Assembly (NCBI RefSeq): GCF_003576375.1
Contig: NZ_QWGE01000002.1
Location: 310,001 to 374,000 of the forward strand
Origin: Pontibacter oryzae
GTDB lineage: Bacteria > Bacteroidota > Bacteroidia > Cytophagales > Hymenobacteraceae
Length of the DNA stretch: 64,000 nt
Reading direction: 5' to 3'
The first letter of the stretch is position 1, and each line of letters starts with the position of its first letter. Position numbers and translations under genes: made by a program. Below are positions 1-64,000 of the stretch, one piece after another. The notes below the pieces were generated by a model, which did not search any database, was not told the origin of the DNA, and saw nothing but the letters and a program-made list of their open reading frames with translations.

Positions 1-2
1 CG

Positions 3-602
3 GATTTTGACCTGGAGAAGTATGTGGCCCTGGATGTGCTGGCTAAATACCGCAGGTTATACCTGGAGCAGCTGCTGCGGCAGGAACTCGGCGAGCTAAC
101 GGAGCTGGAAGAGGAGGTGGTGAAAAGTATAAACCAGCAGGAATTGCTCTCCAGCAACGTGGAGGAGGAGCTGGAAGAAGACATTAGCCTAGGCAACCGC
201 ATGGCCGACCACATAGCCAGCTTTGGTGGCAGCTGGACCTTTATAAGCATCTTTTTCTCTTTCCTGATGATCTGGATCGTAATTAACGTGTTTTGGCTGG
301 CATCGCGGCCCTTCGACCCATACCCGTTTATACTTCTGAATTTGATATTATCTTGCCTAGCCGCTATTCAGGCACCTATTATCATGATGAGCCAGAACCG
401 GCAGGAGACCAAAGACCGGCTGCGCTCTGAGCACGATTACAAAATCAACCTGAAAGCTGAGCTGGAGATAAGGCTGCTGCACGAAAAGCTCGACCACCTG
501 CTTATGCACCAGAATCAGCATTTAGTGGAAATACAGCAAATGCAACTTGACCTGCTGGAGGATATTATGCAGCAGGTCAAGGCCAAGAAAAACCATTCCT
601 GA
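3..602 (+). CDS. DUF1003 family membrane protein (5' end cut by window)
   Basis: The frame is open through the left edge of the window, so the true start lies outside; the first in-window start-like codon (GTG at 24) is probably internal. The visible 200 residues show a charged, coiled-coil-like N-terminal part, then two hydrophobic segments separated by the motif PFDPYPFILLN, followed by SCLAAIQAPIIMMSQNRQ and a charged C-terminal helix ending LHEKLDHLL. This order is the signature of the DUF1003 inner-membrane family, whose function is not established. It stands alone, with the next gene convergent 16 bp away. Family call is firm from the motifs; role unknown. Confidence 0.88.
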   Translation, partial: DFDLEKYVALDVLAKYRRLYLEQLLRQELGELTELEEEVVKSINQQELLSSNVEEELEEDISLGNRMADHIASFGGSWTFISIFFSFLMIWIVINVFWLASRPFDPYPFILLNLILSCLAAIQAPIIMMSQNRQETKDRLRSEHDYKINLKAELEIRLLHEKLDHLLMHQNQHLVEIQQMQLDLLEDIMQQVKAKKNHS

Positions 603-618
603 GAAGCTGTAGTTCAGG

Positions 619-1344
619 TTAAAGTATACTAGCCGTTGGGTCAGCACCGTTCCAGGTGCCTTCGCTGGCCACAGGCTTAAAACGGGCAAAGAGCTCTTCG
701 CTGTACCAGTTCTCTGATCGGGTGCGCCGCATTACCTCCTGGTGCAAGGGGCTTTTATACGCAAAATTTTTCATCGCCTCCACTGACTCCCAAACGCTAA
801 ATGTTGCCTGCCTAATAAACGGCAACTCACCAAGGCCAATAGAGCATATCAGACCCTCAGCATTTTCCAGCGCCTTGCTCGTGCTGGGCACAAAACGCCA
901 AAAGCCAGGCAAAGCACGCCAGTTTATACTTGCACGCGTTAGCACCGCAATGGGGCCGGAAGTATGCTTTTCAGGTAAGGTTGGGTTAAATGGCTCTTGC
1001 CCATCCCATTGCCCATGTTGCTGGTAAGGGTATAGTTTGATCGTCCAGGTTTCGTGGGTGTGTTGCCGGTATTCCTGCATGAGGGCGGAGTTTTGCAGAA
1101 AAGCATCGGCGTCAGCTTCTGTTTGCCAGGTGCACATGAGGCCGTAGCGCATAAAGTTCGGTTTTATACTAAAGCCTTTGCCGTGTCCGCTGCCCAAAAG
1201 CTTAAAGAACAACAAACCGGGTACTTTCTCTAGCTTAGGCCCTGAAGTACCCATCTGTGCCAGTCCCCAGCGCCAATGCCCCTTGCGTATGCCAAATAGG
1301 GTAAGGGTAGTTAATCGGGGAGAGGTAGATGCTAGTGGTGGCAT
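619..1344 (-). CDS. CrtA-like (spheroidene monooxygenase family) protein
   Basis: The 241-residue protein resembles the spheroidene monooxygenase (CrtA) family, heme enzymes that introduce keto groups into acyclic carotenoids. Family-like stretches are TTLTLFGIRKGHWRWG near the N-terminus, MCTWQTEADADAFL, LTRASINW, GFWRFVP and IGLGELPFIRQATFSVWES. I placed the start at the ATG at 1344; a TTG six codons upstream is in frame but less likely. No other carotenoid gene (crtB, crtI, crtD) is adjacent, so the substrate is inferred only from the family. The gene before it on the same strand is separated by a strong terminator, so it is probably transcribed on its own. Confidence 0.7.
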   Translation of the reverse strand: MPPLASTSPRLTTLTLFGIRKGHWRWGLAQMGTSGPKLEKVPGLLFFKLLGSGHGKGFSIKPNFMRYGLMCTWQTEADADAFLQNSALMQEYRQHTHETWTIKLYPYQQHGQWDGQEPFNPTLPEKHTSGPIAVLTRASINWRALPGFWRFVPSTSKALENAEGLICSIGLGELPFIRQATFSVWESVEAMKNFAYKSPLHQEVMRRTRSENWYSEELFARFKPVASEGTWNGADPTASIL

Positions 1345-1381
1345 TGGATACGCTGAAATCAAAGATTTATGTAGGTTAAAC

Positions 1382-1424
1382 GCAAAGCAGGAGGCGCTTC
1401 AACAAGAAGCGCCTCCTGCTTTGC
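1382..1424 (-). terminator. Strong hairpin terminator
   Basis: A 19-bp perfect stem (arms 1382-1400 and 1406-1424, core GCAAAGCAGGAGGCGCTT) with a 5-nt loop lies just downstream of the minus-strand PPOX gene and upstream of the CrtA-like gene. It lacks a long T run, so termination strength is inferred from the stem. Confidence 0.7.
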
Positions 1425-1453
1425 AATTACAGTAAAATAATTTAAGCCTGATA

Positions 1454-1954
1454 CTACAGGTTGATTTTCTTGTTTTCGCCGCCCTCGGCAGGCTCTCCGG
1501 TTATAGCGGCCTTCACCATACCGTATAAAACAACCATGGTATTATTCGGTGTATCCCAGTACTCCGCTTTCTGAATTGTAACCTTTATCAGGCCGATATT
1601 TTTATCCTCTTTGCCATCCGGGAACCATGCTTTCATATCAGAGCTCCAAAGCTCGTTAATTTTGTGCTGGTCACGAACTACCTGAGCCTTACCCGAAATA
1701 GAAACGTAAAGGTTGTCGTCTGGGTCGGCATAGCTTAGGTTTACATGGGAGTCGTGCTGAATCTCGTGCGTTTTACCTGACTCGTAGCCAGTAAAGAACC
1801 ACAGTTCGCCGTCGGGTTTGCTTTGCTGCGTTTTCATGGGGCGGCTGCGCAAGGTGCCATCGTCATCTACGGTGGTCATCATGGCAATCTTAACATCTTT
1901 GATTTTATGTATCAGCTTCTCTAAGTTCTCCTGTGTAGTTGGGTTATTGTTCAT
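1454..1954 (-). CDS. Pyridoxamine 5'-phosphate oxidase-fold stress protein (general stress protein 26 type)
   Basis: The 166-residue product has the split-barrel flavin-binding fold of the general stress protein 26 subgroup: KIAMMTTVDDDGTLRSRPM, LWFFTGYESGKTHEI, NLSYADPDDNLYVSISG and ELWSSDMKAWFPDG. Such proteins bind FMN, F420 or heme and their reaction is usually unknown. An upstream ATG at 1993 would add 13 residues, but the family begins near the chosen ATG. It is distinct from the true PdxH at 41882. A terminator follows it, so it appears to be a single-gene transcript. Confidence 0.85.
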   Translation of the reverse strand: MNNNPTTQENLEKLIHKIKDVKIAMMTTVDDDGTLRSRPMKTQQSKPDGELWFFTGYESGKTHEIQHDSHVNLSYADPDDNLYVSISGKAQVVRDQHKINELWSSDMKAWFPDGKEDKNIGLIKVTIQKAEYWDTPNNTMVVLYGMVKAAITGEPAEGGENKKINL

Positions 1955-2079
1955 AGCTTTATATCTTGTTTGTGTTAGATTACGGGCCTGCATGGCTTAG
2001 GGTTCATACTTCTGGTGAAGGCAACCCAGGCCCGGAAACACCGCTAAAACAATAGGCACAGCAGCATGTTTATACTTTC

Positions 2080-2087
2080 TACCTTTG
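2080..2087 (+). promoter_or_regulatory. Candidate -7 element TACCTTTG
   Basis: TACCTTTG matches the Bacteroidota -7 consensus TAnnTTTG and lies 10 nt before the GTG start of the ACP phosphodiesterase gene. No clear TTG -33 element sits at the expected spacing. The same octamer recurs at 44477 and, on the minus strand, at 38899 and 47218. Confidence 0.45.
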
Positions 2088-2097
2088 TTAAAAATAC

Positions 2098-2682
2098 GTG
2101 AACTACCTGGCCCACATCTACTTGTCTGGCTCCGATGAACAACTTTTAGTAGGCAATTTTATAGCTGATGCCGTTAAAGGCAAACAAGTTGAGTTATACC
2201 CGACTGGCATCGCCAAGGGCATCCGTTTGCACCGGCTCATTGATACGTATACCGATACGCATCCAGTAGTGGCTGAAACTAAAGCCCGGCTGCGCCCGAA
2301 GTATAAAAAGTTTGCACCGGTTATAGCAGATATGTACTATGATCATTTTCTGGCCAGAAATTTCAGTAAGTATGCCGGCATGCCTCTAACAGCATTTGTG
2401 CAACAGGCATACGCTACCATTCAACAGCAATATGATGTTCTGCCACCGCGCATGCAGCAGCTATTCCCCTACATGCAACGCCAGAATTGGCTGGAGTCAT
2501 ATGCCGAATTTCATGGTTTGGCACAGGCTTTCGAGGGCATGAGCCGCCGTGCAGCTTTTACGTCTGGTATGGAAACAGCTGGTGACGAGCTAAAGGCACG
2601 CTATACTTTTTACCAGGCGGACTTTGATGCTTTCTTTCCAGACCTTGAAGGTTATGTAGCTAAAGCGCTTATCCGGCTTTGA
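2098..2682 (+). CDS. acpH: Acyl carrier protein phosphodiesterase
   Basis: The 194-residue protein matches the ACP phosphodiesterase family, which removes the 4'-phosphopantetheine arm from holo-ACP. The family's N-terminal signature is present: MNYLAHIYLSGSDEQLLVGN, then FIADAVKG and GIRLHRLIDTYTDTHPVV with the conserved His/Asp metal ligands of an HD-like fold, and MYYDHFLARNF. Translation starts at GTG (2098), which exactly fits the conserved MNYLAH start. It is a single gene facing slyD, with a shared bidirectional terminator between them. Confidence 0.88.
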   Translation: MNYLAHIYLSGSDEQLLVGNFIADAVKGKQVELYPTGIAKGIRLHRLIDTYTDTHPVVAETKARLRPKYKKFAPVIADMYYDHFLARNFSKYAGMPLTAFVQQAYATIQQQYDVLPPRMQQLFPYMQRQNWLESYAEFHGLAQAFEGMSRRAAFTSGMETAGDELKARYTFYQADFDAFFPDLEGYVAKALIRL

Positions 2683-2763
2683 TGTAGGGTTTTTAAAATA
2701 GGCCTGCGGAATATGCAGACTTGAAAGCCCAAACCCCTAAAACTATAGGGGCCTACAATATAA

Positions 2764-2797
2764 ACGGGCAGCACAGGTTATACCCTGGCTGCCCGTT
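2764..2797. terminator. Bidirectional hairpin terminator between acpH and slyD
   Basis: Arms ACGGGCAGC/GCTGCCCGT, extended by CAGG/CCTG after one bulged A, close a 6-nt loop TTATAC. It lies between two convergent genes. Confidence 0.75.
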
Positions 2798-2818
2798 CTA
2801 TACATTGGTTTATAAATC

Positions 2819-3331
2819 TTAGTGGTGATGACCGCCGGCACCATGCACATGGCCATGGTCAATTTCTTCAGGGGTAGCATCACGAACTTCTTCAACTTTA
2901 CCTTTAAAGTATAACTCCTTGCCTGAAAGCGGGTGGTTAAAGTCCATCTTCACGATCTCATCTGTTACCTCGATAACGCGGCCCTGAAGCTGGTTGCCTT
3001 CACTGTCCGTCATCGGGATGTAGTTACCGATCTCGAGCAAATCTGCTGGTACGGCGCCTTCAATTTCGAAAGATTGCTTTGGCAGGTCCACTACCGCGTT
3101 TTCATCGTAGCCACCGTAACCTCCTTCAGCATCCAGTTTAAAGTCGAAAGTATCGCCAGTGCTAAGGTCACCAAGTTGCTGCTCAAACTGCTCGGGCAAG
3201 CCGCTCATGCCGTAGATAAAAGCCATTGGTTGTTCTTTATCTGCCGTCTCAATCAGGTTTGGCTCTCCGTTTTCGTCCAGTATGCGCAACTCGTAAGTAA
3301 GTGTTACTACTTTGTTTTTTTCAATTTTCAT
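2819..3331 (-). CDS. slyD: FKBP-type peptidyl-prolyl isomerase, SlyD type
   Basis: The 170-residue protein carries the split FKBP domain (VTLTYELRILDENGE at the N-terminus, later FDFKLDAEGGYGGYDENAV) with the IF chaperone insert, as in SlyD. SlyD catalyses cis/trans isomerisation of prolyl bonds and acts as a folding chaperone and metal (nickel) carrier. The C-terminal tail is His-rich (HGHVHGAGGHHH), consistent with metal binding. The ATG start at 3331 fits the family. It is separated from the helicase gene by 80 bp and ends at a bidirectional terminator. Confidence 0.93.
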   Translation of the reverse strand: MKIEKNKVVTLTYELRILDENGEPNLIETADKEQPMAFIYGMSGLPEQFEQQLGDLSTGDTFDFKLDAEGGYGGYDENAVVDLPKQSFEIEGAVPADLLEIGNYIPMTDSEGNQLQGRVIEVTDEIVKMDFNHPLSGKELYFKGKVEEVRDATPEEIDHGHVHGAGGHHH

Positions 3332-3411
3332 CTGCTCTGTTTAAAATTTCAAAGGTTGAAGTTAAAAAATATACCACAGAACTCTAGCCTTTGTTCCAGA
3401 TTTCTACTTGG

Positions 3412-5355
3412 CTAGCCCATCAGTTCCTGTAGTTCCCAAGCGCTGCGGTAAGCATTTATACTTTCTACGTAATTCAGGAACGAAGCGTAGAAAGGGTGTT
3501 GGCTAAGGGTGGCGCTGTCGCCGACTATCACCAGTTTCTTTTTGGCCCGTGTCATGGCTACGTTCATGCGGCGCATATCCGCCAGAAAGCCAATCTCGCC
3601 CTGCTCGTTGCTGCGCGTCATGCTGATGTAAATGATGTCGCGCTCCTGCCCCTGAAAACTGTCTACGGTGCCCACCGATAGGTGGCGCTGCAGGCGCAGT
3701 TCGTGCAACAGCGGCATATGCTCAACCTTATCCTCCAGGTAATTGATCTGGGCACGGTAGGGGGCTATCACGCCAATACGCAGGTGCTCCACTTCCTCAT
3801 CACCAGAAGTATAGTCTTTGAGTAAATGGGCCAGGTGGTTTAGTAGCAGCTTGGCTTCGTCGGGGTTTGCCGAGCTGCTGCTTTCAGGCGTCTCCACCTC
3901 GTTGTAGCCGCAGCCGGCCGTATCCACGAACTCAACCGCCAAGCCTGGGGCAAAGTGCGAATTAAATGCGTGCAGGTCGCTGCTATGCACGCTTTCGTGG
4001 GCCTCCAGCTCGCCGTTGTAAAACTGCTGGTTAGAGAACTGCATAATGTGGTGGTGCATGCGGTACTGGGTTTTCAGCATCACGGAAACGTTGGGCTGTC
4101 GCTCGATGCATTTCTCAAACAAAGTTCTGCTCAGGCCTTTTTGCTCTGCCGCAAACGACTTTACGGTTGGCGGAAGCTGGCAATGGTCGCCGGCCAGCAC
4201 CACGCGCTTTGTTCTGGAGATGGGAATCCAGCAGGCTGGTTCCAGCGCCTGTGCCGCCTCGTCAATAAACACGGTGTCATACTCCAGGTGGCGAATGGAT
4301 TTGTTAGCTGCGCCCACCAGCGTACAGGTAATTACCTGCACGTTGTTTAGGAGGTCCTCGGTTATGTACTCTTCAATCCGGTCGGCTTCTTCCAGCAGGC
4401 GTTTGCTTTCCAGTTTGAAAAGCTGGCGTTGTGCCCGCTCCTCATGCCCGAACTTGCGCTTGAACTGGAAGGCCATGCGGCGGTATTCCTCGGCGCTCTT
4501 ACGGTACTCTTTCAGGTTTTTGTACGAGCGGTGCGCCATGATTTGGGCATCCAAAGTATGCTCCAACAGCACATCCGATACCCTGGACGGGTTACCAATC
4601 CGGATCACGTTCACGCCCTCGTTTGCCAATTTCTCGGTGAGCAGGTCCACGGCTGTGTTGGAGGGGGCCGTTACCAACAGCCTTTGCTGCGACTCCAAGG
4701 TTTTAAGTATGGCCTGCACCAACGTAGTGGTCTTGCCTGTGCCCGGAGGGCCATGTATAATCGCCACATCCTTTGCCTGCACAATCTTGCGCACCGCCTC
4801 GTTCTGCGAGGGGTTTAGCGCCGGGATGTCGTGCATGGTGGCATCCGTAAACTGTGCGGGCACATCGCCAAGTATAATATCGCGCAGCTCCGCCAGCCTG
4901 GATTTGTAGGCTTCAATCACCTTCTTCATGGCAATCTCCATCTCGCGGTAACTCATCTCGTCGAAGGTGAGGTCCACGCCCAGGCGGCCTTCTTCCACCC
5001 AGTCGGGGAGGTCTTCCTTGTTGGTGGCCAGGAGCACTTTATTGCGTTTCAGGCCCACAATCACGCCGTTCAGACTTTGCCGTTCGCCGCCGTTGCTGAA
5101 CAGCGAGGCAGCCTTGCCCACCTGGAACAGATGCAACTGATCGCGGTCTTTGGTACGCTCCAACTCTACCACAACCTTGTTGCCGAAGCCCAGCTCTTCC
5201 TTGTTTATCGTGACAGGGTACCAGCAGAAACCCATGGCCTTGCGCTCGGCAATGGTGCTCTTCAGGCTTTTGATTTTATATTGCTGGCGATCTTCTTCCT
5301 GTTCAATTTTTAGCAGTTCCTGTACCTGCTTCAGTTCAAATAGTATTTCGCTCAT
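3412..5355 (-). CDS. Superfamily 1 DNA/RNA helicase, Upf1/IGHMBP2-like
   Basis: The 647-residue protein shows all SF1B helicase motifs in order: Walker A GPPGTGKTT at about residue 202, motif II FIDEAAQALEP near 365, motif III VLAGDHCQLPPTV, motif IV region QYRMHHH near 432, motif V VGTVDSFQGQERD near 565 and motif VI RRMNVAMTRAKKK near 602. The N-terminal 160 residues form the stalk/1B-type region of IGHMBP2-like enzymes. It should unwind nucleic acid 5' to 3' using ATP; the cellular substrate in bacteria is not established. A terminator-like hairpin lies only a few bases before its ATG. Confidence 0.9.
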   Translation of the reverse strand: MSEILFELKQVQELLKIEQEEDRQQYKIKSLKSTIAERKAMGFCWYPVTINKEELGFGNKVVVELERTKDRDQLHLFQVGKAASLFSNGGERQSLNGVIVGLKRNKVLLATNKEDLPDWVEEGRLGVDLTFDEMSYREMEIAMKKVIEAYKSRLAELRDIILGDVPAQFTDATMHDIPALNPSQNEAVRKIVQAKDVAIIHGPPGTGKTTTLVQAILKTLESQQRLLVTAPSNTAVDLLTEKLANEGVNVIRIGNPSRVSDVLLEHTLDAQIMAHRSYKNLKEYRKSAEEYRRMAFQFKRKFGHEERAQRQLFKLESKRLLEEADRIEEYITEDLLNNVQVITCTLVGAANKSIRHLEYDTVFIDEAAQALEPACWIPISRTKRVVLAGDHCQLPPTVKSFAAEQKGLSRTLFEKCIERQPNVSVMLKTQYRMHHHIMQFSNQQFYNGELEAHESVHSSDLHAFNSHFAPGLAVEFVDTAGCGYNEVETPESSSSANPDEAKLLLNHLAHLLKDYTSGDEEVEHLRIGVIAPYRAQINYLEDKVEHMPLLHELRLQRHLSVGTVDSFQGQERDIIYISMTRSNEQGEIGFLADMRRMNVAMTRAKKKLVIVGDSATLSQHPFYASFLNYVESINAYRSAWELQELMG

Positions 5356-5360
5356 GTATG

Positions 5361-5397
5361 TAAAAAAGAAAGGCTGGTCGTGTTGCCCCAGCCTTTG
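5361..5397 (-). terminator. Terminator-like hairpin in the helicase leader
   Basis: AAAGGCTGG and CCAGCCTTT pair across an 10-nt loop, and on the minus strand the hairpin is followed by a T-rich run and then the helicase ATG at 5355. It may end the upstream coiled-coil gene (stop at 5520) or act as an attenuator for the helicase. Confidence 0.5.
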
Positions 5398-5519
5398 TCG
5401 TTGATGTATGTTTTAAAGGTAGAAAACTTGTATAACTGCTTTATCAGCCACAGCGCGTTGCATAAAGTATAACAGCATTTCGGCTGCTGATAATTCAACT
5501 ATTGTGAAAGCACACTAAA

Positions 5520-6089
5520 CTATACTTTCTTTTTCTTGCGGACTTTGGCTTTAGCATTGCTCAGGCGCACCTGCAGAAAAACGGCATACAGCAATAGTAT
5601 GAAGCAGGTTACACCAAGTATAGATATTACCTTGTCTTTACCATACTTTATCTCATAAGTCGCCTGCAACTGGCTTTCCAGGTCTTTAATAGCGCGCTCG
5701 CGCTTTTTGAGTGTTGTCTGCAGTACTTTTACCTCGCCTTTCAGGCTGCTGATCTGGTTCTCAAAATTGCGCTGGTCTACAATGGTTAGCTTACTGGCGC
5801 GGTTGTTTTCTACGGTGCTGGTGGCAATCTGCCGGATGCTTTGCTCTTTTACAGCCCCGATTAGCTCAGAATCCTTGTTGATGATCTTTCGGAGCGTTTC
5901 GATAATGTTGATCAGGTCTTTTTTAGACTGCGTGCCCCAGAAGCTGCTGGTCTGCTGTTTGTAGTACTGATACTCTAAAACCAACTGCTCGCGCTCACTC
6001 ATCAGCCGCGATAATTTGTCTTCTTCCTGCGCCTGTGCCCCTGCAAACCACAGGCATAGCAGCGCCATCACCAATATTCTCTTCTTCAT
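5520..6089 (-). CDS. Exported coiled-coil protein with C-terminal membrane anchor
   Basis: I do not recognise this 189-residue protein. It has a clear signal peptide (MKKRILVMALLCLWFAGAQA), a long charged helical region with predicted coiled coil from about residue 25 to 145 (heptad-like SSLKGEVKVLQTTLKKRERA), one hydrophobic segment near 153-172 (VISILGVTCFILLLYAVFLQ) and a very basic tail ending KVRKKKKV. That layout suggests a periplasmic coiled coil anchored with its C-terminus in the cytoplasm. It lies 60 bp downstream of the MMPL exporter on the same strand and is probably co-transcribed with it, so a role with that exporter is possible but unproven. Confidence 0.75.
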   Translation of the reverse strand: MKKRILVMALLCLWFAGAQAQEEDKLSRLMSEREQLVLEYQYYKQQTSSFWGTQSKKDLINIIETLRKIINKDSELIGAVKEQSIRQIATSTVENNRASKLTIVDQRNFENQISSLKGEVKVLQTTLKKRERAIKDLESQLQATYEIKYGKDKVISILGVTCFILLLYAVFLQVRLSNAKAKVRKKKKV

Positions 6090-6149
6090 CGCTCGTGTTA
6101 CTGTTTCTGTAATTTACACGCAAATATGGTCATCCTTATTGGATTAGGC

Positions 6150-8492
6150 CTAATTTTTTTTAGGATGCTTGTAGAAGAGAAGCACTAGCACGGGCAGCAG
6201 AAACAGGTCGGCCACCACGGCAAAAACCAGCGTAAGGCTCACAAACAGGCCCACATAATACGTGGCATCAAAAGTGGAGAGCACCAGCGTCATAAAACCA
6301 GCCACCAGGATGCAGGATGTGATAATTATTGCCTTGCCCGCCGAGATAAAGCTGCGCTTAATAGCATACGGCAGCGATTTGCCCGATACCAGTTCCAGCT
6401 TAAGCTTACTCAGGAAGTGAATGGTGTCGTCTACGGCGATACCGAAGGCAATGGTGAAGATGATGGAAACCGAAACGGTCATGTTGATGCCCATAAAGCC
6501 CATCAGGCCCCCGATCATGAGCAGCGGAATGATGTTCGGGATAAGGGAGATTACAACCATGCGCAGCGAGCGGAAGATCAACCCTACGATCACGGCAATC
6601 ACGGCAAAGGCAATTAACAGGCCCTGCATCATGTTACTGGTTACGTAAGCGTTGTTCTTGTCCATCAGCAGCGCGCTGCCAGTAAAGTGTGTCTTTAGCA
6701 GCGTAGGGTTTATGTTCTGGCTGATATAGCTTTCTAAGGAGTCGTTGAGGATAGTTGCCTGCGCGCTGCCGATGTCTTTCATCTTACCGGTGAGCCTGCC
6801 TTCCGAGGCATTGGCGGTTACAAGGCTGCGCAGCTCGCTCCGGTTCTTGTAAGCCTGCAGGCGGCGCTTTATACTTTGCAACTGGCGCGTGTTTTCCGGG
6901 AGACTGTAGTACTCTTGCAGGCCGCCATTTTGCGCCCGGTTAAGGGTTTTAACCACAGTGGCAGGCGAGGAGATGAAATTTAGCCCGTAAGTTCCGTAAA
7001 GGTATTCCTCAATTTTGCTGATTTCCTCAAGCACCTCCAGGTCATACATGGTGTGGCCATCAGCCGCTATCAGGTGCATCTCGAAAGGCCGAACACCAGA
7101 GAATTTTTGCTCGAAGTAATTAAAATCCTGAATGATCGGGTCGTCATCGCCCAGGTCTTCCAGTAACGTCGTATCTACCTTTATCTGGCTAATGCCCAGC
7201 AAGCTGATGAGTATGACGGCAGCGCTGCTGGCAAGTATGGCTTTCGGGTGCACAAGCACATAACGCAGCATGGTGCGCAGCAGGATGGGCCACGATAGGC
7301 TTACACGGCGGGCACGCACAGGGTTAGGCTTTTTGATGAGTAGCAAAATGGCCGGTAATACCGTGAAGGCAAGTATAAAAGCCAGCCCAATGGAAATAGC
7401 GGTATACAGCCCGAAATTACGGATGGGCACGATGGCCGTGGTGAGCAGTGTAAGAAAGCCTACTGCCGTGGTAAATGAAGTAAGAAGCGTAGCCATACCC
7501 ACCTCTTTTAAAGTGATTTTAAGGGCCGGCAGCTTTTCCATACCGTTGCCAATCTCGGTAACATACCGCGACATGATGTGTATCACATCCGACATGCCAA
7601 CCACAAACATAATGGTAGGAAGCAGCACCGTCATTAAATCAATTGGTTTGTTAAAAAGGCCCATCACACCCATGCCCCAAACCACGGAGAGCAGCACTAC
7701 CACCAGTGGCACCAGCACGCCCCAGGCCGTCCGGAAGGTTATCCAAAGGAAGAAAATAACCAGCACAATAGAGGCCGACATGAAAATAGCCAGCTCTATT
7801 TTCATCTTCTCCACAAAAACCGATTGCGCCAGCGCCTTGCCCGCCACATGATGTTCCTTTAAATCGAGTTGCTCCAGTTTTTGGTTTAAGGCTGTGATTA
7901 GTGTATCACTGGCTTCTTTGCTGAGGTTGTCGGTGGTTTGCACGAACAACGAAATAGCGGTGGCATCTTCAGAAAACAGTGTGCCAATCAGTTCCCGGGA
8001 TGAGTAAATATTTATTGAATCCTGGGTATAGCGCTCAGGCTCTGAAGTATGCAGATAAGGGATCTCGAAATAGCCGAACTGCTCGATAACCGGGCTTTTA
8101 ACGGTAGTAGGAGAGAGCACCGACTCCACGTGTGGCTGGCGCATCATAAAACTGCTCAGGCTGTCAACCTTTGTCAGAAAATTTTTCTGAAATATACTTT
8201 TGCCCTGGTTGTCGAGCCCGATCAGAATATAGTCGTTGTCGTTTCCGAATTTTTCGCGGTAATCAAAATAATAGGCAAGGTCAGGATCGCCTTTCGGGAA
8301 AAAATTGTCGAAGTTATAGTCAAAACGTAGCTGGGAAGCAAAGTATATGCTCACAGCGGAAAGTATGGCCACCAGTAGCAGCACGAGGTAACTTAGTTTG
8401 CGGTAGTTCAAGAGAATTCTATACTTATGAATGCATTGTTTTCCAGACGCAAAAGTAACTCCTATACTTTGTTTTTGTTCGCCGGGAGCCAA
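6150..8492 (-). CDS. MMPL/RND family membrane exporter
   Basis: About 780 residues with two copies of the RND/MMPL half: a single N-terminal membrane helix, a large periplasmic loop, then a bundle of five helices, repeated. Typical pieces are FVVGMSDVIHIMSRYV in the first half and IAFGIAVDDTIHFLSKLK in the second, carrying the Asp residues of the transmembrane proton path. Members export lipids, hopanoids or other hydrophobic compounds; the substrate here is unknown. There is no in-frame ATG near the start: the first possible start is TTG at 8492, another is TTG at 8411, just before the first helix. The N-terminus is therefore uncertain by about 27 residues. Confidence 0.85.
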   Translation of the reverse strand: MAPGEQKQSIGVTFASGKQCIHKYRILLNYRKLSYLVLLLVAILSAVSIYFASQLRFDYNFDNFFPKGDPDLAYYFDYREKFGNDNDYILIGLDNQGKSIFQKNFLTKVDSLSSFMMRQPHVESVLSPTTVKSPVIEQFGYFEIPYLHTSEPERYTQDSINIYSSRELIGTLFSEDATAISLFVQTTDNLSKEASDTLITALNQKLEQLDLKEHHVAGKALAQSVFVEKMKIELAIFMSASIVLVIFFLWITFRTAWGVLVPLVVVLLSVVWGMGVMGLFNKPIDLMTVLLPTIMFVVGMSDVIHIMSRYVTEIGNGMEKLPALKITLKEVGMATLLTSFTTAVGFLTLLTTAIVPIRNFGLYTAISIGLAFILAFTVLPAILLLIKKPNPVRARRVSLSWPILLRTMLRYVLVHPKAILASSAAVILISLLGISQIKVDTTLLEDLGDDDPIIQDFNYFEQKFSGVRPFEMHLIAADGHTMYDLEVLEEISKIEEYLYGTYGLNFISSPATVVKTLNRAQNGGLQEYYSLPENTRQLQSIKRRLQAYKNRSELRSLVTANASEGRLTGKMKDIGSAQATILNDSLESYISQNINPTLLKTHFTGSALLMDKNNAYVTSNMMQGLLIAFAVIAVIVGLIFRSLRMVVISLIPNIIPLLMIGGLMGFMGINMTVSVSIIFTIAFGIAVDDTIHFLSKLKLELVSGKSLPYAIKRSFISAGKAIIITSCILVAGFMTLVLSTFDATYYVGLFVSLTLVFAVVADLFLLPVLVLLFYKHPKKN

Positions 8493-8679
8493 GTATACTT
8501 TGCGGCAGCGGCAGTAAATGTCTTTTACGTTGAAAGGCCTAACTGCTTCGGTTTGAAATCGCTGTGTCAGGCTGAAGCACCTGCCTGTTATACTTACTGC
8601 CCTGGTTGGGCTAAAAACTCAATTCCGAAGTAACGCAGAATATGTATCTTTAAGCTTCTACTCACGATTTATACTTACC

Positions 8680-9474
8680 ATGAAGCAATATTTAGATTTG
8701 ATGCAGCACATCCTGGATAAGGGTGTGAAGAAGGAAGACCGCACCGGCACGGGCACACTCAGCATTTTCGGGCACCAGATGCGCTTTAACCTGACCGATG
8801 GCTTCCCGTTAGTTACGACAAAAAAGGTACACCTGAAATCGATCATACACGAGCTGCTCTGGTTCCTGAAAGGCGACACGAATATTTCATACTTAAAAGA
8901 GAACGGTGTTTCTATCTGGGATGAATGGGCAGATGCGCAAGGCAACCTTGGCCCGGTTTATGGCTCGCAATGGCGCAGCTGGCCCACACCCGACGGCCGC
9001 CACATCGATCAGATCTCGCAGGTAGTTAACCAACTCAAAAACAACCCCGACTCGCGCCGCATCATTGTAAGCGCCTGGAACGTGGCCGAGATCGAAAACA
9101 TGAAGCTGCCGCCTTGCCATGCTTTTTACCAGTTTTACGTGGCCGAGGGCAAGCTGAGCTGCCAGCTTTATCAACGCTCCGCGGATGTTTTTCTGGGTGT
9201 GCCTTTTAACATCGCCTCGTATGCGCTGCTGGTACTGATGATGGCGCAGGTGACAGGCCTGGAGCCGGGTGAGTTTATCTGGACGGGCGGCGACACGCAT
9301 TTATACTTAAACCACCTAGAGCAGGCGCAAAAGCAGCTGCAGCGCGAGCCGCGCGCATTGCCGCAAATGAAGCTGAACCCCGACGTGAAGGATATCTTTG
9401 GCTTTACGTTCGAGGATTTTGAATTGGTAAACTACGACCCGCACCCAGGTATAAAAGCGCCAGTGGCCGTGTAA
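8680..9474 (+). CDS. thyA: Thymidylate synthase
   Basis: The 264-residue length is identical to E. coli ThyA. The enzyme methylates dUMP to dTMP using methylene-tetrahydrofolate. The catalytic Cys is residue 146 in [12 protein letters not shown]; the dUMP-binding [20 protein letters not shown] follows directly, and the folate-binding N-terminal part has [20 protein letters not shown]. The usual partner gene for dihydrofolate reductase is not adjacent; the next gene is an exported amidohydrolase 27 bp downstream. Start ATG at 8680 gives the canonical MKQYLDLM. Confidence 0.97.
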
Positions 9475-9501
9475 GTATACCTGTATTTCTAAACCGAAAT
9501 C

Positions 9502-10938
9502 ATGCTGAAAATATCATCTTCTTTAAAGGCTTGTATAGCCGCGCTGGCCCTTTGCTATGCCACTACGGCTGCCCATGCACAAACCTTCTCTCCGCAGGTG
9601 CGCGAGTACATTACCATGCAAGCAAATGTTATCGCCCTCACAGATGCCAAAGTGATTGACGGAACGGGCAAGCCAGCCAAACAGCATCAAACGGTTATAC
9701 TTCGCGAGGGTAAAATAGAGCAGGTTGGGGATGCGAAGAAGGTGAAAGTGCCAAAAGATGCCACGGTTATTAACTGCGCCGGCAAAACGCTTATTCCTGG
9801 CTTGGTGATGGTGCACGAGCATTTATATTATACCATCCCGATGGATAATTTCTTTAACGTAGCTCAAATGCCGGGCACGTTCACAAAGTTATACCTGGCA
9901 GCCGGGGCCACTACCATTCGTACCGCCGGAAGCATTGAGCCGCAAACAGACCTTGCACTGAAACAGCTGATCGCGGAAGGCAAGTTTATCGGCCCGGACA
10001 TGGATATTACAGCGCCATACATTGAGCGCAAGGCCTACGACATTCCGGCCCTGAACACGGTTAGCAGCACCAAAGACGCCGCCGAAACCGTAAACTTCTG
10101 GGCCGACAGAGGCTGTACATCCTTCAAAATGTATATGCACGCTACGAAGGATGACCTGAAGGCTGTTGTCCGCGAAGCCCATCAGCGCAACCTGAAAGTT
10201 ACCGGCCACTTGTGTTCCATTACTTACCGCGAGGCAGCCGAGCTTGGGATAGATAACCTGGAGCACGGGTTTATGGCCAGCACTGATTTTGTTGCCGGTA
10301 AACAGGAAAACGACTGCCCGGACGGAGCCCGCCAATCGCTGATGAAGCTAGACGTGAACAGCCCGAAAATGAAAGAACTGCAGCAGTTCCTAATAAGTAA
10401 AGGCGTGGCGGTGACATCTACTCTGCCTGTATTTGAGCCTTATACCAACCGTGAGGCCATTTTAGGAGGTGGCGAAGCAGCACTGCTGCCCGAAGTTAGG
10501 GAATCGGTGGTGAGCAAATGGAAAGCGGCACAAGGGAAAGATTCTGCCAGCGTTGCGCTGTTCACTAAAGAGCTGGCCTGGGAAAAGCAGTTCCACGATG
10601 CAGGCGGGCTGCTGATTGCAGGCACCGACCCGACAGGCGCAGGCCGTACCATCGCCGGCTATTCCAACCACCGGCAGGTTGAGTTGCTGGTAGAAGGAGG
10701 TTTTAGCCTGCCCGAGGCGATCAAGATCAGTACCTTAAACGGTGCTGTATACTTGGGCAGGGAGAATGAGATCGGTACGATTGAAAAAGGAAAGAAAGCC
10801 GACCTGGTGCTCATCGATGGTGACCTGGAAAAGGACGTAAGGCAGATTCGCAAAACCGAAACAGTTTTTAAGAACGGTGTTGGTTTTGATTCTCAGAAAA
10901 TCTTCAACTCCGTAAAAGGGAAAGTTGGCCTGAACTAA
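9502..10938 (+). CDS. Exported amidohydrolase (imidazolonepropionase-like)
   Basis: The 478-residue protein has a signal peptide ending near AAHAQ, then the metal-dependent amidohydrolase fold. The first metal motif appears as VMVHEHLYYT, where HEH replaces the common HxH; later elements are KVTGHLCS, GIDNLEHGF, and LIAGTDPTGAG with the catalytic Asp. The C-terminal sheet has the usual GTIEKGKKADLVLIDGD. Relatives are prolidase-like or imidazolonepropionase-like hydrolases of uncertain substrate, acting in the periplasm. It is 64 bp upstream of an exported MBL-fold hydrolase on the same strand, so the two may form an operon. Confidence 0.85.
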   Translation: MLKISSSLKACIAALALCYATTAAHAQTFSPQVREYITMQANVIALTDAKVIDGTGKPAKQHQTVILREGKIEQVGDAKKVKVPKDATVINCAGKTLIPGLVMVHEHLYYTIPMDNFFNVAQMPGTFTKLYLAAGATTIRTAGSIEPQTDLALKQLIAEGKFIGPDMDITAPYIERKAYDIPALNTVSSTKDAAETVNFWADRGCTSFKMYMHATKDDLKAVVREAHQRNLKVTGHLCSITYREAAELGIDNLEHGFMASTDFVAGKQENDCPDGARQSLMKLDVNSPKMKELQQFLISKGVAVTSTLPVFEPYTNREAILGGGEAALLPEVRESVVSKWKAAQGKDSASVALFTKELAWEKQFHDAGGLLIAGTDPTGAGRTIAGYSNHRQVELLVEGGFSLPEAIKISTLNGAVYLGRENEIGTIEKGKKADLVLIDGDLEKDVRQIRKTETVFKNGVGFDSQKIFNSVKGKVGLN

Positions 10939-11002
10939 GGCGTTGGTAAAGTACCAGAACATTCGATTGCATTTGCTGTTTCACATCAAACTATAAAAAA
11001 CT

Positions 11003-11767
11003 ATGAAACTGAAATCCATACTTACCCTGGCCTTAGGCTTGGCACTTGCCACGGCGCACGCGCAGCAAACAATTACCCCAGATACCATCGCAACGAAGCA
11101 AGGACCATTGGTGCTGCAACCAATAACGCATGGCACGCTGGCGCTGAGCTTTAACGGCCAAACCATTTACGTGGACCCAACCGGCGGTGCCGAGGCGTTT
11201 CAGGGTCTCGCGGCTCCAAATCTGATCCTGATCACCGACATTCATGGCGACCACCTGGACCCCAAAACCCTTGATGCGCTGCCAACCACGGGCGTAACCA
11301 TGGTGGTGCCACAAGCCGTTGCCGACAAGCTGCCAGAGAAGTATAAAAGCCAGCTAAAAGTGCTCAAGAACGGCGAAAGTGTTACAATGATAGGCATCAA
11401 TATTAAAGCCATACCGATGTATAACCTGCCCGAAAGCGCAGACGCCAGGCACACCAAAGGCCGCGGCAACGGCTATGTGCTGGAAATGGGTGGCAAACGC
11501 GTATACCTCTCCGGCGATACAGAAGGCATACCGGAAATGCGCAAGCTAAAAAACATAGACGTGGCGTTTGTAAGTATGAATCTGCCTTACACCATGGATG
11601 TAGACCAGGCTGCCGATGCCGTGCTGGACTTTAAGCCTAAAGTTATTTACCCATATCATTACCGCGGTCAGAATGGCCTGAGCGATGTAGCCTCGTTTAA
11701 GCAGCAGGTTAACGCTAAAAACAAGAAGATAGACGTCAGGCTCCGCGACTGGTACGCCAAGCAGTAA
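11003..11767 (+). CDS. Exported MBL-fold (UlaG-like) metallo-hydrolase
   Basis: The 254-residue protein has a signal peptide cleaved near AHAQQ and the beta-lactamase fold of the UlaG-like subgroup. The metal motif reads T78-D79-I80-H81-G82-D83-H84, so the first His of HxHxDH is Asp. Other metal ligands are plausible in YLSGDTEG and IYPYHYRGQNG near the C-terminus. Substrates of this periplasmic subgroup are unknown. A strong terminator follows at 11800. The preceding amidohydrolase is likely in the same transcript. Confidence 0.85.
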   Translation: MKLKSILTLALGLALATAHAQQTITPDTIATKQGPLVLQPITHGTLALSFNGQTIYVDPTGGAEAFQGLAAPNLILITDIHGDHLDPKTLDALPTTGVTMVVPQAVADKLPEKYKSQLKVLKNGESVTMIGINIKAIPMYNLPESADARHTKGRGNGYVLEMGGKRVYLSGDTEGIPEMRKLKNIDVAFVSMNLPYTMDVDQAADAVLDFKPKVIYPYHYRGQNGLSDVASFKQQVNAKNKKIDVRLRDWYAKQ

Positions 11768-11799
11768 TACGTGCAGTAACGGAGCAAACAAGTTTCAAG

Positions 11800-11834
11800 A
11801 GCACAAGTCCTTAGGGCTTGTGCTTTTTTTATTT
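11800..11834 (+). terminator. Intrinsic terminator
   Basis: AGCACAAG and CTTGTGCT pair with inner CC/GG across a short loop, followed by a T run (CTTTTTTTATTTT). It ends the amidohydrolase/MBL transcript. Confidence 0.85.
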
Positions 11835-11858
11835 TAGAGGCGTGCTAGTATATAAATT

Positions 11859-14522
11859 ATGCTATTTTTGCTGAAGTTATACAACCTTTATACTATCACG
11901 TTGAAACAAACTTTTACCCGCCCGCGCTTTAAGCAGCGCAGGAGCCTTGGGCTTGGCGCTATCCTTTTCTCCATCTCGGTTTTTGCACAAGCCCAGCAAA
12001 CAGACACGCTCCAGACAAGTTACCTTAAACTGCCGGCTTCCGCAGTAACAGATGCCTACGTAACCATCCACCCCGATAGCGTGCCCCAAGGACTGGTTCT
12101 GTTCACGGATACGTACCTGGATGGGCGGGTACCCGGGTTGCGCGTAACCGATACGGATGGAGCCCCAGGCAAAGGCAACCAACTGCTGCTACGCTATGGC
12201 ACGTCAATAACCAATAGTAACAGGCCGGTAGTTGTTCTGGATGGCTTTGTACTGGAGGAACCTATACTTTGGGATTATATTTCAGAGAGCCAGAAATCGC
12301 TGTTTGGGTACACCTATCAATCAAACCTGAATTTTATCAACCCCGATGACCTGGCCTCTATTCGGTTCGTGAAGGATGGTGCGCTGAATGCGGCTTATGG
12401 CCCGCAGGCACTAAACGGAGTGCTCTACCTCGACACTAAGAAGGGTGCGAAAGGCAAAGGTATAGGCGTCAGTTATTCTGTAACGGCTGCGCTTGCACAG
12501 CTGCGTAAAAAATCGGACAAGCCCCTTAGCGCAGCAGCTTACCGTGAGCTCATCGAGACGAAGTATCCAGACCTTACTTCTGGCTTAGGCGATGCATCCA
12601 CCGACTGGCAGGATGTGATCTATCGCCCTGCCTTTGGGCTTAATCATCAGTTAGCTGTTAGTGGCACTCTATTTAAACACGTGCCATACTATGCTTCTGT
12701 CAATCATGCCAACACGGACGGGATTATAGAAACATCCGGCTACAAACGCACGGCGCTTACTGCATCTGTAAATCCATCATTACTAAAAGATCACCTTTCG
12801 CTGCAGCTGTCTTATCGCAAAACGTTTCAGGAAGAGCGGCTGATTGATCGGCGTGCTATCTTAGAGGCCTTAAGGTTTAACCCTACGCAGCCTGTATATC
12901 AGCAGAATGAATATGGAAACTATTTTACTCATGTTGATAATGATGGAAACTATCTTGGTCATTTATTTCCGAACCCCCTTAGCCTGCTCGAGCAAAAACA
13001 TACTTATGAAGACAACGAACATGAGTTGATGCAAGCTAAACTTTCGTATAAGCTTCATTTTTATCCGGCTCTCAGTTTAAATGCACGTTATGTTAAGTAT
13101 GATCAAGATAATGATGTGGAATCATTGACAGATGCTGAACTTCCGAATCCATATTCTCCAGAGATCAGGATGAACTTAAGCGAGATTAAAAACAGTGGTA
13201 GCCAGCAGGAAGCCTACCTAAAACTCGATAAATCATTAACGGATGGCCAAAGTTTACTAAATCTCTCTTTTGGGCTTTCTAAGTTAGAGTCGGTGACCGA
13301 GACCACAGTTAGAGAAGGTTTAGGAGAGAACAGGGATTATACTCGATTCGAGAGAATGCGCTGGACTATGCAAAAGAACAAAGCACACAAACTTTACGCA
13401 CAAGGTGCTTTCAATTTTAAAGGGCGTTATACATTGAACACTGCCGTTAACCAGACATGGTCTGATAAATATTTCAGTGATGTTTCTTTAATAACTGGTG
13501 GCTTTGGTGCAGCCTGGGATATTTCTAATGAAAAGTTTTTCCCTTTGATAAAGCAGCTCAATTCGTTAAGGCTTTTTGCCAACTATCATACGTTAAGTTT
13601 GCATTACCCCGACAATGGTTCAACAGCCACTGTAGATACTAAGTATGAAAAAAGCAGCAAATATAATACAGGCTTGTCGTGGTCTATGCTGGCTGGTAGA
13701 TTAACCGGTTCAGTAAACTACTTCCGCACCCAAACGGATGATCTATTACTTTTCTGGCTATTTACATATGGAACGGGGAATATATACAGGCCTTTAAATT
13801 ATGGTGCTTTGCTGAGCAGTGGCCTGGAAACCAATATAAACTATACTTTAAAGGATAATAACAAGCTATATTGGAGTGTAGGTACTACTTTTTCAACGCT
13901 AAAAAACAAAATACTTTTTGAGGAAGAGTTAAGCAGGTTTATCATGACTGATGAAAGAAGGTGGCAGGTGCTGGAAAACGGTAAGCCTATGAATTATTTC
14001 AGCCTCTATCAGCAGCTCTACGATTCAGATGGGCACCCAGCCATGGGATTTGTAGTTGATCAAGAGGGGATTGCTATCAAAGAGCTCCGTTATTCAGCAG
14101 ATCCACAGCTTCTTTGGTCGGTGCACTCCCAATGGCGACACAACAAGATAAACGGCGGTTTATTGGTTAGCGGTATGGCAGGAAACCATGTCTATAATAC
14201 CATGGATGAATACACGGCTCGGGAGCCTTATAAACATAATACATCGACTGTGTTTGTCCAAAACGGATACAAATCTGCGCCAAGCGGCTCAAACATGTAC
14301 CTCGAAAGTGCATCCTTTGCCAGGCTGGAGTACATTCAGCTTGGCTATGACCTGGGCAAAGTATGGAAGGAGCGGGCCAGCCTGAGCCTGTCGGCGGCGG
14401 TGCAAAATGCGTTTGTCATCACAAAGTATAGCGGCCAGGACCCCGAGGTGAATGCCGGAAACAACCTGAGCCACTATCCGCAGCCGCGAACGTTCTCACT
14501 CACAGCCAAGCTGACTATCTAA
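11859..14522 (+). CDS. Short SusC/RagA-type TonB-dependent receptor without SusD partner
   Basis: Up to 887 residues. A signal peptide ends near SVFAQAQQ; the plug domain holds YLDGRVPGLRVTDTDGAPG, RPVVVLDGFVLEEP and IRFVKDGALNAAYGPQALNG, which are typical SusC plug motifs. The rest is an outer-membrane beta-barrel, ending with NAFVITKYSGQDPEVN and YPQPRTFSLTAKL. It lacks the N-terminal carboxypeptidase-regulatory-like domain of full SusC proteins, and no susD gene is near. A -7-like TATTTTTG at 11863 lies just inside the frame, so the true start may be TTG at 11901 (MKQTFTRP...). From about 12.6 to 14.3 kb the sequence is visibly AT-richer than neighbours. Confidence 0.85.
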   Translation: MLFLLKLYNLYTITLKQTFTRPRFKQRRSLGLGAILFSISVFAQAQQTDTLQTSYLKLPASAVTDAYVTIHPDSVPQGLVLFTDTYLDGRVPGLRVTDTDGAPGKGNQLLLRYGTSITNSNRPVVVLDGFVLEEPILWDYISESQKSLFGYTYQSNLNFINPDDLASIRFVKDGALNAAYGPQALNGVLYLDTKKGAKGKGIGVSYSVTAALAQLRKKSDKPLSAAAYRELIETKYPDLTSGLGDASTDWQDVIYRPAFGLNHQLAVSGTLFKHVPYYASVNHANTDGIIETSGYKRTALTASVNPSLLKDHLSLQLSYRKTFQEERLIDRRAILEALRFNPTQPVYQQNEYGNYFTHVDNDGNYLGHLFPNPLSLLEQKHTYEDNEHELMQAKLSYKLHFYPALSLNARYVKYDQDNDVESLTDAELPNPYSPEIRMNLSEIKNSGSQQEAYLKLDKSLTDGQSLLNLSFGLSKLESVTETTVREGLGENRDYTRFERMRWTMQKNKAHKLYAQGAFNFKGRYTLNTAVNQTWSDKYFSDVSLITGGFGAAWDISNEKFFPLIKQLNSLRLFANYHTLSLHYPDNGSTATVDTKYEKSSKYNTGLSWSMLAGRLTGSVNYFRTQTDDLLLFWLFTYGTGNIYRPLNYGALLSSGLETNINYTLKDNNKLYWSVGTTFSTLKNKILFEEELSRFIMTDERRWQVLENGKPMNYFSLYQQLYDSDGHPAMGFVVDQEGIAIKELRYSADPQLLWSVHSQWRHNKINGGLLVSGMAGNHVYNTMDEYTAREPYKHNTSTVFVQNGYKSAPSGSNMYLESASFARLEYIQLGYDLGKVWKERASLSLSAAVQNAFVITKYSGQDPEVNAGNNLSHYPQPRTFSLTAKLTI

Positions 14523-14992
14523 AAACTATCCGGTGCACCTTTCTGCCCCGCCGTAAACGATACGTTCATGATATCTCCTGTCTGGCGCTCGATCATTTGG
14601 GGCAGCACGGCGCGGGTGATATAGTACGGCTCCTCCAGGTTTACCTGGATGATGCTTTCCCACTTGGCTGGCTCCATCTCCAGAAACTTGCCAAACGCGC
14701 CTACGCCAGCGTTGTTTATCAGTATGTCGATGGCGCTAAACTGCTGGTGCACATCGTCCACGGCCTTGTTCACGGCTTCCATATCCGTCACGTCAGCCGT
14801 TACCACAGCGGCCTTTACGCCATACTTTTTCACTGCTTCGGCAACCTCTTCCAGTTGGCTTGGGGTGCGGGCCATGAGCCCAACGTTCACGCCTTCCAGG
14901 GCAAGCGCTAGAGTCACTGCACGACCAAGTCCTTTGCCGGCACCGGTCACCAGCGCGTTCTTTCCTATTATAGATTCTATAGTCTCTTTCTT
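14519..14992 (-). pseudogene. Truncated short-chain dehydrogenase/reductase (FabG-like) pseudogene
   Basis: The remnant begins with coding-like codons up to about 14992 (KKETIESIIGKNALVTGAG) but has no ATG, GTG or TTG before the NAD-binding motif TGAGKGLG. It continues through the NNAG motif ([13 protein letters not shown]) and then breaks after MNVSFTAGQKGAP, followed by DSF and a stop. The catalytic Ser region has become SF, and the YxxxK motif and the whole C-terminal third are missing. The break lies within about 15 bp of the stop codon of the convergent SusC-like gene, and the two stop codons interlock. I read this as a dead gene whose 3' end was lost in a rearrangement. Confidence 0.8.
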
Positions 14993-15100
14993 TAAAGTTT
15001 GTAGCTACAAATATGTCAATTATCGCTGATTGGGCTAAAAGCAACTCTTGCAAAGTATGGTTTTGTGCCAGCCCCAAATTCCGCCAAGTATAAATGCCGT

Positions 15101-15141
15101 AAAAAAAACACGCCCAGCCAATTTGATTTGGCCGGGCGTGT
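15101..15141 (-). terminator. Intrinsic terminator of the M4 protease gene
   Basis: On the minus strand, ACACGCCCGGCC pairs with GGCTGGGCGTGT (one mismatch) and is followed by eight T residues. It lies 22 bp after the protease stop codon. Confidence 0.85.
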
Positions 15142-15162
15142 AATTAAAGTTTAAACGGATGC

Positions 15163-18100
15163 TTACTGCTTAATAAAGCGCTGATGGTGTTGTTTCTGTC
15201 CATCGAATATCTCGATCAGGTAAACCCCTTTGGAAAGGTTAGAGACATTGATCTGGTAGTTGCCTTCTTCCAATTGCTGCTGCATGATCTCGGCACCCGT
15301 TATACTTAGCACGCGCAAGCTGGCTCCCCGTAAGGCCGAGGATACGCGCACGTAATCAGTTGCCGGGTTAGGGTATACCAGGTCAGTGGCCACAAGCTCG
15401 TTGCCAAGCCTATCCGATTTTATACTTTGCGTGCTGGTAATGCCTGCGTTGGCACTGTTGCTGATGTTCACTGTGTAATCTTCTACCTCGCCGTAGCTAA
15501 AGGTTTCGCAGGAGGTCTGGGAGGTGCGGTATTTCATGGAAACGCGCATGCGGGTAGTGCCCAGAGCCGCCGACGATGGCACTGTAACCGTCGCGCTAAG
15601 CGTGCCGCTACTGGAGCTGGTGCCACTTACTACTTCCTCGCCGCTATCATCAAAGTCTCCATCCTTGTTAAAGTCAATCCACACTTTCCAGGACTCAGTG
15701 TAAGCTCTGCCAGAGTAGCCTGCGCTAAAGTATATGGTATTGCTGCTGCCCGGTGCCACGGTGCCAACCATGGCTGTATTGTCCTTGTAACCGCCATCGG
15801 AGCCAGAGCTGCGGTCTATACCTGCAAACCGTACCAGATCAATCCACTCGTAGTTGGCGTTGTTGCCTTTGGAGGTACAGTAGCTTACCGTAGCCGATGT
15901 GGTTGTGAAGGTGGCAGATGCGGAATAGGCTGAGCTGCCGCTGCTGCAAACACTGCTAACCTGAAACTCATAGGTTGTGCCTGGCGTGAGGCCGCTAAGC
16001 GCGTAAGAGGTAGCCGTGCTGGTTGCTGTGCTCCATGAGGATGTTCCGGTTGGCCTGTGGCGTATGCTGTAGCTGTTTGCGCTGGTTACTGCGCCCCAGC
16101 TTAGTGTAGCGCCGCTGCTGCTAACGCCAGAGCTGGCAAGGCTGGCTGGCACATCGCAGGTGGCTGGCGGAGCGCCGGTGAAGCTTACCGTATAGTCTTC
16201 CACCTCGCCATAGCTAAACGACTCGCAGGCTGTTTGCGCACCGTTATACTTCATGGAAACCCGCATGCGTGTGCTGCCAGTGGCAGAAGCCGCAATATTT
16301 AGCGTACCGGATACGGCAGACTTGCTCATGCTGCCTGCGTCGAAGGCTAATTCTCCGGCATCATCAAAGTCACCGTCCTTGTTATAGTCAATCCATATTT
16401 TCCAGTATTCGTTGTAGGTGGTGCCTGCAAAACCAGGCGTTAAGGTAATGGCATTGTTGCTACCGGCGCTTAGGTTTATGGTGTTGCTTGTAAAGTCGGT
16501 GTAACCCGCTGCGCCGGAGGTTTTAGTGAAGCTTCCGATTTTCACGCTGGCAATCCACTCGTAAGATGAGTTGTTGCCCTGCGAGGTGCAGTACGAGATT
16601 TCGCCATACTTACCGCCAATGCCTACTGCGTTCCAGGCATTGGTTGTTTGTATCTCCTCGTTAGAGCCATCGCCATACAAATCCTCAGCGGCTTTTATGG
16701 CAAATGCACGCGCGTCAGCATAGTTTGAGTTGGAGGTCATGTACACGCTTTCCATGCGATATACGATTTTAGCTGCCTCCTCAATCCCAATGCCGGACAC
16801 GTTATAGCTTACGCCGTTATCGTTGGTGCCGGATTTGCCTACTGAGAGTATGTAGAACCAATGGTTGATAACGCCGCTGTTAGTATGCACGCCACCGTTA
16901 TCGCCAGAACCAGCATACCAGTTTATACCTTTGTAAGTATCTGGCTGGCCCTCAGCCTTAGGGTTTATCATGGAGCGGAGCGAGGGGCGTTGTTTGTCTA
17001 TGTCCTCACCGATCAGCCAAGTTGCCTTCTCTGGGGCAGCGTAATACTCCACGGCAGCTCCCCAAATATCAGACAGGCCCTCGTTAAGCGCTCCAGATTC
17101 ATAGCTATAGACCAGGTCTGCAGTGTAGGTGCATACGGCATGGCCAATTTCATGCGCGCCTACGTCCAGGCTAGTTAAGGCGTCGAAACGGGTCGCACCG
17201 TCGCCATAGGTCATTACAGAGCCGTTCCAGAAGGCGTTCTCGTAGTTTTTATCGAAATGCACATAACTTTTGATTTTTGCACCGTTTCCGTCGTAGCTAT
17301 TGCGGTTGTGCTTGTTTTTGAAGTAATCGAAGGTCATCTGGGCAGCCCAGTGTGCATCCAGAGCGGCGTTGTCTTTAGCAGAATTGTTATACTCGCCAGA
17401 GGTCCAGTTATTGTCAGTGTCAGTAAAGTCAGTAGCGTTATTATAACTGGTTCCTGTGTTACAGTTGTAGGTTTCCACGCCGCTGCCCCGGGTATAGTCG
17501 CGTAAGCGGTAGGAGCCACTGAAGCTATCGGTGGTTATGGTTTTAGAACCGCTGTAACGCGTGGCTGCGGTAGCAGTAGCTGATGCGTGCTTTATGATGG
17601 CATCTTTATGTACTACTTCTCCTGTATGTGCATCCACATAAATGTAGTCGCGGCTAACAGGTTGTTGGGCGTATACATCAAACTTCCAAGCCAACACATT
17701 TTTGCCCTGCTTGTCTTTGTCGTTGCTTAGGTAGTTCTTTACAATTACCAACTCACCCTCGGGGTAGAAAGTTGCTTTTTTGTCTGCTTTCAGTTGCTTT
17801 ACCCAGGCTTCTTGTTCCGGTACCTGCCACATGTATGTTTTGGCACCCACAAAGGCCATAGCGCGTTGCAAGGCAGCCCGTACCGATACAGTAGGAATTG
17901 TGCTCAGATCCCTAATTTTCTTTAATTCGCCGCTCATTGCCTGCACCATGCCGTTTTTAGAATGCACTGTGTAGTCCCCATACTCCACGCGTACACCTTT
18001 GTAAAACTGACCATAGCGCTGGTGCTGATAACCGAGTTCATCGACACTTTGCCGCATTGGCCGGAGATCGTCTTCTGCGGATAAACCTAAATAGGAACGC

Positions 18101-18285
18101 AGTGCTTGGCTGGATTCACTTACCCGCAGGCTTTGATTGCCCGAATTTTTGAATTCTATAAGTTTTGGAGAGCCGTTAGCTTCTTCTAAACTCGATTTAA
18201 CGCGTTCCTGCTGTTGTGCCTGCGCAGGAACAGTACAGGTTAGGCCGCCCACAAGGAACGAAGCCAACAAGTAAACTTTTCTCAT
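15163..18285 (-). CDS. Secreted M4 (thermolysin-type) metalloprotease with GEVED, FN3 and T9SS sorting domains
   Basis: The 1040-residue precursor starts with a signal peptide (to about residue 23), then an FTP/PepSY propeptide (about 45-205). The M4 catalytic domain has HEIGH at about 377 and the third zinc ligand in NEGLSDIWG. Next come a GEVED domain (about 560-690, ending YGEVEDYTV), a fibronectin type III domain (about 705-790), a second GEVED domain (about 800-945) and a C-terminal type IX secretion sorting domain (VYPNPATDYVRVSS to GVYLIEIFDGQ). It should be secreted through the type IX system and digest extracellular protein. It is monocistronic, with its own terminator and a 313-bp AT-rich upstream region. 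Confidence 0.95.
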   Translation of the reverse strand: MRKVYLLASFLVGGLTCTVPAQAQQQERVKSSLEEANGSPKLIEFKNSGNQSLRVSESSQALRSYLGLSAEDDLRPMRQSVDELGYQHQRYGQFYKGVRVEYGDYTVHSKNGMVQAMSGELKKIRDLSTIPTVSVRAALQRAMAFVGAKTYMWQVPEQEAWVKQLKADKKATFYPEGELVIVKNYLSNDKDKQGKNVLAWKFDVYAQQPVSRDYIYVDAHTGEVVHKDAIIKHASATATAATRYSGSKTITTDSFSGSYRLRDYTRGSGVETYNCNTGTSYNNATDFTDTDNNWTSGEYNNSAKDNAALDAHWAAQMTFDYFKNKHNRNSYDGNGAKIKSYVHFDKNYENAFWNGSVMTYGDGATRFDALTSLDVGAHEIGHAVCTYTADLVYSYESGALNEGLSDIWGAAVEYYAAPEKATWLIGEDIDKQRPSLRSMINPKAEGQPDTYKGINWYAGSGDNGGVHTNSGVINHWFYILSVGKSGTNDNGVSYNVSGIGIEEAAKIVYRMESVYMTSNSNYADARAFAIKAAEDLYGDGSNEEIQTTNAWNAVGIGGKYGEISYCTSQGNNSSYEWIASVKIGSFTKTSGAAGYTDFTSNTINLSAGSNNAITLTPGFAGTTYNEYWKIWIDYNKDGDFDDAGELAFDAGSMSKSAVSGTLNIAASATGSTRMRVSMKYNGAQTACESFSYGEVEDYTVSFTGAPPATCDVPASLASSGVSSSGATLSWGAVTSANSYSIRHRPTGTSSWSTATSTATSYALSGLTPGTTYEFQVSSVCSSGSSAYSASATFTTTSATVSYCTSKGNNANYEWIDLVRFAGIDRSSGSDGGYKDNTAMVGTVAPGSSNTIYFSAGYSGRAYTESWKVWIDFNKDGDFDDSGEEVVSGTSSSSGTLSATVTVPSSAALGTTRMRVSMKYRTSQTSCETFSYGEVEDYTVNISNSANAGITSTQSIKSDRLGNELVATDLVYPNPATDYVRVSSALRGASLRVLSITGAEIMQQQLEEGNYQINVSNLSKGVYLIEIFDGQKQHHQRFIKQ

Positions 18286-18598
18286 AATGTATATTTATAT
18301 AATTGAACATAAGCAAGGAGAAAAGTTGGTTGTATACTTAGGCTTTATGTGTTTCAGATATTGCCTAATATAGCAATTCTTAAAACAAATAATCAAATAT
18401 ATCTGATTATTTGAGTATTGTGTTTAGATAATTCTCTAACGAATATAATAAAGACAAGGTTGGTTTGTGTTTTAATTTTATAATGTTAAGAGAGGGTGAT
18501 TTTGATAAATATTAAATTACCTAGAGAGGTGGGCGATAAAGAACTTGAGTTTAAACACAAGTTTTGAAAACTACTCAGGAAATGGCAGGACCAAACTA
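18286..18598. promoter_or_regulatory. AT-rich upstream region of the M4 protease with a perfect inverted repeat
   Basis: This 313-bp gene-free stretch is very AT-rich. It contains a perfect 10-bp inverted repeat, CAAATAATCA (18386-18395) and TGATTATTTG (18404-18413), with an 8-bp spacer, about 100 bp before the protease start. The spacer region also holds a minus-strand TATATTTG that fits the -7 consensus, but I see no matching -33 element. The inverted repeat could be an operator. Nothing gene-like is visible. Confidence 0.4.
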
Positions 18599-19420
18599 TT
18601 ACACTATGCCAAGGCCAACTCTTAGTCGGTGCAGCAATTCAGGCTGCTGTCGTAAAGCTACTTGATCAATATTTCTGATAGACCTTATACCCGTTATATT
18701 AATCGCAAAGGCAGTATCAGACATGAAAACATGTTTAGGAGTTACCTGAACCTCATGGTAAGTAAATGAATTAGCAGCGCACCAAGCCAGCATCTGGCGG
18801 CGCAGTATGCCATTTACACAGCCTGTATTCAGACTTGGGGTGTAGAACTGGTTATCTTGTACCCAGAAGATATTAGAAGAAGTAAGCTCAGAAACCCAGC
18901 CTTGTGGACTCAGCAAAAGCATGTCGTCCAGTTGCCGCTCTTTTTTTTCAATGCCAGCCAAAACATATAGGGGGGCATTGGGTCCTTTAAACCCGGATAA
19001 AGCATGGTATGCAGTATTAATTTTTTGGCAGATGCCTATTTCTATAGCGGAAAAGGGCGCTGGCTCTGAGGCAACGGCAGTGGCAAGCCAATGTGCAGTA
19101 TTGGTATCTGGAGTGTAAAGACCGTTGCCGCCCCGCCATACTTTAAGCTTAACTCTACCGTAAAGTTCTGCACTGTTTTGTTTTGCCAATTCAACAAGTT
19201 GATGCTCGAGACCAACATCGAGGAAATAGCCGGGCAACTCTAAGCCTAATGCTAGGGCGGCTTCCTGCATGCGTTCCTGATGACTTTTCCAGAACCTAAG
19301 CTTGCCATTTACAATAATAATAGTTTCAAAAAAACCATCGTTGTACTGGAAGGCTCTGTTGGTAGCCGGAATGTGAAGCGCTTCTTCATGGAGAAGTTGG
19401 CCACTATATAGTAATTTCAA
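18599..19420 (-). CDS. Class IV PLP aminotransferase (aminodeoxychorismate lyase / branched-chain aminotransferase-like)
   Basis: The 273-residue protein has the class IV fold-type marks: NRAFQYNDGFFETI at the N-terminus, RVKLKVWRGG, the PLP-lysine region SGFKGPNAPLYVLAG, VSELTSSNIFWV, and TGCVNGILRRQML near the C-terminus. It could be PabC (aminodeoxychorismate lyase, for folate) or a D-amino-acid/branched-chain type enzyme; Bacteroidota PabC candidates look like this, but no pab genes are adjacent. The start codon is TTG at 19420: an in-frame stop lies four codons upstream and no ATG precedes the conserved YSGQLLHEE. Confidence 0.82.
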   Translation of the reverse strand: MKLLYSGQLLHEEALHIPATNRAFQYNDGFFETIIIVNGKLRFWKSHQERMQEAALALGLELPGYFLDVGLEHQLVELAKQNSAELYGRVKLKVWRGGNGLYTPDTNTAHWLATAVASEPAPFSAIEIGICQKINTAYHALSGFKGPNAPLYVLAGIEKKERQLDDMLLLSPQGWVSELTSSNIFWVQDNQFYTPSLNTGCVNGILRRQMLAWCAANSFTYHEVQVTPKHVFMSDTAFAINITGIRSIRNIDQVALRQQPELLHRLRVGLGIV

Positions 19421-19546
19421 TGGGCAGGGGCTAGAAGGCTAAATAAAACTTTAAGATATGGATCGATTCTTGTAACTCAAAATTCGTGTAGCGCTTAAAT
19501 CTGACGTCTGCACGCTGCCGTAGTATAAAGTATAAACCCACAGCTT

Positions 19547-20221
19547 ATGATCACCAGAACCTTACTACTTTTGATTTCGATCTTATTTTGTTTTACCTCA
19601 TGTACCGAGGCTACAAATAATAATCGCCTACAGGCAACAAGCAGCCCTCCTCAGAATCTGAGTGAGGATACTGTTGGCCTTGCCAAGGCAACGTTTGCGG
19701 GCGGATGTTTCTGGTGCACGGAGGCATACTTTGAGCGGCTGCAGGGCGTGCAGGCCGTAGTTTCTGGCTATGCCGGGGGCAAAAGCCAAAACCCAACTTA
19801 CCAACAAGTTAGTGCCGGAAGCACTGATTATGCAGAGTGTGTACAGGTGTATTATAACCCCCAACAGATAAGTTATAAAGAGCTACTTGAGGTTTTCTTT
19901 GCAACCCACGACCCAACCACACTAAACAGGCAGGGCCCGGATCATGGTAAGCAGTATCGCTCCGTTGTGTTTTACCGCACCCCAGAAGAGAAAAAAATGA
20001 CGGAGCAGTACATCACTGACCTGGAACAGGCGGGTGCCTATCCTAACAAGATTGTCACCTATGTGCAACCGTTCAAAAAATTCTGGCCTGCTGAGGGGTA
20101 TCATCAAGACTACTATAAGCTGAACCCCAAAGACCCTTATGTGCAGGCTGTAGCCAAGCCTAAAGTGAAGAAATTTGAGTCAAACTTTCAGAATAAGCTA
20201 AAGCCCGAATATTCTAATTAA
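19547..20221 (+). CDS. msrA: Lipoprotein peptide-methionine (S)-S-oxide reductase
   Basis: MsrA repairs methionine-S-sulfoxide in oxidised proteins. The catalytic Cys is residue 54 in AGGCFWCTEAYF; GYAGG, DPTTLNRQGPDHGKQYRSVV and AEGYHQDYY follow as in the family. The N-terminus is a lipoprotein signal with lipobox FTSC (Cys19), so the enzyme is expected on the outside face of a membrane, serving envelope proteins. Of 224 residues, about 45 are signal and linker. It is 68 bp upstream of the holin-like gene on the same strand. Confidence 0.95.
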   Translation: MITRTLLLLISILFCFTSCTEATNNNRLQATSSPPQNLSEDTVGLAKATFAGGCFWCTEAYFERLQGVQAVVSGYAGGKSQNPTYQQVSAGSTDYAECVQVYYNPQQISYKELLEVFFATHDPTTLNRQGPDHGKQYRSVVFYRTPEEKKMTEQYITDLEQAGAYPNKIVTYVQPFKKFWPAEGYHQDYYKLNPKDPYVQAVAKPKVKKFESNFQNKLKPEYSN

Positions 20222-20289
20222 CCTATCAAATTTGTGATTGCCCACGTAGTACATGTCTAATTGTAGATCTTTTAACCTAACGTAAAACT

Positions 20290-20682
20290 ATGGGCTTCAT
20301 TATTAATTTATTAGTAAGTGCCGGGGTGATTCTGCTGCTGGCCTACATTATGCCAAGTGTGCATGTAAAAAACTTCTGGACGGCACTTTGGGTAGCTTTC
20401 CTGATTGGCTTGTTTAACGCCACCATAGGCTGGTTATTAAGCGGCTTGCTTAACCTGGTTTCCTTTTTTCTGCTAGAGGCGATTGTGAGTTTAATTGTAA
20501 CCGCCCTTATGATTAAGCTGGTGGATGTGCTGGTCGGTAATTTTAAAATCGATGGTTTTTGGCCCGCGCTTATTATAGCATTGGTTACTGCACTGGCTAT
20601 AGGCCTGATTGGCTGGCTGGGTAATGGCAATGATAATTACTCGCAGATACAGCAACATGCAAAATACGAACAACTAGTTTAA
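20290..20682 (+). CDS. Phage_holin_4_2 / YvlD family membrane protein
   Basis: The 130-residue protein is almost entirely four membrane segments with the family pattern: GVILLLAYIMPSVHVKNFW, ALWVAFLIGLFNATIGWLL, LNLVSFFLLEAIVSLIVTAL and FWPALIIALVTALAIGLIGW. Despite the name, these widespread four-helix proteins are mostly chromosomal and have no proven holin role. There is no phage context here. A very strong terminator follows directly. Confidence 0.85.
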   Translation: MGFIINLLVSAGVILLLAYIMPSVHVKNFWTALWVAFLIGLFNATIGWLLSGLLNLVSFFLLEAIVSLIVTALMIKLVDVLVGNFKIDGFWPALIIALVTALAIGLIGWLGNGNDNYSQIQQHAKYEQLV

Positions 20683-20706
20683 AACAATTATGCTTTATCA
20701 AATCAT

Positions 20707-20744
20707 AAACAAAACGCCGTGGCAACTACCACGGCGTTTTGTTT
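20707..20744 (+). terminator. Strong 16-bp hairpin terminator
   Basis: AAACAAAACGCCGTGG pairs perfectly with CCACGGCGTTTTGTTT around a 6-nt loop CAACTA, just after the holin-like gene; the T-rich arm supplies the U tract. Confidence 0.88.
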
Positions 20745-20890
20745 ATGCTACTAATTTATACTGCCTTATAAATTGTTGGATTAAAACTAGTTGGGTTTGT
20801 GCGGCAGAATTTGGATTAAACAAACTTGAAGGTTTAGTATTTATTTCCCCTGAAGGCGCTTAGATTTGCAGACTAATTTATTCTTGATAA

Positions 20891-21328
20891 ATGTTTCAGC
20901 TAGTATACTTAAGCACTGCAGTTAACCTCTTTGAAGAAGAAGAACTGAATGAGATTCTGCAAATCTCCCGCACCAACAATAGCTCCCGCGATATAACGGG
21001 ATTATTACTATACCATGAGGGTAATATAATTCAGGTTCTTGAAGGAGAAAAGCAGCAAGTTATGAACGTATACTACAAAATTGAGCGTGACCCACGGCAC
21101 AAAGGCATTATCAAAATGATAAGCGGCGATGTATCGCAGCGGTTTTTTACGGGCTGGTCAATGGGTTTCAAATCACTTTCCGCAATGGAGTACAAGGATG
21201 CGCTCGGCTATTTGGAACCGGAGTCTGAGGATGTGTTGATGAGCCCCGAAACGGATGAAGATCCACAGGCTGTTACCCTGCTTAAGACATTTGCCTCTGC
21301 CACTATCAGCCGGCGCAGGCAATCATAG
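20891..21328 (+). CDS. BLUF-domain blue-light sensor
   Basis: The first 100 or so residues are a BLUF domain, which binds FAD and senses blue light. The key flavin-contacting residues are in place: Tyr6 (VYLSTA), Asn at 29/30 before ITGLLLY, Gln48 (GNIIQVLEGE) and the WSMGF motif near residue 89. The RH pair in ERDPRH is also typical. The remaining 45 residues are acidic and have no recognisable output domain, so it is a short type that must signal through a partner. It overlaps the convergent DUF779 gene by 6 nt. Confidence 0.92.
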   Translation: MFQLVYLSTAVNLFEEEELNEILQISRTNNSSRDITGLLLYHEGNIIQVLEGEKQQVMNVYYKIERDPRHKGIIKMISGDVSQRFFTGWSMGFKSLSAMEYKDALGYLEPESEDVLMSPETDEDPQAVTLLKTFASATISRRRQS

Positions 21329-21688
21329 TTTAGGTAACTGTGCCATCTCTGCTTCTGTAAACAGCCTAGACCGTATATGGAAGCGTAGACCTAACGGAAT
21401 CTCCAACGAGAAGCTGGCCCCGCGGCCTGGGGTCACGTCAAGCGTTAAGTGCGTGTGCTTCCAGTATTCATACTGATCTTTGGCAATATAGAAATTGCAG
21501 CCTTGCACTTTGCCTAAAAGCACATCGCTGTCGCCAACCTTAAACTCGCCTTCCTCAAAACACATAGGTTGGGAGCCATCGCAACAGCCGCCGCTCTGGT
21601 GGAACATTAAGGGCCCGTGCTGCGCTCTGAGCTTATCAATCACCTGTTTTGCCTCTTCGGTTACGCTTACGCGCTTTGCCTTTTCCAT
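21323..21688 (-). CDS. DUF779 protein linked to aldehyde dehydrogenase
   Basis: The 121-residue protein has the DUF779 marks: VIDKLRAQHGPLMFHQSGGC, CCDGSQPMCF, CNFYIAKDQYEYWKHTHL and VTPGRGASFSLE. Its Cys/His content suggests metal binding. In many bacteria it is encoded next to acetaldehyde dehydrogenases, as here, but its function is not known. I start it at ATG 21688 (MEKAKRVSVT) rather than an upstream alternative at 21742, because the latter would begin inside the hairpin at 21711-21737. Confidence 0.88.
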   Translation of the reverse strand: MEKAKRVSVTEEAKQVIDKLRAQHGPLMFHQSGGCCDGSQPMCFEEGEFKVGDSDVLLGKVQGCNFYIAKDQYEYWKHTHLTLDVTPGRGASFSLEIPLGLRFHIRSRLFTEAEMAQLPKL

Positions 21689-21710
21689 AGGTTTTATGTT
21701 TACTAAAGAG

Positions 21711-21737
21711 ACACTGCCGGCATAGCGCCGGCAGTGT
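21711..21737 (-). terminator. Hairpin between aldehyde dehydrogenase and DUF779 genes
   Basis: ACACTGCCGGC pairs perfectly with GCCGGCAGTGT across a 5-nt loop. It separates the aldehyde dehydrogenase from DUF779 on the minus strand, and may be a partial terminator that lowers DUF779 expression. The T run after it is weak. Confidence 0.6.
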
Positions 21738-21759
21738 TTCATATGTCATACTTTGATGC

Positions 21760-23292
21760 TTAAAAGAATCCCAGTTTGTTTTTATCGTAAGAGATAAGCA
21801 TGTTCTTGGTTTGGCGGTAATGGTTCAGCATCATTTTATGGTTCTCGCGGCCAAAGCCGGATTTTTTATAGCCGCCAAACGGAGCGTGGGCCGGGTACGC
21901 ATGGTAGCAATTGACCCACACGCGGCCCGCCTGAATGGCGCGGGGCATCTGGTAGATCTCATGCGCATCGCGGGTCCAGAGGCCGGCACCCAAGCCATAA
22001 AGCGTGTCGTTGGCCAAGGAAATGGCTTCTTCCTGCGTTTTGAAGGTAGTAACAGATGTTACTGGCCCGAAAATCTCTTCCTGGAAAACCCGCATCTTAT
22101 TATGGCCTTTAAATATGGTAGGCTGTATGTAGTAGCCCTTCTCCAGCCCGCTGTTCAAACTTGCCACGCTTCCGCCTACCAGCACTTCGGCGCCTTCCTG
22201 CTTGCCAATGTCCATGTATGACTTTATTTTCTCGAACTGATCGTTGGATGCCTGCGCGCCCATCATGGTGTCTTCTGCCAGCGGGTGGCCCACCTTAATG
22301 TCCTTGGTGCGCTGCACCACGCGGTCCATGAACTTGTCGTAAATAGATTCGTGCACCAAAATCCTGGATGGGCAGGTGCATACTTCGCCTTGGTTCAGGG
22401 CAAACATCACCGCGCCCTCCACACACTTATCAAAGAAAGCGTCATCGGCGCTGGCTATACTTGGCATAAAGATGTTAGGCGATTTACCGCCCAACTCCAT
22501 CGTAACCGGAATCAGGTTTTCTGAGGCGTACTGCATAATCAGGCGGCCAGTGGTTGTCTCGCCGGTGAAGGCCACTTTGGCAACGCGCGGGGAGGAGGCC
22601 AGAGGTTTGCCTGCCTCTGGGCCGAAACCAGTAACTACATTCAGTACGCCGGCCGGCACCACGTCCTCAATCAGTTCCATCAGCATCATGATGCTGGTTG
22701 GCGTTTGCTCGGCGGGTTTCATAACGATGCAGCAGCCCGCTGCCAGCGCCGGCGCCATTTTCCAGGTTGCCATCAGCAGCGGGAAGTTCCAGGGAATTAT
22801 CTGGCCAACCACACCAATGGGTTCCTGCAGGTTTATACTTATGGTGAATTCATCGTGCTCCGACATGGTGCTTTCGTCGGCACGAATGGCACCTGCAAAA
22901 TAGCGGAAGTGGTCGATGCAGAGCGGGATGTCAGCGGCGCGCGTTTCCCGGATTGCCTTTCCGTTATCCACTGTTTCGGCGCGGGCAAGCATTTCGGCGT
23001 TCTCCTCTATGATGTTGGCAATATCAAGCAAAACCTTACTGCGTGCCGCTGCAGAGGTTTTAGACCAAGTCTTAAAGGCTTTATGGGCAGCATCCAGGGC
23101 TTTTTCTATATCCTCCTTGTTGCCGCGCGCAGCTTTGGTGAAAGCTTTGCCATCGATGGGAGAGATGTTGTCGAAATACTCGCCACTAGCCGGGGCTACC
23201 CATTCACCACCGATAAAATGGTTGTACTTTTCTTTGAACTTAGGCCTTTCCAGTACGGCTGATTTCGGTTGGGGAGATGCTACAGTATCCAT
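21760..23292 (-). CDS. NAD-dependent aldehyde dehydrogenase (acetaldehyde dehydrogenase type)
   Basis: The 510-residue enzyme is of the ExaC/AldB-like acetaldehyde dehydrogenase type, oxidising aldehydes to acids with NAD. Visible motifs: [25 protein letters not shown] for NAD binding, the general base Glu in [12 protein letters not shown], the catalytic Cys in [11 protein letters not shown] at about residue 303, and [10 protein letters not shown]. It is transcribed divergently from an AraC-type regulator 141 bp away and followed by DUF779. This trio is a familiar alcohol/aldehyde-utilisation arrangement. Confidence 0.94.
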
Positions 23293-23433
23293 AGTTTATA
23301 TGATTGGTTTATAGATGAAATTATTATGGCTTAAAAGTCAGTAATCACTCATTTATAAACTTGCTTTATCGTACAAAAAACTATTACTATCGTATCATCT
23401 TGATAATGAGCATCAAAATAATTAGCTTTAACT
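23293..23433. promoter_or_regulatory. Divergent control region, aldehyde dehydrogenase / AraC regulator
   Basis: This 141-bp AT-rich region separates two divergent genes and must hold both promoters. By family precedent the AraC protein would bind here. I see no convincing repeated operator, so the site itself is inferred. Confidence 0.5.
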
Positions 23434-24372
23434 ATGCCCTATAACGTTAAACTGCAGCAAATCCCGCTTAAGCAAGAGCGCAATTTATACACGCTGGTAG
23501 AAAACCGGTCGGTGTATAGTATGGATGCCTGCGAATTGAACGTGTTTGAAACGCACCGCCAAGCTGAGGCTGTTAACTTGCAATTTGGCGACTGGGTGCT
23601 TACAAGTATGCTACAAGGCAAAAAAGTGATGCATCTTTCAGATAAGCCCGGTTTTGACTACCTGCCCGGTGAGTCGTTGATTTTGCCACCAAACGAGTTG
23701 ATGAAGATTGATTTTCCGGAGGCCGCAAAAGAGAACCCTACGCAGTGCCTGGCGCTGGCTATTTCGGCGGAGCAGATAGAAACAACCATACAACTACTAA
23801 ACGAGCGCCACACAAAAGCTGAGGACGGAGAGGAGTGGGGCCTAAGCATGGAGCACCTGCACCTGGCCAATAACCTGGAACTGGCCGAGATCATTAACCG
23901 GCTCATTAAAATCAGCCTGAACGACCATAGCCGTGAGAAGGATATACTTGTAAACCTGGCGCTGCGCGAGTTGCTGGTGAGGCTGATGCAGACGCAGGCC
24001 CGCGCATTTTTTGAGCAGAACTATCAGCGGCTGGCCACTAGCAACCGGTTCGGCTACATCATGCAGTATATAAAGGAGAACATCACCTCGCGCATAGATA
24101 TTGACCGTCTGAGCGAGAAAGCGTGTATGAGCCGCGCCAAGTTTTTCAGGAAGTTTAAGGAAGAATTCGGCTATACGCCCGCCGATTTCATTTTAAAAGA
24201 GCGCATTCGCCTGGCTAAGCAGCACCTCCAAGATCCGTTTAATTCTGTAACACAAGTGTGCTACATGGCTGGATTCCAGAACCTTAGCTATTTTATAAGG
24301 GCCTTTAAAAAAGAAGTGGGCCTTACGCCCAAATCCTTTCAGTTAAACTTAAGAAGCAGGGCAGACGCCTAG
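23434..24372 (+). CDS. AraC-family transcriptional regulator
   Basis: The 312-residue protein has an AraC-type N-terminal ligand-binding region (about 1-200) and a C-terminal double helix-turn-helix (about 215-305): IDIDRLSEKACMSRAKFFRK for the first and VTQVCYMAGFQNLSYFIRAF for the second, ending GLTPKSFQ. Given its divergent position, it probably activates the aldehyde dehydrogenase gene in response to an alcohol or aldehyde. Its stop codon interlocks with that of the convergent Gfo/Idh/MocA gene in the tetranucleotide CTAG (24369-24372). Confidence 0.92.
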   Translation: MPYNVKLQQIPLKQERNLYTLVENRSVYSMDACELNVFETHRQAEAVNLQFGDWVLTSMLQGKKVMHLSDKPGFDYLPGESLILPPNELMKIDFPEAAKENPTQCLALAISAEQIETTIQLLNERHTKAEDGEEWGLSMEHLHLANNLELAEIINRLIKISLNDHSREKDILVNLALRELLVRLMQTQARAFFEQNYQRLATSNRFGYIMQYIKENITSRIDIDRLSEKACMSRAKFFRKFKEEFGYTPADFILKERIRLAKQHLQDPFNSVTQVCYMAGFQNLSYFIRAFKKEVGLTPKSFQLNLRSRADA

Positions 24373-25430
24373 CTATACTTTACGCTTCTCTTTTCCCGGC
24401 TACTCTGGAGCGCTAATTCTATCACTCGAATGGTGTTGCGTGCCTGCTCTGGTTTAACCGCCAGGTCTTCCTGTCCAAGTATGGCTTTGTACACGTTTTG
24501 GTAAAGCCCCGTGTAATCGCCAGTTTCGCTTTCAACTTTTCCAGTGATGTGTATGCCTTGCACCTCCGTATTTATTGTTCCCCATAGGTTTTCAGGCTCC
24601 GTGCCCCAATTCAGCGTTTTTCCCGGAAAGCTACCTGCGTTCAGGGTTTCTTCCTGTACATCCATGCCATACTTTACAAAGGAGCCCTTGGTGCCGTGAA
24701 GTATAAAATGTGGCCCTTTCTCGCGCACAAGCATACTTGCCTTTAAAATCGCTTTAACCTTGGCGTAGTGCAGTATCACCTCAATGTAATCCGTAACCTG
24801 CGAGTACTGGCGCTGCGTGCGCACATCAGCGTAAACTTCCAACGGTTCTCCAAAAAGGCTTAATGCCTGGTCGATCAGGTGCGTGCCCAGGTCGTACAGT
24901 ATGCCGGTGCCGGGCAGGTTTTCCTCTTTCCAGGTGTTTGGCTTTATCTCGTTGCGGTAACGGTCAAAGTGTGCTTCATACTCTACCAGGTCGCCGAGCA
25001 ACTGCTGGTCTACTACTTTTTTTACGGTTTTAAAATCACTGTCCCAGCGGCGGTTTTGGTAAACGGTCAACACGTTGCCTTTTTCCCGGGCCAGTGCAAT
25101 CAGTTCATCGGCTTCTGCGCTGGTCACGGTAAAAGGCTTGTCTACGAGCACATGCTTTCCAGCTTGCAACGCAGCTTTTGCCATGGCATAGTGCGAGGGG
25201 CTGGACGTGGCAACTACTACCAAATCTATACTTTCATCGTTAAAAATAGCTTCTTCCGATGACACAACTTCAGTTTCGGGGTAACGCTGGTTGGCAAGTT
25301 CGACGCTCTCGGCCCGATTCGCCCTAATTTTTTTCAGCACTAAACCCGGAACATTCGAGATAAAGGGCGCATGAAAGATTCTTCCGGCCGTGCCAAAGCC
25401 TAGCAGGCCAACATTTATTTTTTTATCCAT
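24369..25430 (-). CDS. Gfo/Idh/MocA family oxidoreductase
   Basis: The 353-residue protein has an N-terminal Rossmann domain (NVGLLGFGTAGRIFHAPFI) and the family's active-site motif as VLVDKPFTVT, where the common EKP is DKP. YQNRRWDSDF and the C-terminal alpha/beta domain (GILYDLGTHLIDQALSLFG) follow. Members oxidise or reduce sugars and related compounds with NAD(P). The substrate here is unknown. It resembles the YdgJ/YhhX type. The upstream 256 bp (25431-25686) hold its promoter and that of the divergent ppc. Confidence 0.9.
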   Translation of the reverse strand: MDKKINVGLLGFGTAGRIFHAPFISNVPGLVLKKIRANRAESVELANQRYPETEVVSSEEAIFNDESIDLVVVATSSPSHYAMAKAALQAGKHVLVDKPFTVTSAEADELIALAREKGNVLTVYQNRRWDSDFKTVKKVVDQQLLGDLVEYEAHFDRYRNEIKPNTWKEENLPGTGILYDLGTHLIDQALSLFGEPLEVYADVRTQRQYSQVTDYIEVILHYAKVKAILKASMLVREKGPHFILHGTKGSFVKYGMDVQEETLNAGSFPGKTLNWGTEPENLWGTINTEVQGIHITGKVESETGDYTGLYQNVYKAILGQEDLAVKPEQARNTIRVIELALQSSREKRSVKYS

Positions 25431-25686
25431 TTACGAGGTTTTAATTTCCGTTCGTCAATTTAAGGTACATACTAATCGCAAATATGGGTAAAAGGATTTT
25501 GTGAATTTGTTTAGGGCATTTATTTGTGATTGTAATTATAATGGTGGCTATGGATAAGTGTTGCACGTATGATTGGCAGTAATGTATGGCTATTTCCATG
25601 GTTTTTACTATATTAAGACATAATGTGGCTACAGTGTACTTTGGCTATACATGCATAATTCTCAATCTAACCACGCACATTAATAT

Positions 25687-28251
25687 ATGAGTAGTACGAT
25701 AGAAGTTTTCCGCAACCAGGTAGGGACCCGGTTTGAGATGTATAACAGTCTTTTTTCTTCGTTGCCTTTCCATAGGGTAGAGAAAACAGGAGTGCTTTTA
25801 TCGCTTTTTGTGCTGCATTGTGAAGAAGGCTATCAGCGTGAACTCAGCCCCAAAGAGATTATCCTTAGTTTCTTTGAGCAATACACTAACTACAGAACAG
25901 AGCAGGAGCAAAACGACTTATTATTTCGGTTTGTGCAGTATGCCGAACGGCAGGTAGTACTGTTTGATGCCTTGGAGGAAGCCGCTTTCCGCGATACCCA
26001 CGATATGCATGGCATTGGCACGCTAAAGCAGTTAAGTGCTGCTGTGGTGCAAAGCAAAGCGCAAGATGAGTTAGCTGCGAAGCTGCGTGATTTCTCTGTC
26101 AGGTTAGTGCTTACTGCGCACCCAACGCAGTTTTACCCGAGCAATGTGTTAGGCATTATTAATGATTTGTCTAAAGCGCTTGCTACGGATAACACTTCAT
26201 TAGCGCATTCATACCTGCGGCAGTTGGGCAAGACGCCATTCTTCAAAAAAGAAAAGCCAACGCCTTACGAAGAGGCTGTTAATCTTGTCTGGTTTCTGGA
26301 GAACGTTTTTTACAGGGCTGCCGGCAATATCATGTATTACCTACGCGACCAGTTTAACGGGGCCGTGCCGCAGAAAAGCCAGTTGGTGCGCATGGGCTTC
26401 TGGCCCGGCGGCGACCGCGACGGCAACCCGTTCGTGAAATCGGATACAACCCTGCGTGTGGCAGAAGCGCTACGTGCCGCGGCCGTGAAATCATACTACG
26501 CCGATATTCGCCGCCTGAAAAGGAGACTAACCTTTAAAGGAGTAGAAGAACTGGTTAAAGAACTGGAAACCAAACTGTACAACAATCTTTTTGTACCTGG
26601 CTATACGTTTGACCTTACCAAGGAAGAGATCCTGGATACGCTCAACCAAATCCGGGAACTACTGATCGAGGAGCACAGCAGCCTTTTCCTGAGCCAAGTG
26701 GAGGCCTTGATTACTAGGGTAGAGCTCTTTGGCTTATACTTTGCCTCACTTGATATCCGTCAGGATAGCTCTGTGCATGGCCATTTGTACGAGGAGCTAG
26801 CTCTAGTATCGGACGCTATACCGGGAGATTATGCGGAGCAAAGCGACGAGGCTAAGATCGATATTCTCCGCAAGGCAACAGGTAAAGTTGACCCAGAGGT
26901 GTTTGAGGATGAATTACTGCAGGACACATTGCAGGTCATAGCTGATATCAAAACGATTCAGGAGTATAACGGAGAGGAAGGATGCCACCGCTACATTATC
27001 AGCCATAGTACTAGCGCTCTTAATGTGATGGAGGTTTATACCTTATTTATGCTTAGCGGCTGGACTGCAGAAGAGCTTACCGTTGACATCGTGCCTTTGT
27101 TCGAAACAATCGACGACTTGCGCGAAGCTGCCTCGGTAATGCGCCAGCTTTATGAAAACGAGCGCTACAGAAGCCATTTGCACCGTCGCAGAAACACCCA
27201 GACCATTATGCTCGGCTTCTCCGATGGCACCAAAGACGGAGGTTATTTTATGGCGAACTGGAGTATATATAAGGCCAAGGAGGCATTGACGCAAGTATCC
27301 AGGGAGTATGGCATAGAGGTGATATTTTTTGATGGGAGAGGAGGCCCACCGGCACGAGGGGGTGGAAAAACACAGCAGTTTTATGCCTCCATGAGCAGCA
27401 ACATTTCTAACAAGGAAATACAGCTAACTATTCAGGGCCAGACGATTAGCTCAAATTTTGGTAACATAGATTCCGCACAATATAACATAGAGCAACTTAT
27501 ACATGCGGGTATCAGCAATGCACTGTTCTCGCAAAGCAAATCTACACTTTCATCGGATGATGAAGCCTTGTTGCAGCAGTTGGCCGACATCAGTTACAAA
27601 GCTTACAGTGTGCTGAAGAATGAGCCGGTTTTCCTGGATTACCTGAATTTTATAAGCCCGTTGCGCTATTATGGAGAGGCTAACATAGGTAGTCGCCCAT
27701 CAAAACGCAAAGCCGGTAAGCTAAATCTCGACGACTTGCGCGCCGTGCCATACGTAGGTGCCTGGAGCCAGTTAAAACAAAACTTGCCTGGGTATTATGG
27801 CGTGGGCACAGCCTTACAGGAAATGCATGAGAGTGGCGATTGGGAAAGTATAAAACAGCTTTATAAGAGTTCGTTATACTTTAAGACCTTGTTAGACAAT
27901 TGTGAGATGGCCATGAAGAAGTGTTTTTTTCCGGTTACCGCATACTTGTCTGAGCATCCGAAGTATGGCGCTTTATGGCGCATCATTTACGAAGAGTTTG
28001 AGCGCACCAAGAAGTATGTGCTGATGTTATCCGAAGCCGATGAATTGATGGCTGATAAACCTGTAGATCAATTATCAATTCAAATGCGCCAACGCATAGA
28101 GTTGCCACTAATTACAATACAACAGCATGCGTTAGCCAATATCAGAACTCTGGAGGAACAAAATGCTGAAGGTCAGGCGAAACTGATTTATGAAAAAATG
28201 GTAGTGAGGTGCTCATTCGGAATTATTAATGCAGAGCGCAACTCGGCATAA
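25687..28251 (+). CDS. ppc: Phosphoenolpyruvate carboxylase
   Basis: The 854-residue enzyme makes oxaloacetate from PEP and bicarbonate, refilling the TCA cycle. The catalytic motifs are LVLTAHPTQFYPSN (active-site His near 144), GFWPGGDRDGNPF, and the flexible-loop motif FFDGRGGPPARGGGKT near residue 550, followed by TIQGQTISSNFG. The C-terminus is INAERNSA instead of the QNTG of enterobacterial enzymes, as I recall for Bacteroidota PEPCs. It is monocistronic, with a hairpin terminator 45 bp downstream. Confidence 0.96.
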   Translation: MSSTIEVFRNQVGTRFEMYNSLFSSLPFHRVEKTGVLLSLFVLHCEEGYQRELSPKEIILSFFEQYTNYRTEQEQNDLLFRFVQYAERQVVLFDALEEAAFRDTHDMHGIGTLKQLSAAVVQSKAQDELAAKLRDFSVRLVLTAHPTQFYPSNVLGIINDLSKALATDNTSLAHSYLRQLGKTPFFKKEKPTPYEEAVNLVWFLENVFYRAAGNIMYYLRDQFNGAVPQKSQLVRMGFWPGGDRDGNPFVKSDTTLRVAEALRAAAVKSYYADIRRLKRRLTFKGVEELVKELETKLYNNLFVPGYTFDLTKEEILDTLNQIRELLIEEHSSLFLSQVEALITRVELFGLYFASLDIRQDSSVHGHLYEELALVSDAIPGDYAEQSDEAKIDILRKATGKVDPEVFEDELLQDTLQVIADIKTIQEYNGEEGCHRYIISHSTSALNVMEVYTLFMLSGWTAEELTVDIVPLFETIDDLREAASVMRQLYENERYRSHLHRRRNTQTIMLGFSDGTKDGGYFMANWSIYKAKEALTQVSREYGIEVIFFDGRGGPPARGGGKTQQFYASMSSNISNKEIQLTIQGQTISSNFGNIDSAQYNIEQLIHAGISNALFSQSKSTLSSDDEALLQQLADISYKAYSVLKNEPVFLDYLNFISPLRYYGEANIGSRPSKRKAGKLNLDDLRAVPYVGAWSQLKQNLPGYYGVGTALQEMHESGDWESIKQLYKSSLYFKTLLDNCEMAMKKCFFPVTAYLSEHPKYGALWRIIYEEFERTKKYVLMLSEADELMADKPVDQLSIQMRQRIELPLITIQQHALANIRTLEEQNAEGQAKLIYEKMVVRCSFGIINAERNSA

Positions 28252-28296
28252 CAGGCAGGGCGGAACTTAAATCGCGTTATACAACTTTAAATCCAA

Positions 28297-28345
28297 AATC
28301 TTCAGAAGCACGACAGTAACAGACACTGCTCCTGAAGATTATTCT
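28297..28345 (+). terminator. Terminator of ppc
   Basis: AATCTTCAG (28297-28305) pairs with CTGAAGATT (28332-28340), with an inner AGCA/TGCT step, followed by ATTCT. T-tract is weak. Confidence 0.65.
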
Positions 28346-28436
28346 ACTTAACATAAAGTACATTATGAGTGACACTTAAAATAGATGATTATTCATCGTA
28401 CATTATAAGTCTTATAATTTATATTATGTTAAGTAG
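28344..28436. repeat. 93-bp AT-rich nested inverted-repeat element
   Basis: Perfect 13-bp terminal inverted repeats (CTACTTAACATAA and TTATGTTAAGTAG) bound a 93-bp AT-rich unit between ppc and the TPR gene. Inside are GATGA-N4-TCATC, the 17-nt palindrome ATTATAAGTCTTATAAT, and two near-identical direct copies of GTACATTATRAGT. The layout resembles a small palindromic repeat unit or MITE remnant, but I see no target-site duplication. The rest of this 345-bp gene-free gap (28252-28596) holds only the two flanking terminators. Confidence 0.5.
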
Positions 28437-28545
28437 TATATGTGTTTTACCATAATATTTTGTGTGTCAATCCTTTTGTCTATCTTCTACTGCTTTGATT
28501 TTAATTATATCCCCTATTAGTTTAGATTATAAAAAATTGGGTCAT

Positions 28546-28581
28546 AAAAAAAAGGACAGCTGTATAGCTGTCCTTTTTTTT
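28546..28581 (-). terminator. Terminator of the TPR gene (probably bidirectional)
   Basis: GGACAGC/GCTGTCC with A-run and T-run extensions (15 bp in all) and a 6-nt loop TGTATA. It lies 15 bp after the TPR stop codon and works on either strand by sequence. Confidence 0.88.
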
Positions 28582-28596
28582 ATGTAATAGATTAAA

Positions 28597-29730
28597 TTAC
28601 TTATTCAGCTGTGCTGAAATTTTTTCTGCATCAGACTTACGGCCTAAACGTGTGTACACGTTAACCAGGTTTTGCATAGTTGCCTTATCCTCTGGTTGGA
28701 TCTGGTGTGCTTTCTCAAAATAAGGAAGCGCTGACTGGTAATGCTTTTTCGCTTCAGCTTCTAAGGTTTTGCCTTTCTTCTGGTACGTTGCATAGTCCAT
28801 TTTCGCGGCTTTGTTGTTTACTTCTGCACCTTGGTTATACTCTAATACACCTAAGTTGTAGTAAGCATCAAAGTTATTCGCATCTACCTCGATAGCTTTC
28901 TTATAGGTTTTCTTAGCACCTTCAAAGTCTTTCTTACGCTCCATCAAATTGCCTTTTACTGCATAAAGGCTGGCATTTGAAGGGTCGGCAGCAATTGCCT
29001 TATCCAGCTTATCCATTGCTTCGTCAGCACGATCGTTTTTCAGATAGTACTTCAGCTCTTCTTGCATCAGATACACGCTGTTCGGGTGCTCTTTCAGGCC
29101 ATTAGCCAATGTAGCCATTACAGCATCATCGCTTGCCTCAGTAGCTTGCTGTAGCTGAATCTTAGCCTTGAAAACATCTTCTGTTTTATGGCCCATCTTA
29201 ATCAGTTCATCATAAAAACCGATCGCCTGGTCATACTTGTTATCAGCAGTTGATGCGTAAGCGGCATAAAGTACTGCGGTAGTATCTTCCGGGCTAATTT
29301 TATGAGCCAGCTCATACTTGCTTATCGCGTTAGACCAATCCTGGTTATTATGGAACTCTACGGCTTGGTTTAGCACTTGGCCATACAGCATTTGCTTACG
29401 CTCTGGTACTTGCTTGCCGTACTCTCCATTTTGGCCGTCTAACTCAACCGCCTTATCAAAAGACTCAAGTATAGTTATAGGCGTTTTATCGTCTGTCATT
29501 TTGCCGTAGATCGGGTTGCCGATCATGTCCTGCATAATTACGCCACGGTAGAACCAGGTTTTAGCCTTGTCCATTGTTTTTTTATGCTCTGTGGCTTTCT
29601 CAATATCGGTTAGCGCTTTATCAAGAGTCCCATTTTTATGGTTCAGGATAGCACTGTTTACGGCCGAATTCTGTGCACTCGCAACCGAAATAGTACCGGC
29701 TACCAGAGCTGTTAAAAGCACTTTTTTCAT
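28597..29730 (-). CDS. Exported tetratricopeptide-repeat protein
   Basis: The 377-residue protein has a signal peptide (MKKVLLTALVAGTISVASAQ) and then a series of TPR-like helical pairs. Clear repeats include WSNAISKYELAHKISPEDTT, YDQAIGFYDELI, ADEAMDKLDKAIAADPSNAS, FEGAKKTYKKAIEVDANNFD and ALPYFEKAHQIQPEDKAT. It should be a periplasmic scaffold; no enzyme domain is present. Codon use is cleaner than neighbours, with few ATA codons, suggesting good expression. It lies 72 bp downstream of gyrA on the same strand and may be partly co-transcribed with it. Confidence 0.88.
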   Translation of the reverse strand: MKKVLLTALVAGTISVASAQNSAVNSAILNHKNGTLDKALTDIEKATEHKKTMDKAKTWFYRGVIMQDMIGNPIYGKMTDDKTPITILESFDKAVELDGQNGEYGKQVPERKQMLYGQVLNQAVEFHNNQDWSNAISKYELAHKISPEDTTAVLYAAYASTADNKYDQAIGFYDELIKMGHKTEDVFKAKIQLQQATEASDDAVMATLANGLKEHPNSVYLMQEELKYYLKNDRADEAMDKLDKAIAADPSNASLYAVKGNLMERKKDFEGAKKTYKKAIEVDANNFDAYYNLGVLEYNQGAEVNNKAAKMDYATYQKKGKTLEAEAKKHYQSALPYFEKAHQIQPEDKATMQNLVNVYTRLGRKSDAEKISAQLNK

Positions 29731-29802
29731 ATGTTAGATTAATGGTTTGTGATAGTTGTTTGCTTAACGTTTTTTCTTTGAGAATAATTCGCTATCAGAT
29801 AC

Positions 29803-32355
29803 TTAGGCTTCTTCAGATGCCTCCGGGTCAATCATAGTATCGGGCTGTAAAGAGTCCTCCGGGTTTGGTTCAGACTGTTCTAATACCAGTTCCTCTGCCG
29901 TTTCTTCTTCATTATCTACCTCTACCTTTGCGACTGAAGAAATCTGATCCCCCTCGTTTAGTTTCAGCAAGCGAACGCCTTGTGTGGCCCGCCCGATAAC
30001 GCGGAGCTCGCCAATACGAAGCCTGATCGTAATGCCGGAACGGTTGATAATCATCAGATCATCTGTATCCGTTACGCCTTTGATAGCGACAAGTTTACCT
30101 GTTTTGTCGGTAACGTTCATGGTCTTCACGCCCTTGCCGCCACGGTTCGTGATGCGGTACTCATCAAGAAGCGAGCGTTTGCCGAAGCCTTTTTCCGAAA
30201 CCACTAACAGGTCTGTATTGTCATTCTCTACACAAACCATACCAACTACCTTATCATCTGGTCCGGCAAGGGTCACGGCGCGCACACCTGCAGCCGTACG
30301 GCCCATGGCGCGCACCTGCGTTTCGTTAAAGCGGATAGCCCTCCCCGATTCCAGCGCAATCACTATTTCGCTGCTGGTATTTGTTAGCTGCACATCAAGC
30401 AGGCGGTCGCCTTCGTTGATTGAGATCGCGTTAATACCGTTCGTTCTTGGGCGAGAATAAGCCTCTAATACCGTTTTCTTGATGGTTCCTTGTTCGGTAA
30501 TGAATACAAGGTTATGGTTGAGTACGTAGTCCTGATTTTTAAGGTCATGCACGTTTAGCACGGCACGCACTTTGTCATCCTTCTCAATTTGAATGAGGTT
30601 CTGTATGGCACGGCCCTTTGTCGTCTTCCCTCCTTCCGGAATCTCGTATACCTTTAACCAGAATACGCGACCGAATTCTGTAAAGAACAGCATGTGGTGG
30701 TGCGTGTTGGCGATAAACAGGTGCTCGGTAAAGTCGCTTTCCTTGGATGCGGCCACACCTCTGGAGCCTACACCGCCACGGCTTTGGCTGCGGTACTCGC
30801 TCAGCGACGTGCGTTTGATATAGCCTTCATGAGAAATGGTAATTACCATGTTTTCTTCCGGAATCATGTCCTCGTAGGAGATATCGCCGGTGCTGGCTTC
30901 GATGCCTGTGCGGCGTCCGTCGCCGTAACGATCCTTAATTTCGAGAAGCTCGTCTTTGATGATCTGCATACGGCGCTCTTCGTTAGAAAGAATCTCGTTC
31001 AGTTCATCGATCAGTTTCATGATCTCCTCGAATTCCTGCTGGATTTTGTCACGCTCCAGGCCAGTAAGGCGCTGCAGACGCATATCCAAAATGGCGCGTG
31101 CCTGAATTTCTGATAACTCGAAACGCTCGATCAGGCCATTGCGGGCTATTTCCGGGTCGCGCGATGAGCGGATCAGGTTGATCACCTCATCCAGGTTATC
31201 AAGCGCAATAAGTAAGCCTTCCAGGATGTGTGCACGCTTCTTGGCTTCATCCAGTTCATACTGTGTTCTGCGTACTACTACCTCATGGCGGTGCTCCACA
31301 AAATACTGGATAAGCTCCTTCAAGTTCAGCGTCATTGGGCGGCCTTTTACCAGGGCCACGTTGTTAACGCCAAACGATGATTGAAGCTGCGTATACTTGT
31401 AAAGGTTGTTAAGAACAACGTTCGGAATGGCATCACGCTTCAGGTCGTACACAATGCGCAGACCGTCGCGATCAGACTCATCACGCAGGTCAGAGATGCC
31501 TTCGATTTTCTTATCGTTGATGAGGGCTGCCGTCTTCTCGATCAGGGAGGCTTTGTTTACCATGTACGGGATCTCCGTCACGATAATCTGCTCCTTGCCG
31601 CTGGCAGTTGTTTCGAAGTTCGCGCGTCCACGCATCAGTACGCGGCCACGGCCAGTTTCAAAAGCCGATTTCACGCCATCATACCCGTGAATGATACCAC
31701 CCGTTGGGAAGTCTGGCGCAGTGATGTGCTGCATCAGCTCGGCAATCGTAATTTCTCTATTATCAATATAGGCGATAATGCCATTTACTACCTCAGTAAG
31801 GTTATGCGGGGCCATGTTGGTGGCCATACCCACTGCGATACCGGAAGTACCGTTTACCAAAAGGTTTGGCAGCTTGGCAGGCATAACGCTCGGCTCCTTC
31901 AGGGAGTCGTCGAAGTTCGGCACAAAGTTTACAGTGTTCTTGTCCAGGTCAGACAGCATCTCGTCTGCGATGCGCTTGAGGCGGGCCTCAGTGTAACGCA
32001 TGGCGGCCGGAGAGTCACCGTCGATGGAACCATAGTTACCCTGGCCATCCACGAGCGGGTAGCGCAAAGACCAAGGCTGCGCCATACGCACCATGGTTTC
32101 GTACACGGAAGAGTCACCATGTGGGTGATACTTACCCAGCACCTCTCCTACGATACGCGCTGATTTCTTGTAAGCTTTGTTGTAAGATACCCCCAGCTCG
32201 GACATTCCGTACAGCACGCGACGGTGCACTGGCTTTAATCCGTCCCGAACGTCGGGTAAGGCTCTGGAAATGATAACAGACATTGAGTAGTCGATATACG
32301 CACCGCGCATTTCGTCTTCAATGTTGATCGGTATTATTCGTTCGCCTTCTGTCAT
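29803..32355 (-). CDS. gyrA: DNA gyrase subunit A
   Basis: The 850-residue protein is the breakage-reunion subunit of gyrase. The catalytic Tyr is residue 121 in [10 protein letters not shown]. The quinolone-determining region reads [14 protein letters not shown] with Ser82 and Glu86 at the E. coli Ser83/Asp87 positions, so no classic resistance change is seen. The C-terminal beta-pinwheel has the Bacteroidota form of the GyrA box ([10 protein letters not shown]) and a later [12 protein letters not shown] blade. It ends in a long acidic tail. The gene contains only one or two AAGTATA-type motifs, fewer than its surroundings. Confidence 0.97.
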
Positions 32356-32435
32356 GTTAAAAGGTCTAAAATAAAATGATGATAGTTATTTTAATGAGGC
32401 AAGTTAGGCAAAAAAGCCGTTACTGGCTATATAGC

Positions 32436-32678
32436 TTATTCCTTATTTTGGCTTTTAGAGTGCCCTTTATGCGTTTTCTCTCTCGAAACCTTGTCAAGGT
32501 CCTGACCCATTTTCGGGTTCTGCTTCTTCCAGAAAGGCCGCCCTCGGTACTCCCCTTGCCCGTGCGGATGCACCATGCGCACATGGCACGCAGCAATTGG
32601 GCAGGTTGGTTTACAAGAAATTACAGTAGATGAGATCAGCGCAAGGCCAAGTATGAAAAACAATCGGTTTTTTGCCAT
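32436..32678 (-). CDS. Small Cys/His-rich lipoprotein
   Basis: An 80-residue protein that is easy to miss. The ATG at 32678 gives MAKNRLFFILGLALISSTVI followed by a lipobox-type SC, then K-P-T-C-P-I-A-A-C-H-V-R-M-V-H-P-H. The C-x4-C-H spacing followed by His residues suggests a metal site, or less likely a c-type heme site. Next comes EYRGRPFWKKQNPKMGQD and a basic tail. I recall similar short lipoproteins with CHVRM...YRGR...QNPK in other Cytophagales, but this is memory, not a search. Function unknown. It lies 80 bp upstream of gyrA on the same strand. Confidence 0.72.
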   Translation of the reverse strand: MAKNRLFFILGLALISSTVISCKPTCPIAACHVRMVHPHGQGEYRGRPFWKKQNPKMGQDLDKVSREKTHKGHSKSQNKE

Positions 32679-32811
32679 GAGGTTAGGTTTAAGAGAGCCC
32701 CATGATATAGTCGGGCTCACAAATCCACATCATACAAAAATAAGCATTTTTTCTTTAAAATAACACTTACACGCAGCTTAATTAGTGGTCTCAATTATGC
32801 ATTTGCCGGGT

Positions 32812-33582
32812 TTACAGCGGGTGAAAACCGTTGATGGTAAAACCACCGTCCACGGCAATGGTTTGACCAGTTATGTACGCTGCCGCAGGCATGCACAGAT
32901 ACGCCGCGGCGCCTGCCACATCCTCAGGCTCGCCAACTTTTTGCATCGGTGTTCTGCCTACAACATTATCGTAAAATTCCTGGTTCTGTAGCACTGTTTC
33001 GGCCAGTGGCGTCCGGATGTACCATGGGGCTACGGCATTTACTCTAATGCCGTCCTTGGCCCACTCGGCGGCTAGGTTGCGGGTTAACTGGGTAAGCGCG
33101 GCTTTGGTCATGCCGTAGATGCTTCCGGTGCGCACGTGCACTAGGCCGGCCACTGACGTGATATGCACAATATTGCCTTGTTTTGACTTCTGAAGGTATG
33201 GATATAGCAACCTGTTCAGCTCAAAGGCTGATTGGAGGTTTGTGTGCATGATAAAGTCATACTCTTCCGGCGTGTAATTTGCGGTAGGCTTCCTTACGTT
33301 CGTACCCGCATTGTTAATGAGAATGTCAAGCATACCCCACTCCTTTTGCACGTACTCTACTACCCTGGCCCGACCGGCTTCGGTACTGACATCGGCTGAA
33401 AGAATATGTAGGTGCTTGGAGTGCTCTCGTTGAAGTTGCTCGAGGTCTTCGCGCTTGCGCGCCACAGCCAGCACTTCTGCGCCCAGATCTATAAACTCTT
33501 TTACGGCTGCTGCACCAATGCCCTTGGAACCACCCGTTACTACTGCCTTTCTGCCTGTGAGCAGCCATCTGTTTTGCGCCAT
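32812..33582 (-). CDS. SDR family oxidoreductase (tropinone reductase-like)
   Basis: A full-length 256-residue classical SDR. The cofactor motif is TGGSKGIG (residues about 17-24), followed by NNAG in [15 protein letters not shown], the catalytic Ser in VHITSVAG, and YGMTK as the Tyr/Lys pair. The C-terminus has [17 protein letters not shown]. The sequence is closest in feel to tropinone reductase-like SDRs, whose substrates in bacteria are unknown. It is distinct from the broken SDR at 14519 and from the DltE-like SDR at 57627. Confidence 0.9.
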
Positions 33583-33700
33583 TGTTTGTCTTTGGTTACG
33601 GTTAAATAATCGAAGCTTATGTTTAAAGTGATTTGTTTCTTTTTTAATACCCTATGTTATAAGCGGTTTTAAGGGCAAGATATAATTGCTTTGCCCATGC

Positions 33701-34726
33701 TTATTGATTGCCGAGTATACGGTTCCAGTAAGCTAGTAGGTATGTTTTATCAACTTTTGGCCTGTTGTTAATCTCTCTAAAACGAAGCTCGCCTTGGGGG
33801 TCCTTCCATACTTTGTACACGAACACGTAACCGCCACCGCTTTTCTGCCAGCCATCAAACTTACCGAAACGCAGGTCATTTATCAGCAAGCTGCCATCGG
33901 TTGGGTGCTTTTCTACGGTGTAATACCCTTTGGTTAGATCTAATAGTCTTTCCAGTTTTGGATTGCCTCTGTAAGGTGCGAGCAAACTGGCCTGCTGTAA
34001 CTCAAAATCATACGTTATTGGCTGCCCTTCTTTATCGAGCAGTGAATGAAAGCCATTGTAAAAGCCTCTTTCTGTTTTTGCGGTAACCGACCAGAAAATC
34101 GTGTTTAGCGGGGTGGGTTTGCTGATGTATGAGATGTATGCTACTCCTTGCTTCTTTAGCGTAACTTCGAATGCCTTGTTGGCCATGCTTTTGGCCGCAA
34201 AAGACCATGCCAAGTAACCCGTGCTAAGCAACAACCCAGCATAATTCAGCTTTGCGCGTAACGGGCTTTTCCTATTAAAAAAGGCTACGGCTCCGACCAG
34301 TATCAGAAACGGGAGCGTGTAAAACGGGTCAACCACAAACACATTGTAAAATGCCACACCATAATTTGAGAATGGCCAAAAAAGTTGCGTGCCCCAGGTG
34401 GTGCAACTATCCAGGAGCGCGTGCGTGGTGAAGCCCAGAAAAAATAGTAGCGTCCAGTGGAGATAGGTAGCAGGTTGGTTTCGATATATTCTGTGCAGCA
34501 GCCAGCCAAGTATGGGCGATGCTATCAGGGCAAAAAGTAGCGAGTGCGTCATAGACCTATGGAAGCTAAGTTGCTGTACCGTGTCCAGCCATGGGTTCAG
34601 GAGCACATCTAGGTCGGGAATAGTACCGGCTATGGCGCCCCAAACCAATGCCTTGTTACCTATCCTTCGGCCAGCAACAGCCTCGCCAACCGAAGCGCCC
34701 AATACTATCTGCGTTAAAGAATCCAT
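33701..34726 (-). CDS. YdjM-type membrane-bound metal-dependent hydrolase
   Basis: The 341-residue protein opens with MDSLTQIVLGASVGEAVAGR and contains IAGTIPDLDVLLNPWL, HRSMTHSLLF and TTHALLDSCTTWGTQ. These are the conserved Asp/His motifs of the YdjM family, followed by several membrane helices and a soluble C-terminal part. E. coli YdjM is LexA-controlled; no SOS box is visible here and its biochemical role is not established. It is divergent from the channel gene 105 bp away. Confidence 0.9.
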   Translation of the reverse strand: MDSLTQIVLGASVGEAVAGRRIGNKALVWGAIAGTIPDLDVLLNPWLDTVQQLSFHRSMTHSLLFALIASPILGWLLHRIYRNQPATYLHWTLLFFLGFTTHALLDSCTTWGTQLFWPFSNYGVAFYNVFVVDPFYTLPFLILVGAVAFFNRKSPLRAKLNYAGLLLSTGYLAWSFAAKSMANKAFEVTLKKQGVAYISYISKPTPLNTIFWSVTAKTERGFYNGFHSLLDKEGQPITYDFELQQASLLAPYRGNPKLERLLDLTKGYYTVEKHPTDGSLLINDLRFGKFDGWQKSGGGYVFVYKVWKDPQGELRFREINNRPKVDKTYLLAYWNRILGNQ

Positions 34727-34831
34727 GCCAAGTGTTAGTTAAGTCTTATGTGGTATTCGTGGGTTTCGCAACTAAGGCTGCACCATAAAAGTATAAACTA
34801 TCCTGTTTGCACCCAAAGCACCCTACTTTCT

Positions 34832-35869
34832 ATGAATGATGTAATTTACCTGATCATAGGTATACTTATACTTGGCACAGTCTCTTATGATTTAATATAT
34901 ACCACTTTCTCGCCGCGCGGTGCCGGGTTTGTGAGCAGAAGCGTCTCCACTGTTATTTGGCGATCACTCTTTTGGCTTAGCAGGCTCTTCAAATACTCAA
35001 AGATGCTGAATGGTGCTGGTATTATTATCGTGGTTTCTATCCTGCTGAGTTGGGTCATGATGCTTTGGATAGGCAATGCTTTTATTTTTCTTTCGGATAC
35101 CGATGCTGTGGTTAACAGTACCACTAAAGTGCCGGCGGGCCTTGTTGAGCGTATTTACTTTACTGGCTACAACCTCTCCACCATGGGCAACGGCGACTAT
35201 ATGGCCGGTACCGACGGATGGCGCATTTACACTGCCTTTATCTCCTTCTCTGGCTTAATCATGATTACAATAGGCGTAACTTACATGGTGCCGGTGCTTT
35301 CCGCTATTACTTCCCGGCGTGCCCTAAGTATACGCATTACCAGTATTGGCCAGAGCCCACAGCTAATGTTGCTGAACAACTGGAACGGCAGTGATTTTAA
35401 GCAGCTTGAATCGCACTTCGAAAATTTGGCTCAGCCTGTAGCAGAACAAGGCCAGTCGCATTTGGCGTATCCGGTGCTGCATTTTTTCCACCACACCGAT
35501 AAGGAGGCTGCGCTCCTGCCAAACCTAGCCGCCCTTGATGAGGCGATTACGATTCTGCTGCTTTTTGTGCCTGAAGACAAACGCCCTGCCAATAATGTCA
35601 TCATTCCGCTGCGGCAGGCCATTACTACTTTTCTGGGATCACTTACTGTGCTTTACCTAGACCCGAGCAGCGTGCAGGAACCTAGCCTTAACATCAAAAA
35701 GCTACAGGAGTCTGATATCCCGTTAGAAAAGCCAGATACTTACAAAATAGAAAAGTTAAATAAACGCCGCCGTATCCTGAAGGCTATGCTGGATTACGAC
35801 GGCTGGGAGTGGGATGAGGTTAGCGCTCCGGCCTTCGACCCGAAAATGGACCTGCCCGAAATGGTTTAG
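34832..35869 (+). CDS. Potassium-channel-like membrane protein
   Basis: I place the start at ATG 34832 (MNDVIYLIIGILILG), not at an upstream in-frame ATG at 34748. The 345-residue protein has about four N-terminal hydrophobic segments. The pore-loop-like stretch YFTGYNLSTMGNGDYMAG is flanked by two of them, where TMGNGD stands in the place of the potassium filter TVGYGD. The C-terminal 170 residues are cytosolic with no RCK motif that I can see. It is probably an ion channel with an altered filter; ion selectivity cannot be told. Its stop interlocks with that of the convergent gene. Confidence 0.75.
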   Translation: MNDVIYLIIGILILGTVSYDLIYTTFSPRGAGFVSRSVSTVIWRSLFWLSRLFKYSKMLNGAGIIIVVSILLSWVMMLWIGNAFIFLSDTDAVVNSTTKVPAGLVERIYFTGYNLSTMGNGDYMAGTDGWRIYTAFISFSGLIMITIGVTYMVPVLSAITSRRALSIRITSIGQSPQLMLLNNWNGSDFKQLESHFENLAQPVAEQGQSHLAYPVLHFFHHTDKEAALLPNLAALDEAITILLLFVPEDKRPANNVIIPLRQAITTFLGSLTVLYLDPSSVQEPSLNIKKLQESDIPLEKPDTYKIEKLNKRRRILKAMLDYDGWEWDEVSAPAFDPKMDLPEMV

Positions 35870-37032
35870 CGTATTATCGGTGCGCGCTTAAATTCTTTTG
35901 TTCTATCAAAAAGATAGCGGTACGTTGCGTGTGTTTTATAGATGCGCCCGCCAATCTGCTCTACCAAGTGCATCATCTTGGGGTTGAAGTCCCCTATCCA
36001 GTTCATTTGCAGGTCCTGGTATGGGATGCTCGGGTTGCTTTGGATTACTTTTCCGGCTTCTACAATCATAGCTGCTTCAACACCCTTTGACTGTTGCTCC
36101 GGCGTAATGCCGAATACAATGCCATACATGGTGGTGCAGGCTCCCCGCCAACGATGGAACGCGAATTTCAGCTTGCCCCATAGGTTCATATTGCCATTTA
36201 CATGCTTAAACAGCGTGTTTAATTCTGGGATGGCAATAAAAAAGCCCACTGGTTCCTCGTTGTAGTAAGCAAACCACATAATACGCTCATCAATTACGGG
36301 CTTAAGCGTGTTCATAATAATGGTGGCTTGCGCCTCGCTCATGGCCTTTACGCCTTCGTGCTTTGCCCAGCCTTTGTTATAAACCGTTCTAAAATCCTCT
36401 GTGTATTTTTTCAGGTCTGATTTATCCATGTGTTGGAACCGGTAGCCTGGGTCAGCCAGGATGCGTTTTGCCTTTTCGTTATACTTTTCAGGAAGCGGGT
36501 CATCCACTTTCCGGTAGTAAGTAAATTGGCGGAAGTATAACCCGAAGCCATAGTTCTCTAGCAGTTTTTGGTAGTACGGAAAGTTGTAGTGCATACCATA
36601 GGTTGGCGGGTAAAAACCGTCTACCAGCAGGCCCCACCACTTGTCGCGGTCCCCAAAGTTTATTGGGCCGTCCATGGCTTCCATGCCGCGCTCCTGCAGC
36701 CAGTTTCGGCACGCATCGAAAAGCATGTTGGCTGCTTCCTGGTTGTCTTCACAATCGAAAAAGCCCATGCCGCCGGTTGGCTGCTCAAAAGTGCGGGCCG
36801 TTTTTTTGTTGATGAACGCGGCGATGCGCCCAATCGTCCTTCCCTTGCCGTTTTGAAGAATCCAGCGTGTTGCCTCCCCATCGCGGAGCAGTTTGTTCTT
36901 TTTCGGGTCAAAAACGTTGTTGATGTCTTTGTCTAGCGGGCGGATATAATTCGGGTCTTTTTTGTACAGGCGCACCTGCATCATCAGGAACTCTTGCGCG
37001 AGTTCGGGGGTGGTTACCTCTATCAGTTTCAT
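35866..37032 (-). CDS. GNAT-like acyltransferase family protein
   Basis: A 388-residue protein of a family common in Bacteroidota. Conserved-looking parts are FLMMQVRLYKKDPNYIRPLD, GRIAAFINKKTARTF, DGPINFGDRDKWWGLLVDGF, WFAYYNEEPVGFFIAIPEL and a C-terminal GIVFGITPEQQSKGVEAAMI, which resembles the acetyl-CoA-binding loop of GNAT enzymes. Databases label such proteins N-acetyltransferase or hypothetical; the acceptor is unknown. It is 66 bp upstream-adjacent to the DUF3307 gene end on the same strand. Confidence 0.72.
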   Translation of the reverse strand: MKLIEVTTPELAQEFLMMQVRLYKKDPNYIRPLDKDINNVFDPKKNKLLRDGEATRWILQNGKGRTIGRIAAFINKKTARTFEQPTGGMGFFDCEDNQEAANMLFDACRNWLQERGMEAMDGPINFGDRDKWWGLLVDGFYPPTYGMHYNFPYYQKLLENYGFGLYFRQFTYYRKVDDPLPEKYNEKAKRILADPGYRFQHMDKSDLKKYTEDFRTVYNKGWAKHEGVKAMSEAQATIIMNTLKPVIDERIMWFAYYNEEPVGFFIAIPELNTLFKHVNGNMNLWGKLKFAFHRWRGACTTMYGIVFGITPEQQSKGVEAAMIVEAGKVIQSNPSIPYQDLQMNWIGDFNPKMMHLVEQIGGRIYKTHATYRYLFDRTKEFKRAPIIR

Positions 37033-37098
37033 TGGTTATCTCTGGATCAGGACCGCTAAGTAAGTCATTATCCCCAAAAAAAGGAAGCGCATTTGCTG

Positions 37099-37833
37099 TC
37101 AGGTTACTAAAAGCCCGGTAAGTATGGCCAGCCCAAAGCTCATCAGTGTGCCGATCAGGATGTACTCCGTTAGCTGCATGTCGTGCTTGCCTCGCAGGTC
37201 GCCGAAGCGAAACACGGATTTAGCCGCCAGCAAAAAGCCTATGGCCTCCCAGTGCCCCTTCAGTATAAACGTGAGCACCAGCAACCGCTCTATTATGCCA
37301 ATCCACATGCCGGCTTCTGCCAGGCTGGTTTTAGGCTGTGCTTCGCGATTGTCTTGCAAATGTGTTAGCGGGTTCGGCTTCCAATGGCTGATGAGGGTTT
37401 TGATGAGGATGGATGCCGGCTTGGTCACAAACAAGTACGCCGTGACAAGTTGCCAGGGCAGCACAATGTCGTTTAGCGCTTTCCACACCTGTATGCGTGA
37501 GAAAAGTACAGCGGTCACCACAAGTATAAGCAGGTGCAATGCCTGATCTAGCAGGAACCATACTTTGCTTTGTTGTGGATAGCGTTTCTGTAGGGCAGTT
37601 TTTGCGATGTCTATCAGCAGGTGCGTGCCTGCAATGGCCGCCGCAAAAGGCCAGAATGCAAATTGCCATACTACCAGCCAGGCCAGCAGGCCATGAACAA
37701 GGGCATGTGCATACATTAGCGGCGAGCGCCAGGTTTTTTGCTCTTTCTGTGCCACCCATTTGTTCGTTTGGAGCACAAAGTCTCCCATCAGGTGCACAAA
37801 TACCAGTTTTAACAGAATTGGGCTACTCAGCAT
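37099..37833 (-). CDS. DUF3307 membrane protein
   Basis: The 244-residue protein has the DUF3307 marks: FVHLMGDFVLQTNKW at the N-terminus, YAHALVHGLLAWLVV and AGTHLLIDIAKTALQ, within six or more membrane helices. Function is unknown. Its start overlaps the end of the SatD gene by 11 nt, so the two are translationally coupled. In other bacteria SatD and DUF3307 proteins are also neighbours, which suggests that the regulator serves this membrane protein. Confidence 0.88.
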   Translation of the reverse strand: MLSSPILLKLVFVHLMGDFVLQTNKWVAQKEQKTWRSPLMYAHALVHGLLAWLVVWQFAFWPFAAAIAGTHLLIDIAKTALQKRYPQQSKVWFLLDQALHLLILVVTAVLFSRIQVWKALNDIVLPWQLVTAYLFVTKPASILIKTLISHWKPNPLTHLQDNREAQPKTSLAEAGMWIGIIERLLVLTFILKGHWEAIGFLLAAKSVFRFGDLRGKHDMQLTEYILIGTLMSFGLAILTGLLVT

Positions 37834-38485
37834 GGCACAGGGCTTTTAGCTGGTTTCTAAAGTATGATTCAAAGTTCAGAATAAGCTCTATGTGTGATTT
37901 GGCCAGGCGCCAGTTGATGGTAGGCTGCGTGAGCGACAATTGTTCTGCCAGTTCTTTCTGGGTCATCTCAGGGTGCATCATTCGGTAGTATGCAATCTCG
38001 TTTATGGGCTGGCTCCAGTCGTTCATCAGTGTTTCCACCAGGGGCAGGCTGGCGGCCATACTTTCATTCAGCGCTTCCCAGGCGGTGCTTATCTTTATTT
38101 TCTGGCCAGATTCGTTCAGCTGGTCTAGCGTGAGGCCCGACAGTTGGTATGCCTCGCCGTCAGATTCGCGCACTGAGTTGGTTTCATGGCCAGCTTGTCC
38201 AATACCTATAGCAATGCGCACGTCAGCTCCCTGCTTGTAGAACTCCGGAAGTGCCCTCAAACCCGACCGAATCAGTAGCGCAGCCCGCAGCACATGCTCT
38301 GGTTGCTGCCACTCTACCTGAAAGCTATCGCCCCGGTATACTTCCCACTTCAGCGGTTGCTGCTCCTCCTGGCTTAAAAAATGCAGGATCTCTTTCAGTC
38401 GCTCTAGCCACTGGGTTTTATCCTTTATTATCCGCGAGTTTACCACATCGCCTGTTAATACTGCTAATATATTTTTTTTGCGCAT
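37823..38485 (-). CDS. SatD-family regulator with C-terminal helix-turn-helix
   Basis: The 220-residue protein begins MRKKNILAVLTGDVVNSR, the SatD signature, followed by VYRGDSFQVEW, ADVRIAIGIGQAGHETNSV and DGEAYQLSGL. This region looks like a nucleotide-cyclase-fold sensor. The C-terminal 60 residues carry a helix-turn-helix (MTQKELAEQLSLTQPTINWR). I start at ATG 38485; the codon before it is TTG. Three evenly spaced operator-like repeats begin 6 bp upstream, so autoregulation of the satD-DUF3307 pair is likely but inferred. Confidence 0.85.
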   Translation of the reverse strand: MRKKNILAVLTGDVVNSRIIKDKTQWLERLKEILHFLSQEEQQPLKWEVYRGDSFQVEWQQPEHVLRAALLIRSGLRALPEFYKQGADVRIAIGIGQAGHETNSVRESDGEAYQLSGLTLDQLNESGQKIKISTAWEALNESMAASLPLVETLMNDWSQPINEIAYYRMMHPEMTQKELAEQLSLTQPTINWRLAKSHIELILNFESYFRNQLKALCHAE

Positions 38486-38490
38486 CAACT

Positions 38491-38568
38491 AATAGATATG
38501 AGCATCTATACTTTCCTAATATAGATTTATGAGTCTATAATTAATAAATATAGATGAAAGTGTCTATA
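38491..38568. promoter_or_regulatory. Triple operator array upstream of satD (WATAGA-N8-TCTATA, period 29 bp)
   Basis: Three inverted repeats of the form AATAGA or TATAGA, 8-nt spacer, TCTATA start at 38491, 38520 and 38549, exactly 29 bp apart. Spacers are TATGAGCA, TTTATGAG and TGAAAGTG. The first copy nearly touches the satD start codon. The spacing (just under three helical turns) suggests cooperative binding of a dimeric repressor, plausibly SatD itself. Confidence 0.65.
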
Positions 38569-38611
38569 AATGAAAGAATCAGGTTAGAAAAAAGCGGAAA
38601 AGGCTTAAAAT

Positions 38612-38643
38612 AAAAAAGCCTCCAGATTTCTCTGAAGGCTTTC
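38612..38643 (-). terminator. Terminator of the tRNA-Thr pair
   Basis: On the minus strand AGCCTTCAG pairs with CTGGAGGCT (one G-T pair) across a short loop and is followed by six T residues, 10 bp after the second tRNA. Confidence 0.8.
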
Positions 38644-38653
38644 TCTTAAAATG

Positions 38654-38726
<73 letters not shown>

Positions 38727-38783
38727 TTGTACTTATGTTGAACTAAAAAGCAGATGCAGTACAAACATTTGCTTTTGGAGTTG

Positions 38784-38856
<73 letters not shown>

Positions 38857-38898
38857 TTAACCTTTATTTTTGAGCTGCTTTATTGTGTTAAAGCGTTG

Positions 38899-38929
38899 CA
38901 AAGGTAGGGCTAAGATTTAATTCTGCAAA
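38899..38929 (-). promoter_or_regulatory. Bacteroidota-type promoter of the tRNA-Thr pair
   Basis: On the minus strand TTTG (complement of 38926-38929), a 19-nt spacer and TACCTTTG (complement of 38899-38906) give an exact match to the -33/-7 consensus TTTG-N19-TAnnTTTG. It would start transcription about 35 nt before the first tRNA. Confidence 0.75.
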
Positions 38930-38939
38930 TACACCCCGC

Positions 38940-38991
38940 AAAATTTTTCGCCTGACTTTACTAAGCTTTTGAAAGTCAGGCGAAAAATTTT
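38940..38991 (-). terminator. Strong terminator of the DUF349 gene
   Basis: A perfect stem of about 20 bp (core TTTTTCGCCTGACTTT / AAAGTCAGGCGAAAAA) with a 12-nt loop. The stem starts at the DUF349 stop codon, and A/T-rich ends give a T tract in either direction. Confidence 0.9.
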
Positions 38992-41009
38992 TAACCTCTA
39001 AAGGCGTCAAGCTGGTGTTGCAGTTGCGAAATGCGTTTTTGGGCATCGGCAATGCGACCCTCATATTCCTCACGCAACTTGTCGGCGTTTTTAGAACGGG
39101 CAAAAAACTCTATGTTGGTGCGCAATGTCTGTATATCATTTTGCAGTTGCGAAATCTCGCGGCGCAAAGTGTTCTCCCGTTGGTGCAGTTTATGGCCAGC
39201 ATCCGGGCTGTGTTTGATGCGCTCAACCTGCAGCTTTACAAGCAACTCAGAGCGCTCTTCCGGGTTTAGCTCCGGTACGCACTCCAAGTATTTCTCCATC
39301 AGAGAAATAAACTTGTCTTCAGTTTTAGGGCTGGTGCGCTTAGAGCCTTTGTCTGTATCGCGCCATTGCTGTACAAAGCTGTTAAACTCATCAACAGAAC
39401 CGGTAACATTTGGCTGCGACAGTTTTTCGGTGATCTTGTCGCAGATCTCCATTTTCTCGGCAGAGAGTTTTTCAAGTTCGGCGGAGCGTTCCTGCTCGTG
39501 TCCTTGCCTGCGATCGAAAAACTCGTTGCAGGCCGCCCTGAAGCGCTGCCAGATTTTATCGGAGTGCTTGTCGGGAACACGGCCAATGGTTTTCCACTTC
39601 TTCTGAAGCTGGATGAGTTTTTCCTTGGTGTTGTTCCAGTCGGTGCTGTCTTTTAAACTCTCTGCCTCTTCGCATAACTGCGTCTTTAGCTGCAGGTTTT
39701 GCATTTTCTGCTCATCAAGCGCTTTAAAGAACTGGTTCTTGTGCTGGAAGAATGCTTTATAGGTGCTCCAGAAGGTTTTGTTTACTTCTTCGGCATGCTC
39801 CTTTGGCACTAACCCGGCATTATCCCACTCTTCTTTCAGCTTCTGGATTTCATCAGTTTTATCTCGCCACTCGTTGATGCGATCCGTGTTAAAGCCAGAA
39901 AACGCTTGCAAACGCTCCAACAGGCCGCGCTTCACGGTGAGGTTCTGGAGCTCGCGTGTTGAGCGCTCCTCGTGGTAAGCGCGGCGGCGCTCATGCACTT
40001 TTTCAGAAGCCTGGATAAACTGGTCCCAGATAGGGTCGCGTTGTTCGTTTGGCACAGGGCCGATGTTTTTCCACTCTTCGTGCAAATGGCGCAGCTCCTG
40101 CAGGGCCTTGTTTATACTTGGCTCGCCCTGAAGCGCCTGCGCCCGCTCAATAAGTTGCAGCTTCGCCTCAAGGTTGCGCTTGCGGTCCAGCTCCTTCATC
40201 TCGAAGAACATGCTGCGGTTATTGTAGAAAATGTCGAGCAAGGCGTGATACGAGTTCCAAAGCTCCTGTGCTTCTCCGGAAGGTACCTGGCCAATGGATT
40301 TCCACTCCAACTGCAATTTTTTCAGCTCGTCGCCGCTGTTTTTTGTTTCGGCAGACTCTACGAGCTGGCGGAGTTGGCTTAACAACTCTTGTTTGCGCTC
40401 TAGGTTTCGCTGGCGTTGCTCTTCTTGGTTCTGGCGCTGCTGGTGGCGGGTGTCACGGTAAGAAGTAAGTAGTTTTTCAAGGTCCTGATGCTCGGGAGAA
40501 GTATGGTAATCGAAATCTTCCTCAGTACCTCCCTCCTCTTTAAACCGGTCCAGCGCTTCGTTGCGCTCGGCCTGAAATTTCTGGTCATAGGCCCGCTGCA
40601 TCTCGTTTATAGTACGGAACTTACGCATGGCATCAGCACTCTTAAGCACGGATGTCATTTGCTGGCGCAGTTCGTTTAGGGGAAGTGCGCTGTAGTCCAT
40701 GGCTTCATCATCTTCCTCCTCTTCGTCGTCATGCTGCTCGGTGGTAGAGTTCTTGTTTGCAGCCGGAGCCGCGGTTGCTTTCTCACCTTCCGATACATCG
40801 GTGTTGGCCTCAACAAAGGCTTTAGTTATTTTTTCGGAAGCGTCGCTTTCCGCTGGGGTGGCCAAATCAGGCTTTACCTCTGGCTGTTCTTCCTTTGATA
40901 CCTCCTGGTTGTGGTTTTCAGGTGTATTGCCGTTCTCTGATACTGCCTCTGGCTTAGTGGCGGCAGTTTGATTCTCTGTTTTGTTAGCCTCAGCTCCGGT
41001 AGTGTCCAT
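38991..41009 (-). CDS. DUF349 repeat protein
   Basis: The 672-residue protein has an acidic, low-complexity N-terminus (about 1-110), then four to five DUF349 repeats of about 70 residues each, recognised by LQLEWKSIGQVP, HEEWKNIGPVPNEQRDPIWD, KEEWDNAGLVPKEHAEEV and LQKKWKTIGRVPDKHSDKIW. A coiled-coil C-terminus follows. Proteins with these repeats are highly helical and cytosolic; their role is not established. Only one AAGTATA-type motif lies in its 2 kb, and codon use looks like that of a well-expressed gene. Confidence 0.93.
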   Translation of the reverse strand: MDTTGAEANKTENQTAATKPEAVSENGNTPENHNQEVSKEEQPEVKPDLATPAESDASEKITKAFVEANTDVSEGEKATAAPAANKNSTTEQHDDEEEEDDEAMDYSALPLNELRQQMTSVLKSADAMRKFRTINEMQRAYDQKFQAERNEALDRFKEEGGTEEDFDYHTSPEHQDLEKLLTSYRDTRHQQRQNQEEQRQRNLERKQELLSQLRQLVESAETKNSGDELKKLQLEWKSIGQVPSGEAQELWNSYHALLDIFYNNRSMFFEMKELDRKRNLEAKLQLIERAQALQGEPSINKALQELRHLHEEWKNIGPVPNEQRDPIWDQFIQASEKVHERRRAYHEERSTRELQNLTVKRGLLERLQAFSGFNTDRINEWRDKTDEIQKLKEEWDNAGLVPKEHAEEVNKTFWSTYKAFFQHKNQFFKALDEQKMQNLQLKTQLCEEAESLKDSTDWNNTKEKLIQLQKKWKTIGRVPDKHSDKIWQRFRAACNEFFDRRQGHEQERSAELEKLSAEKMEICDKITEKLSQPNVTGSVDEFNSFVQQWRDTDKGSKRTSPKTEDKFISLMEKYLECVPELNPEERSELLVKLQVERIKHSPDAGHKLHQRENTLRREISQLQNDIQTLRTNIEFFARSKNADKLREEYEGRIADAQKRISQLQHQLDAFRG

Positions 41010-41062
41010 ATGCTCTTTATCGGTTGTTATGTCTACTGTGTTTGGTAAAACGGTTAAGCGTT

Positions 41063-41632
41063 TTAGTTCAGGCGAGGATCGTCTGGATAGTTGCTCAGCA
41101 CCTTAAACTTCCCACCCATCTCGCGCAGAATGCTGCGCCAAAGGGTTTCTGTGTCCAAATTAAATAATTTATTCGCAGCATTGTTGTTCACAATCCAAAC
41201 ATTTTTGTCAATCTCCTCCTGTAGTTGCCCGGGCGTCCAGCCGGAGTAGCCCAGAAAAAAACGGATATCGTCTTTTTTTACCTGGCCCGTATCGATCATG
41301 GTGCGGAGCATCTCAAAATCACCGCCCCAATATACGTCCTGAGCCAGTTTAACGGCCTGGTGCAGGCCGGGCAGGCGATGGATGTAGTGGAGCGTGTTGT
41401 ATTGCACAGGCCCGCCTATCCCTAAAGTCATGTCAAAATCATCACTGAACACATCCAGCACATCAGATAGGTTAAGGTTGGAGGCGCGGTTGAGCACCAG
41501 GCCAAAGGATCCCTCATCTTCTACATGGCTGCACAGAAGCACTACGCTGCGTTCAAAGTTCGGGTCGCCCAGGTAGGGTTCCGAAATAAGTATGCTGCCA
41601 TTTTGCGGTTTTATCTCCCTATTATCCGTCAT
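41063..41632 (-). CDS. YqgE/AlgH family protein
   Basis: The 189-residue protein matches YqgE: GSILISEPYLGDPNFERSVV, FGLVLNRASNL, LGIGGPVQYNTLHYIHRL, VYWGGDFEML and FFLGYSGWTPGQLQEEI. The family is widespread and of unknown biochemical function. ATG at 41632 is preferred over a preceding TTG. It lies 53 bp downstream of the DUF349 gene on the same strand and is probably in the same transcript. Confidence 0.94.
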   Translation of the reverse strand: MTDNREIKPQNGSILISEPYLGDPNFERSVVLLCSHVEDEGSFGLVLNRASNLNLSDVLDVFSDDFDMTLGIGGPVQYNTLHYIHRLPGLHQAVKLAQDVYWGGDFEMLRTMIDTGQVKKDDIRFFLGYSGWTPGQLQEEIDKNVWIVNNNAANKLFNLDTETLWRSILREMGGKFKVLSNYPDDPRLN

Positions 41633-41857
41633 CAATCTATCCTCACGTTATAACTGTTGCAGGTAATTAAATTTGGGCAGGATGCCCTCAAGCTTTAATT
41701 TAAGCGTTTTATACTTCTTACGCAAAGCATTTAATATAGTAACAAACGGGTGCCAGATACCTAAACGAATGCAGCCTGTTTAAGTGGCAACCACAATTGC
41801 CAACACATGGCCTGGCAGTGTGCAAGTATAAAACTTTAAGAGCAGCGGATATTTTTT

Positions 41858-41865
41858 TAATTTTG
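41858..41865 (+). promoter_or_regulatory. Candidate -7 element TAATTTTG before pdxH
   Basis: TAATTTTG fits TAnnTTTG and lies 16 nt before the pdxH ATG. At the -33 position there is TTTA rather than TTTG with the right spacing. Confidence 0.45.
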
Positions 41866-41881
41866 ACCAAAACCAGAACCT

Positions 41882-42532
41882 ATGGCACTTTCACAGAACA
41901 TTGCGGATATCCGAATAAACTATTCACGGCAGGAACTGACAGAAGCTTCCGTGTCGCAAAACCCGACGCAGCAGTTTCAGCAGTGGTTGCAGGAAGCCCT
42001 GGACGCTGAAGTGGATGAGCCTACGGCTATGGTGCTTTCTACCGTAAGCGGTACTGGCAAACCATCTGCCCGCGTGGTACTGTTAAAAGGCCTGGATGAG
42101 CAGGGATATACGTTTTTCACAAATTATGACAGTCGTAAGGGCCACGACTTGGAAGAGAACCCGTACGCCAGCCTGACGTTTTTCTGGCCTGCGCTGGAGC
42201 GGCAGGTGCGCATTGAGGGCAAAATCGTGAAAGTGGCTGCCGCTGAATCCGACACATATTTCCAGAGCCGGCCAAAAGGGAGCCAGATTGGGGCCTGGGC
42301 CTCGCCGCAAAGCCAGGTTATTGAAGCCCGAGAGGTTTTGGAGCAGCGCGAGCAGGAGTTCAGCGAGAAATTTGCCAACCAGAATGTGGTGCCGCGCCCT
42401 GCGCACTGGGGTGGCTACCGCTTGCAGCCCGATCGCCTAGAGTTTTGGCAAGGGCGCCCAAGCAGGCTGCACGACCGCATCATGTATGTGTTAGAAGGCC
42501 ACAATTGGGAGATCAAGCGCCTGGCTCCCTGA
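41882..42532 (+). CDS. pdxH: Pyridoxamine/pyridoxine 5'-phosphate oxidase
   Basis: The 216-residue enzyme makes pyridoxal 5'-phosphate with FMN and oxygen. Family motifs: AMVLSTVSGTGKPSARVVLL, FFTNYDSRKGHDL, ASLTFFWPALERQVRIEG for FMN binding, SRPKGSQIGAWASPQS, and the C-terminal HWGGYRLQPDRLEFWQGRPS and RLHDR. Full length. It is followed 55 bp later by DUF1015, then maf, on the same strand; no vitamin B6 gene is adjacent. Confidence 0.96.
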   Translation: MALSQNIADIRINYSRQELTEASVSQNPTQQFQQWLQEALDAEVDEPTAMVLSTVSGTGKPSARVVLLKGLDEQGYTFFTNYDSRKGHDLEENPYASLTFFWPALERQVRIEGKIVKVAAAESDTYFQSRPKGSQIGAWASPQSQVIEAREVLEQREQEFSEKFANQNVVPRPAHWGGYRLQPDRLEFWQGRPSRLHDRIMYVLEGHNWEIKRLAP

Positions 42533-42587
42533 TCTGAAGTATAAACAATCGGGCTTCAGACAGATTTATACTTTGTAAAACGACTAC

Positions 42588-43886
42588 ATGGCAGAGATAC
42601 TACCACTGCGTGCCTGGCGCTATAACCGCAGGCTAAACGATAATATCGACCAACTTACCTCACCGCTGTTTGATGTGGTGTCGGAGAAGCAACGGGAGGC
42701 GCTGTACCGCAACCCCATCAACAGCATCCACTTGTCGGTGCCGCGCGGCAAAACACCATCAGAAAGCGCGGCCGCACTGTTGCAAGTCTGGAAAGATAAG
42801 GGCGTTTTGCTGCAGGACGAGCTGCCGGGGATTTATGTATACTACCAATACTTCCGGTTGCCTGGCAGCGATAAAGAGTATGTACGCAAAGGCTTTATCT
42901 GCAATATAAAAGCCTATGATTGGCATGAGCGCGTGCTGCTTCGCCATGAGAACACGATCCCGAGCGCCGTTAACGACCGCATTGAGCTGCTGGTCAAAAC
43001 AGAGCTTAACTCGAGCCCCACGCACGGTCTGTATACAGATACTACGTTTGCCCTGGAGCCATACATGGATGAAAGCATCAGGATCCCTATTTACGAAACA
43101 GAGGATTACCAGGGTGTGCGCGATGTGCTGGCGGTAATCCATGACCATGAAGTGATTCGCTTGTTCGTGGAAACTATAAAGAGCAAGCAGATATTGTTGG
43201 CCGACGGGCACCACCGCTACGAAGGTTCGCTGGAGCACCGCCGAAGTATGATGGCGCAGAACCCGAACCATACCGGTTTCGAGCCATACAACTACCACCT
43301 CATGTACCTGACCAACTCCGAGCACGATGATTTACGCATTTTGCCCACGCACCGCCTCTTGCAGCAACTGCCCATGCCAGAGGAGGATTTCCTAGGGCGC
43401 TTAGAGGAGTACTTTGTGGTAACGCCAAAGGAAGACCCATACGAACTGAACGAGGTGATTATGGGTAAGCCGTGGGCCTTTGGGCTGTACCTGAATGGCA
43501 ATGCCTTTAAACTTCGCCTGAAGCCGGAGCAGCATCAAACCATCGACTGGAATTTTCCGGAGGAAGTGAAGCAGTTGGACTTAACAGTGATGCATTACTT
43601 TATCTTTGAAAAGATACTGGGCATTTACCGCCAGGAGCAGCGCGACTACAAGGGCCTGAGTTACGAAAGAAATTTTACCGCCTGCATCCGGAAAGTAGAT
43701 AAGGGCGAGGCGCAAGTGGCATTGATTACCAACGAGGTTACCATGGAGCAGGTCAAGCGCGTCTGCAACAGCGGCGCCATTATGCCCCAGAAATCAACCT
43801 TTTTCTACCCGAAAGTTATCTGCGGATTTTTGTTTAGCTCAATCAAAGAAAATGAATTTACAACGGCCACTGCTGCTTGCCTCTAA
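42588..43886 (+). CDS. DUF1015 family protein
   Basis: The 432-residue protein shows the DUF1015 signatures: EILPLRAWRYNRRL at the start, NPINSIHLSVPRG, GIYVYYQYF, LLADGHHRYEGSLEHR with a conserved His pair, and a C-terminal MPQKSTFFYPKVICGFLF. Function is unknown; some relatives act in serine metabolism. The last 35 nt overlap the start of maf in another frame, so the two genes are probably translationally coupled. Confidence 0.93.
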   Translation: MAEILPLRAWRYNRRLNDNIDQLTSPLFDVVSEKQREALYRNPINSIHLSVPRGKTPSESAAALLQVWKDKGVLLQDELPGIYVYYQYFRLPGSDKEYVRKGFICNIKAYDWHERVLLRHENTIPSAVNDRIELLVKTELNSSPTHGLYTDTTFALEPYMDESIRIPIYETEDYQGVRDVLAVIHDHEVIRLFVETIKSKQILLADGHHRYEGSLEHRRSMMAQNPNHTGFEPYNYHLMYLTNSEHDDLRILPTHRLLQQLPMPEEDFLGRLEEYFVVTPKEDPYELNEVIMGKPWAFGLYLNGNAFKLRLKPEQHQTIDWNFPEEVKQLDLTVMHYFIFEKILGIYRQEQRDYKGLSYERNFTACIRKVDKGEAQVALITNEVTMEQVKRVCNSGAIMPQKSTFFYPKVICGFLFSSIKENEFTTATAACL

Positions 43887-44436
43887 CTCCCCGCGCCGCA
43901 AGGAATTGCTGTCTGGGTTAGGCCTGACGTATGAATTATTGCTAAAGGAAGTACACGAAGATTTTCCGGAGCACCTGAAACGCGAGCAGGTTGCCGAGTA
44001 CCTTGCTTCGCACAAAGCGGATGCTTACAAGGAAGATGTTACAAATGAAGCGCTGATAACGGCAGATACCATTGTTTGCCTCGGCGACAGGGTGATGAAC
44101 AAGCCAGCCACGTATGAGGAGGCGCGCGAAATGCTGAAAGCCCTCTCCGGCCAGACCCACGAGGTGATCACGGGTGTTTGCATCCTCACCAAAGAGAAAA
44201 AAACGGTGTTTCATGATAGTACTAAAGTATACTTTAAGCCGCTATCCGATGCAGAGATCCATCACTATATAACGCATTATAAGCCCTATGATAAAGCCGG
44301 GGCCTACGGCATACAGGAGTGGATTGGCATGGTCGGTATTGACCACATCGAGGGCTCATACTTTAATGTGGTGGGCTTGCCGGTGCAAAAACTATATCAG
44401 AAACTGGTAGAACTGGGCATTCTTGCAATAACATAG
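43852..44436 (+). CDS. maf: Maf nucleoside triphosphate pyrophosphatase
   Basis: The 194-residue protein is a Maf-type house-cleaning pyrophosphatase that hydrolyses dTTP, UTP or modified nucleotides to monophosphates. Seen are LLLASNSPRRKELLSGLGL, the catalytic Asp in ITADTIVCLGD, KPATYEEAREMLKALSGQTH, and DKAGAYGIQEWIG. The start ATG lies inside the end of the DUF1015 gene. Confidence 0.94.
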   Translation: MNLQRPLLLASNSPRRKELLSGLGLTYELLLKEVHEDFPEHLKREQVAEYLASHKADAYKEDVTNEALITADTIVCLGDRVMNKPATYEEAREMLKALSGQTHEVITGVCILTKEKKTVFHDSTKVYFKPLSDAEIHHYITHYKPYDKAGAYGIQEWIGMVGIDHIEGSYFNVVGLPVQKLYQKLVELGILAIT

Positions 44437-44476
44437 CGCGCGTTTTAAAAAGAAAGGCCAATACAGGCGAAATACC

Positions 44477-44484
44477 TACCTTTG
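44477..44484 (+). promoter_or_regulatory. Candidate -7 element TACCTTTG before the RlmI-like gene
   Basis: TACCTTTG matches the Bacteroidota -7 consensus and lies 63 nt before the start codon. No good -33 element is visible. Confidence 0.45.
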
Positions 44485-44547
44485 CAAAAAAATCATACTT
44501 GCTCATGTTTAAAAGTATAAACATGCGGCAGTTCTTAAGCAATTACG

Positions 44548-45732
44548 ATGTCACTTACCAAATTATACTTAGCGCCGGGCAAGGAGCACTCGCTGAAGCG
44601 CCAACACCCTTGGGTTTTTTCCGGGGCAATCAGAAAAGCGGACGGAGAGCCGGCCGAGGGCGATGTGGTGGAAGTATACTCCAGCAAGCGTGAGTTTTTG
44701 GGCATGGGCCATTATGCGCCTGGCTCCATTGCCGTGCGTATCTTTTCGTTTGAGCAGGCCGAGCCGGATTATACTTTCTGGAAAGGCAAGGTTCAAAAAG
44801 CCTATGACTACCGCCAGCGCCTAGGCCTGGTAGATAACCCTAACACAAACGTGTACCGCTTAGTGTATGCCGAAGGTGATGGCGTGCCCGGCCTGATCGT
44901 TGACTTTTATAAGGATACCGCCGTAGTGCAGACGCATACTGTTGGTATGTATGGCGTGCGCGAGCATGTGTCTAAAGCACTGCAAGAGATATATGGCGGC
45001 AGGCTGCGTGCCGTGTATGACAAAAGTGCTGAGTCGTTGCCGGCCAAAGGTCCGGTGCAGGCGCAAAATGGGTACCTATATGGCGAGTCTGAAGGCGGTG
45101 TGGTGGTAACCGAGAATGGCAACCAGTTTTTCATTGATTGGGAAACCGGACAGAAAACGGGCTTCTTTATTGATCAGCGTGAGAACCGCGACTTACTGGC
45201 GCGCTACGTAAAGGATAAAGCCGTTTTGAACACTTTCTGCTATACAGGCGGCTTCTCGGTGTATGCCCTGAACGCAGGTGCTACGCTCGTGCATTCCGTG
45301 GATGTGTCTAAAAGAGCGATCGAACTGACGGTGAAAAACGGCGAGCTGAGCCAGGCACCAGAAAAACACGAAGCTTTCGCTGTGGACACCTTTGAGTTTC
45401 TGAAGGGTAAGGAAGATATGTATGATGTGATCGTGCTGGACCCTCCTGCCTTTGCCAAAAGCCAGAAAGTGCGCCACAATGCGCTTATGGGCTACAAGCG
45501 CCTGAACGCCGAAGCAATGAAAAGAATTAAGCCGGGCGGTATACTGTTCACCTTCTCCTGCTCGCAGGTAGTAGACAAGTACCTTTTTAACAACACCGTA
45601 ATGGCTGCTGCGATTGAGGCGGGGCGCAACATTAAAATCATGCACCATCTCTCCCAGCCTGCCGATCACCCGATCTCTATCTTCCATCCCGAAGGTGAGT
45701 ACCTGAAAGGTTTGGTGTTATTTGTGGAGTAG
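44548..45732 (+). CDS. rlmI: RlmI-like 23S rRNA (cytosine-5) methyltransferase
   Basis: The 394-residue protein has an N-terminal PUA RNA-binding domain (LAPGKEHSLKRQHPWVFSGA) and a C-terminal class I methyltransferase. Motifs are TGQKTGFFIDQRENRD, the SAM-binding NTFCYTGGFSVYALNAGA, LDPPAFAKS with the catalytic region, and FTFSCSQ. By family it would methylate C1962 of 23S rRNA; exact site is inferred. The gene ends 10 bp before an extraordinary palindromic terminator. Confidence 0.9.
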   Translation: MSLTKLYLAPGKEHSLKRQHPWVFSGAIRKADGEPAEGDVVEVYSSKREFLGMGHYAPGSIAVRIFSFEQAEPDYTFWKGKVQKAYDYRQRLGLVDNPNTNVYRLVYAEGDGVPGLIVDFYKDTAVVQTHTVGMYGVREHVSKALQEIYGGRLRAVYDKSAESLPAKGPVQAQNGYLYGESEGGVVVTENGNQFFIDWETGQKTGFFIDQRENRDLLARYVKDKAVLNTFCYTGGFSVYALNAGATLVHSVDVSKRAIELTVKNGELSQAPEKHEAFAVDTFEFLKGKEDMYDVIVLDPPAFAKSQKVRHNALMGYKRLNAEAMKRIKPGGILFTFSCSQVVDKYLFNNTVMAAAIEAGRNIKIMHHLSQPADHPISIFHPEGEYLKGLVLFVE

Positions 45733-45742
45733 TATTTTAAAG

Positions 45743-45804
45743 ATACCAAGTATAAAAAGAAGGCCGACCTTAATTAAGGTCGGCCTTCTTTTTATACTTG
45801 GTAT
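45743..45804. terminator. Perfect 62-nt palindromic bidirectional terminator
   Basis: All 31 positions of each arm pair, with the centre in CTTAATTAAG. The GC core GGCCGACC/GGTCGGCC is flanked by A5/T5 runs, and the outer ends are CCAAGTATA and TATACTTGG, so the iterated motif of this genome forms the base of the stem. It lies between the convergent rlmI and RsmF-like genes and gives a T tract in both directions. Confidence 0.92.
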
Positions 45805-45812
45805 GAGGGGTA

Positions 45813-47213
45813 TTACGCGTTAAATTTCAGCACACCTTCAGGCAAATCAGTAGGCAGCTCCATACGGATGCGCCATTCTTTCGGGTAATAGTTGTTCATG
45901 CGGTTGCCAATCTGCTTTGCCCAGCCAAGTGGTAAGCCGTTGTACTGCAGCAAAAGCCAGTCGTTGCCGTTTGTGCCCAGGTTAATGTCCTCTTTGCGTA
46001 GATAACGGAGCGCCTGATCCAGGTTAAGATCCGCCACCTCAAAAGCATCTTTATTTAAATGCTGCGAAAGCGCCAGACCCTGCAGTGGTTTCAGTTTTTT
46101 TCCTTTCACTTCTGCCAGTTCAATTCCGGCGTACAGCACATATAGGTTTTGGTATACTTCGTCAGCAGCTTCGAAAAGGTTTTCAGGCAAAGCAGAGATT
46201 ACCTCGCCGTACTGCAGGAAAGTATACTGCTCAGGTTGCTCCAGCCAGTTCTCTACCAACGTTTTCTCTTTTTTTCCGGCCGGAGTAAGTTTATACTTCT
46301 TCTTTCTGCTTTTCCCATGTATAACCTCTTCTGCATCTCCTTGTTTGCGCATTACGGCCATGAAAAAGCCCTCACCCTGTACACGGTGCGGGTAAAACCT
46401 GTACCCTTTCACGCCCTGCAGTTCGGTTTGCTCCACGCCCCAGCTTGGGTCAAATTGAAGATTTATACTTTCAGCGCCTTCCTGTTGTGCCAGCCAGGCT
46501 ATGTTCTCCTCATTTTCTTGCTCGTTCCAGGTGCAGGTGCTGTAAATTAGCAGGCCGCCAGGTTTCAGGGCGTCCCAAACATCCATCAGAATACGCTGCT
46601 GGCGCTGGGCGCAAAGCTTTACGTTTTCCTCGGACCACTCTACCACGGCTTGCGGATCTTTACGGAACATGCCTTCGCCACTGCAGGGCGCATCTACAAC
46701 CATTACGTCAAAAAAATCGGGAAGCCTGCTAAAGTCACGCGGGTCGTTGCTGGTTACTAGTGCATTGCCGCTTCCCCATTTGGCAACGTTTTCGGCTAGT
46801 ATAGATGCTCGGCTACGAATAACCTCATTCGCCACCAAAAGACTGTCATCGGATATAAGGCTGGCCAGGTGCGTTGATTTACCGCCTGGCGCGCCGCACA
46901 AATCCAATACGTGGATTGGTTGTGTGAGGTCTACGCATTGCTTCAGGGCCTGCTCCACAAACATAGAGCTTGCCTCTTGCACATAGTAAGCACCAGCATG
47001 TATGGCTGGGTCCAGAGTGAAGAGCGGGCGCTCGGGTAGGTAATAGCCGGCTTCAGCCCACGGCACAGGCATTAATTCTGGCTTAAGCGAAGTTTTGGCC
47101 TTGTTTACACGAATACTGACTGGCGGCGCTTGTTGCAGCGCATTCAGGAAATCAGGATAAGCCGAGCCTAGCAGGCGCTGCATGCGCGCGGTAAAAGAAT
47201 CAGGGAATTGCAT
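45813..47213 (-). CDS. RsmF-like rRNA (cytosine-C5) methyltransferase
   Basis: The 466-residue protein belongs to the NOL1/NOP2/Sun RNA methyltransferases. SAM-binding LDLCGAPGGKSTHLASL, then the two catalytic cysteines in DAPCSGEGMFRKD (about Cys176) and STCTWNEQENEEN (about Cys225). The C-terminal part (TPAGKKEKTLVENWLEQPE; LPLGWAKQIGNRMNNYYPKE) matches the PUA-like tail of RsmF. By family it modifies 16S rRNA. A -7 element TACCTTTG lies only 5 bp before the ATG, so the mRNA may be nearly leaderless. Confidence 0.92.
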   Translation of the reverse strand: MQFPDSFTARMQRLLGSAYPDFLNALQQAPPVSIRVNKAKTSLKPELMPVPWAEAGYYLPERPLFTLDPAIHAGAYYVQEASSMFVEQALKQCVDLTQPIHVLDLCGAPGGKSTHLASLISDDSLLVANEVIRSRASILAENVAKWGSGNALVTSNDPRDFSRLPDFFDVMVVDAPCSGEGMFRKDPQAVVEWSEENVKLCAQRQQRILMDVWDALKPGGLLIYSTCTWNEQENEENIAWLAQQEGAESINLQFDPSWGVEQTELQGVKGYRFYPHRVQGEGFFMAVMRKQGDAEEVIHGKSRKKKYKLTPAGKKEKTLVENWLEQPEQYTFLQYGEVISALPENLFEAADEVYQNLYVLYAGIELAEVKGKKLKPLQGLALSQHLNKDAFEVADLNLDQALRYLRKEDINLGTNGNDWLLLQYNGLPLGWAKQIGNRMNNYYPKEWRIRMELPTDLPEGVLKFNA

Positions 47214-47217
47214 GCTG

Positions 47218-47225
47218 CAAAGGTA
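47218..47225 (-). promoter_or_regulatory. Candidate -7 element TACCTTTG (minus strand)
   Basis: The octamer and 8 flanking bases (together TTAGCCCTACCTTTGC) are identical to the tRNA-Thr promoter at 38898-38913. A clear -33 TTTG is absent. It sits 5 bp before the RsmF-like start codon. Confidence 0.5.
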
Positions 47226-47261
47226 GGGCTAAAAAGCAGCTTCTGAAAGTATGGTAAAATG

Positions 47262-47651
47262 CTAATGCCCTTTTAGCTGGAGCAACTCCTCTACGATAGG
47301 AACATCAGCTGGGCACCAGTCATACTGCGTCAGATCCGAGTACTGAGCCCATTGGTAGGCGGTATGCTCAACCAAATTAATTGCCCCATGATGGTACTTG
47401 CAGATATAAGGAATGAGCTCGATCGGCCCGCTGGAAGACGTGTAGCGGACTGGGGTTAACCGTTGCAATGGCTGCACATCCAAACTAAGTTCCTCTTTAA
47501 TCTCTCGGATAAGGCACTCAACTTCGGTTTCGCCGGGTTCTAGCTTCCCTCCCGGAAATTCCCAACGAGAAGGCTCCGGCATTGAATCGCTGCGCTGTGT
47601 TACCAACACACGATCATATTGCTCCATAATAGCACAAACAACTTTTATCAC
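47262..47651 (-). CDS. MutT-like NUDIX NTP pyrophosphohydrolase
   Basis: A short 129-residue NUDIX enzyme. The NUDIX box is complete: G-G-K-L-E-P-G-E-T then REIKEEL, matching Gx5Ex7REUxEExGU. WEFPGGK and the C-terminal WCPADVPIVEEL fit the MutT/CTP-pyrophosphohydrolase group that cleans oxidised or modified dNTPs. Translation starts at GTG (47651). Substrate not determinable. Confidence 0.9.
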   Translation of the reverse strand: MIKVVCAIMEQYDRVLVTQRSDSMPEPSRWEFPGGKLEPGETEVECLIREIKEELSLDVQPLQRLTPVRYTSSSGPIELIPYICKYHHGAINLVEHTAYQWAQYSDLTQYDWCPADVPIVEELLQLKGH

Positions 47652-47746
47652 AGGCTTGTTTTCTTTAGCGAGTATCTAAAGCTAATAAAATACTGCTAAT
47701 ATATGTGCCTCTTATTACAATAATTCCGCATGTTAAGCGATGCACT

Positions 47747-48730
47747 TCATAGCTGCCATTTTTTCTCTGCTCTAAAAAAACTATACCCTACAATAATGCA
47801 AATAGCCACATTAGTGAGTAGCGGGTAATCCTGCTGTGCCAGCCCAAAATATATTACTTGCACCAGGAAAATGTGGTATGAGGCCTTGCCTAGCTCTGCC
47901 AGAAGCCGCAACGGAACTTTGCCGGAGGATGATGGCAACACACGTATGGTGAGCCAGACAAGAAAAGCTGCGTAACCATACGTAAAAACTTGCTGCAATT
48001 CCCATGCTGGCCTGAACACTGCCGACAGATCAAGGTTTCCGTAGGCTAAAAACCAAAGCATGGCTATTGAGGAAACGGCTAGCATGGCCAGAATTAGAAA
48101 GTAAGGCTGTCTCAACGGTAATTTAACTATCCGCGATAACCAAAGCCCATAAACAATTGCCGTAAAGTATCTCGGGAAAGCTGCATCATGCAGATAGTTG
48201 TTCTCATCGAAAAAGCTAAACTCTGTGGCCCAAACATGATACGCAAGCTCGGCGGCAAGCAGTAGAACCGAAGTCACAATCGGTTTTCTACTGAAAGCAT
48301 AACCAATAATGGGGAGCAACACTATGGACTGCAGTAAAAGCGTGATGAAATAGTTGCCTCTGCCTGTTACAGGGAGCACGCCTACCCATGTATAGCTGTC
48401 GAAGGTGAGCACTTCTTCTTCCTGAATCCACTCCCAAGCCAGCCCGATCGGTACGCACAAAAGAAAAACGATAAAGTATGGGGTTAGAATACGGGTAGCT
48501 TTTTTGAGGAAGTATATTCTTGTGTACAGTTCATTTGCTTGTGGAGATTTGGCGTGCACACTTAAGCCCAGGTTTAAGCCCATCACAATCATAAATAGCG
48601 GAACAGCCTGCCAGATATGGTAAATGGCATAGCTGTCTAGCAAATCCTTGCGGGTAAGCGAGTGCAGAAGCAAAACCATTATGATGGCCAGGCCTTTGAT
48701 GACATCTATCTGCTGCAGGTGCTGCTTCAT
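47747..48730 (-). CDS. Acyltransferase family 3 membrane protein
   Basis: The 327-residue protein starts at ATG 48730 (MKQHLQQIDVIKGLAIIMVL); an upstream in-frame start at 48757 is less likely. About ten membrane segments follow. The N-terminal D-x2-K-G-x-A pattern with a His a few residues later (MVLLLHSLTRKDLL) is typical of acyltransferase-3/OafA-like proteins that O-acylate sugars or peptidoglycan. No polysaccharide genes are adjacent, so the acceptor is unknown. Confidence 0.82.
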   Translation of the reverse strand: MKQHLQQIDVIKGLAIIMVLLLHSLTRKDLLDSYAIYHIWQAVPLFMIVMGLNLGLSVHAKSPQANELYTRIYFLKKATRILTPYFIVFLLCVPIGLAWEWIQEEEVLTFDSYTWVGVLPVTGRGNYFITLLLQSIVLLPIIGYAFSRKPIVTSVLLLAAELAYHVWATEFSFFDENNYLHDAAFPRYFTAIVYGLWLSRIVKLPLRQPYFLILAMLAVSSIAMLWFLAYGNLDLSAVFRPAWELQQVFTYGYAAFLVWLTIRVLPSSSGKVPLRLLAELGKASYHIFLVQVIYFGLAQQDYPLLTNVAICIIVGYSFFRAEKKWQL

Positions 48731-48865
48731 GAAATGGTTAATTTGAGCGTATTGCAATGCGCTGAACCGATCGGCAAATTGCCAGTATTTATACTTCCAG
48801 TGTATTTAAAACCTTCTGGAGCGTAAACAAAGTATAAACAGGTGTTACAGATACAGACTTACAAC

Positions 48866-49372
48866 ATGCAAATTAGCCTGAATTACCGATTCCTGATTGC
48901 CCTGGCAAGTGTGCTCGCTGCGTTTTCAGCAGTGCTGAACTTTGCGTTGGTGCAACTGTTATGGGCTAAAAGCAGTTACGTGCCGCTGTGGGGGCCACAT
49001 AGTATCGCCATGCACTTCATGGCGTTCAGCATTCTATATGGGTTTATTCTTAGCTGGCTGGCTACAAAAGCTACGCGCAAGGCTTTGCAAACGCAACGCG
49101 TGTTACCCTTGCATTGGCACCTTAAAAGCCAAACAGTGATAGACCGGCTTCCCTCCAGTACCTTTAGCCGTTCGTTTATGCTAGGGTTGTATGGAGCAGC
49201 CATCTCGGGTATTATGCTTTACCTAATGGACCTTAAGGCCCTATACTTTCTTAACAGCAAAGAGTTTTTGATACTATCCAGCTTATATGCCATCTGCTTT
49301 TCCGTAGCTATTACCACGATGGCCGTTTACCGAGCACTCGGCGACCGGGTATTCCAGAAGGCTAAAGTATAA
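48866..49372 (+). CDS. Hypothetical four-helix membrane protein
   Basis: I do not recognise it. The ATG at 48866 gives 168 residues starting MQISLNYRFLIALASVL. Hydrophobic segments lie at about residues 8-30, 45-65, 105-122 and 135-155, with a basic loop between the second and third. The stop codon lies within the foot of the terminator at 49369. It is divergent from the acyltransferase gene, sharing a 135-bp upstream region. Confidence 0.7.
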   Translation: MQISLNYRFLIALASVLAAFSAVLNFALVQLLWAKSSYVPLWGPHSIAMHFMAFSILYGFILSWLATKATRKALQTQRVLPLHWHLKSQTVIDRLPSSTFSRSFMLGLYGAAISGIMLYLMDLKALYFLNSKEFLILSSLYAICFSVAITTMAVYRALGDRVFQKAKV

Positions 49373-49404
49373 AAAGCACATCCTTTAGAGGATGTGCTTT
49401 TTAT
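49369..49404. terminator. Bidirectional hairpin terminator
   Basis: ATAAAAAGCACATCCT pairs perfectly with AGGATGTGCTTTTTAT around the loop TTAG, between the convergent membrane-protein and gpsA genes. Confidence 0.9.
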
Positions 49405-49425
49405 GTAAGTTGATGTTTGTTGTCC

Positions 49426-50415
49426 TTATTTAAACTTATCCTTTAGTATCTCAAACTCCACAGCAGGGGAAATACGCTCGTAAAGTATAAGGTATACCGC
49501 ATTGGTGATAGGCATATCCACGTGCAGTGTTTTATTGAGTTCGTAAATGCTTTGAGCGGCATAATATCCTTCTGCCACCATATTCATCTCAATCTGTGCT
49601 GATTTAACAGTGTAGCCATGCCCGATCATGTTGCCAAATGTACGGTTGCGGCTGAATTGCGAATAAGCCGTAACCAGTAGATCTCCCAGGTAGGCCGAGC
49701 CATTCAGGCTGCGGTGCATCGGCATGATGGTGTCCAGGAATCGCTCAATCTCAAACATGGCATTGGATACCAGCACCGCCTGAAAGTTATCGCCAAAGTT
49801 TAGCCCACGGGCTATGCCACAGGCTAGCGCAATAATGTTTTTCATCACGGCACAGTACTCAATCCCGTCCAGGTCATCGAGCGGGTTGGCCTTTACGTAG
49901 CGGTTGCGCAGCAACTCGCAGAAGCGCTCTGCCGTGGGAAGGTCGTGCGAACCAATTGTCAGATATGATTGCTTTTCGAGCGCCACTTCTTCTGCATGGC
50001 AAGGGCCAGCAATAACCAGTTGGTGCGAGTTAGGCACTTCAAACTCCCGCTCCACATAAGACGTGATCAAGATATTCTCCTGCGGGATCATCCCCTTGAT
50101 TGCGGAAACAACCACTTTGCCTCTTAAAGCATCTGCCGGTAAATTGGCAAGTGCCAGCTGCACGAATGCGGCTGGCACTGCAAGTATAACCCAGTCTGAT
50201 GACGCAACAACGTCCTTTATATCAGTAGAGGGCTTTACAAAATTCAAGTCAAACGAAACCTGGCTAAGGTAGCGCGGATTATGTTTGTAATTGATCAGGT
50301 GCTGGACGTCGTTTTCGTTGCGCATCCACCAGTTTACCTGCGATTTGTTTTCGGAGAGGATTTTAACCAGCGCTGTGGCCCAGCTTCCACCTCCTAATAC
50401 TGCTACTTTTTCCAA
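49426..50415 (-). CDS. gpsA: Glycerol-3-phosphate dehydrogenase [NAD(P)+]
   Basis: The 329-residue enzyme makes glycerol-3-phosphate for phospholipid synthesis. The Rossmann motif is VAVLGGGSWATAL, followed by AVPAAFVQ, SAIKGM, IAGPCHAEEVAL, the catalytic Lys in YCAVMKNIIALACGI, and SRNRTFG near the C-terminal domain. Translation starts at TTG (50415), 5 bp after the adaptor gene stop, so it is the last gene of the sdaAB-tolC-hlyD-gpsA cluster. Confidence 0.95.
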   Translation of the reverse strand: MEKVAVLGGGSWATALVKILSENKSQVNWWMRNENDVQHLINYKHNPRYLSQVSFDLNFVKPSTDIKDVVASSDWVILAVPAAFVQLALANLPADALRGKVVVSAIKGMIPQENILITSYVEREFEVPNSHQLVIAGPCHAEEVALEKQSYLTIGSHDLPTAERFCELLRNRYVKANPLDDLDGIEYCAVMKNIIALACGIARGLNFGDNFQAVLVSNAMFEIERFLDTIMPMHRSLNGSAYLGDLLVTAYSQFSRNRTFGNMIGHGYTVKSAQIEMNMVAEGYYAAQSIYELNKTLHVDMPITNAVYLILYERISPAVEFEILKDKFK

Positions 50416-50420
50416 TACGC

Positions 50421-51791
50421 TTAGTCTTCGTTAGTATCTGCGGCGATGGCTTGTTTGTTTAAAGACGCCTCATCCTTTACCGCTACTTTTGCACCGTCTT
50501 TCAGCAACTTAGACACGGCTCTAAACGGACCTGACACCACTTTTTGGCCAGGCTTTAAACCGCTTACGATCTGGATATTCTCAAAATCGCTGATGCCTGT
50601 TTTTACTTTAACCGTTTTTACGCTGTTTGTGGCTTCGTCGTATACAAATACAACTTCTTCTACCTGTGCCGCTGGCGCAGCTGCTTCCTGCTGCTCGCCT
50701 TCATCTTCAGGTTTCTCGCCACCCTGCGGCTCAGCAGAGCGTGTAGTTACCGCAGACAAAGGTACGGATAAAACGTTAGATTTTCTTTCTGTGATAATGT
50801 CCACGGAAGCGGTCATGCCTGGGCGGAACGGACGGGAAGTAGTTTCGCGAAGGTGATCGTAAGAGCGGTTGATTAAGCGGATGCGTACTTCAAATTCAGT
50901 TACTGCCTCCAATGTAGTTGCATCTTTAGCAGTGTTGGCAATAGAAGTAACCACACCTTTAAACTTCTCGTCGCGGCTGGTGTAGGAATCAACCTCTACA
51001 ATAACTGAGTCTCCGAGGGCTACGCGGATAATGTCGTTCTCGTTCACGTTTACGCGTACCTCCATGTTGTTCAGGTTAGCAATGCGCATAATCTCGGTAC
51101 CGGCCATTTGAGAGGTGCCAACCACGCGCTCGCCCTGCTCTACGTTCAGTTTAGAAACAATACCGCTAACCGGTGCGTAAATGGTGGTTTTGTTCAGGTT
51201 TTCGCGCGCATCTTTTAAAGATGCCTGCGCGTTTTGCACGTTATACTCGGAGGCGCGAACGCTTTGGCGGGCCGACTCAACTTCTTGCTTTGTGGCCAGG
51301 TAGTTTGCCTCAATTTGCTGCCACTCCGACTGCGAAATCACTTTCTGTGCGAAAAGCGGTTTGTTGCGCTGGAAGTTCTGCTCTACCTGTGCAAAGTTTG
51401 CCTGTGCCTGTGCCAGTCGTGCCTTTGCCTGCGCTAGGTTGGCGCGCATGGTGTTAACAGAAGCTTGCTGTGCATCCACCATCGACTGGTAGTTATCAGG
51501 GCGGATACGGAGTAGAAGTTGACCTTTTACAACGGAGTCGCCTTCTTCAACATTCAATTCAATGATTTCTCCAGAAACGTCCGGGCTGATCTTCACCTCG
51601 GTTTCGGGCTGAATCTTGCCGGAGGCGCTCACTTTTTCTACAATGTCTGCGGATTTAGCTTCGGCGAGCACTACTTCGGTGCCTTCCTCCTTGCCTATCC
51701 AGCCCTGCATTTTAGCCACAATGATAAATACCAGGAATACCAGCAGTACGCCGATCAGAATGGGGATTAGCTTTGATTTTTTCTTAGCCAT
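50421..51791 (-). CDS. Periplasmic adaptor protein of a tripartite efflux pump (HlyD/MacA family)
   Basis: The 456-residue membrane-fusion protein has an N-terminal membrane anchor (ILIGVLLVFLVFIIVAKMQG), a biotinyl-lipoyl-like half-motif (SGKIQPETEVKISPDVSG), a long coiled-coil hairpin (about 100-220, rich in QAKARLAQAQ heptads), the second half-motif (IYAPVSGIVSKLNVEQGERV) and beta-barrel domains. It links an inner-membrane transporter to TolC. No inner-membrane pump is encoded beside it. It is 5 bp from tolC upstream and 5 bp from gpsA downstream. Confidence 0.92.
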   Translation of the reverse strand: MAKKKSKLIPILIGVLLVFLVFIIVAKMQGWIGKEEGTEVVLAEAKSADIVEKVSASGKIQPETEVKISPDVSGEIIELNVEEGDSVVKGQLLLRIRPDNYQSMVDAQQASVNTMRANLAQAKARLAQAQANFAQVEQNFQRNKPLFAQKVISQSEWQQIEANYLATKQEVESARQSVRASEYNVQNAQASLKDARENLNKTTIYAPVSGIVSKLNVEQGERVVGTSQMAGTEIMRIANLNNMEVRVNVNENDIIRVALGDSVIVEVDSYTSRDEKFKGVVTSIANTAKDATTLEAVTEFEVRIRLINRSYDHLRETTSRPFRPGMTASVDIITERKSNVLSVPLSAVTTRSAEPQGGEKPEDEGEQQEAAAPAAQVEEVVFVYDEATNSVKTVKVKTGISDFENIQIVSGLKPGQKVVSGPFRAVSKLLKDGAKVAVKDEASLNKQAIAADTNED

Positions 51792-51796
51792 AGTTT

Positions 51797-53260
51797 TTAG
51801 AAAGATATGTCTTTGCCTTGGTAAAAGTCTAGAACTTTGAGTTTGAAGATATAATCATACTTAGCCTGCAGTAGCTCAGACTGAGCGCTACGGAATGTAT
51901 TGGCCACAATAACATACTCCACGGAGTTTATGACGCCAGCGTTCAGGCGAAGCTCGGCATTCCGGACGTTTCTCTCCGAAGCCCTCACCTGCTCTGCTGC
52001 GGCTGTATACTTGCGCCTAGCGGCCACCGCGTCTACATATGCCTGTTCTATAGTCTGGCGCAGGTTGTTGCGTGCAATATCCGCGTTCAGGTCAGCGTTT
52101 TCCTGGGCAAGTATGGCTCGTTGTACGCTATTGCGTACCTGGAAACCATTGAAAACTGGAACTGACAGCGATAAGCCGACGTTTTTACCTACGTTATCCT
52201 TCGCTTGGTCAAAGAAGGAATAGTCGCCGTAAACGGGTGCCTGCTGCTGCACATAAAACGTTTGCGGCTGGGTGCCTTGTGGGTCAGTAAAGAGTGTTTG
52301 CTTTATAAAGACATTCTCACGGCCCAGCAAAAAGTCGGACGTACTGGCATAACGGGTATTGATTCCTGCTCCCAAACTTAAACGTGGATAGTAGTTACCT
52401 TTCGCAGCATCCACGCCTTTTTGCGCGCTTTCAACCCGCAGGTCAACGGCCTTAATGGCTGGGAGCGTTTGCAAGGCAACATCATATACTTGTGCTGCAT
52501 CGGCTACGATTGGGTTTTGCCCCGGCTCTGGCAGCTCAGGTATCTCTATCTGAAACTCCGTGTTAGCCTGAATATTCAACAATTGCATCAGGTTTAACCT
52601 GGCAATGTCGCGCTGGTTCATGGCATTGATCACATTCAGTTCATCAGTAGCGAACTGAGACTCCAGGTCAAGCACGGAGTTCTCGGCTACGCTGCCGGCG
52701 TCAAACAGTATGCGGGTCCTGTCCAACTGCTGCTTTGTAGCATCGCGCTGCAGTTCTGAGGTTTTAATCAGTTCATCAGAGAAAAGAACATTAAGGTATG
52801 ATGTTACAATTTGTATGATGATGTCGTTTTGTGTCGAAAGCACATCCTGCTTGCTCGCCTCCAGCTCAAGCTTGTTTTGCTTGATTAGGTTGTTGAGTCT
52901 GAAGCCTTGAAATAAGGGAACAGAAGCATTGGCAGAGAAATTTGCAGTTTGCGCTTCCTGTGTCTGAACGGTGAAAGTAACCGGGTCCTGAAAAGAACCG
53001 CTGTTAAAAAAATAGCTGCCGCTGGCATTTAAATTAGGCAGCCTATCCATCCGCGACTGTTTGTAGTCTATTTCGTTAATTTGTTTGTTTAAGGTGCTTT
53101 GCCTTACCTGCAGGTTATGGGTTTTGGCATACTCCACGGCCTCCTGCAAAGTCCAGACGCCATCGCCGTTTGGGTCTTGCTGTTGTTGTGCCATAGCCGC
53201 CGGCGCACTTGCCGCAGCCAGGCCTAACGCCAGCAGTAAGTTCTTTGATGTTTTTTTCAT
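51797..53260 (-). CDS. TolC-family outer-membrane efflux protein
   Basis: The 487-residue protein has a signal peptide (cleaved near AAMAQQQ), then two structurally repeated TolC/OEP halves: VWTLQEAVEYAKTHNLQVRQ opens the first, and long coiled helices with SAQKGVDAAKGNYYPRLSLG open the second. It would form the trimeric outer-membrane exit duct for the adaptor encoded 5 bp downstream. Confidence 0.93.
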   Translation of the reverse strand: MKKTSKNLLLALGLAAASAPAAMAQQQQDPNGDGVWTLQEAVEYAKTHNLQVRQSTLNKQINEIDYKQSRMDRLPNLNASGSYFFNSGSFQDPVTFTVQTQEAQTANFSANASVPLFQGFRLNNLIKQNKLELEASKQDVLSTQNDIIIQIVTSYLNVLFSDELIKTSELQRDATKQQLDRTRILFDAGSVAENSVLDLESQFATDELNVINAMNQRDIARLNLMQLLNIQANTEFQIEIPELPEPGQNPIVADAAQVYDVALQTLPAIKAVDLRVESAQKGVDAAKGNYYPRLSLGAGINTRYASTSDFLLGRENVFIKQTLFTDPQGTQPQTFYVQQQAPVYGDYSFFDQAKDNVGKNVGLSLSVPVFNGFQVRNSVQRAILAQENADLNADIARNNLRQTIEQAYVDAVAARRKYTAAAEQVRASERNVRNAELRLNAGVINSVEYVIVANTFRSAQSELLQAKYDYIFKLKVLDFYQGKDISF

Positions 53261-53274
53261 AGTAGGTATACTTA

Positions 53275-53952
53275 TTATAGATCAATGTTAGGGATATAGA
53301 CCACATGCTTCACCCAGGCAAGCTGCTTCAGGTACTCCAGCGTGATAGGCTTTATGCCCGAGTCCATTTCAATAAACTGGCGCGCCCGGTCGTTCTTACC
53401 CTTGCGCGATACGTTCATGGTGGCAATATTGCATTCGTCGTGGGCCAGAACCGAAGCGATAAAGGCGATACTTCCTTTCACGTCGTCAGCATCAATAATC
53501 AACGTATGGAGTGTGGCGGAGAAGTTGGCTGAAAAGCCATCTACTTCAACTATTTTTATCACGCCACCCCCCCGGCTTTGCCCTATTACTTCAACCTCGC
53601 GCTCTCCTGCTTTCAGGTTTAGCTTAATGGTATTGGGGTGCATGGTGGATGCATTGCCCACCGAACGAAACGTATACTTTAAGCCACGCTCTTTTGCGAA
53701 ATCAAAAGCTTCTTTAATGCGCTTATCATCAGTTTTAAAGTCGAGCAGGCCAGCCACTATGGCGCGGTCGCTGCCATGGCCCTCATAAGTGCGGGCAAAG
53801 GAGTTATAAAAGGTAATGGTTGCCTCCTGTGGTGCGGCCCCCAAAATGCGAATAGCCGCTCTGGCAATCCGAACCACCCCAGCCGTATGCGAGCTGGATG
53901 GCCCTATCATCACTGGCCCGATCATATCAAAAACGCTGCTTTTCTCAGCCAT
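53275..53952 (-). CDS. sdaAB: L-serine dehydratase, iron-sulfur-dependent, beta subunit
   Basis: The 225-residue protein matches the beta subunit/domain of the Fe-S L-serine ammonia-lyase, which converts serine to pyruvate and ammonia. Motifs are FDMIGPVMIGPSSSHTAGVV at the N-terminus and an ACT-like C-terminal domain (LIIDADDVKGSIAFIASVLA). The alpha subunit, which binds the cluster, is not in the window. It is 14 bp upstream of tolC on the same strand, an odd metabolic neighbour. Confidence 0.92.
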   Translation of the reverse strand: MAEKSSVFDMIGPVMIGPSSSHTAGVVRIARAAIRILGAAPQEATITFYNSFARTYEGHGSDRAIVAGLLDFKTDDKRIKEAFDFAKERGLKYTFRSVGNASTMHPNTIKLNLKAGEREVEVIGQSRGGGVIKIVEVDGFSANFSATLHTLIIDADDVKGSIAFIASVLAHDECNIATMNVSRKGKNDRARQFIEMDSGIKPITLEYLKQLAWVKHVVYIPNIDL

Positions 53953-54198
53953 ACTTTATAATATCGTAAAAATCAAATTTAGCAATTAAGTAGCAGCTTT
54001 GCGCTATTCCGTGGTTAATTTAGCTTTATTTCTACAAACCCGCTTTTTCTATCTACAAAACTTGCCCAACCTTCCATAAAGCCAGAGCTTAAGTAAGGAT
54101 AATATGGTTAAATGCTTTTCTGAAAACCTAATAGCTCCGTAAAAAGAGAATAGATGTCTTATGTTACTGCATTCCATTCGCGGGCTCAACAATTTTCG

Positions 54199-54206
54199 TA
54201 TTTTTG
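54199..54206 (+). promoter_or_regulatory. Candidate -7 element TATTTTTG before the tryptophan dioxygenase gene
   Basis: TATTTTTG fits TAnnTTTG and lies 35 nt before the ATG at 54242. It also argues that upstream in-frame ATG codons (from 54161) are not the start. Confidence 0.45.
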
Positions 54207-54241
54207 CCACAATTCACCCTCAAATAAATAACTCTCTCGGC

Positions 54242-55204
54242 ATGAAGCATGCATTTAAACCCGAAGTGCTTGAACAGCTAAAGCGGCTGGAGGAAAAGTA
54301 TGTACCCCTAGGGCAGGACCTGGCAGCTTACCTGGAAGGGCTCTTCCATACTAATTTTCTATCCTATTGGGATTATATCCATCTGGATGCCCTGCTGAGC
54401 CTGCAGAACCCGCGCACCGATATTCCGGATGAAAAGATCTTTATCATGTATCACCAGATTACGGAGTTATACTTTAAGCTTTGCCTGGAGGAGTTTAAGC
54501 AAATCGGTGAGACAAAGGATATTACAGTGGATGAGCTATTGCTTCGCTTGAAGCGCATAAACCGATACTTTGATAATTTGGTTAGCTCTTTCGATGTGAT
54601 GGTGGATGGCATGGACCCCAAACAGTTCCTGCAGTTCAGGATGGCGCTGATGCCTGCCAGTGGGTTTCAATCGGTGCAGTACCGCATGATAGAGATTGCC
54701 TCCACAGACCTGCGCAACCTGGTGGATAAAGCCAAGCGCGCCGCACTGGGCCTAGAGAGCACGCACGAGGAGATGATAGGCTGTATTTACTGGAAAGAAG
54801 GCGCCACCGAGGTTGCCTCCGGCGCTAAAACCCTTACGCTGCTGCAGTTCGAGGAAAAGTATACCGACCAGCTTATCCGGTTTGCCAAGGAATACACGCA
54901 TAAAAACGTGTGGTATGTCTATAAAAACTTGCCAGAGGAGGACCAGCAAAACCCAAAGCTGAAGGAAGCCCTGCGCAACCTCGATAGCAACGTGAATGTG
55001 AACTGGCCGCTGATGCACTACAAGTCTGCAGTGCGTTACCTGCAGCGCGACCCTGAGGTAATTGCTGCCACCGGCGGCACTAACTGGCAAAAGTATTTGC
55101 CTCCGCGTTTTCAGAAACGAATATTTTACCCTGAGCTCTGGAGTGAGCAAGAACTGGGAGAATGGGGCAAAGGCTGGGTAGACAGAGTGCTGAAAGATCT
55201 GTAA
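54242..55204 (+). CDS. kynA: Tryptophan 2,3-dioxygenase
   Basis: The enzyme opens the indole ring of tryptophan to N-formylkynurenine, the first step of the kynurenine route. The 320-residue form from ATG 54242 (MKHAFKPEVLEQ) has TNFLSYWDYIHLDALLSLQ, the substrate and heme region IMYHQITELYFKLCLEE, FLQFRMALMPASGFQSVQY, and C-terminal ATGGTNWQKYLPPRFQKRIF. The other kynurenine genes are not in the window. Confidence 0.93.
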   Translation: MKHAFKPEVLEQLKRLEEKYVPLGQDLAAYLEGLFHTNFLSYWDYIHLDALLSLQNPRTDIPDEKIFIMYHQITELYFKLCLEEFKQIGETKDITVDELLLRLKRINRYFDNLVSSFDVMVDGMDPKQFLQFRMALMPASGFQSVQYRMIEIASTDLRNLVDKAKRAALGLESTHEEMIGCIYWKEGATEVASGAKTLTLLQFEEKYTDQLIRFAKEYTHKNVWYVYKNLPEEDQQNPKLKEALRNLDSNVNVNWPLMHYKSAVRYLQRDPEVIAATGGTNWQKYLPPRFQKRIFYPELWSEQELGEWGKGWVDRVLKDL

Positions 55205-55384
55205 ATCTAATGCCCGGAGCCTACACTGGTTCAAGAAGTCATACTATTTTTTCAACCATTGAATTAGTGCGCCTCTTGCGTTGTTACAGTCCAGCTGTGG
55301 CTGATTTTTTATAGTGCATAACTATATCACCATCAATTAAAATTTAATCAAAGAGTTTAAGGCTAACTACCTTACCTGTTAGTA

Positions 55385-56965
55385 ATGAGAAAGAAAGAAT
55401 TAGAACTGGTGCTTCCGCCAGAGCTCGCGTTTGATGCGCAGCAGCTAGACAGGGAGATCCTGAAAAGCGCACAGGTGCAGCCAGAAGATGTGAAATTCCT
55501 GCACCGTGTGAAGCGCTCCATCGATGCCCGCGGGCGAAGCGTACAAGTGCTAGTGCGGGCAGATGTATACCTGGATAACCCGCCGTCAGACATTATCTCC
55601 CCGAAGTATACTTACCCTGATGTTTCCAAGGCTAAGCAAGTTGTGATTGTCGGTGCCGGCCCGGCCGGGCTCTTCGCTGCGTTGCGCTGTATTGAACTTG
55701 GCCTGAAACCCGTGGTATTGGAGCGTGGCAAAGATGTGAGAAGCCGGCGCCGGGATTTGGCCGCCATCAACAAGGAGCATACCGTTAACCCTGACTCTAA
55801 CTATTGCTTTGGCGAGGGCGGAGCAGGAACATACTCTGACGGAAAGCTCTACACCCGTTCCAAAAAGCGCGGCGATGTGCAGCGGGTGCTCCAGATACTT
55901 GTGCAGCACGGTGCCACTCCTGATATACTATTTGATGCCCATCCGCATATCGGCACAAACAAATTGCCTAAGATCATCGAGGCGATCCGGGAAACAGTGC
56001 GCGAGGCGGGCGGTGAAGTGCTGTTTGATAAGCGCGTGAGCGATTTTATACTTGAGCATGGCGAGATGCGTGGCGTAGTAACACAAGACGGCCAGGAATA
56101 CCTGGGTGAGTCGGTTATACTTGCCACAGGCCACAGTGCCCGCGATATATTTGAGCTGCTGCACCACAAAGGCGTAACCGTGGAGGCGAAGCCTTTTGCC
56201 ATGGGTGTGCGCGTAGAGCATCAGCAGAGCCTGATCGACAGTATACAGTATAAGTGCGAGGACCGTGGGCCTTATTTGCCGGCATCGTCTTACGCGCTGG
56301 TGCATCAAACACATTATAACAACAAGAAGCGTGGCATCTTTTCGTTTTGTATGTGCCCGGGCGGTTTTATTGTGCCATCGGCAACGGCTCCCGGCGAGGT
56401 AGTTGTAAATGGTATGTCGCCGAGCCGCCGCGATTCAAAGTTCTCTAACTCAGGCATTGTGGTAGCCATTGAGCTGGAAGATATGGATCTTAGAAAGTAT
56501 GGCGCGCTGGCTGGCCTGCGCATGCAGCAGCAGTTGGAGCAGAAGGCTTGCCAAATGGCTGGCGGCACACAGGCCGCGCCGGCGCAGCTGCTCCAAGATT
56601 TTACCCGGTCCAAAGCTGGCGGCGAATTGCTGGATACATCGTACCAACCCGGTCTGGTGCCAGTGGATATGAATACCCTTTTTTCTGATGAGATGAGCTA
56701 TCGCCTGCGGGAAGGCTTCAAAGCATTTGGAAACAAAATGCGTGGTTACCTAACAAATGATGCACAGATCGTAGGTGTTGAAAGCCGAACCTCCTCACCT
56801 GTGCGCATCCCCCGCGACCGTGAAACGCTAGAGCATGTGCATGTAAAGCGCCTGTTCCCTTGCGGTGAGGGAGCTGGTTATGCGGGTGGCATTGTTTCTG
56901 CGGCTATGGACGGAGAGCGTTGCGCTGAAATGGCCGCTATGAAAGCCGGTGTTCGATCTGTTTAA
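55385..56965 (+). CDS. FAD-dependent oxidoreductase (COG2509-type)
   Basis: The 526-residue flavoprotein has an N-terminal 90-residue domain (ELVLPPELAFDAQQLDREIL; VKRSIDARGRSVQVLVRADV), then the dinucleotide motif VVIVGAGPAGLFAALRCIELG at about 95, a conserved GEGGAGTYSDGKLYTRSKKR, and FSFCMCPGGFIVPSAT and GEGAGYAGGIVSAAMDGERC at the C-terminus. This is a widely conserved uncharacterised FAD/NAD family. Reaction unknown. Confidence 0.9.
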   Translation: MRKKELELVLPPELAFDAQQLDREILKSAQVQPEDVKFLHRVKRSIDARGRSVQVLVRADVYLDNPPSDIISPKYTYPDVSKAKQVVIVGAGPAGLFAALRCIELGLKPVVLERGKDVRSRRRDLAAINKEHTVNPDSNYCFGEGGAGTYSDGKLYTRSKKRGDVQRVLQILVQHGATPDILFDAHPHIGTNKLPKIIEAIRETVREAGGEVLFDKRVSDFILEHGEMRGVVTQDGQEYLGESVILATGHSARDIFELLHHKGVTVEAKPFAMGVRVEHQQSLIDSIQYKCEDRGPYLPASSYALVHQTHYNNKKRGIFSFCMCPGGFIVPSATAPGEVVVNGMSPSRRDSKFSNSGIVVAIELEDMDLRKYGALAGLRMQQQLEQKACQMAGGTQAAPAQLLQDFTRSKAGGELLDTSYQPGLVPVDMNTLFSDEMSYRLREGFKAFGNKMRGYLTNDAQIVGVESRTSSPVRIPRDRETLEHVHVKRLFPCGEGAGYAGGIVSAAMDGERCAEMAAMKAGVRSV

Positions 56966-56992
56966 AGATAATTGTACCAGACATGTTAATGT

Positions 56993-57032
56993 AAAACCTC
57001 TCTGCATATTTATGCGGCGAGGTTTTACTTTT
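56993..57032 (+). terminator. Terminator of the FAD oxidoreductase gene
   Basis: AAAACCTC pairs with GAGGTTTT and the inner CTGCAT with ATGCGG, followed by ACTTTTT. Confidence 0.75.
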
Positions 57033-57116
57033 TAAAGCGGTCGAGGATCATCAACTTTTTAATTGCACACAAAGTACACTACTTATACTATGTGTTGAAC
57101 TTAATACTTAAACGAT

Positions 57117-57479
57117 ATGAAAAAAACTGTTGTACTGGGAGCCTCAGATAACCCCACGCGTTACGCTTATAAAGCGTTTCACCGCTTGCGTGCACATGGG
57201 TATGAGGCGGTGCCAGTTGGGATAAAAAAAGCTGAACTGGATGGTGAGCCAATTATTACAGACAAAAGCCAGCCTATCGAGGAAGTTGATACAGTAACGC
57301 TATATGTTGGGCCGCGCAACCAGCCCGTATGGTATGATTATATATTAGGGCTAAAACCGAAGCGCATTATCTTCAACCCTGGCACTGAAAATCAGGAACT
57401 TGAACGGATGGCCCAGGAAGCAGGCATTGATACCATGCACCATTGCACCTTAGTGATGCTCGCCTCAAATAGTTATTAG
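57117..57479 (+). CDS. CoA-binding domain protein (YccU-like)
   Basis: The 120-residue single-domain protein matches CoA_binding_2: VVLGASDNPTRYAYKAFHRL at the N-terminus, VPVGIKKAELDGEP, DTVTLYVGPRNQPVWYDYIL and HHCTLVMLASNSY at the end. It has a Rossmann-like fold that binds CoA; a role in acyl-CoA or lysine acylation regulation is speculative. Confidence 0.9.
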   Translation: MKKTVVLGASDNPTRYAYKAFHRLRAHGYEAVPVGIKKAELDGEPIITDKSQPIEEVDTVTLYVGPRNQPVWYDYILGLKPKRIIFNPGTENQELERMAQEAGIDTMHHCTLVMLASNSY

Positions 57480-57575
57480 AAGATAAAAAAACTTGACTCA
57501 GAATAAACTTAGATATTATAGATGCGTATAGGATAATATAAAGAGCAGATGGCATTTGTTGTCTATGCTCAAAAT

Positions 57576-57611
57576 AAGCAGGGGCCTTGTATAAAGGCCC
57601 CTGCTTTGTTT
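57576..57611. terminator. Bidirectional hairpin terminator
   Basis: AAGCAGGGGCCTT pairs perfectly with AAGGCCCCTGCTT around GTATA, followed by TGTTTTT, between convergent genes. Confidence 0.88.
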
Positions 57612-57626
57612 TTATACTAGCACGAG

Positions 57627-58451
57627 TTATAGTTTACTCTCCGGGTTCAGTTCCTCATTTTCCTCTTCCATCAGGTGGCGCATTGTTGCGGCAAGTGCCT
57701 TATCAGGTATTACGTTTGAACCTGTTGCCTGTAGCTTGTTAGCCAGCCCTGGTACCACGCGTACCTCTCCATGCATTAGTGCATTATAACCTTCTCTGGC
57801 AACTTCTTCGGGTTCTGACAGGCTTCCGTGCGCTGCGCGCGTATGGGCAGCCCCCGCCCTCCTGAAAAACATTGTATTGCTAGCACCCGGGCATAGCGCA
57901 GTTACAGTAACGTCCGTATCTTTTAATTCATTGGCAATAGCCTCCGAGAAAGACAGTAAAAACGCTTTAGTAGCCCCATATATAGCCATTAGCGGCGAAG
58001 GCATGAAAGAAACCACGGATCCAAGGTTTAAGATTTTACCCTCGTTTCGTTTTTTCATATCCTTCAGAAAGAGCTTGGTTAGCTCCACCGGCGTAGTCAC
58101 GTTTAGTTGAATAATCGCTTTTTCGCGTTCTAAATCAGTTTCGAAGAAAAAGCCATGCACGCCGGCACCAGCGTTGTTAACCAGCACGTCCACATCAATG
58201 CCTTGCTGCACAACTTGGTCGTAAACTTCTCTAGGAGCCTCTGGGCGTGTTAAATCTGCTGTAATGATGCATACTTTTTCCAAGCCATACTCATCTTGCA
58301 ACTCGTAGCCCAGCTTCTTCATTCTGTCCGTACTCCTGGCAACCAGGATGAGGTTATAGCCATCTTTGGCAAATAGCCGAGCGAATTCCATCCCAAATCC
58401 ATTTGAGGCCCCGGTGATAAGTGCGGTTTTTTCTTTGTTCTGTTCTTTCAT
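57627..58451 (-). CDS. SDR family oxidoreductase (DltE/YqjQ-like)
   Basis: The 274-residue protein is a complete classical SDR of the DltE-like branch: cofactor motif TGASNGFG, LVARS, VDVLVNNAGAGVHG, catalytic Ser in NLGSVVSFM, YGATK as the Tyr/Lys pair, then CPGASNTMFF. Substrate unknown. It is on the same strand as the ybbP-like gene but separated from it by a strong terminator. Confidence 0.9.
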   Translation of the reverse strand: MKEQNKEKTALITGASNGFGMEFARLFAKDGYNLILVARSTDRMKKLGYELQDEYGLEKVCIITADLTRPEAPREVYDQVVQQGIDVDVLVNNAGAGVHGFFFETDLEREKAIIQLNVTTPVELTKLFLKDMKKRNEGKILNLGSVVSFMPSPLMAIYGATKAFLLSFSEAIANELKDTDVTVTALCPGASNTMFFRRAGAAHTRAAHGSLSEPEEVAREGYNALMHGEVRVVPGLANKLQATGSNVIPDKALAATMRHLMEEENEELNPESKL

Positions 58452-58555
58452 AGCATTTAGTTAAAATTAATTCTGCAGGCAGATTTGTTTCTTTCCGTTT
58501 TACCAGCATCCAGGTGTTTTGGTTTCCTGCGTTTACGAGCGATGGGCGTAAGCTA

Positions 58556-58602
58556 TAATAAAAGAGCGCCCGTGATACAATACCACGGGCGCTCTTTTAT
58601 TA
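58556..58602 (-). terminator. Strong terminator of the ybbAP-like transcript
   Basis: A 19-bp perfect stem (core AGAGCGCCCGTG/CACGGGCGCTCT) with a 9-nt loop and T-rich ends, 13 bp after the permease stop codon. Confidence 0.9.
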
Positions 58603-58615
58603 CCTTCCGGTTGTT

Positions 58616-61195
58616 TTAAGCCTCTCTTCTTAAGACTTCTAGAGGTGGTCTGTTCAGGATGCCACGGCTGTTAAGCATACCTATAAAAACTGTCAGCAGC
58701 GTTATGCCCAAGAAAACTGGTAATAGCGGCGACAGGTCTGGCACAAACGCAACCTCAAAGCTAAAGATCGCCAGCGCCCAACTAGCGCCCACGGCAAGTA
58801 TGATTCCGGTGCCAGCAGCCAGGGTGCCCAGAAGTAAATATTCAAAGGCGTTTATACTTAGTATTTGCCGACGACTGGCTCCAAGTGTGCGCAGCAGCAC
58901 GCTTTCCTGTATCCGTTGGTATTTACTGTTGTTGATCGAGCCTATCAAAACAAGTAAGCCAGTGGTTATACTGAATAACGCCATAAACCGAATTACGAAG
59001 GAGATTTTGCCAAGGATGTCATCCAGCGTCTCCAGAATAAGGCCAAGGTCAATAGCGGATACGTTAGGGAATTGCTGCACAAGCGTCTGCTGAAAACTTG
59101 CTGCCTGCTGGTCGGTTTCGGTGCGCGTCATGAGTACATGGAACTGCGGAGCCTCTTCAAGCACGCCTTTCGGAAACACAACCAGGAAATTGCTTTGCAC
59201 CCGGTTCCATTCTACTTCGCGCAGGTTAGCCACTACAGTGGGTAGTAAGGCTCCCTGCACATTAAACAAAAGGGTGTCTCCAAGCGCTACTTTTAGGCGC
59301 TCGGCGTATCTGTCTTCTAAAGAGATAGGTATAGGCCCGGTAGTGTCTGCTATTTTATTTTGCCAATCCCCTGCAATGCTGGTTTCAGAACTGATGAGCG
59401 AATCACGGTAGGTTACGCGGTACTCGCGGGTATAAGCCCAGTCCGGTATGCCGAGCGTGGTGTCTTTGCGCACGTCTGCGGCCGTGAGACCGCCAATCTC
59501 CTCCAAGCGCATAGTTACCACCGGCACGTACTGCAACACCGGTAGGCCTTGCGCTTTTGTAAGTTGAGCCACTTGGTCTTTTTGCGCGTTCTGAATATCA
59601 AACAGGACCAGGTTTGGCTGGTTTTCGCTACCGGCAAAGGCTACTTCGCTCAGCAGTATGCGCTGCATCAGGAAAAGCGTCGCGATGAGTGCAGTGCCCA
59701 AACCGATGGACACAGTTAGCAGTAACGTCTGGTTATTTGGCCGGTAGAGGTTGGCCAGGCTTTGACGCCATACATAGCCCCAACCCACCGGAAAAAAGCG
59801 TTTAACCAGCCACATCATTAATTTAGCAATGAGGGCAAGTATAAAGAACGACACAAACACCCCGGCTGTAAATGCCAACGCCTGAAGCCAGGTGCCAAGC
59901 TGCAGGTAAGAAAACACAAAGATGAATGCTACAATCAGGAAGTATACGGCCCATCGCAATTTGTCTTTACTACCGGAAGTATGCTCTACGCCTGCACGCA
60001 GCGTAATCAACGGCGACACGTTACGAATAGAAAGCAAAGGCAACAGCGCAAATAGCACAGATATAATCACGCCGATAGCAATTCCTTGAAATATGGCAGC
60101 CCAAGAAACCGCTACTGTAACCTCTACAGGTAAAAATGTCTTGAAAAGCTCAGGCAAGTATAATTGTATCAGGCTGCCAAGTATGGCTCCAACTATGGAG
60201 CCTATTAAACCCATCGCCATCACTTGGAAAAGGTAGATCAGAAAAGCCTGTGTGCCGCTTACGCCCAAACAACGCAGCACACCGATGCTCGGAAGTTTCT
60301 CTCGGATGTACACATGCACTGCACTGGCAACACCTACACAACCTAAAAGTAACGCCACAAAGCCAACTAAGGCTAGAAAACGGGCAAGGTCTTCGTATGC
60401 CTTTCCGGTGCTTTCCTTCCTTGTCTCGATGGTGTCGAAACCAAAGCCCGCTTCTTCCAAGCGTGGTTCCAATTTTTTCACCAGCTTATCAGGGTCGGTT
60501 GAGGCAGGTAGTTTATAATATTGGTAATAGCTGATGCGGCTGCCACGTTGCAGCAGCCCGGTTTCTTCGAGGTAGCGGCGCGGAATGTAGACAGCCGGGG
60601 CAATGGTTGCCGTCATGGCCGTTTGGCCCGGGATTTTATTCAGCGCACCTGCAATCTCAAAGGTCTGGTTTCCTACTTTAATGCTGTCGCCGGGTTTGGT
60701 ATTGTATTGTAGCAGCAAGGTATGGTCTACAAGAGCTTGCCTGCCGCTGCTTCTAAAGGTGCTGCTAGCGCTTGCGGGTTCAGTTTCGATGGCGCCATAG
60801 TATGGAAAGCCGCCTTGCTCCAGTGCCCTTACCTGCACCAGACGTGTTCCGCCAGTGGATTTAAATAGCACCATTGATACAAAGCGCACCTCATCGGAAC
60901 GGTCGCCGCCCGTACCAATAGAATCCAATAGCTGCTGCATCTCAGGTTCAATCTCTTTATTTGCGGCAATGACCAGATCGGCCCCTATAAGCGATTTTGC
61001 CTGGCTGTCGATGTCGGTGCGCAGGTTATCAGAGAATGAGTTAATGGCCACAAGTGCGGCGATGCCCAACACGATGGAGGATATAAACAGCGCCAACCGG
61101 CTGCGGTTTCGCCTGCTGTCGCGCCAAGCCATTTTTAGGAGCCAGCGTAAGTTTAGTGGGCGTTCGGGTATATTAGGGAGAATTGATTCTGACAC
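58616..61195 (-). CDS. FtsX/YbbP-like ABC transporter permease
   Basis: The 859-residue protein has an N-terminal helix (about 30-48) after MAWRDSRRNRSRLALF, a periplasmic MacB-like core domain, FtsX membrane bundles near residues 270-400 and 760-850, and a second periplasmic domain between extra helices. This about ten-helix layout matches E. coli YbbP. Such permeases with a cytosolic ATPase probably move lipids or lipoproteins. Translation starts at GTG (61195). The ATPase is encoded just upstream (49 bp) on the same strand. Confidence 0.9.
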   Translation of the reverse strand: MSESILPNIPERPLNLRWLLKMAWRDSRRNRSRLALFISSIVLGIAALVAINSFSDNLRTDIDSQAKSLIGADLVIAANKEIEPEMQQLLDSIGTGGDRSDEVRFVSMVLFKSTGGTRLVQVRALEQGGFPYYGAIETEPASASSTFRSSGRQALVDHTLLLQYNTKPGDSIKVGNQTFEIAGALNKIPGQTAMTATIAPAVYIPRRYLEETGLLQRGSRISYYQYYKLPASTDPDKLVKKLEPRLEEAGFGFDTIETRKESTGKAYEDLARFLALVGFVALLLGCVGVASAVHVYIREKLPSIGVLRCLGVSGTQAFLIYLFQVMAMGLIGSIVGAILGSLIQLYLPELFKTFLPVEVTVAVSWAAIFQGIAIGVIISVLFALLPLLSIRNVSPLITLRAGVEHTSGSKDKLRWAVYFLIVAFIFVFSYLQLGTWLQALAFTAGVFVSFFILALIAKLMMWLVKRFFPVGWGYVWRQSLANLYRPNNQTLLLTVSIGLGTALIATLFLMQRILLSEVAFAGSENQPNLVLFDIQNAQKDQVAQLTKAQGLPVLQYVPVVTMRLEEIGGLTAADVRKDTTLGIPDWAYTREYRVTYRDSLISSETSIAGDWQNKIADTTGPIPISLEDRYAERLKVALGDTLLFNVQGALLPTVVANLREVEWNRVQSNFLVVFPKGVLEEAPQFHVLMTRTETDQQAASFQQTLVQQFPNVSAIDLGLILETLDDILGKISFVIRFMALFSITTGLLVLIGSINNSKYQRIQESVLLRTLGASRRQILSINAFEYLLLGTLAAGTGIILAVGASWALAIFSFEVAFVPDLSPLLPVFLGITLLTVFIGMLNSRGILNRPPLEVLRREA

Positions 61196-61244
61196 AGCGT
61201 GCTAATGTAAATTGCGTTGAAAGTGAAACGGCTGTATTTGTTGC

Positions 61245-61943
61245 TTACGATTGGCTTACTGCGGATGTAACCTCATCGGAAACAATGGCTCCGCCTTTAA
61301 TGCGGATGATTCTGTCGGTTTTGCCGGCAAGTTCCAGATCGTGGGTTACCAGCACAAGCGTAGTGCCTGCTTCGCGGTTCAGGTCAAAGAGCAGCCGCTC
61401 TACCTTTTCGCCGGTTTCCTCGTCCAGGTTTCCGGTAGGCTCATCGGCAAAAAGTATAGCTGGTTTGTTAGAGAAAGCCCTGGCCAGCGACACGCGTTGC
61501 TGCTCGCCACCGGATAGCTGCGTTGGGTAATGGTCGTGGCGTTCGGCAAGGCCTACCCGGCCCAGCAGTTCCATAGCTTGTTGCTGCACATTGCGCTCGC
61601 CACGCAGCTCCATGGGCACCATCACGTTTTCGAGGGCAGTAAGCGTTGGTATCAGCTGGAAGTTTTGGAAGATAAAGCCCACGTATTGATTGCGAACCTG
61701 CGCGCGCTGGTCCTCTGAAAGCTTATCCAGTGTGACGCCGTTAAGTATGACGGAGCCGGATGAAGCACGGTCCAGGCCTGCGCAAAGGCCAAGCAACGTT
61801 GTTTTGCCACTGCCCGATGGCCCTACTATGGCGCATACATCGCCGGCCTCTAATGAAAAGTTTATACCTTGCAGTACCGTCAGGTGGCGGTCGCCGCTGT
61901 TGTAGGTTTTAGTCAGATTCTGGATATCAAGGATAGTAGACAC
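61245..61943 (-). CDS. YbbA/LolD-like ABC transporter ATPase
   Basis: The 232-residue ATPase starts at GTG 61943 (MSTILDIQNLTKTY); a longer frame from 62027 adds an implausible N-terminus. Motifs in order: Walker A VGPSGSGKTTLL, Q-loop GFIFQNFQLIP, signature LSGGEQQRVSLARAF, Walker B ILFADEPTGNLD and the switch His in LVTHDLEL. It pairs with the downstream YbbP-like permease and is divergent from the tesA-like gene, the same arrangement as in E. coli. Confidence 0.92.
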   Translation of the reverse strand: MSTILDIQNLTKTYNSGDRHLTVLQGINFSLEAGDVCAIVGPSGSGKTTLLGLCAGLDRASSGSVILNGVTLDKLSEDQRAQVRNQYVGFIFQNFQLIPTLTALENVMVPMELRGERNVQQQAMELLGRVGLAERHDHYPTQLSGGEQQRVSLARAFSNKPAILFADEPTGNLDEETGEKVERLLFDLNREAGTTLVLVTHDLELAGKTDRIIRIKGGAIVSDEVTSAVSQS

Positions 61944-62092
61944 GTTTGAGAACAGTTTTTTTAAAGTATACGCAGCCGTATGTGCTGCATTAATTGATCG
62001 GACGCAGACCTGCGTGCCACAGAACAAAATAACTGATACGGCACGTTATAGGTTTAGAATAGCCCAAGTATAAATGTATTAAATTAAATTTT

Positions 62093-62812
62093 ATGAATAT
62101 AAAAAATAAGGTTTTAGCAATTGCATGTGCAACTGTGGTTGGCCTGGTTGCTTGCAATGAGGTTGACTCTACTAGTGAAACAGAAAGCGCAGATAGAACT
62201 GAAACAGCAGAAAATACTGAACCATCCACTCAGAAATCATCTGAAACGCAGACTATACTTTTCTTTGGCAACAGCCTCACTGCCGGTTATGGTCTTGAGC
62301 CAGACCAGGCGTTTCCGGCACTTATACAGCAACGCATCGACTCACTAAACTTGCCTTACAAGGTTGTAAACGCAGGCGTAAGCGGAGAAACAACAGCTGG
62401 TGGCAAAAGCCGTGTCGACTGGCTGCTGAAAAAACCTGTTGATATTTTTATACTTGAGCTAGGCGCCAATGACGGCTTGCGCGGCATAAATCTCTCCGAA
62501 TCGTACGCAAACCTGAAGACGATTATTGAGAAAGTACGGGCCAAGAACCCCGATGTGAAAATTGTTCTGGCAGGCATGCAGATTCCGCCAAGTATGGGCC
62601 AAAAGTATACTTCTGAGTTTAAGGAAATGTATACGCGCATAGCAGCGGAAGAGAATGTGCTGCTGATTCCGTTTTTACTAGAAGGCGTTGCCGGAGACCC
62701 CGAACTTAACCAAGCCGATGGCATACATCCTACGGTTGAGGGCCAAAAGATCTTGGCTGATAATGTCTGGGAAGTGCTGGAGCCTGCGCTACTGGCTGAA
62801 GAGGCCGCTTAG
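62093..62812 (+). CDS. tesA: TesA-like SGNH/GDSL arylesterase lipoprotein
   Basis: The 239-residue protein has a lipoprotein signal (lipobox ending LVAC, Cys21), an acidic Ser/Thr-rich linker to about 54, then the SGNH hydrolase: block I FFGNSLTAGYG with the nucleophile Ser (Asn replaces the usual Asp of GDSL), block II NAGVSGETTAGG, block III ELGANDGLRG and block V ADGIHPT with Asp and His. It hydrolyses esters or thioesters at the cell envelope. Divergence from ybbA-ybbP copies the E. coli gene order. Confidence 0.9.
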   Translation: MNIKNKVLAIACATVVGLVACNEVDSTSETESADRTETAENTEPSTQKSSETQTILFFGNSLTAGYGLEPDQAFPALIQQRIDSLNLPYKVVNAGVSGETTAGGKSRVDWLLKKPVDIFILELGANDGLRGINLSESYANLKTIIEKVRAKNPDVKIVLAGMQIPPSMGQKYTSEFKEMYTRIAAEENVLLIPFLLEGVAGDPELNQADGIHPTVEGQKILADNVWEVLEPALLAEEAA

Positions 62813-62926
62813 ACCGGTTTATTGCCCTACCTCGAAAAAAAGTTAGAAATTTTCACTGATTTAATAACCTTCTTAAACCAGTGGCGTAATAAAGTATGGC
62901 TAAAAGTTGAAAATTTGATTTTCACA

Positions 62927-62966
62927 AAACAAAAAACGACTCCTATTTTGGAGTCGTTTTTTGTTT
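62927..62966 (+). terminator. Strong terminator downstream of tesA
   Basis: AAACAAAAAACGACTCC pairs perfectly with GGAGTCGTTTTTTGTTT around TATTTT. Confidence 0.9.
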
Positions 62967-63297
62967 CTGCCCTATCCTTTTTAGCCTTCTCTATTTCTAA
63001 ATCAGATTTAATAGCTATCTCAAGCACTGTAATAATAACTGTGCTTCACATGACTGTTCTGCCTTTTCTTAAATTGCACCTATTCTAATAGCTTTTACAA
63101 TTGCTAAGTCGTTTATTTTTCAGAATTTATAGTTGATGCACAGGTATTTATAGTTTCTGGATTTGTTGTGCCGAAAAAAAGATTAAAATTTATACTTCCT
63201 CAGGCAACCTAACGCGGGGCACCTTACATCTAAGGTGTAAAGAGCAGGCAATGCTCCGGGCATAAAACGGAAATTGTATAGCAAAACTTTTACAAGC
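62967..63297. promoter_or_regulatory. Upstream region of the ECF sigma gene
   Basis: Together with the terminator, 62813-63297 is free of convincing genes. This AT-rich part must hold the sigma-factor promoter. A 7-bp perfect inverted repeat CACCTTA-CATC-TAAGGTG at 63220-63237 lies about 60 bp before the start and could be an operator or leader hairpin. No clear TAnnTTTG element was found. Confidence 0.4.
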
Positions 63298-63831
63298 GTG
63301 ACAGAAGCAGAACTGATAGCAGGATGCCAACAGGCAGATGCAAAGGCGCAAAAGCTCCTTTACGAGCGATTCGCCGCGCAGATGTATGGTGTGTGCCTGC
63401 GCTATCTAAAAAACGAGATGGATGCCGAAGAAGCGCTGCTCAACGGGTTTATGAAAATCTATCAATACATAAACCGCTTTGAGGCTAAAGGAAGTTTTGA
63501 AGGTTGGGTAAGGCGCATAATGGTAAACGAAGCGCTCGCGTTTCTCCGCAAAAAAGAGCCGCTATACATGGGCATCGAGGAGAACCACATACAGGTTGCC
63601 GGCAATACTTCTGCAGATCAGGATTTGGCAGAGGGCGAGTTGATGGCACTGCTGCACACGCTCCCGGCCGGATACAGGGCTGTTTTTAACCTATACGCCA
63701 TAGAAGGTTACTCTCACAAGGAAATAGCTGATATGCTCGGGATAACCGAGGGAACATCGAAGTCGCAGTTAAGTAAGGCCCGTGGCATGTTGCAGCGCCG
63801 CCTGGAAGGCCACAAGGCTATTGCCATTTAA
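63298..63831 (+). CDS. ECF-type RNA polymerase sigma factor
   Basis: The 177-residue protein (from GTG 63298, MTEAELIAGCQQADAKAQ) has sigma region 2 (LLYERFAAQMYGVCLRYLKN, DAEEALLNGFMKIYQYINRF) and region 4 (LPAGYRAVFNLYAIEGYSHK, EIADMLGITEGTSKSQLSKA). A TTG eight codons upstream is also possible. The family-typical start and the sequence EAELIAGC favour the GTG. It is followed after 15 nt by a gene cut by the window end, most likely its membrane partner or anti-sigma factor. Confidence 0.9.
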   Translation: MTEAELIAGCQQADAKAQKLLYERFAAQMYGVCLRYLKNEMDAEEALLNGFMKIYQYINRFEAKGSFEGWVRRIMVNEALAFLRKKEPLYMGIEENHIQVAGNTSADQDLAEGELMALLHTLPAGYRAVFNLYAIEGYSHKEIADMLGITEGTSKSQLSKARGMLQRRLEGHKAIAI

Positions 63832-63832
63832 C

Positions 63833-63839
63833 AAGGAGG
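63833..63839 (+). promoter_or_regulatory. Unusually strong Shine-Dalgarno AAGGAGG
   Basis: AAGGAGG lies directly after the sigma-factor stop codon and 7 nt before the next ATG. Such strong sites are rare in Bacteroidota, whose start regions usually lack them; none of the other genes in this window shows one as good. Confidence 0.7.
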
Positions 63840-63846
63840 AAAAATC

Positions 63847-64000
63847 ATGAAACCAGAAAACATAGATAACCTATTCAAAGAGCGATTGGGCAACAGCACC
63901 CCCACTCCTCCCGCCGACCTGTGGGCGCGCCTGCAGGAACGCATGGAAGCAGAGGAATTGACTGCCGCCGCTCCACAGCCACAAGCTGAAAAGCCCGTAA
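63847..64000 (+). CDS. Start of presumed anti-sigma or sigma-linked membrane protein (3' end cut by window)
   Basis: The open frame runs from ATG 63847 to the window end (51 codons): it begins MKPENIDNLFKERL and contains PTPPADLWARLQERM, then an Ala/Pro-rich stretch. The FKERL...PPADLW pattern is common at the N-terminus of the proteins encoded right after ECF sigma genes in Bacteroidota. Those proteins usually have one membrane helix further on, beyond this window. Confidence 0.7.
   Translation, partial: MKPENIDNLFKERLGNSTPTPPADLWARLQERMEAEELTAAAPQPQAEKPV

Follow-up and report, generated by a model that had tools for sequence, protein, structure and literature searches.

A candidate uptake-sequence-like word with lineage-specific dialects in the genomes of Pontibacter

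Introduction

Uptake sequences have been described in two proteobacterial families, where they are tied to type IV pili. Another kind of chromosomal word, the Chi recombination hotspot of AddAB and RecBCD, is short, asymmetric and chromosome-biased. The DNA uptake sequences (DUS) of the Neisseriaceae are short, asymmetric words present in thousands of copies that form clade-specific dialects around a constant CTG core, are conserved above their flanks and are scarce in acquired DNA (excerpts of PMC3630211 and PMC2397512). The uptake signal sequences (USS) of the Pasteurellaceae are likewise asymmetric and come in two versions, the 9-mers AAGTGCGGT and ACAAGCGGT; in the excerpts of PMC3630211 and PMC12616744 their receptor is stated to be unknown, a type IV minor pilin being the predicted one. 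HIP1 and its alternates are highly iterated words that are swapped for one another in some genomes, and are GC-rich palindromes linked to methylases (PMC4390886, in excerpt).

Here we describe a word of Pontibacter oryzae, AAGTATR, that resembles DUS in being short, asymmetric, present in thousands of copies, split into clade-specific dialects that keep one core unchanged (TAT in the three main Pontibacter words), conserved above its flanks and scarce in acquired DNA. Unlike DUS, it is AT-rich and 7 to 10 bp long, belongs to a different phylum (as it does relative to USS), occurs in a genus in whose 50 genomes we found no type IV pilin, and so no ComP, and has an uptake role that is here predicted. 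It shares high iteration and replacement with the HIP words but, unlike them, has an asymmetric, AT-rich sequence and no link to either methylase family that we tested; unlike Chi, the word lacks strand skew where tested and has three dialects within one genus.

Results

The window analysed here, a stretch of 64,000 nt of the P. oryzae genome, contains 106 copies of AAGTATA, 45 on the + strand and 61 on the - strand. An order-2 Markov model predicts 11.7 copies and a model built from motif-masked sequence 8.1, while 100 dinucleotide shuffles gave a mean of 7.4 and a maximum of 13; by order-2 z-score AAGTATA is first among the heptamers of the window. An earlier note on this DNA had given about 105 copies against about 10 expected, and our 106 against 7 to 12 reproduce that estimate. 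Where the seventh base is G the word is enriched as well, with 59 copies of AAGTATG in the window (35 on +, 24 on -) against 8.5 to 11 expected; AAGTATC (11) and AAGTATT (6) show no enrichment there.

1..64000, both strands: copies of AAGTATR, 80 on + and 85 on - (106 AAGTATA and 59 AAGTATG)
125..131, + strand: first copy of AAGTATA, as an example from the motif count

Over the 4,227,908 bases of the whole genome AAGTATA occurs 3,343 and 3,362 times on the two strands (6,705 in 4.23 Mb, or 1.6 per kb), in the thousands of copies typical of DUS and USS. The reversed heptamer ATATGAA, our control, occurs 213 and 209 times, and is itself somewhat depleted (0.64-fold), which makes the ratio of AAGTATA to control flattering. 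In 464 kb of the genome there are 691 copies of AAGTATA against 65 to 91 expected, well above the roughly twofold excess that the earlier note had set as the floor for a genome-wide count. Outside ORFs of at least 100 aa the word reaches 3.93 per kb, 1.9 times its density inside them (2.12 per kb), and its spacing is near-random (CV 1.13), with no regularity seen over 400 kb.

The consensus is AAGTAT[A>G], in which the TAT core is strict and the flanks are graded. T is rare directly after AAGTATA (8% of 691), and A is favoured on either side of the word. Forms with one mismatch occur at 1.0 to 2.8 times expectation for positions 1 to 3 and at 0.9 to 1.6 times for positions 4 to 6, a graded tolerance as expected from graded binding by a putative reader. 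Two of the tolerated mismatches in P. oryzae, AGG (2.1-fold) and AAC (2.4-fold), are the dialects of other Pontibacter.

The earlier note had also described the heptamer as often part of a larger unit, a claim that did not survive: the palindrome AAGTATACTT is not in excess of what its halves predict. Genome-wide it has 220 sites against 2 of the reversed control. The window holds 4, compared with 8.0 expected from AAG beside TATA and 4.4 given the GTATAC core, and 400 kb of contig 1 hold 21, compared with 37.0 and 18.9, respectively. These counts are at or below the level produced by two dense overlapping words, and we reject a palindromic unit for the P. oryzae genome. The palindrome of the genome's own word was observed 9 times against 52.6 expected in G013, 6 against 21.5 in G005, 26 against 19.5 in the AACTATA genomes and 5 against 1.0 in G069, whose word is weak.

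8491..8500, no strand assigned: AAGTATACTT, overlapping pair, one of four in the window by motif count
44225..44234, no strand assigned: AAGTATACTT, overlapping pair, motif count
55604..55613, no strand assigned: AAGTATACTT, overlapping pair, motif count
62603..62612, no strand assigned: AAGTATACTT, overlapping pair, motif count

When codons were shuffled synonymously, a 5.4- and 6.4-fold excess of the word remained, and it was raised in all six frame/orientation classes, bearing out the earlier claim that the effect lies on DNA rather than protein. That the word is a compositional or codon artefact with no factor involved therefore appears next to impossible: common codons do share its trimers, but the 5- to 6-fold excess over synonymous shuffles, by which we reject a codon effect, the specificity for the seventh base, and dialect switches and conservation confined to clades all speak against it.

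We found no strand skew of AAGTATR, with 465 forward and 487 reverse copies in 400 kb of uniform GC-skew sign and a similar balance in the window (80/85); AAGTATA summed over the genome is as even (3,343/3,362). The test covered 464 kb, in which the contig 1 part has a single GC-skew sign, and thus part of a replichore. A strand-skewed Chi or segregation word is rejected where tested. More broadly, the word could be a Chi-like recombination signal of an AddAB helicase-nuclease, kept because it stops the cell from degrading its own broken DNA. We consider this unlikely. The word is asymmetric, chromosome-biased and conserved, and a search directed at PF12705 found an AddB-like protein (PDDEXK_1, about 1,000 aa) in all 50 Pontibacter genomes. 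However, that protein is retained in the nine genomes where no word was seen, the strands are balanced, and three dialects within a single genus, like an AT-rich word, would be unusual for Chi.

In order to compare the word across the genus, we surveyed 50 Pontibacter genomes, reading 15 to 80 kb of each, and placed them on a gyrA tree.

29803..32355, - strand: gyrA (Pfam DNA_topoisoIV, 5.4e-171), anchor of the 20-kb regions and of the 50-genome tree

By classes that we set from the top heptamers, and that are weakest for G011, G036, G069, G022, G019 and G007, 22 of the 50 genomes have the AAGTATA dialect (two of them, G027 and G033, carrying AACTATA too), 12 have AGGTATA, 5 have AACTATA, 2 have weak other words, and in 9 no word was seen in the 15 to 80 kb read. 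AAG-, AGG- or AAC-TATA thus marks 39 of the 50 genomes, as lineage-specific dialects with a constant TAT core. On the gyrA tree the AGGTATA genomes form one clade, and the AACTATA genomes lie in one clade that includes both mixed species. Whole-genome counts, made for AAGTATA only (AGGTATA and AACTATA were counted in partial sequence), gave ratios to control of 8.8 to 38.5 in 18 AAGTATA genomes and 1.3 to 4.5 in 19 others. Sites did not clearly keep their positions across a dialect switch: AGG sites aligned to AAG in 9.3% of cases, against 7.0% for pooled one-off words, in a comparison with 20 of the 22 AAGTATA genomes that left out the mixed G027 and G033. Genomes in which no word was seen are larger than the others (5.80 against 4.63 Mb on average, P = 2e-5, on rounded sizes); the tree offers three to four independent contrasts, none opposed, and the association of genome size with word loss is suggestive only.

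Two sister pairs, G013/G062 (AAGTATA) and G005/G067 (AGGTATA), cover two of the three dialects. In G013/G062, AAGTATA is kept in 81.6% of 860 occurrences against a same-GC mean of 60.0%, and the foreign AGGTATA in 55.2% of 87. In G005/G067, AGGTATA is kept in 83.6% of 560 against a same-GC mean of 60.4%, and the foreign AAGTATA in 63.6% of 88; AAGTATG (69.6% of 69) and AACTATA (66.7% of 45) are somewhat better kept than background. This is a double dissociation, the own dialect being conserved and the foreign dialect not, in both pairs. Conservation of the word is high yet not unique among heptamers: AAGTATA ranks 44th of 3,982 in G013/G062, where one anagram reaches 83.6%, and AGGTATA 6th of 3,324 in G005/G067. 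Per base, divergence is 0.023 to 0.050 within words and 0.087 to 0.105 in the flanks, so that the own-dialect word diverges 2.5 to 3 times less than its flanks and the effect is confined to the word. The flanks of AAGTATA (0.103, 0.105) exceed the aligned average of 0.088, gaps included; those of AGGTATA are barely raised (0.087, 0.090 against 0.085), and raised divergence is absent for AAGTATG (0.092, 0.072). Raised flank divergence has likewise been reported for neisserial DUS (PMC2397512, in excerpt).

Where sisters differ within the word, all seven positions are affected and the substitutions are of many types, by which we reject a single biased mutation; a change from G to A at position 3, whose complementary base would be the methylated C, accounts for 8 of 122 one-mismatch cases. 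These figures bear on a HIP1-like origin, in which a methylase of shifting specificity, with methylation-directed bias in mismatch repair, makes and guards the word. HIP1 is replaced by alternates that each have a specific methylase, and its density of about 1 per kb (PMC4390886, in excerpt) is comparable to that of AAGTATA in P. oryzae. Against this origin, which we hold to be quite unlikely, stand the asymmetry of the word, its unfavoured palindrome in P. oryzae, the lack of any single favoured substitution, and the distribution of methylases in a search that took in PF02086 and PF01555. MethyltransfD12 (PF02086) is present in 13 of 50 genomes (10/41 word-bearing, 3/9 word-free) and N6_N4_Mtase (PF01555) in 31 (27/41 and 4/9); neither was found in the P. 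oryzae genome. Dam-type and N6/N4 methylases do not track the word, and in its strict sense the HIP1 likeness drawn by the earlier note is not supported. Campylobacter reportedly tells transforming DNA apart by methylation, and a hybrid of the methylation and uptake readings is possible.

Acquired DNA is poor in the word, as it is for DUS and USS. Three large plasmids carry 147 words against 86.9 expected (1.7-fold), whereas the 20-kb gyrA regions of the same strains carry 110 against 13.7 (8.1-fold; P = 2e-30 for the contrast). One island, chosen for its low count, stands at 1.6-fold against 7.3-fold. A process acting on all cellular DNA, such as methylation, should mark plasmids also, unless these are recent. 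The same low value is unexpected if the word is a site for an abundant chromosomal protein of nucleoid, segregation or repair function, held by weak selection everywhere and drifting in specificity between clades, unless that protein or the selection is chromosome-specific. Near-random spacing, use of both strands, the greater density outside ORFs and graded specificity would all suit such a site, but regular spacing is not seen within 400 kb, and we regard this explanation as improbable.

Discussion

Dialects, chromosome-biased enrichment and soft flanks together point to a self-recognition signal of the uptake kind. As the pattern fits DUS better than HIP1 or Chi, we propose that AAGTATR is an uptake-sequence-like self tag, the P. 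oryzae dialect of a genome-wide word, a reading to which our analysis gives about an even chance. On this model a DNA receptor at the surface or in the periplasm, itself predicted, would bind copies of the word carried by DNA outside the cell, and same-species DNA would then be preferentially imported and recombined. As DNA with the word is imported and recombined again and again, lost copies would be restored and new ones would spread across the chromosome, which could produce both the excess and the conservation of the word. If the receptor's specificity changed, the word would be rewritten genome-wide, giving dialects; if that specificity were lost, the word would decay, giving genomes without it. 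It is likely, as the earlier note had suggested, that a protein which recognises the sequence lies behind the word. On our inference this putative protein reads the word, the step it serves is the uptake of DNA, and ComEC is the putative channel across the inner membrane. A search directed at ComEC found this competence channel in all 50 genomes, the nine word-free ones included; the copies of G009 and G022 contain an internal stop.

Type IV pilins (N_methyl, PF07963) were found in 0 of 50 genomes, with 8 of 14 control genomes positive. A pilin is therefore rejected as the receptor, and any receptor must differ from ComP. We know of no transformation in Pontibacter, and there was none among the literature matches listed. 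In Riemerella, natural transformation is reported with pilus homologues undetected (PMC8459023), and R. columbina favours its own DNA (PMC7965970), both as given in excerpt. A relative of the Riemerella-type outer-membrane competence barrel, in a search that scored 18 of the 35 to 90 first-look candidates per genome, is present in at least 15 of 50 genomes (at least 14/41 word-bearing and at least 1/9 word-free). It occurs as one orthologue, sharing 66 to 85% identity with the P. oryzae protein, and is followed by a lipoprotein of 375 to 411 aa. On this distribution we reject the Flavobacteriaceae-type barrel as a general receptor. DUF5689, a domain of the Riemerella surface competence protein, occurs in 22 of 50 genomes (17/41 word-bearing, 5/9 word-free), in Pontibacter proteins of either 413 to 450 aa with other neighbours or 1,099 to 1,299 aa. 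These proteins are unlike the Flavobacteriaceae ones and do not track the word, and they too are rejected. By eye, some neighbours of the 413- to 450-aa proteins look SusD-like.

A fuller picture, to which we give somewhat less than an even chance, is pilus-free transformation in Pontibacter, with a putative receptor that reads a 7- to 10-bp TATA-based word and a genus caught while its dialect is shifting: one clade would have gone from AAG to AGG, a second from AAG to AAC by way of mixed AAG/AAC species, and the word would have been lost repeatedly. If true, sequence-word uptake would be seen for the first time beyond the Neisseriaceae and Pasteurellaceae, and this third, pilus-free case would offer a direct handle on the DNA receptor of Bacteroidota. 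Across the 50 genomes, the dialects, the intermediates with mixed words and the losses would then be several independent changes with which to test how words spread, and whether they do so through selection for safe recombination or molecular drive. Should the reader prove to be another protein, a word present in thousands of copies that switches dialect is still a strong natural experiment.

On the fuller picture, word uptake would perhaps be a broader habit of the Cytophagales; in Spirosoma profusum, ACGTAGY occurs at 7.8 times expectation in 22 kb.

Enrichment and form of the word

The excess of AAGTATA claimed in the earlier note is present both in the window and genome-wide. In the window we counted 106 copies (45 on the plus and 61 on the minus strand), where 7.4 were expected from dinucleotide shuffles, 11.7 from an order-2 model and 8.1 from a model trained on motif-masked sequence, and a count over the whole P. 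oryzae genome (4.23 Mb, 9 contigs) yielded 6,705 copies, whereas the reversed word occurred 422 times. In a 464-kb sample (the window plus contig 1, 1 to 400 kb), AAGTATA (691 observed, 65 to 91 expected) and AAGTATG (426 observed, 66 to 83 expected) were enriched, whereas AAGTATC (62) and AAGTATT (69) were close to expectation; the base after AAGTATA was A in 51% and T in 8% of cases. We therefore define the word as AAGTATR, seldom followed by T.

That the underlying force acts on DNA rather than protein, as had also been proposed, is borne out by synonymous-codon shuffles (30 shuffles of 325 ORFs, each 150 aa or longer and 387 kb in total). These ORFs contain 486 copies of AAGTATA against 76.2 ± 7.4 after shuffling and 345 of AAGTATG against 63.8 ± 6.9, with an excess in all six frame/orientation classes; the word fully encloses 15% of ATA codons and 11% of AGT codons. 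Spacing is approximately random (CV 1.13), as is the orientation of neighbouring copies, and there is a mild orientation bias relative to genes (480 opposite, 381 same).

Dialects across Pontibacter

The gyrA loci closest to that of the window belong to Pontibacter, and we assigned 50 genomes of this genus to dialect classes by eye, from the top-ranking heptamers of a 15- to 80-kb sample of each.

Dialect classes among 50 Pontibacter genomes, from top heptamers
AAGTATA: 22 genomes, including G027 and G033, which additionally have AACTATA
AGGTATA: 12 genomes, most with CTATACC alongside
AACTATA with ACTATAG: 5 genomes
GGGTATA, weak: G036
CCATATA, weak: G069
No outstanding word in the 15 to 80 kb sampled: 9 genomes

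Larger samples agree with these classes: AGGTATA occurs 304 times (37.9 expected) in 200 kb of G005 and 307 times (35.4 expected) in 200 kb of G067, and AACTATA 251 times (17.8 expected) in a 100-kb sample drawn from five genomes. Preferred flanks vary with dialect (AAGTATA-A-A, C-AGGTATA-G-C, AACTATA-G), and all three main dialects seldom have T after TATA. In 18 AAGTATA genomes the whole-genome ratio of AAGTATA to control ran from 8.8 to 38.5; 19 others gave 1.3 to 4.5, and 22 genomes from other families of the order gave 0.4 to 1.8. On a quick gyrA tree, with 15 of 50 inner branches open, a single clade holds the AGGTATA genomes, another includes the AACTATA genomes and both mixed genomes, and AAGTATA is scattered over the remainder, including the two earliest-branching rows; parsimony requires nine changes of dialect class. 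One gyrA match (G032:C1:2080846-2083389) has one TAA counted within it. The nine word-free genomes average 5.80 Mb and the 41 others 4.63 Mb, a comparison comprising only 3 to 4 independent contrasts.

A Chi-like recombination site would accord with the AddB-like protein found in 50 of 50 genomes, but we consider it unlikely, as the word shows no strand skew (465/487 in 400 kb, 80/85 in the window) and a Chi site would have to exist in three dialects and to have been lost several times while AddB was retained.

Conservation between sister species

We compared two sister pairs of ~91% identity, G013/G062 (AAGTATA; 189.5 kb aligned) and G005/G067 (AGGTATA; 176.4 kb). Each pair's own word exceeded the same-GC mean in conservation (81.6% against 60.0%, rank 44 of 3,982 heptamers, and 83.6% against 60.4%, rank 6 of 3,324, respectively), whereas the other dialect's word was near background (AGGTATA in G013/G062, 55.2%, n=87; AAGTATA in G005/G067, 63.6%, n=88). 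Over the word's seven bases divergence was 0.023 to 0.050, compared with 0.087 to 0.105 in adjoining bases. AAGTATG, more weakly enriched than AAGTATA, was also less conserved (77.0%), and AAGTATC (41.9%, n=43) and AAGTATT (41.2%, n=34) were conserved poorly. The comparison points to reduced loss of the word, beyond mere raised gain. Among non-identical partners of AAGTATA, 122 of 158 differed by one mismatch, these mismatches being spread over every position, which does not point to one mutation type.

Palindrome and methylases

The earlier note placed the word often within the palindrome AAGTATACTT and likened it to HIP1. AAGTATACTT is indeed abundant (220 sites genome-wide against 2 for a reversed control), but not as a favoured palindrome: the window has 4 where 8.0 are expected from the frequency of AAG beside TATA (4.4 given the GTATAC core), and 400 kb has 21 against 37.0 (18.9 given the core). 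The two halves are thus not favoured together in P. oryzae; G013 has 9 against 52.6 expected. AACTATA genomes are nearer to palindromic (26 against 19.5), as is G069 for its weak word (5 against 1.0). MethyltransfD12 was found in 13 and N6_N4_Mtase in 31 of 50 genomes. The likeness to HIP1 stands for the high iteration, and a HIP-like drive, lacking a palindrome and so far a methylase, ranks just below Chi in our estimation.

Word-poor DNA

Over their first 20 kb, small contigs of G020, G001 and G021 match plasmids from P. actiniarum, P. akesuensis and P. kalidii at 100% identity. In 306 kb read from these three plasmids (120 of 204 kb, 116 of 116 kb and 70 of 74 kb; two have related stretches in common), AAGTATR occurred 147 times against 86.9 expected, compared with 110 against 13.7 across the 20-kb stretches around gyrA in those strains. 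A 24-kb stretch of P. oryzae contig 1, chosen for low count, had 16 against 9.7. These low counts fit a signal tied to chromosomal DNA exchange, but would also be explained if the DNA had arrived recently. The stretch (~238.7-262.6 kb; L016-L018) is of lower GC (0.44), encodes a phage-type tyrosine integrase, two pirins and several oxidoreductases, and is likely a genomic island.

An uptake-like reading and candidate machinery

DNA uptake sequences (DUS), as described in two sources (PMC3630211, PMC2397512), have dialects with a constant core, are conserved above their flanks and are absent from recently acquired genes. By computation, the Pontibacter word resembles them in its dialects and constant core, conservation above flanks and low count in acquired DNA; pili form no part of the match (N_methyl pilins in 0 of 50 genomes). 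With these signatures matched, Chi without skew and HIP without palindrome or, so far, a methylase, we prefer the reading that the word may be an uptake-like self tag, to which we assign about half of our confidence. That another chromosomal protein reads the word seems to us slightly less probable than Chi or a HIP-like drive.

ComEC is present in 50 of 50 genomes; comEC of two word-bearing genomes (G009, G022) has one internal stop, possibly a sequencing error. In Riemerella anatipestifer, in which no pilus homologues were found, the genes that a transposon screen reported as indispensable for transformation include those for ComEC, an outer-membrane protein, a DUF5689 surface protein and an HHH protein (PMC8459023). 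A strong DUF5689 protein occurs in 12 of 12 Flavobacteriaceae genomes tested (family assigned by genus name), adjoining a barrel in the four loci read. Of the 50 Pontibacter genomes, 15, including P. oryzae (G000), encode an outer-membrane barrel akin to the competence barrel of Flavobacteriaceae (L268-L292):

G000:C1:924444-927056, barrel orthologue

Found 3' of the Pontibacter barrel is a 375- to 411-aa lipoprotein-like ORF with ACDPMEDVYDELD near its start. The barrel was rejected as word reader, being patchy in Pontibacter and not tracking the word.

Words in other genera

Among matches listed in the open-licence literature, no uptake sequence and no iterated word was described for Pontibacter, Hymenobacter, Spirosoma, Cytophagales or Bacteroidetes. 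The Bacteroidota work among them that looked for such words is a Riemerella study, in the available part of which R. columbina prefers its own DNA and the putative words given are A/T-rich k-mers only (PMC7965970); Bacteroidota and Cytophaga terms are absent from the available parts of two computational studies (PMC1939737, PMC5217627). Words of this kind have been described before; if the function holds, the novelty would lie in the phylum, in the absence of pili and in how many times the dialect changed.

Spirosoma may be another genus that carries a word of this kind. ACGTAGY, after which T is rare, as after the Pontibacter word, occurs 46 times against 5.9 expected in S. profusum (L064, 22.4 kb), dispersed on both strands, 19 against 5.4 in S. 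endophyticum (L069) and 3 against 5.0 in S. oryzae (L060). In Rhodocytophaga aerolata (L046, 22.6 kb), AAGTATT occurs 20 times against 7.9 and AAGTATTC 10 times against 1.5. The window itself also carries an adjacent tRNA pair:

38653-38726, minus strand, tRNA-Thr(TGT)
38783-38856, minus strand, tRNA-Thr(TGT)
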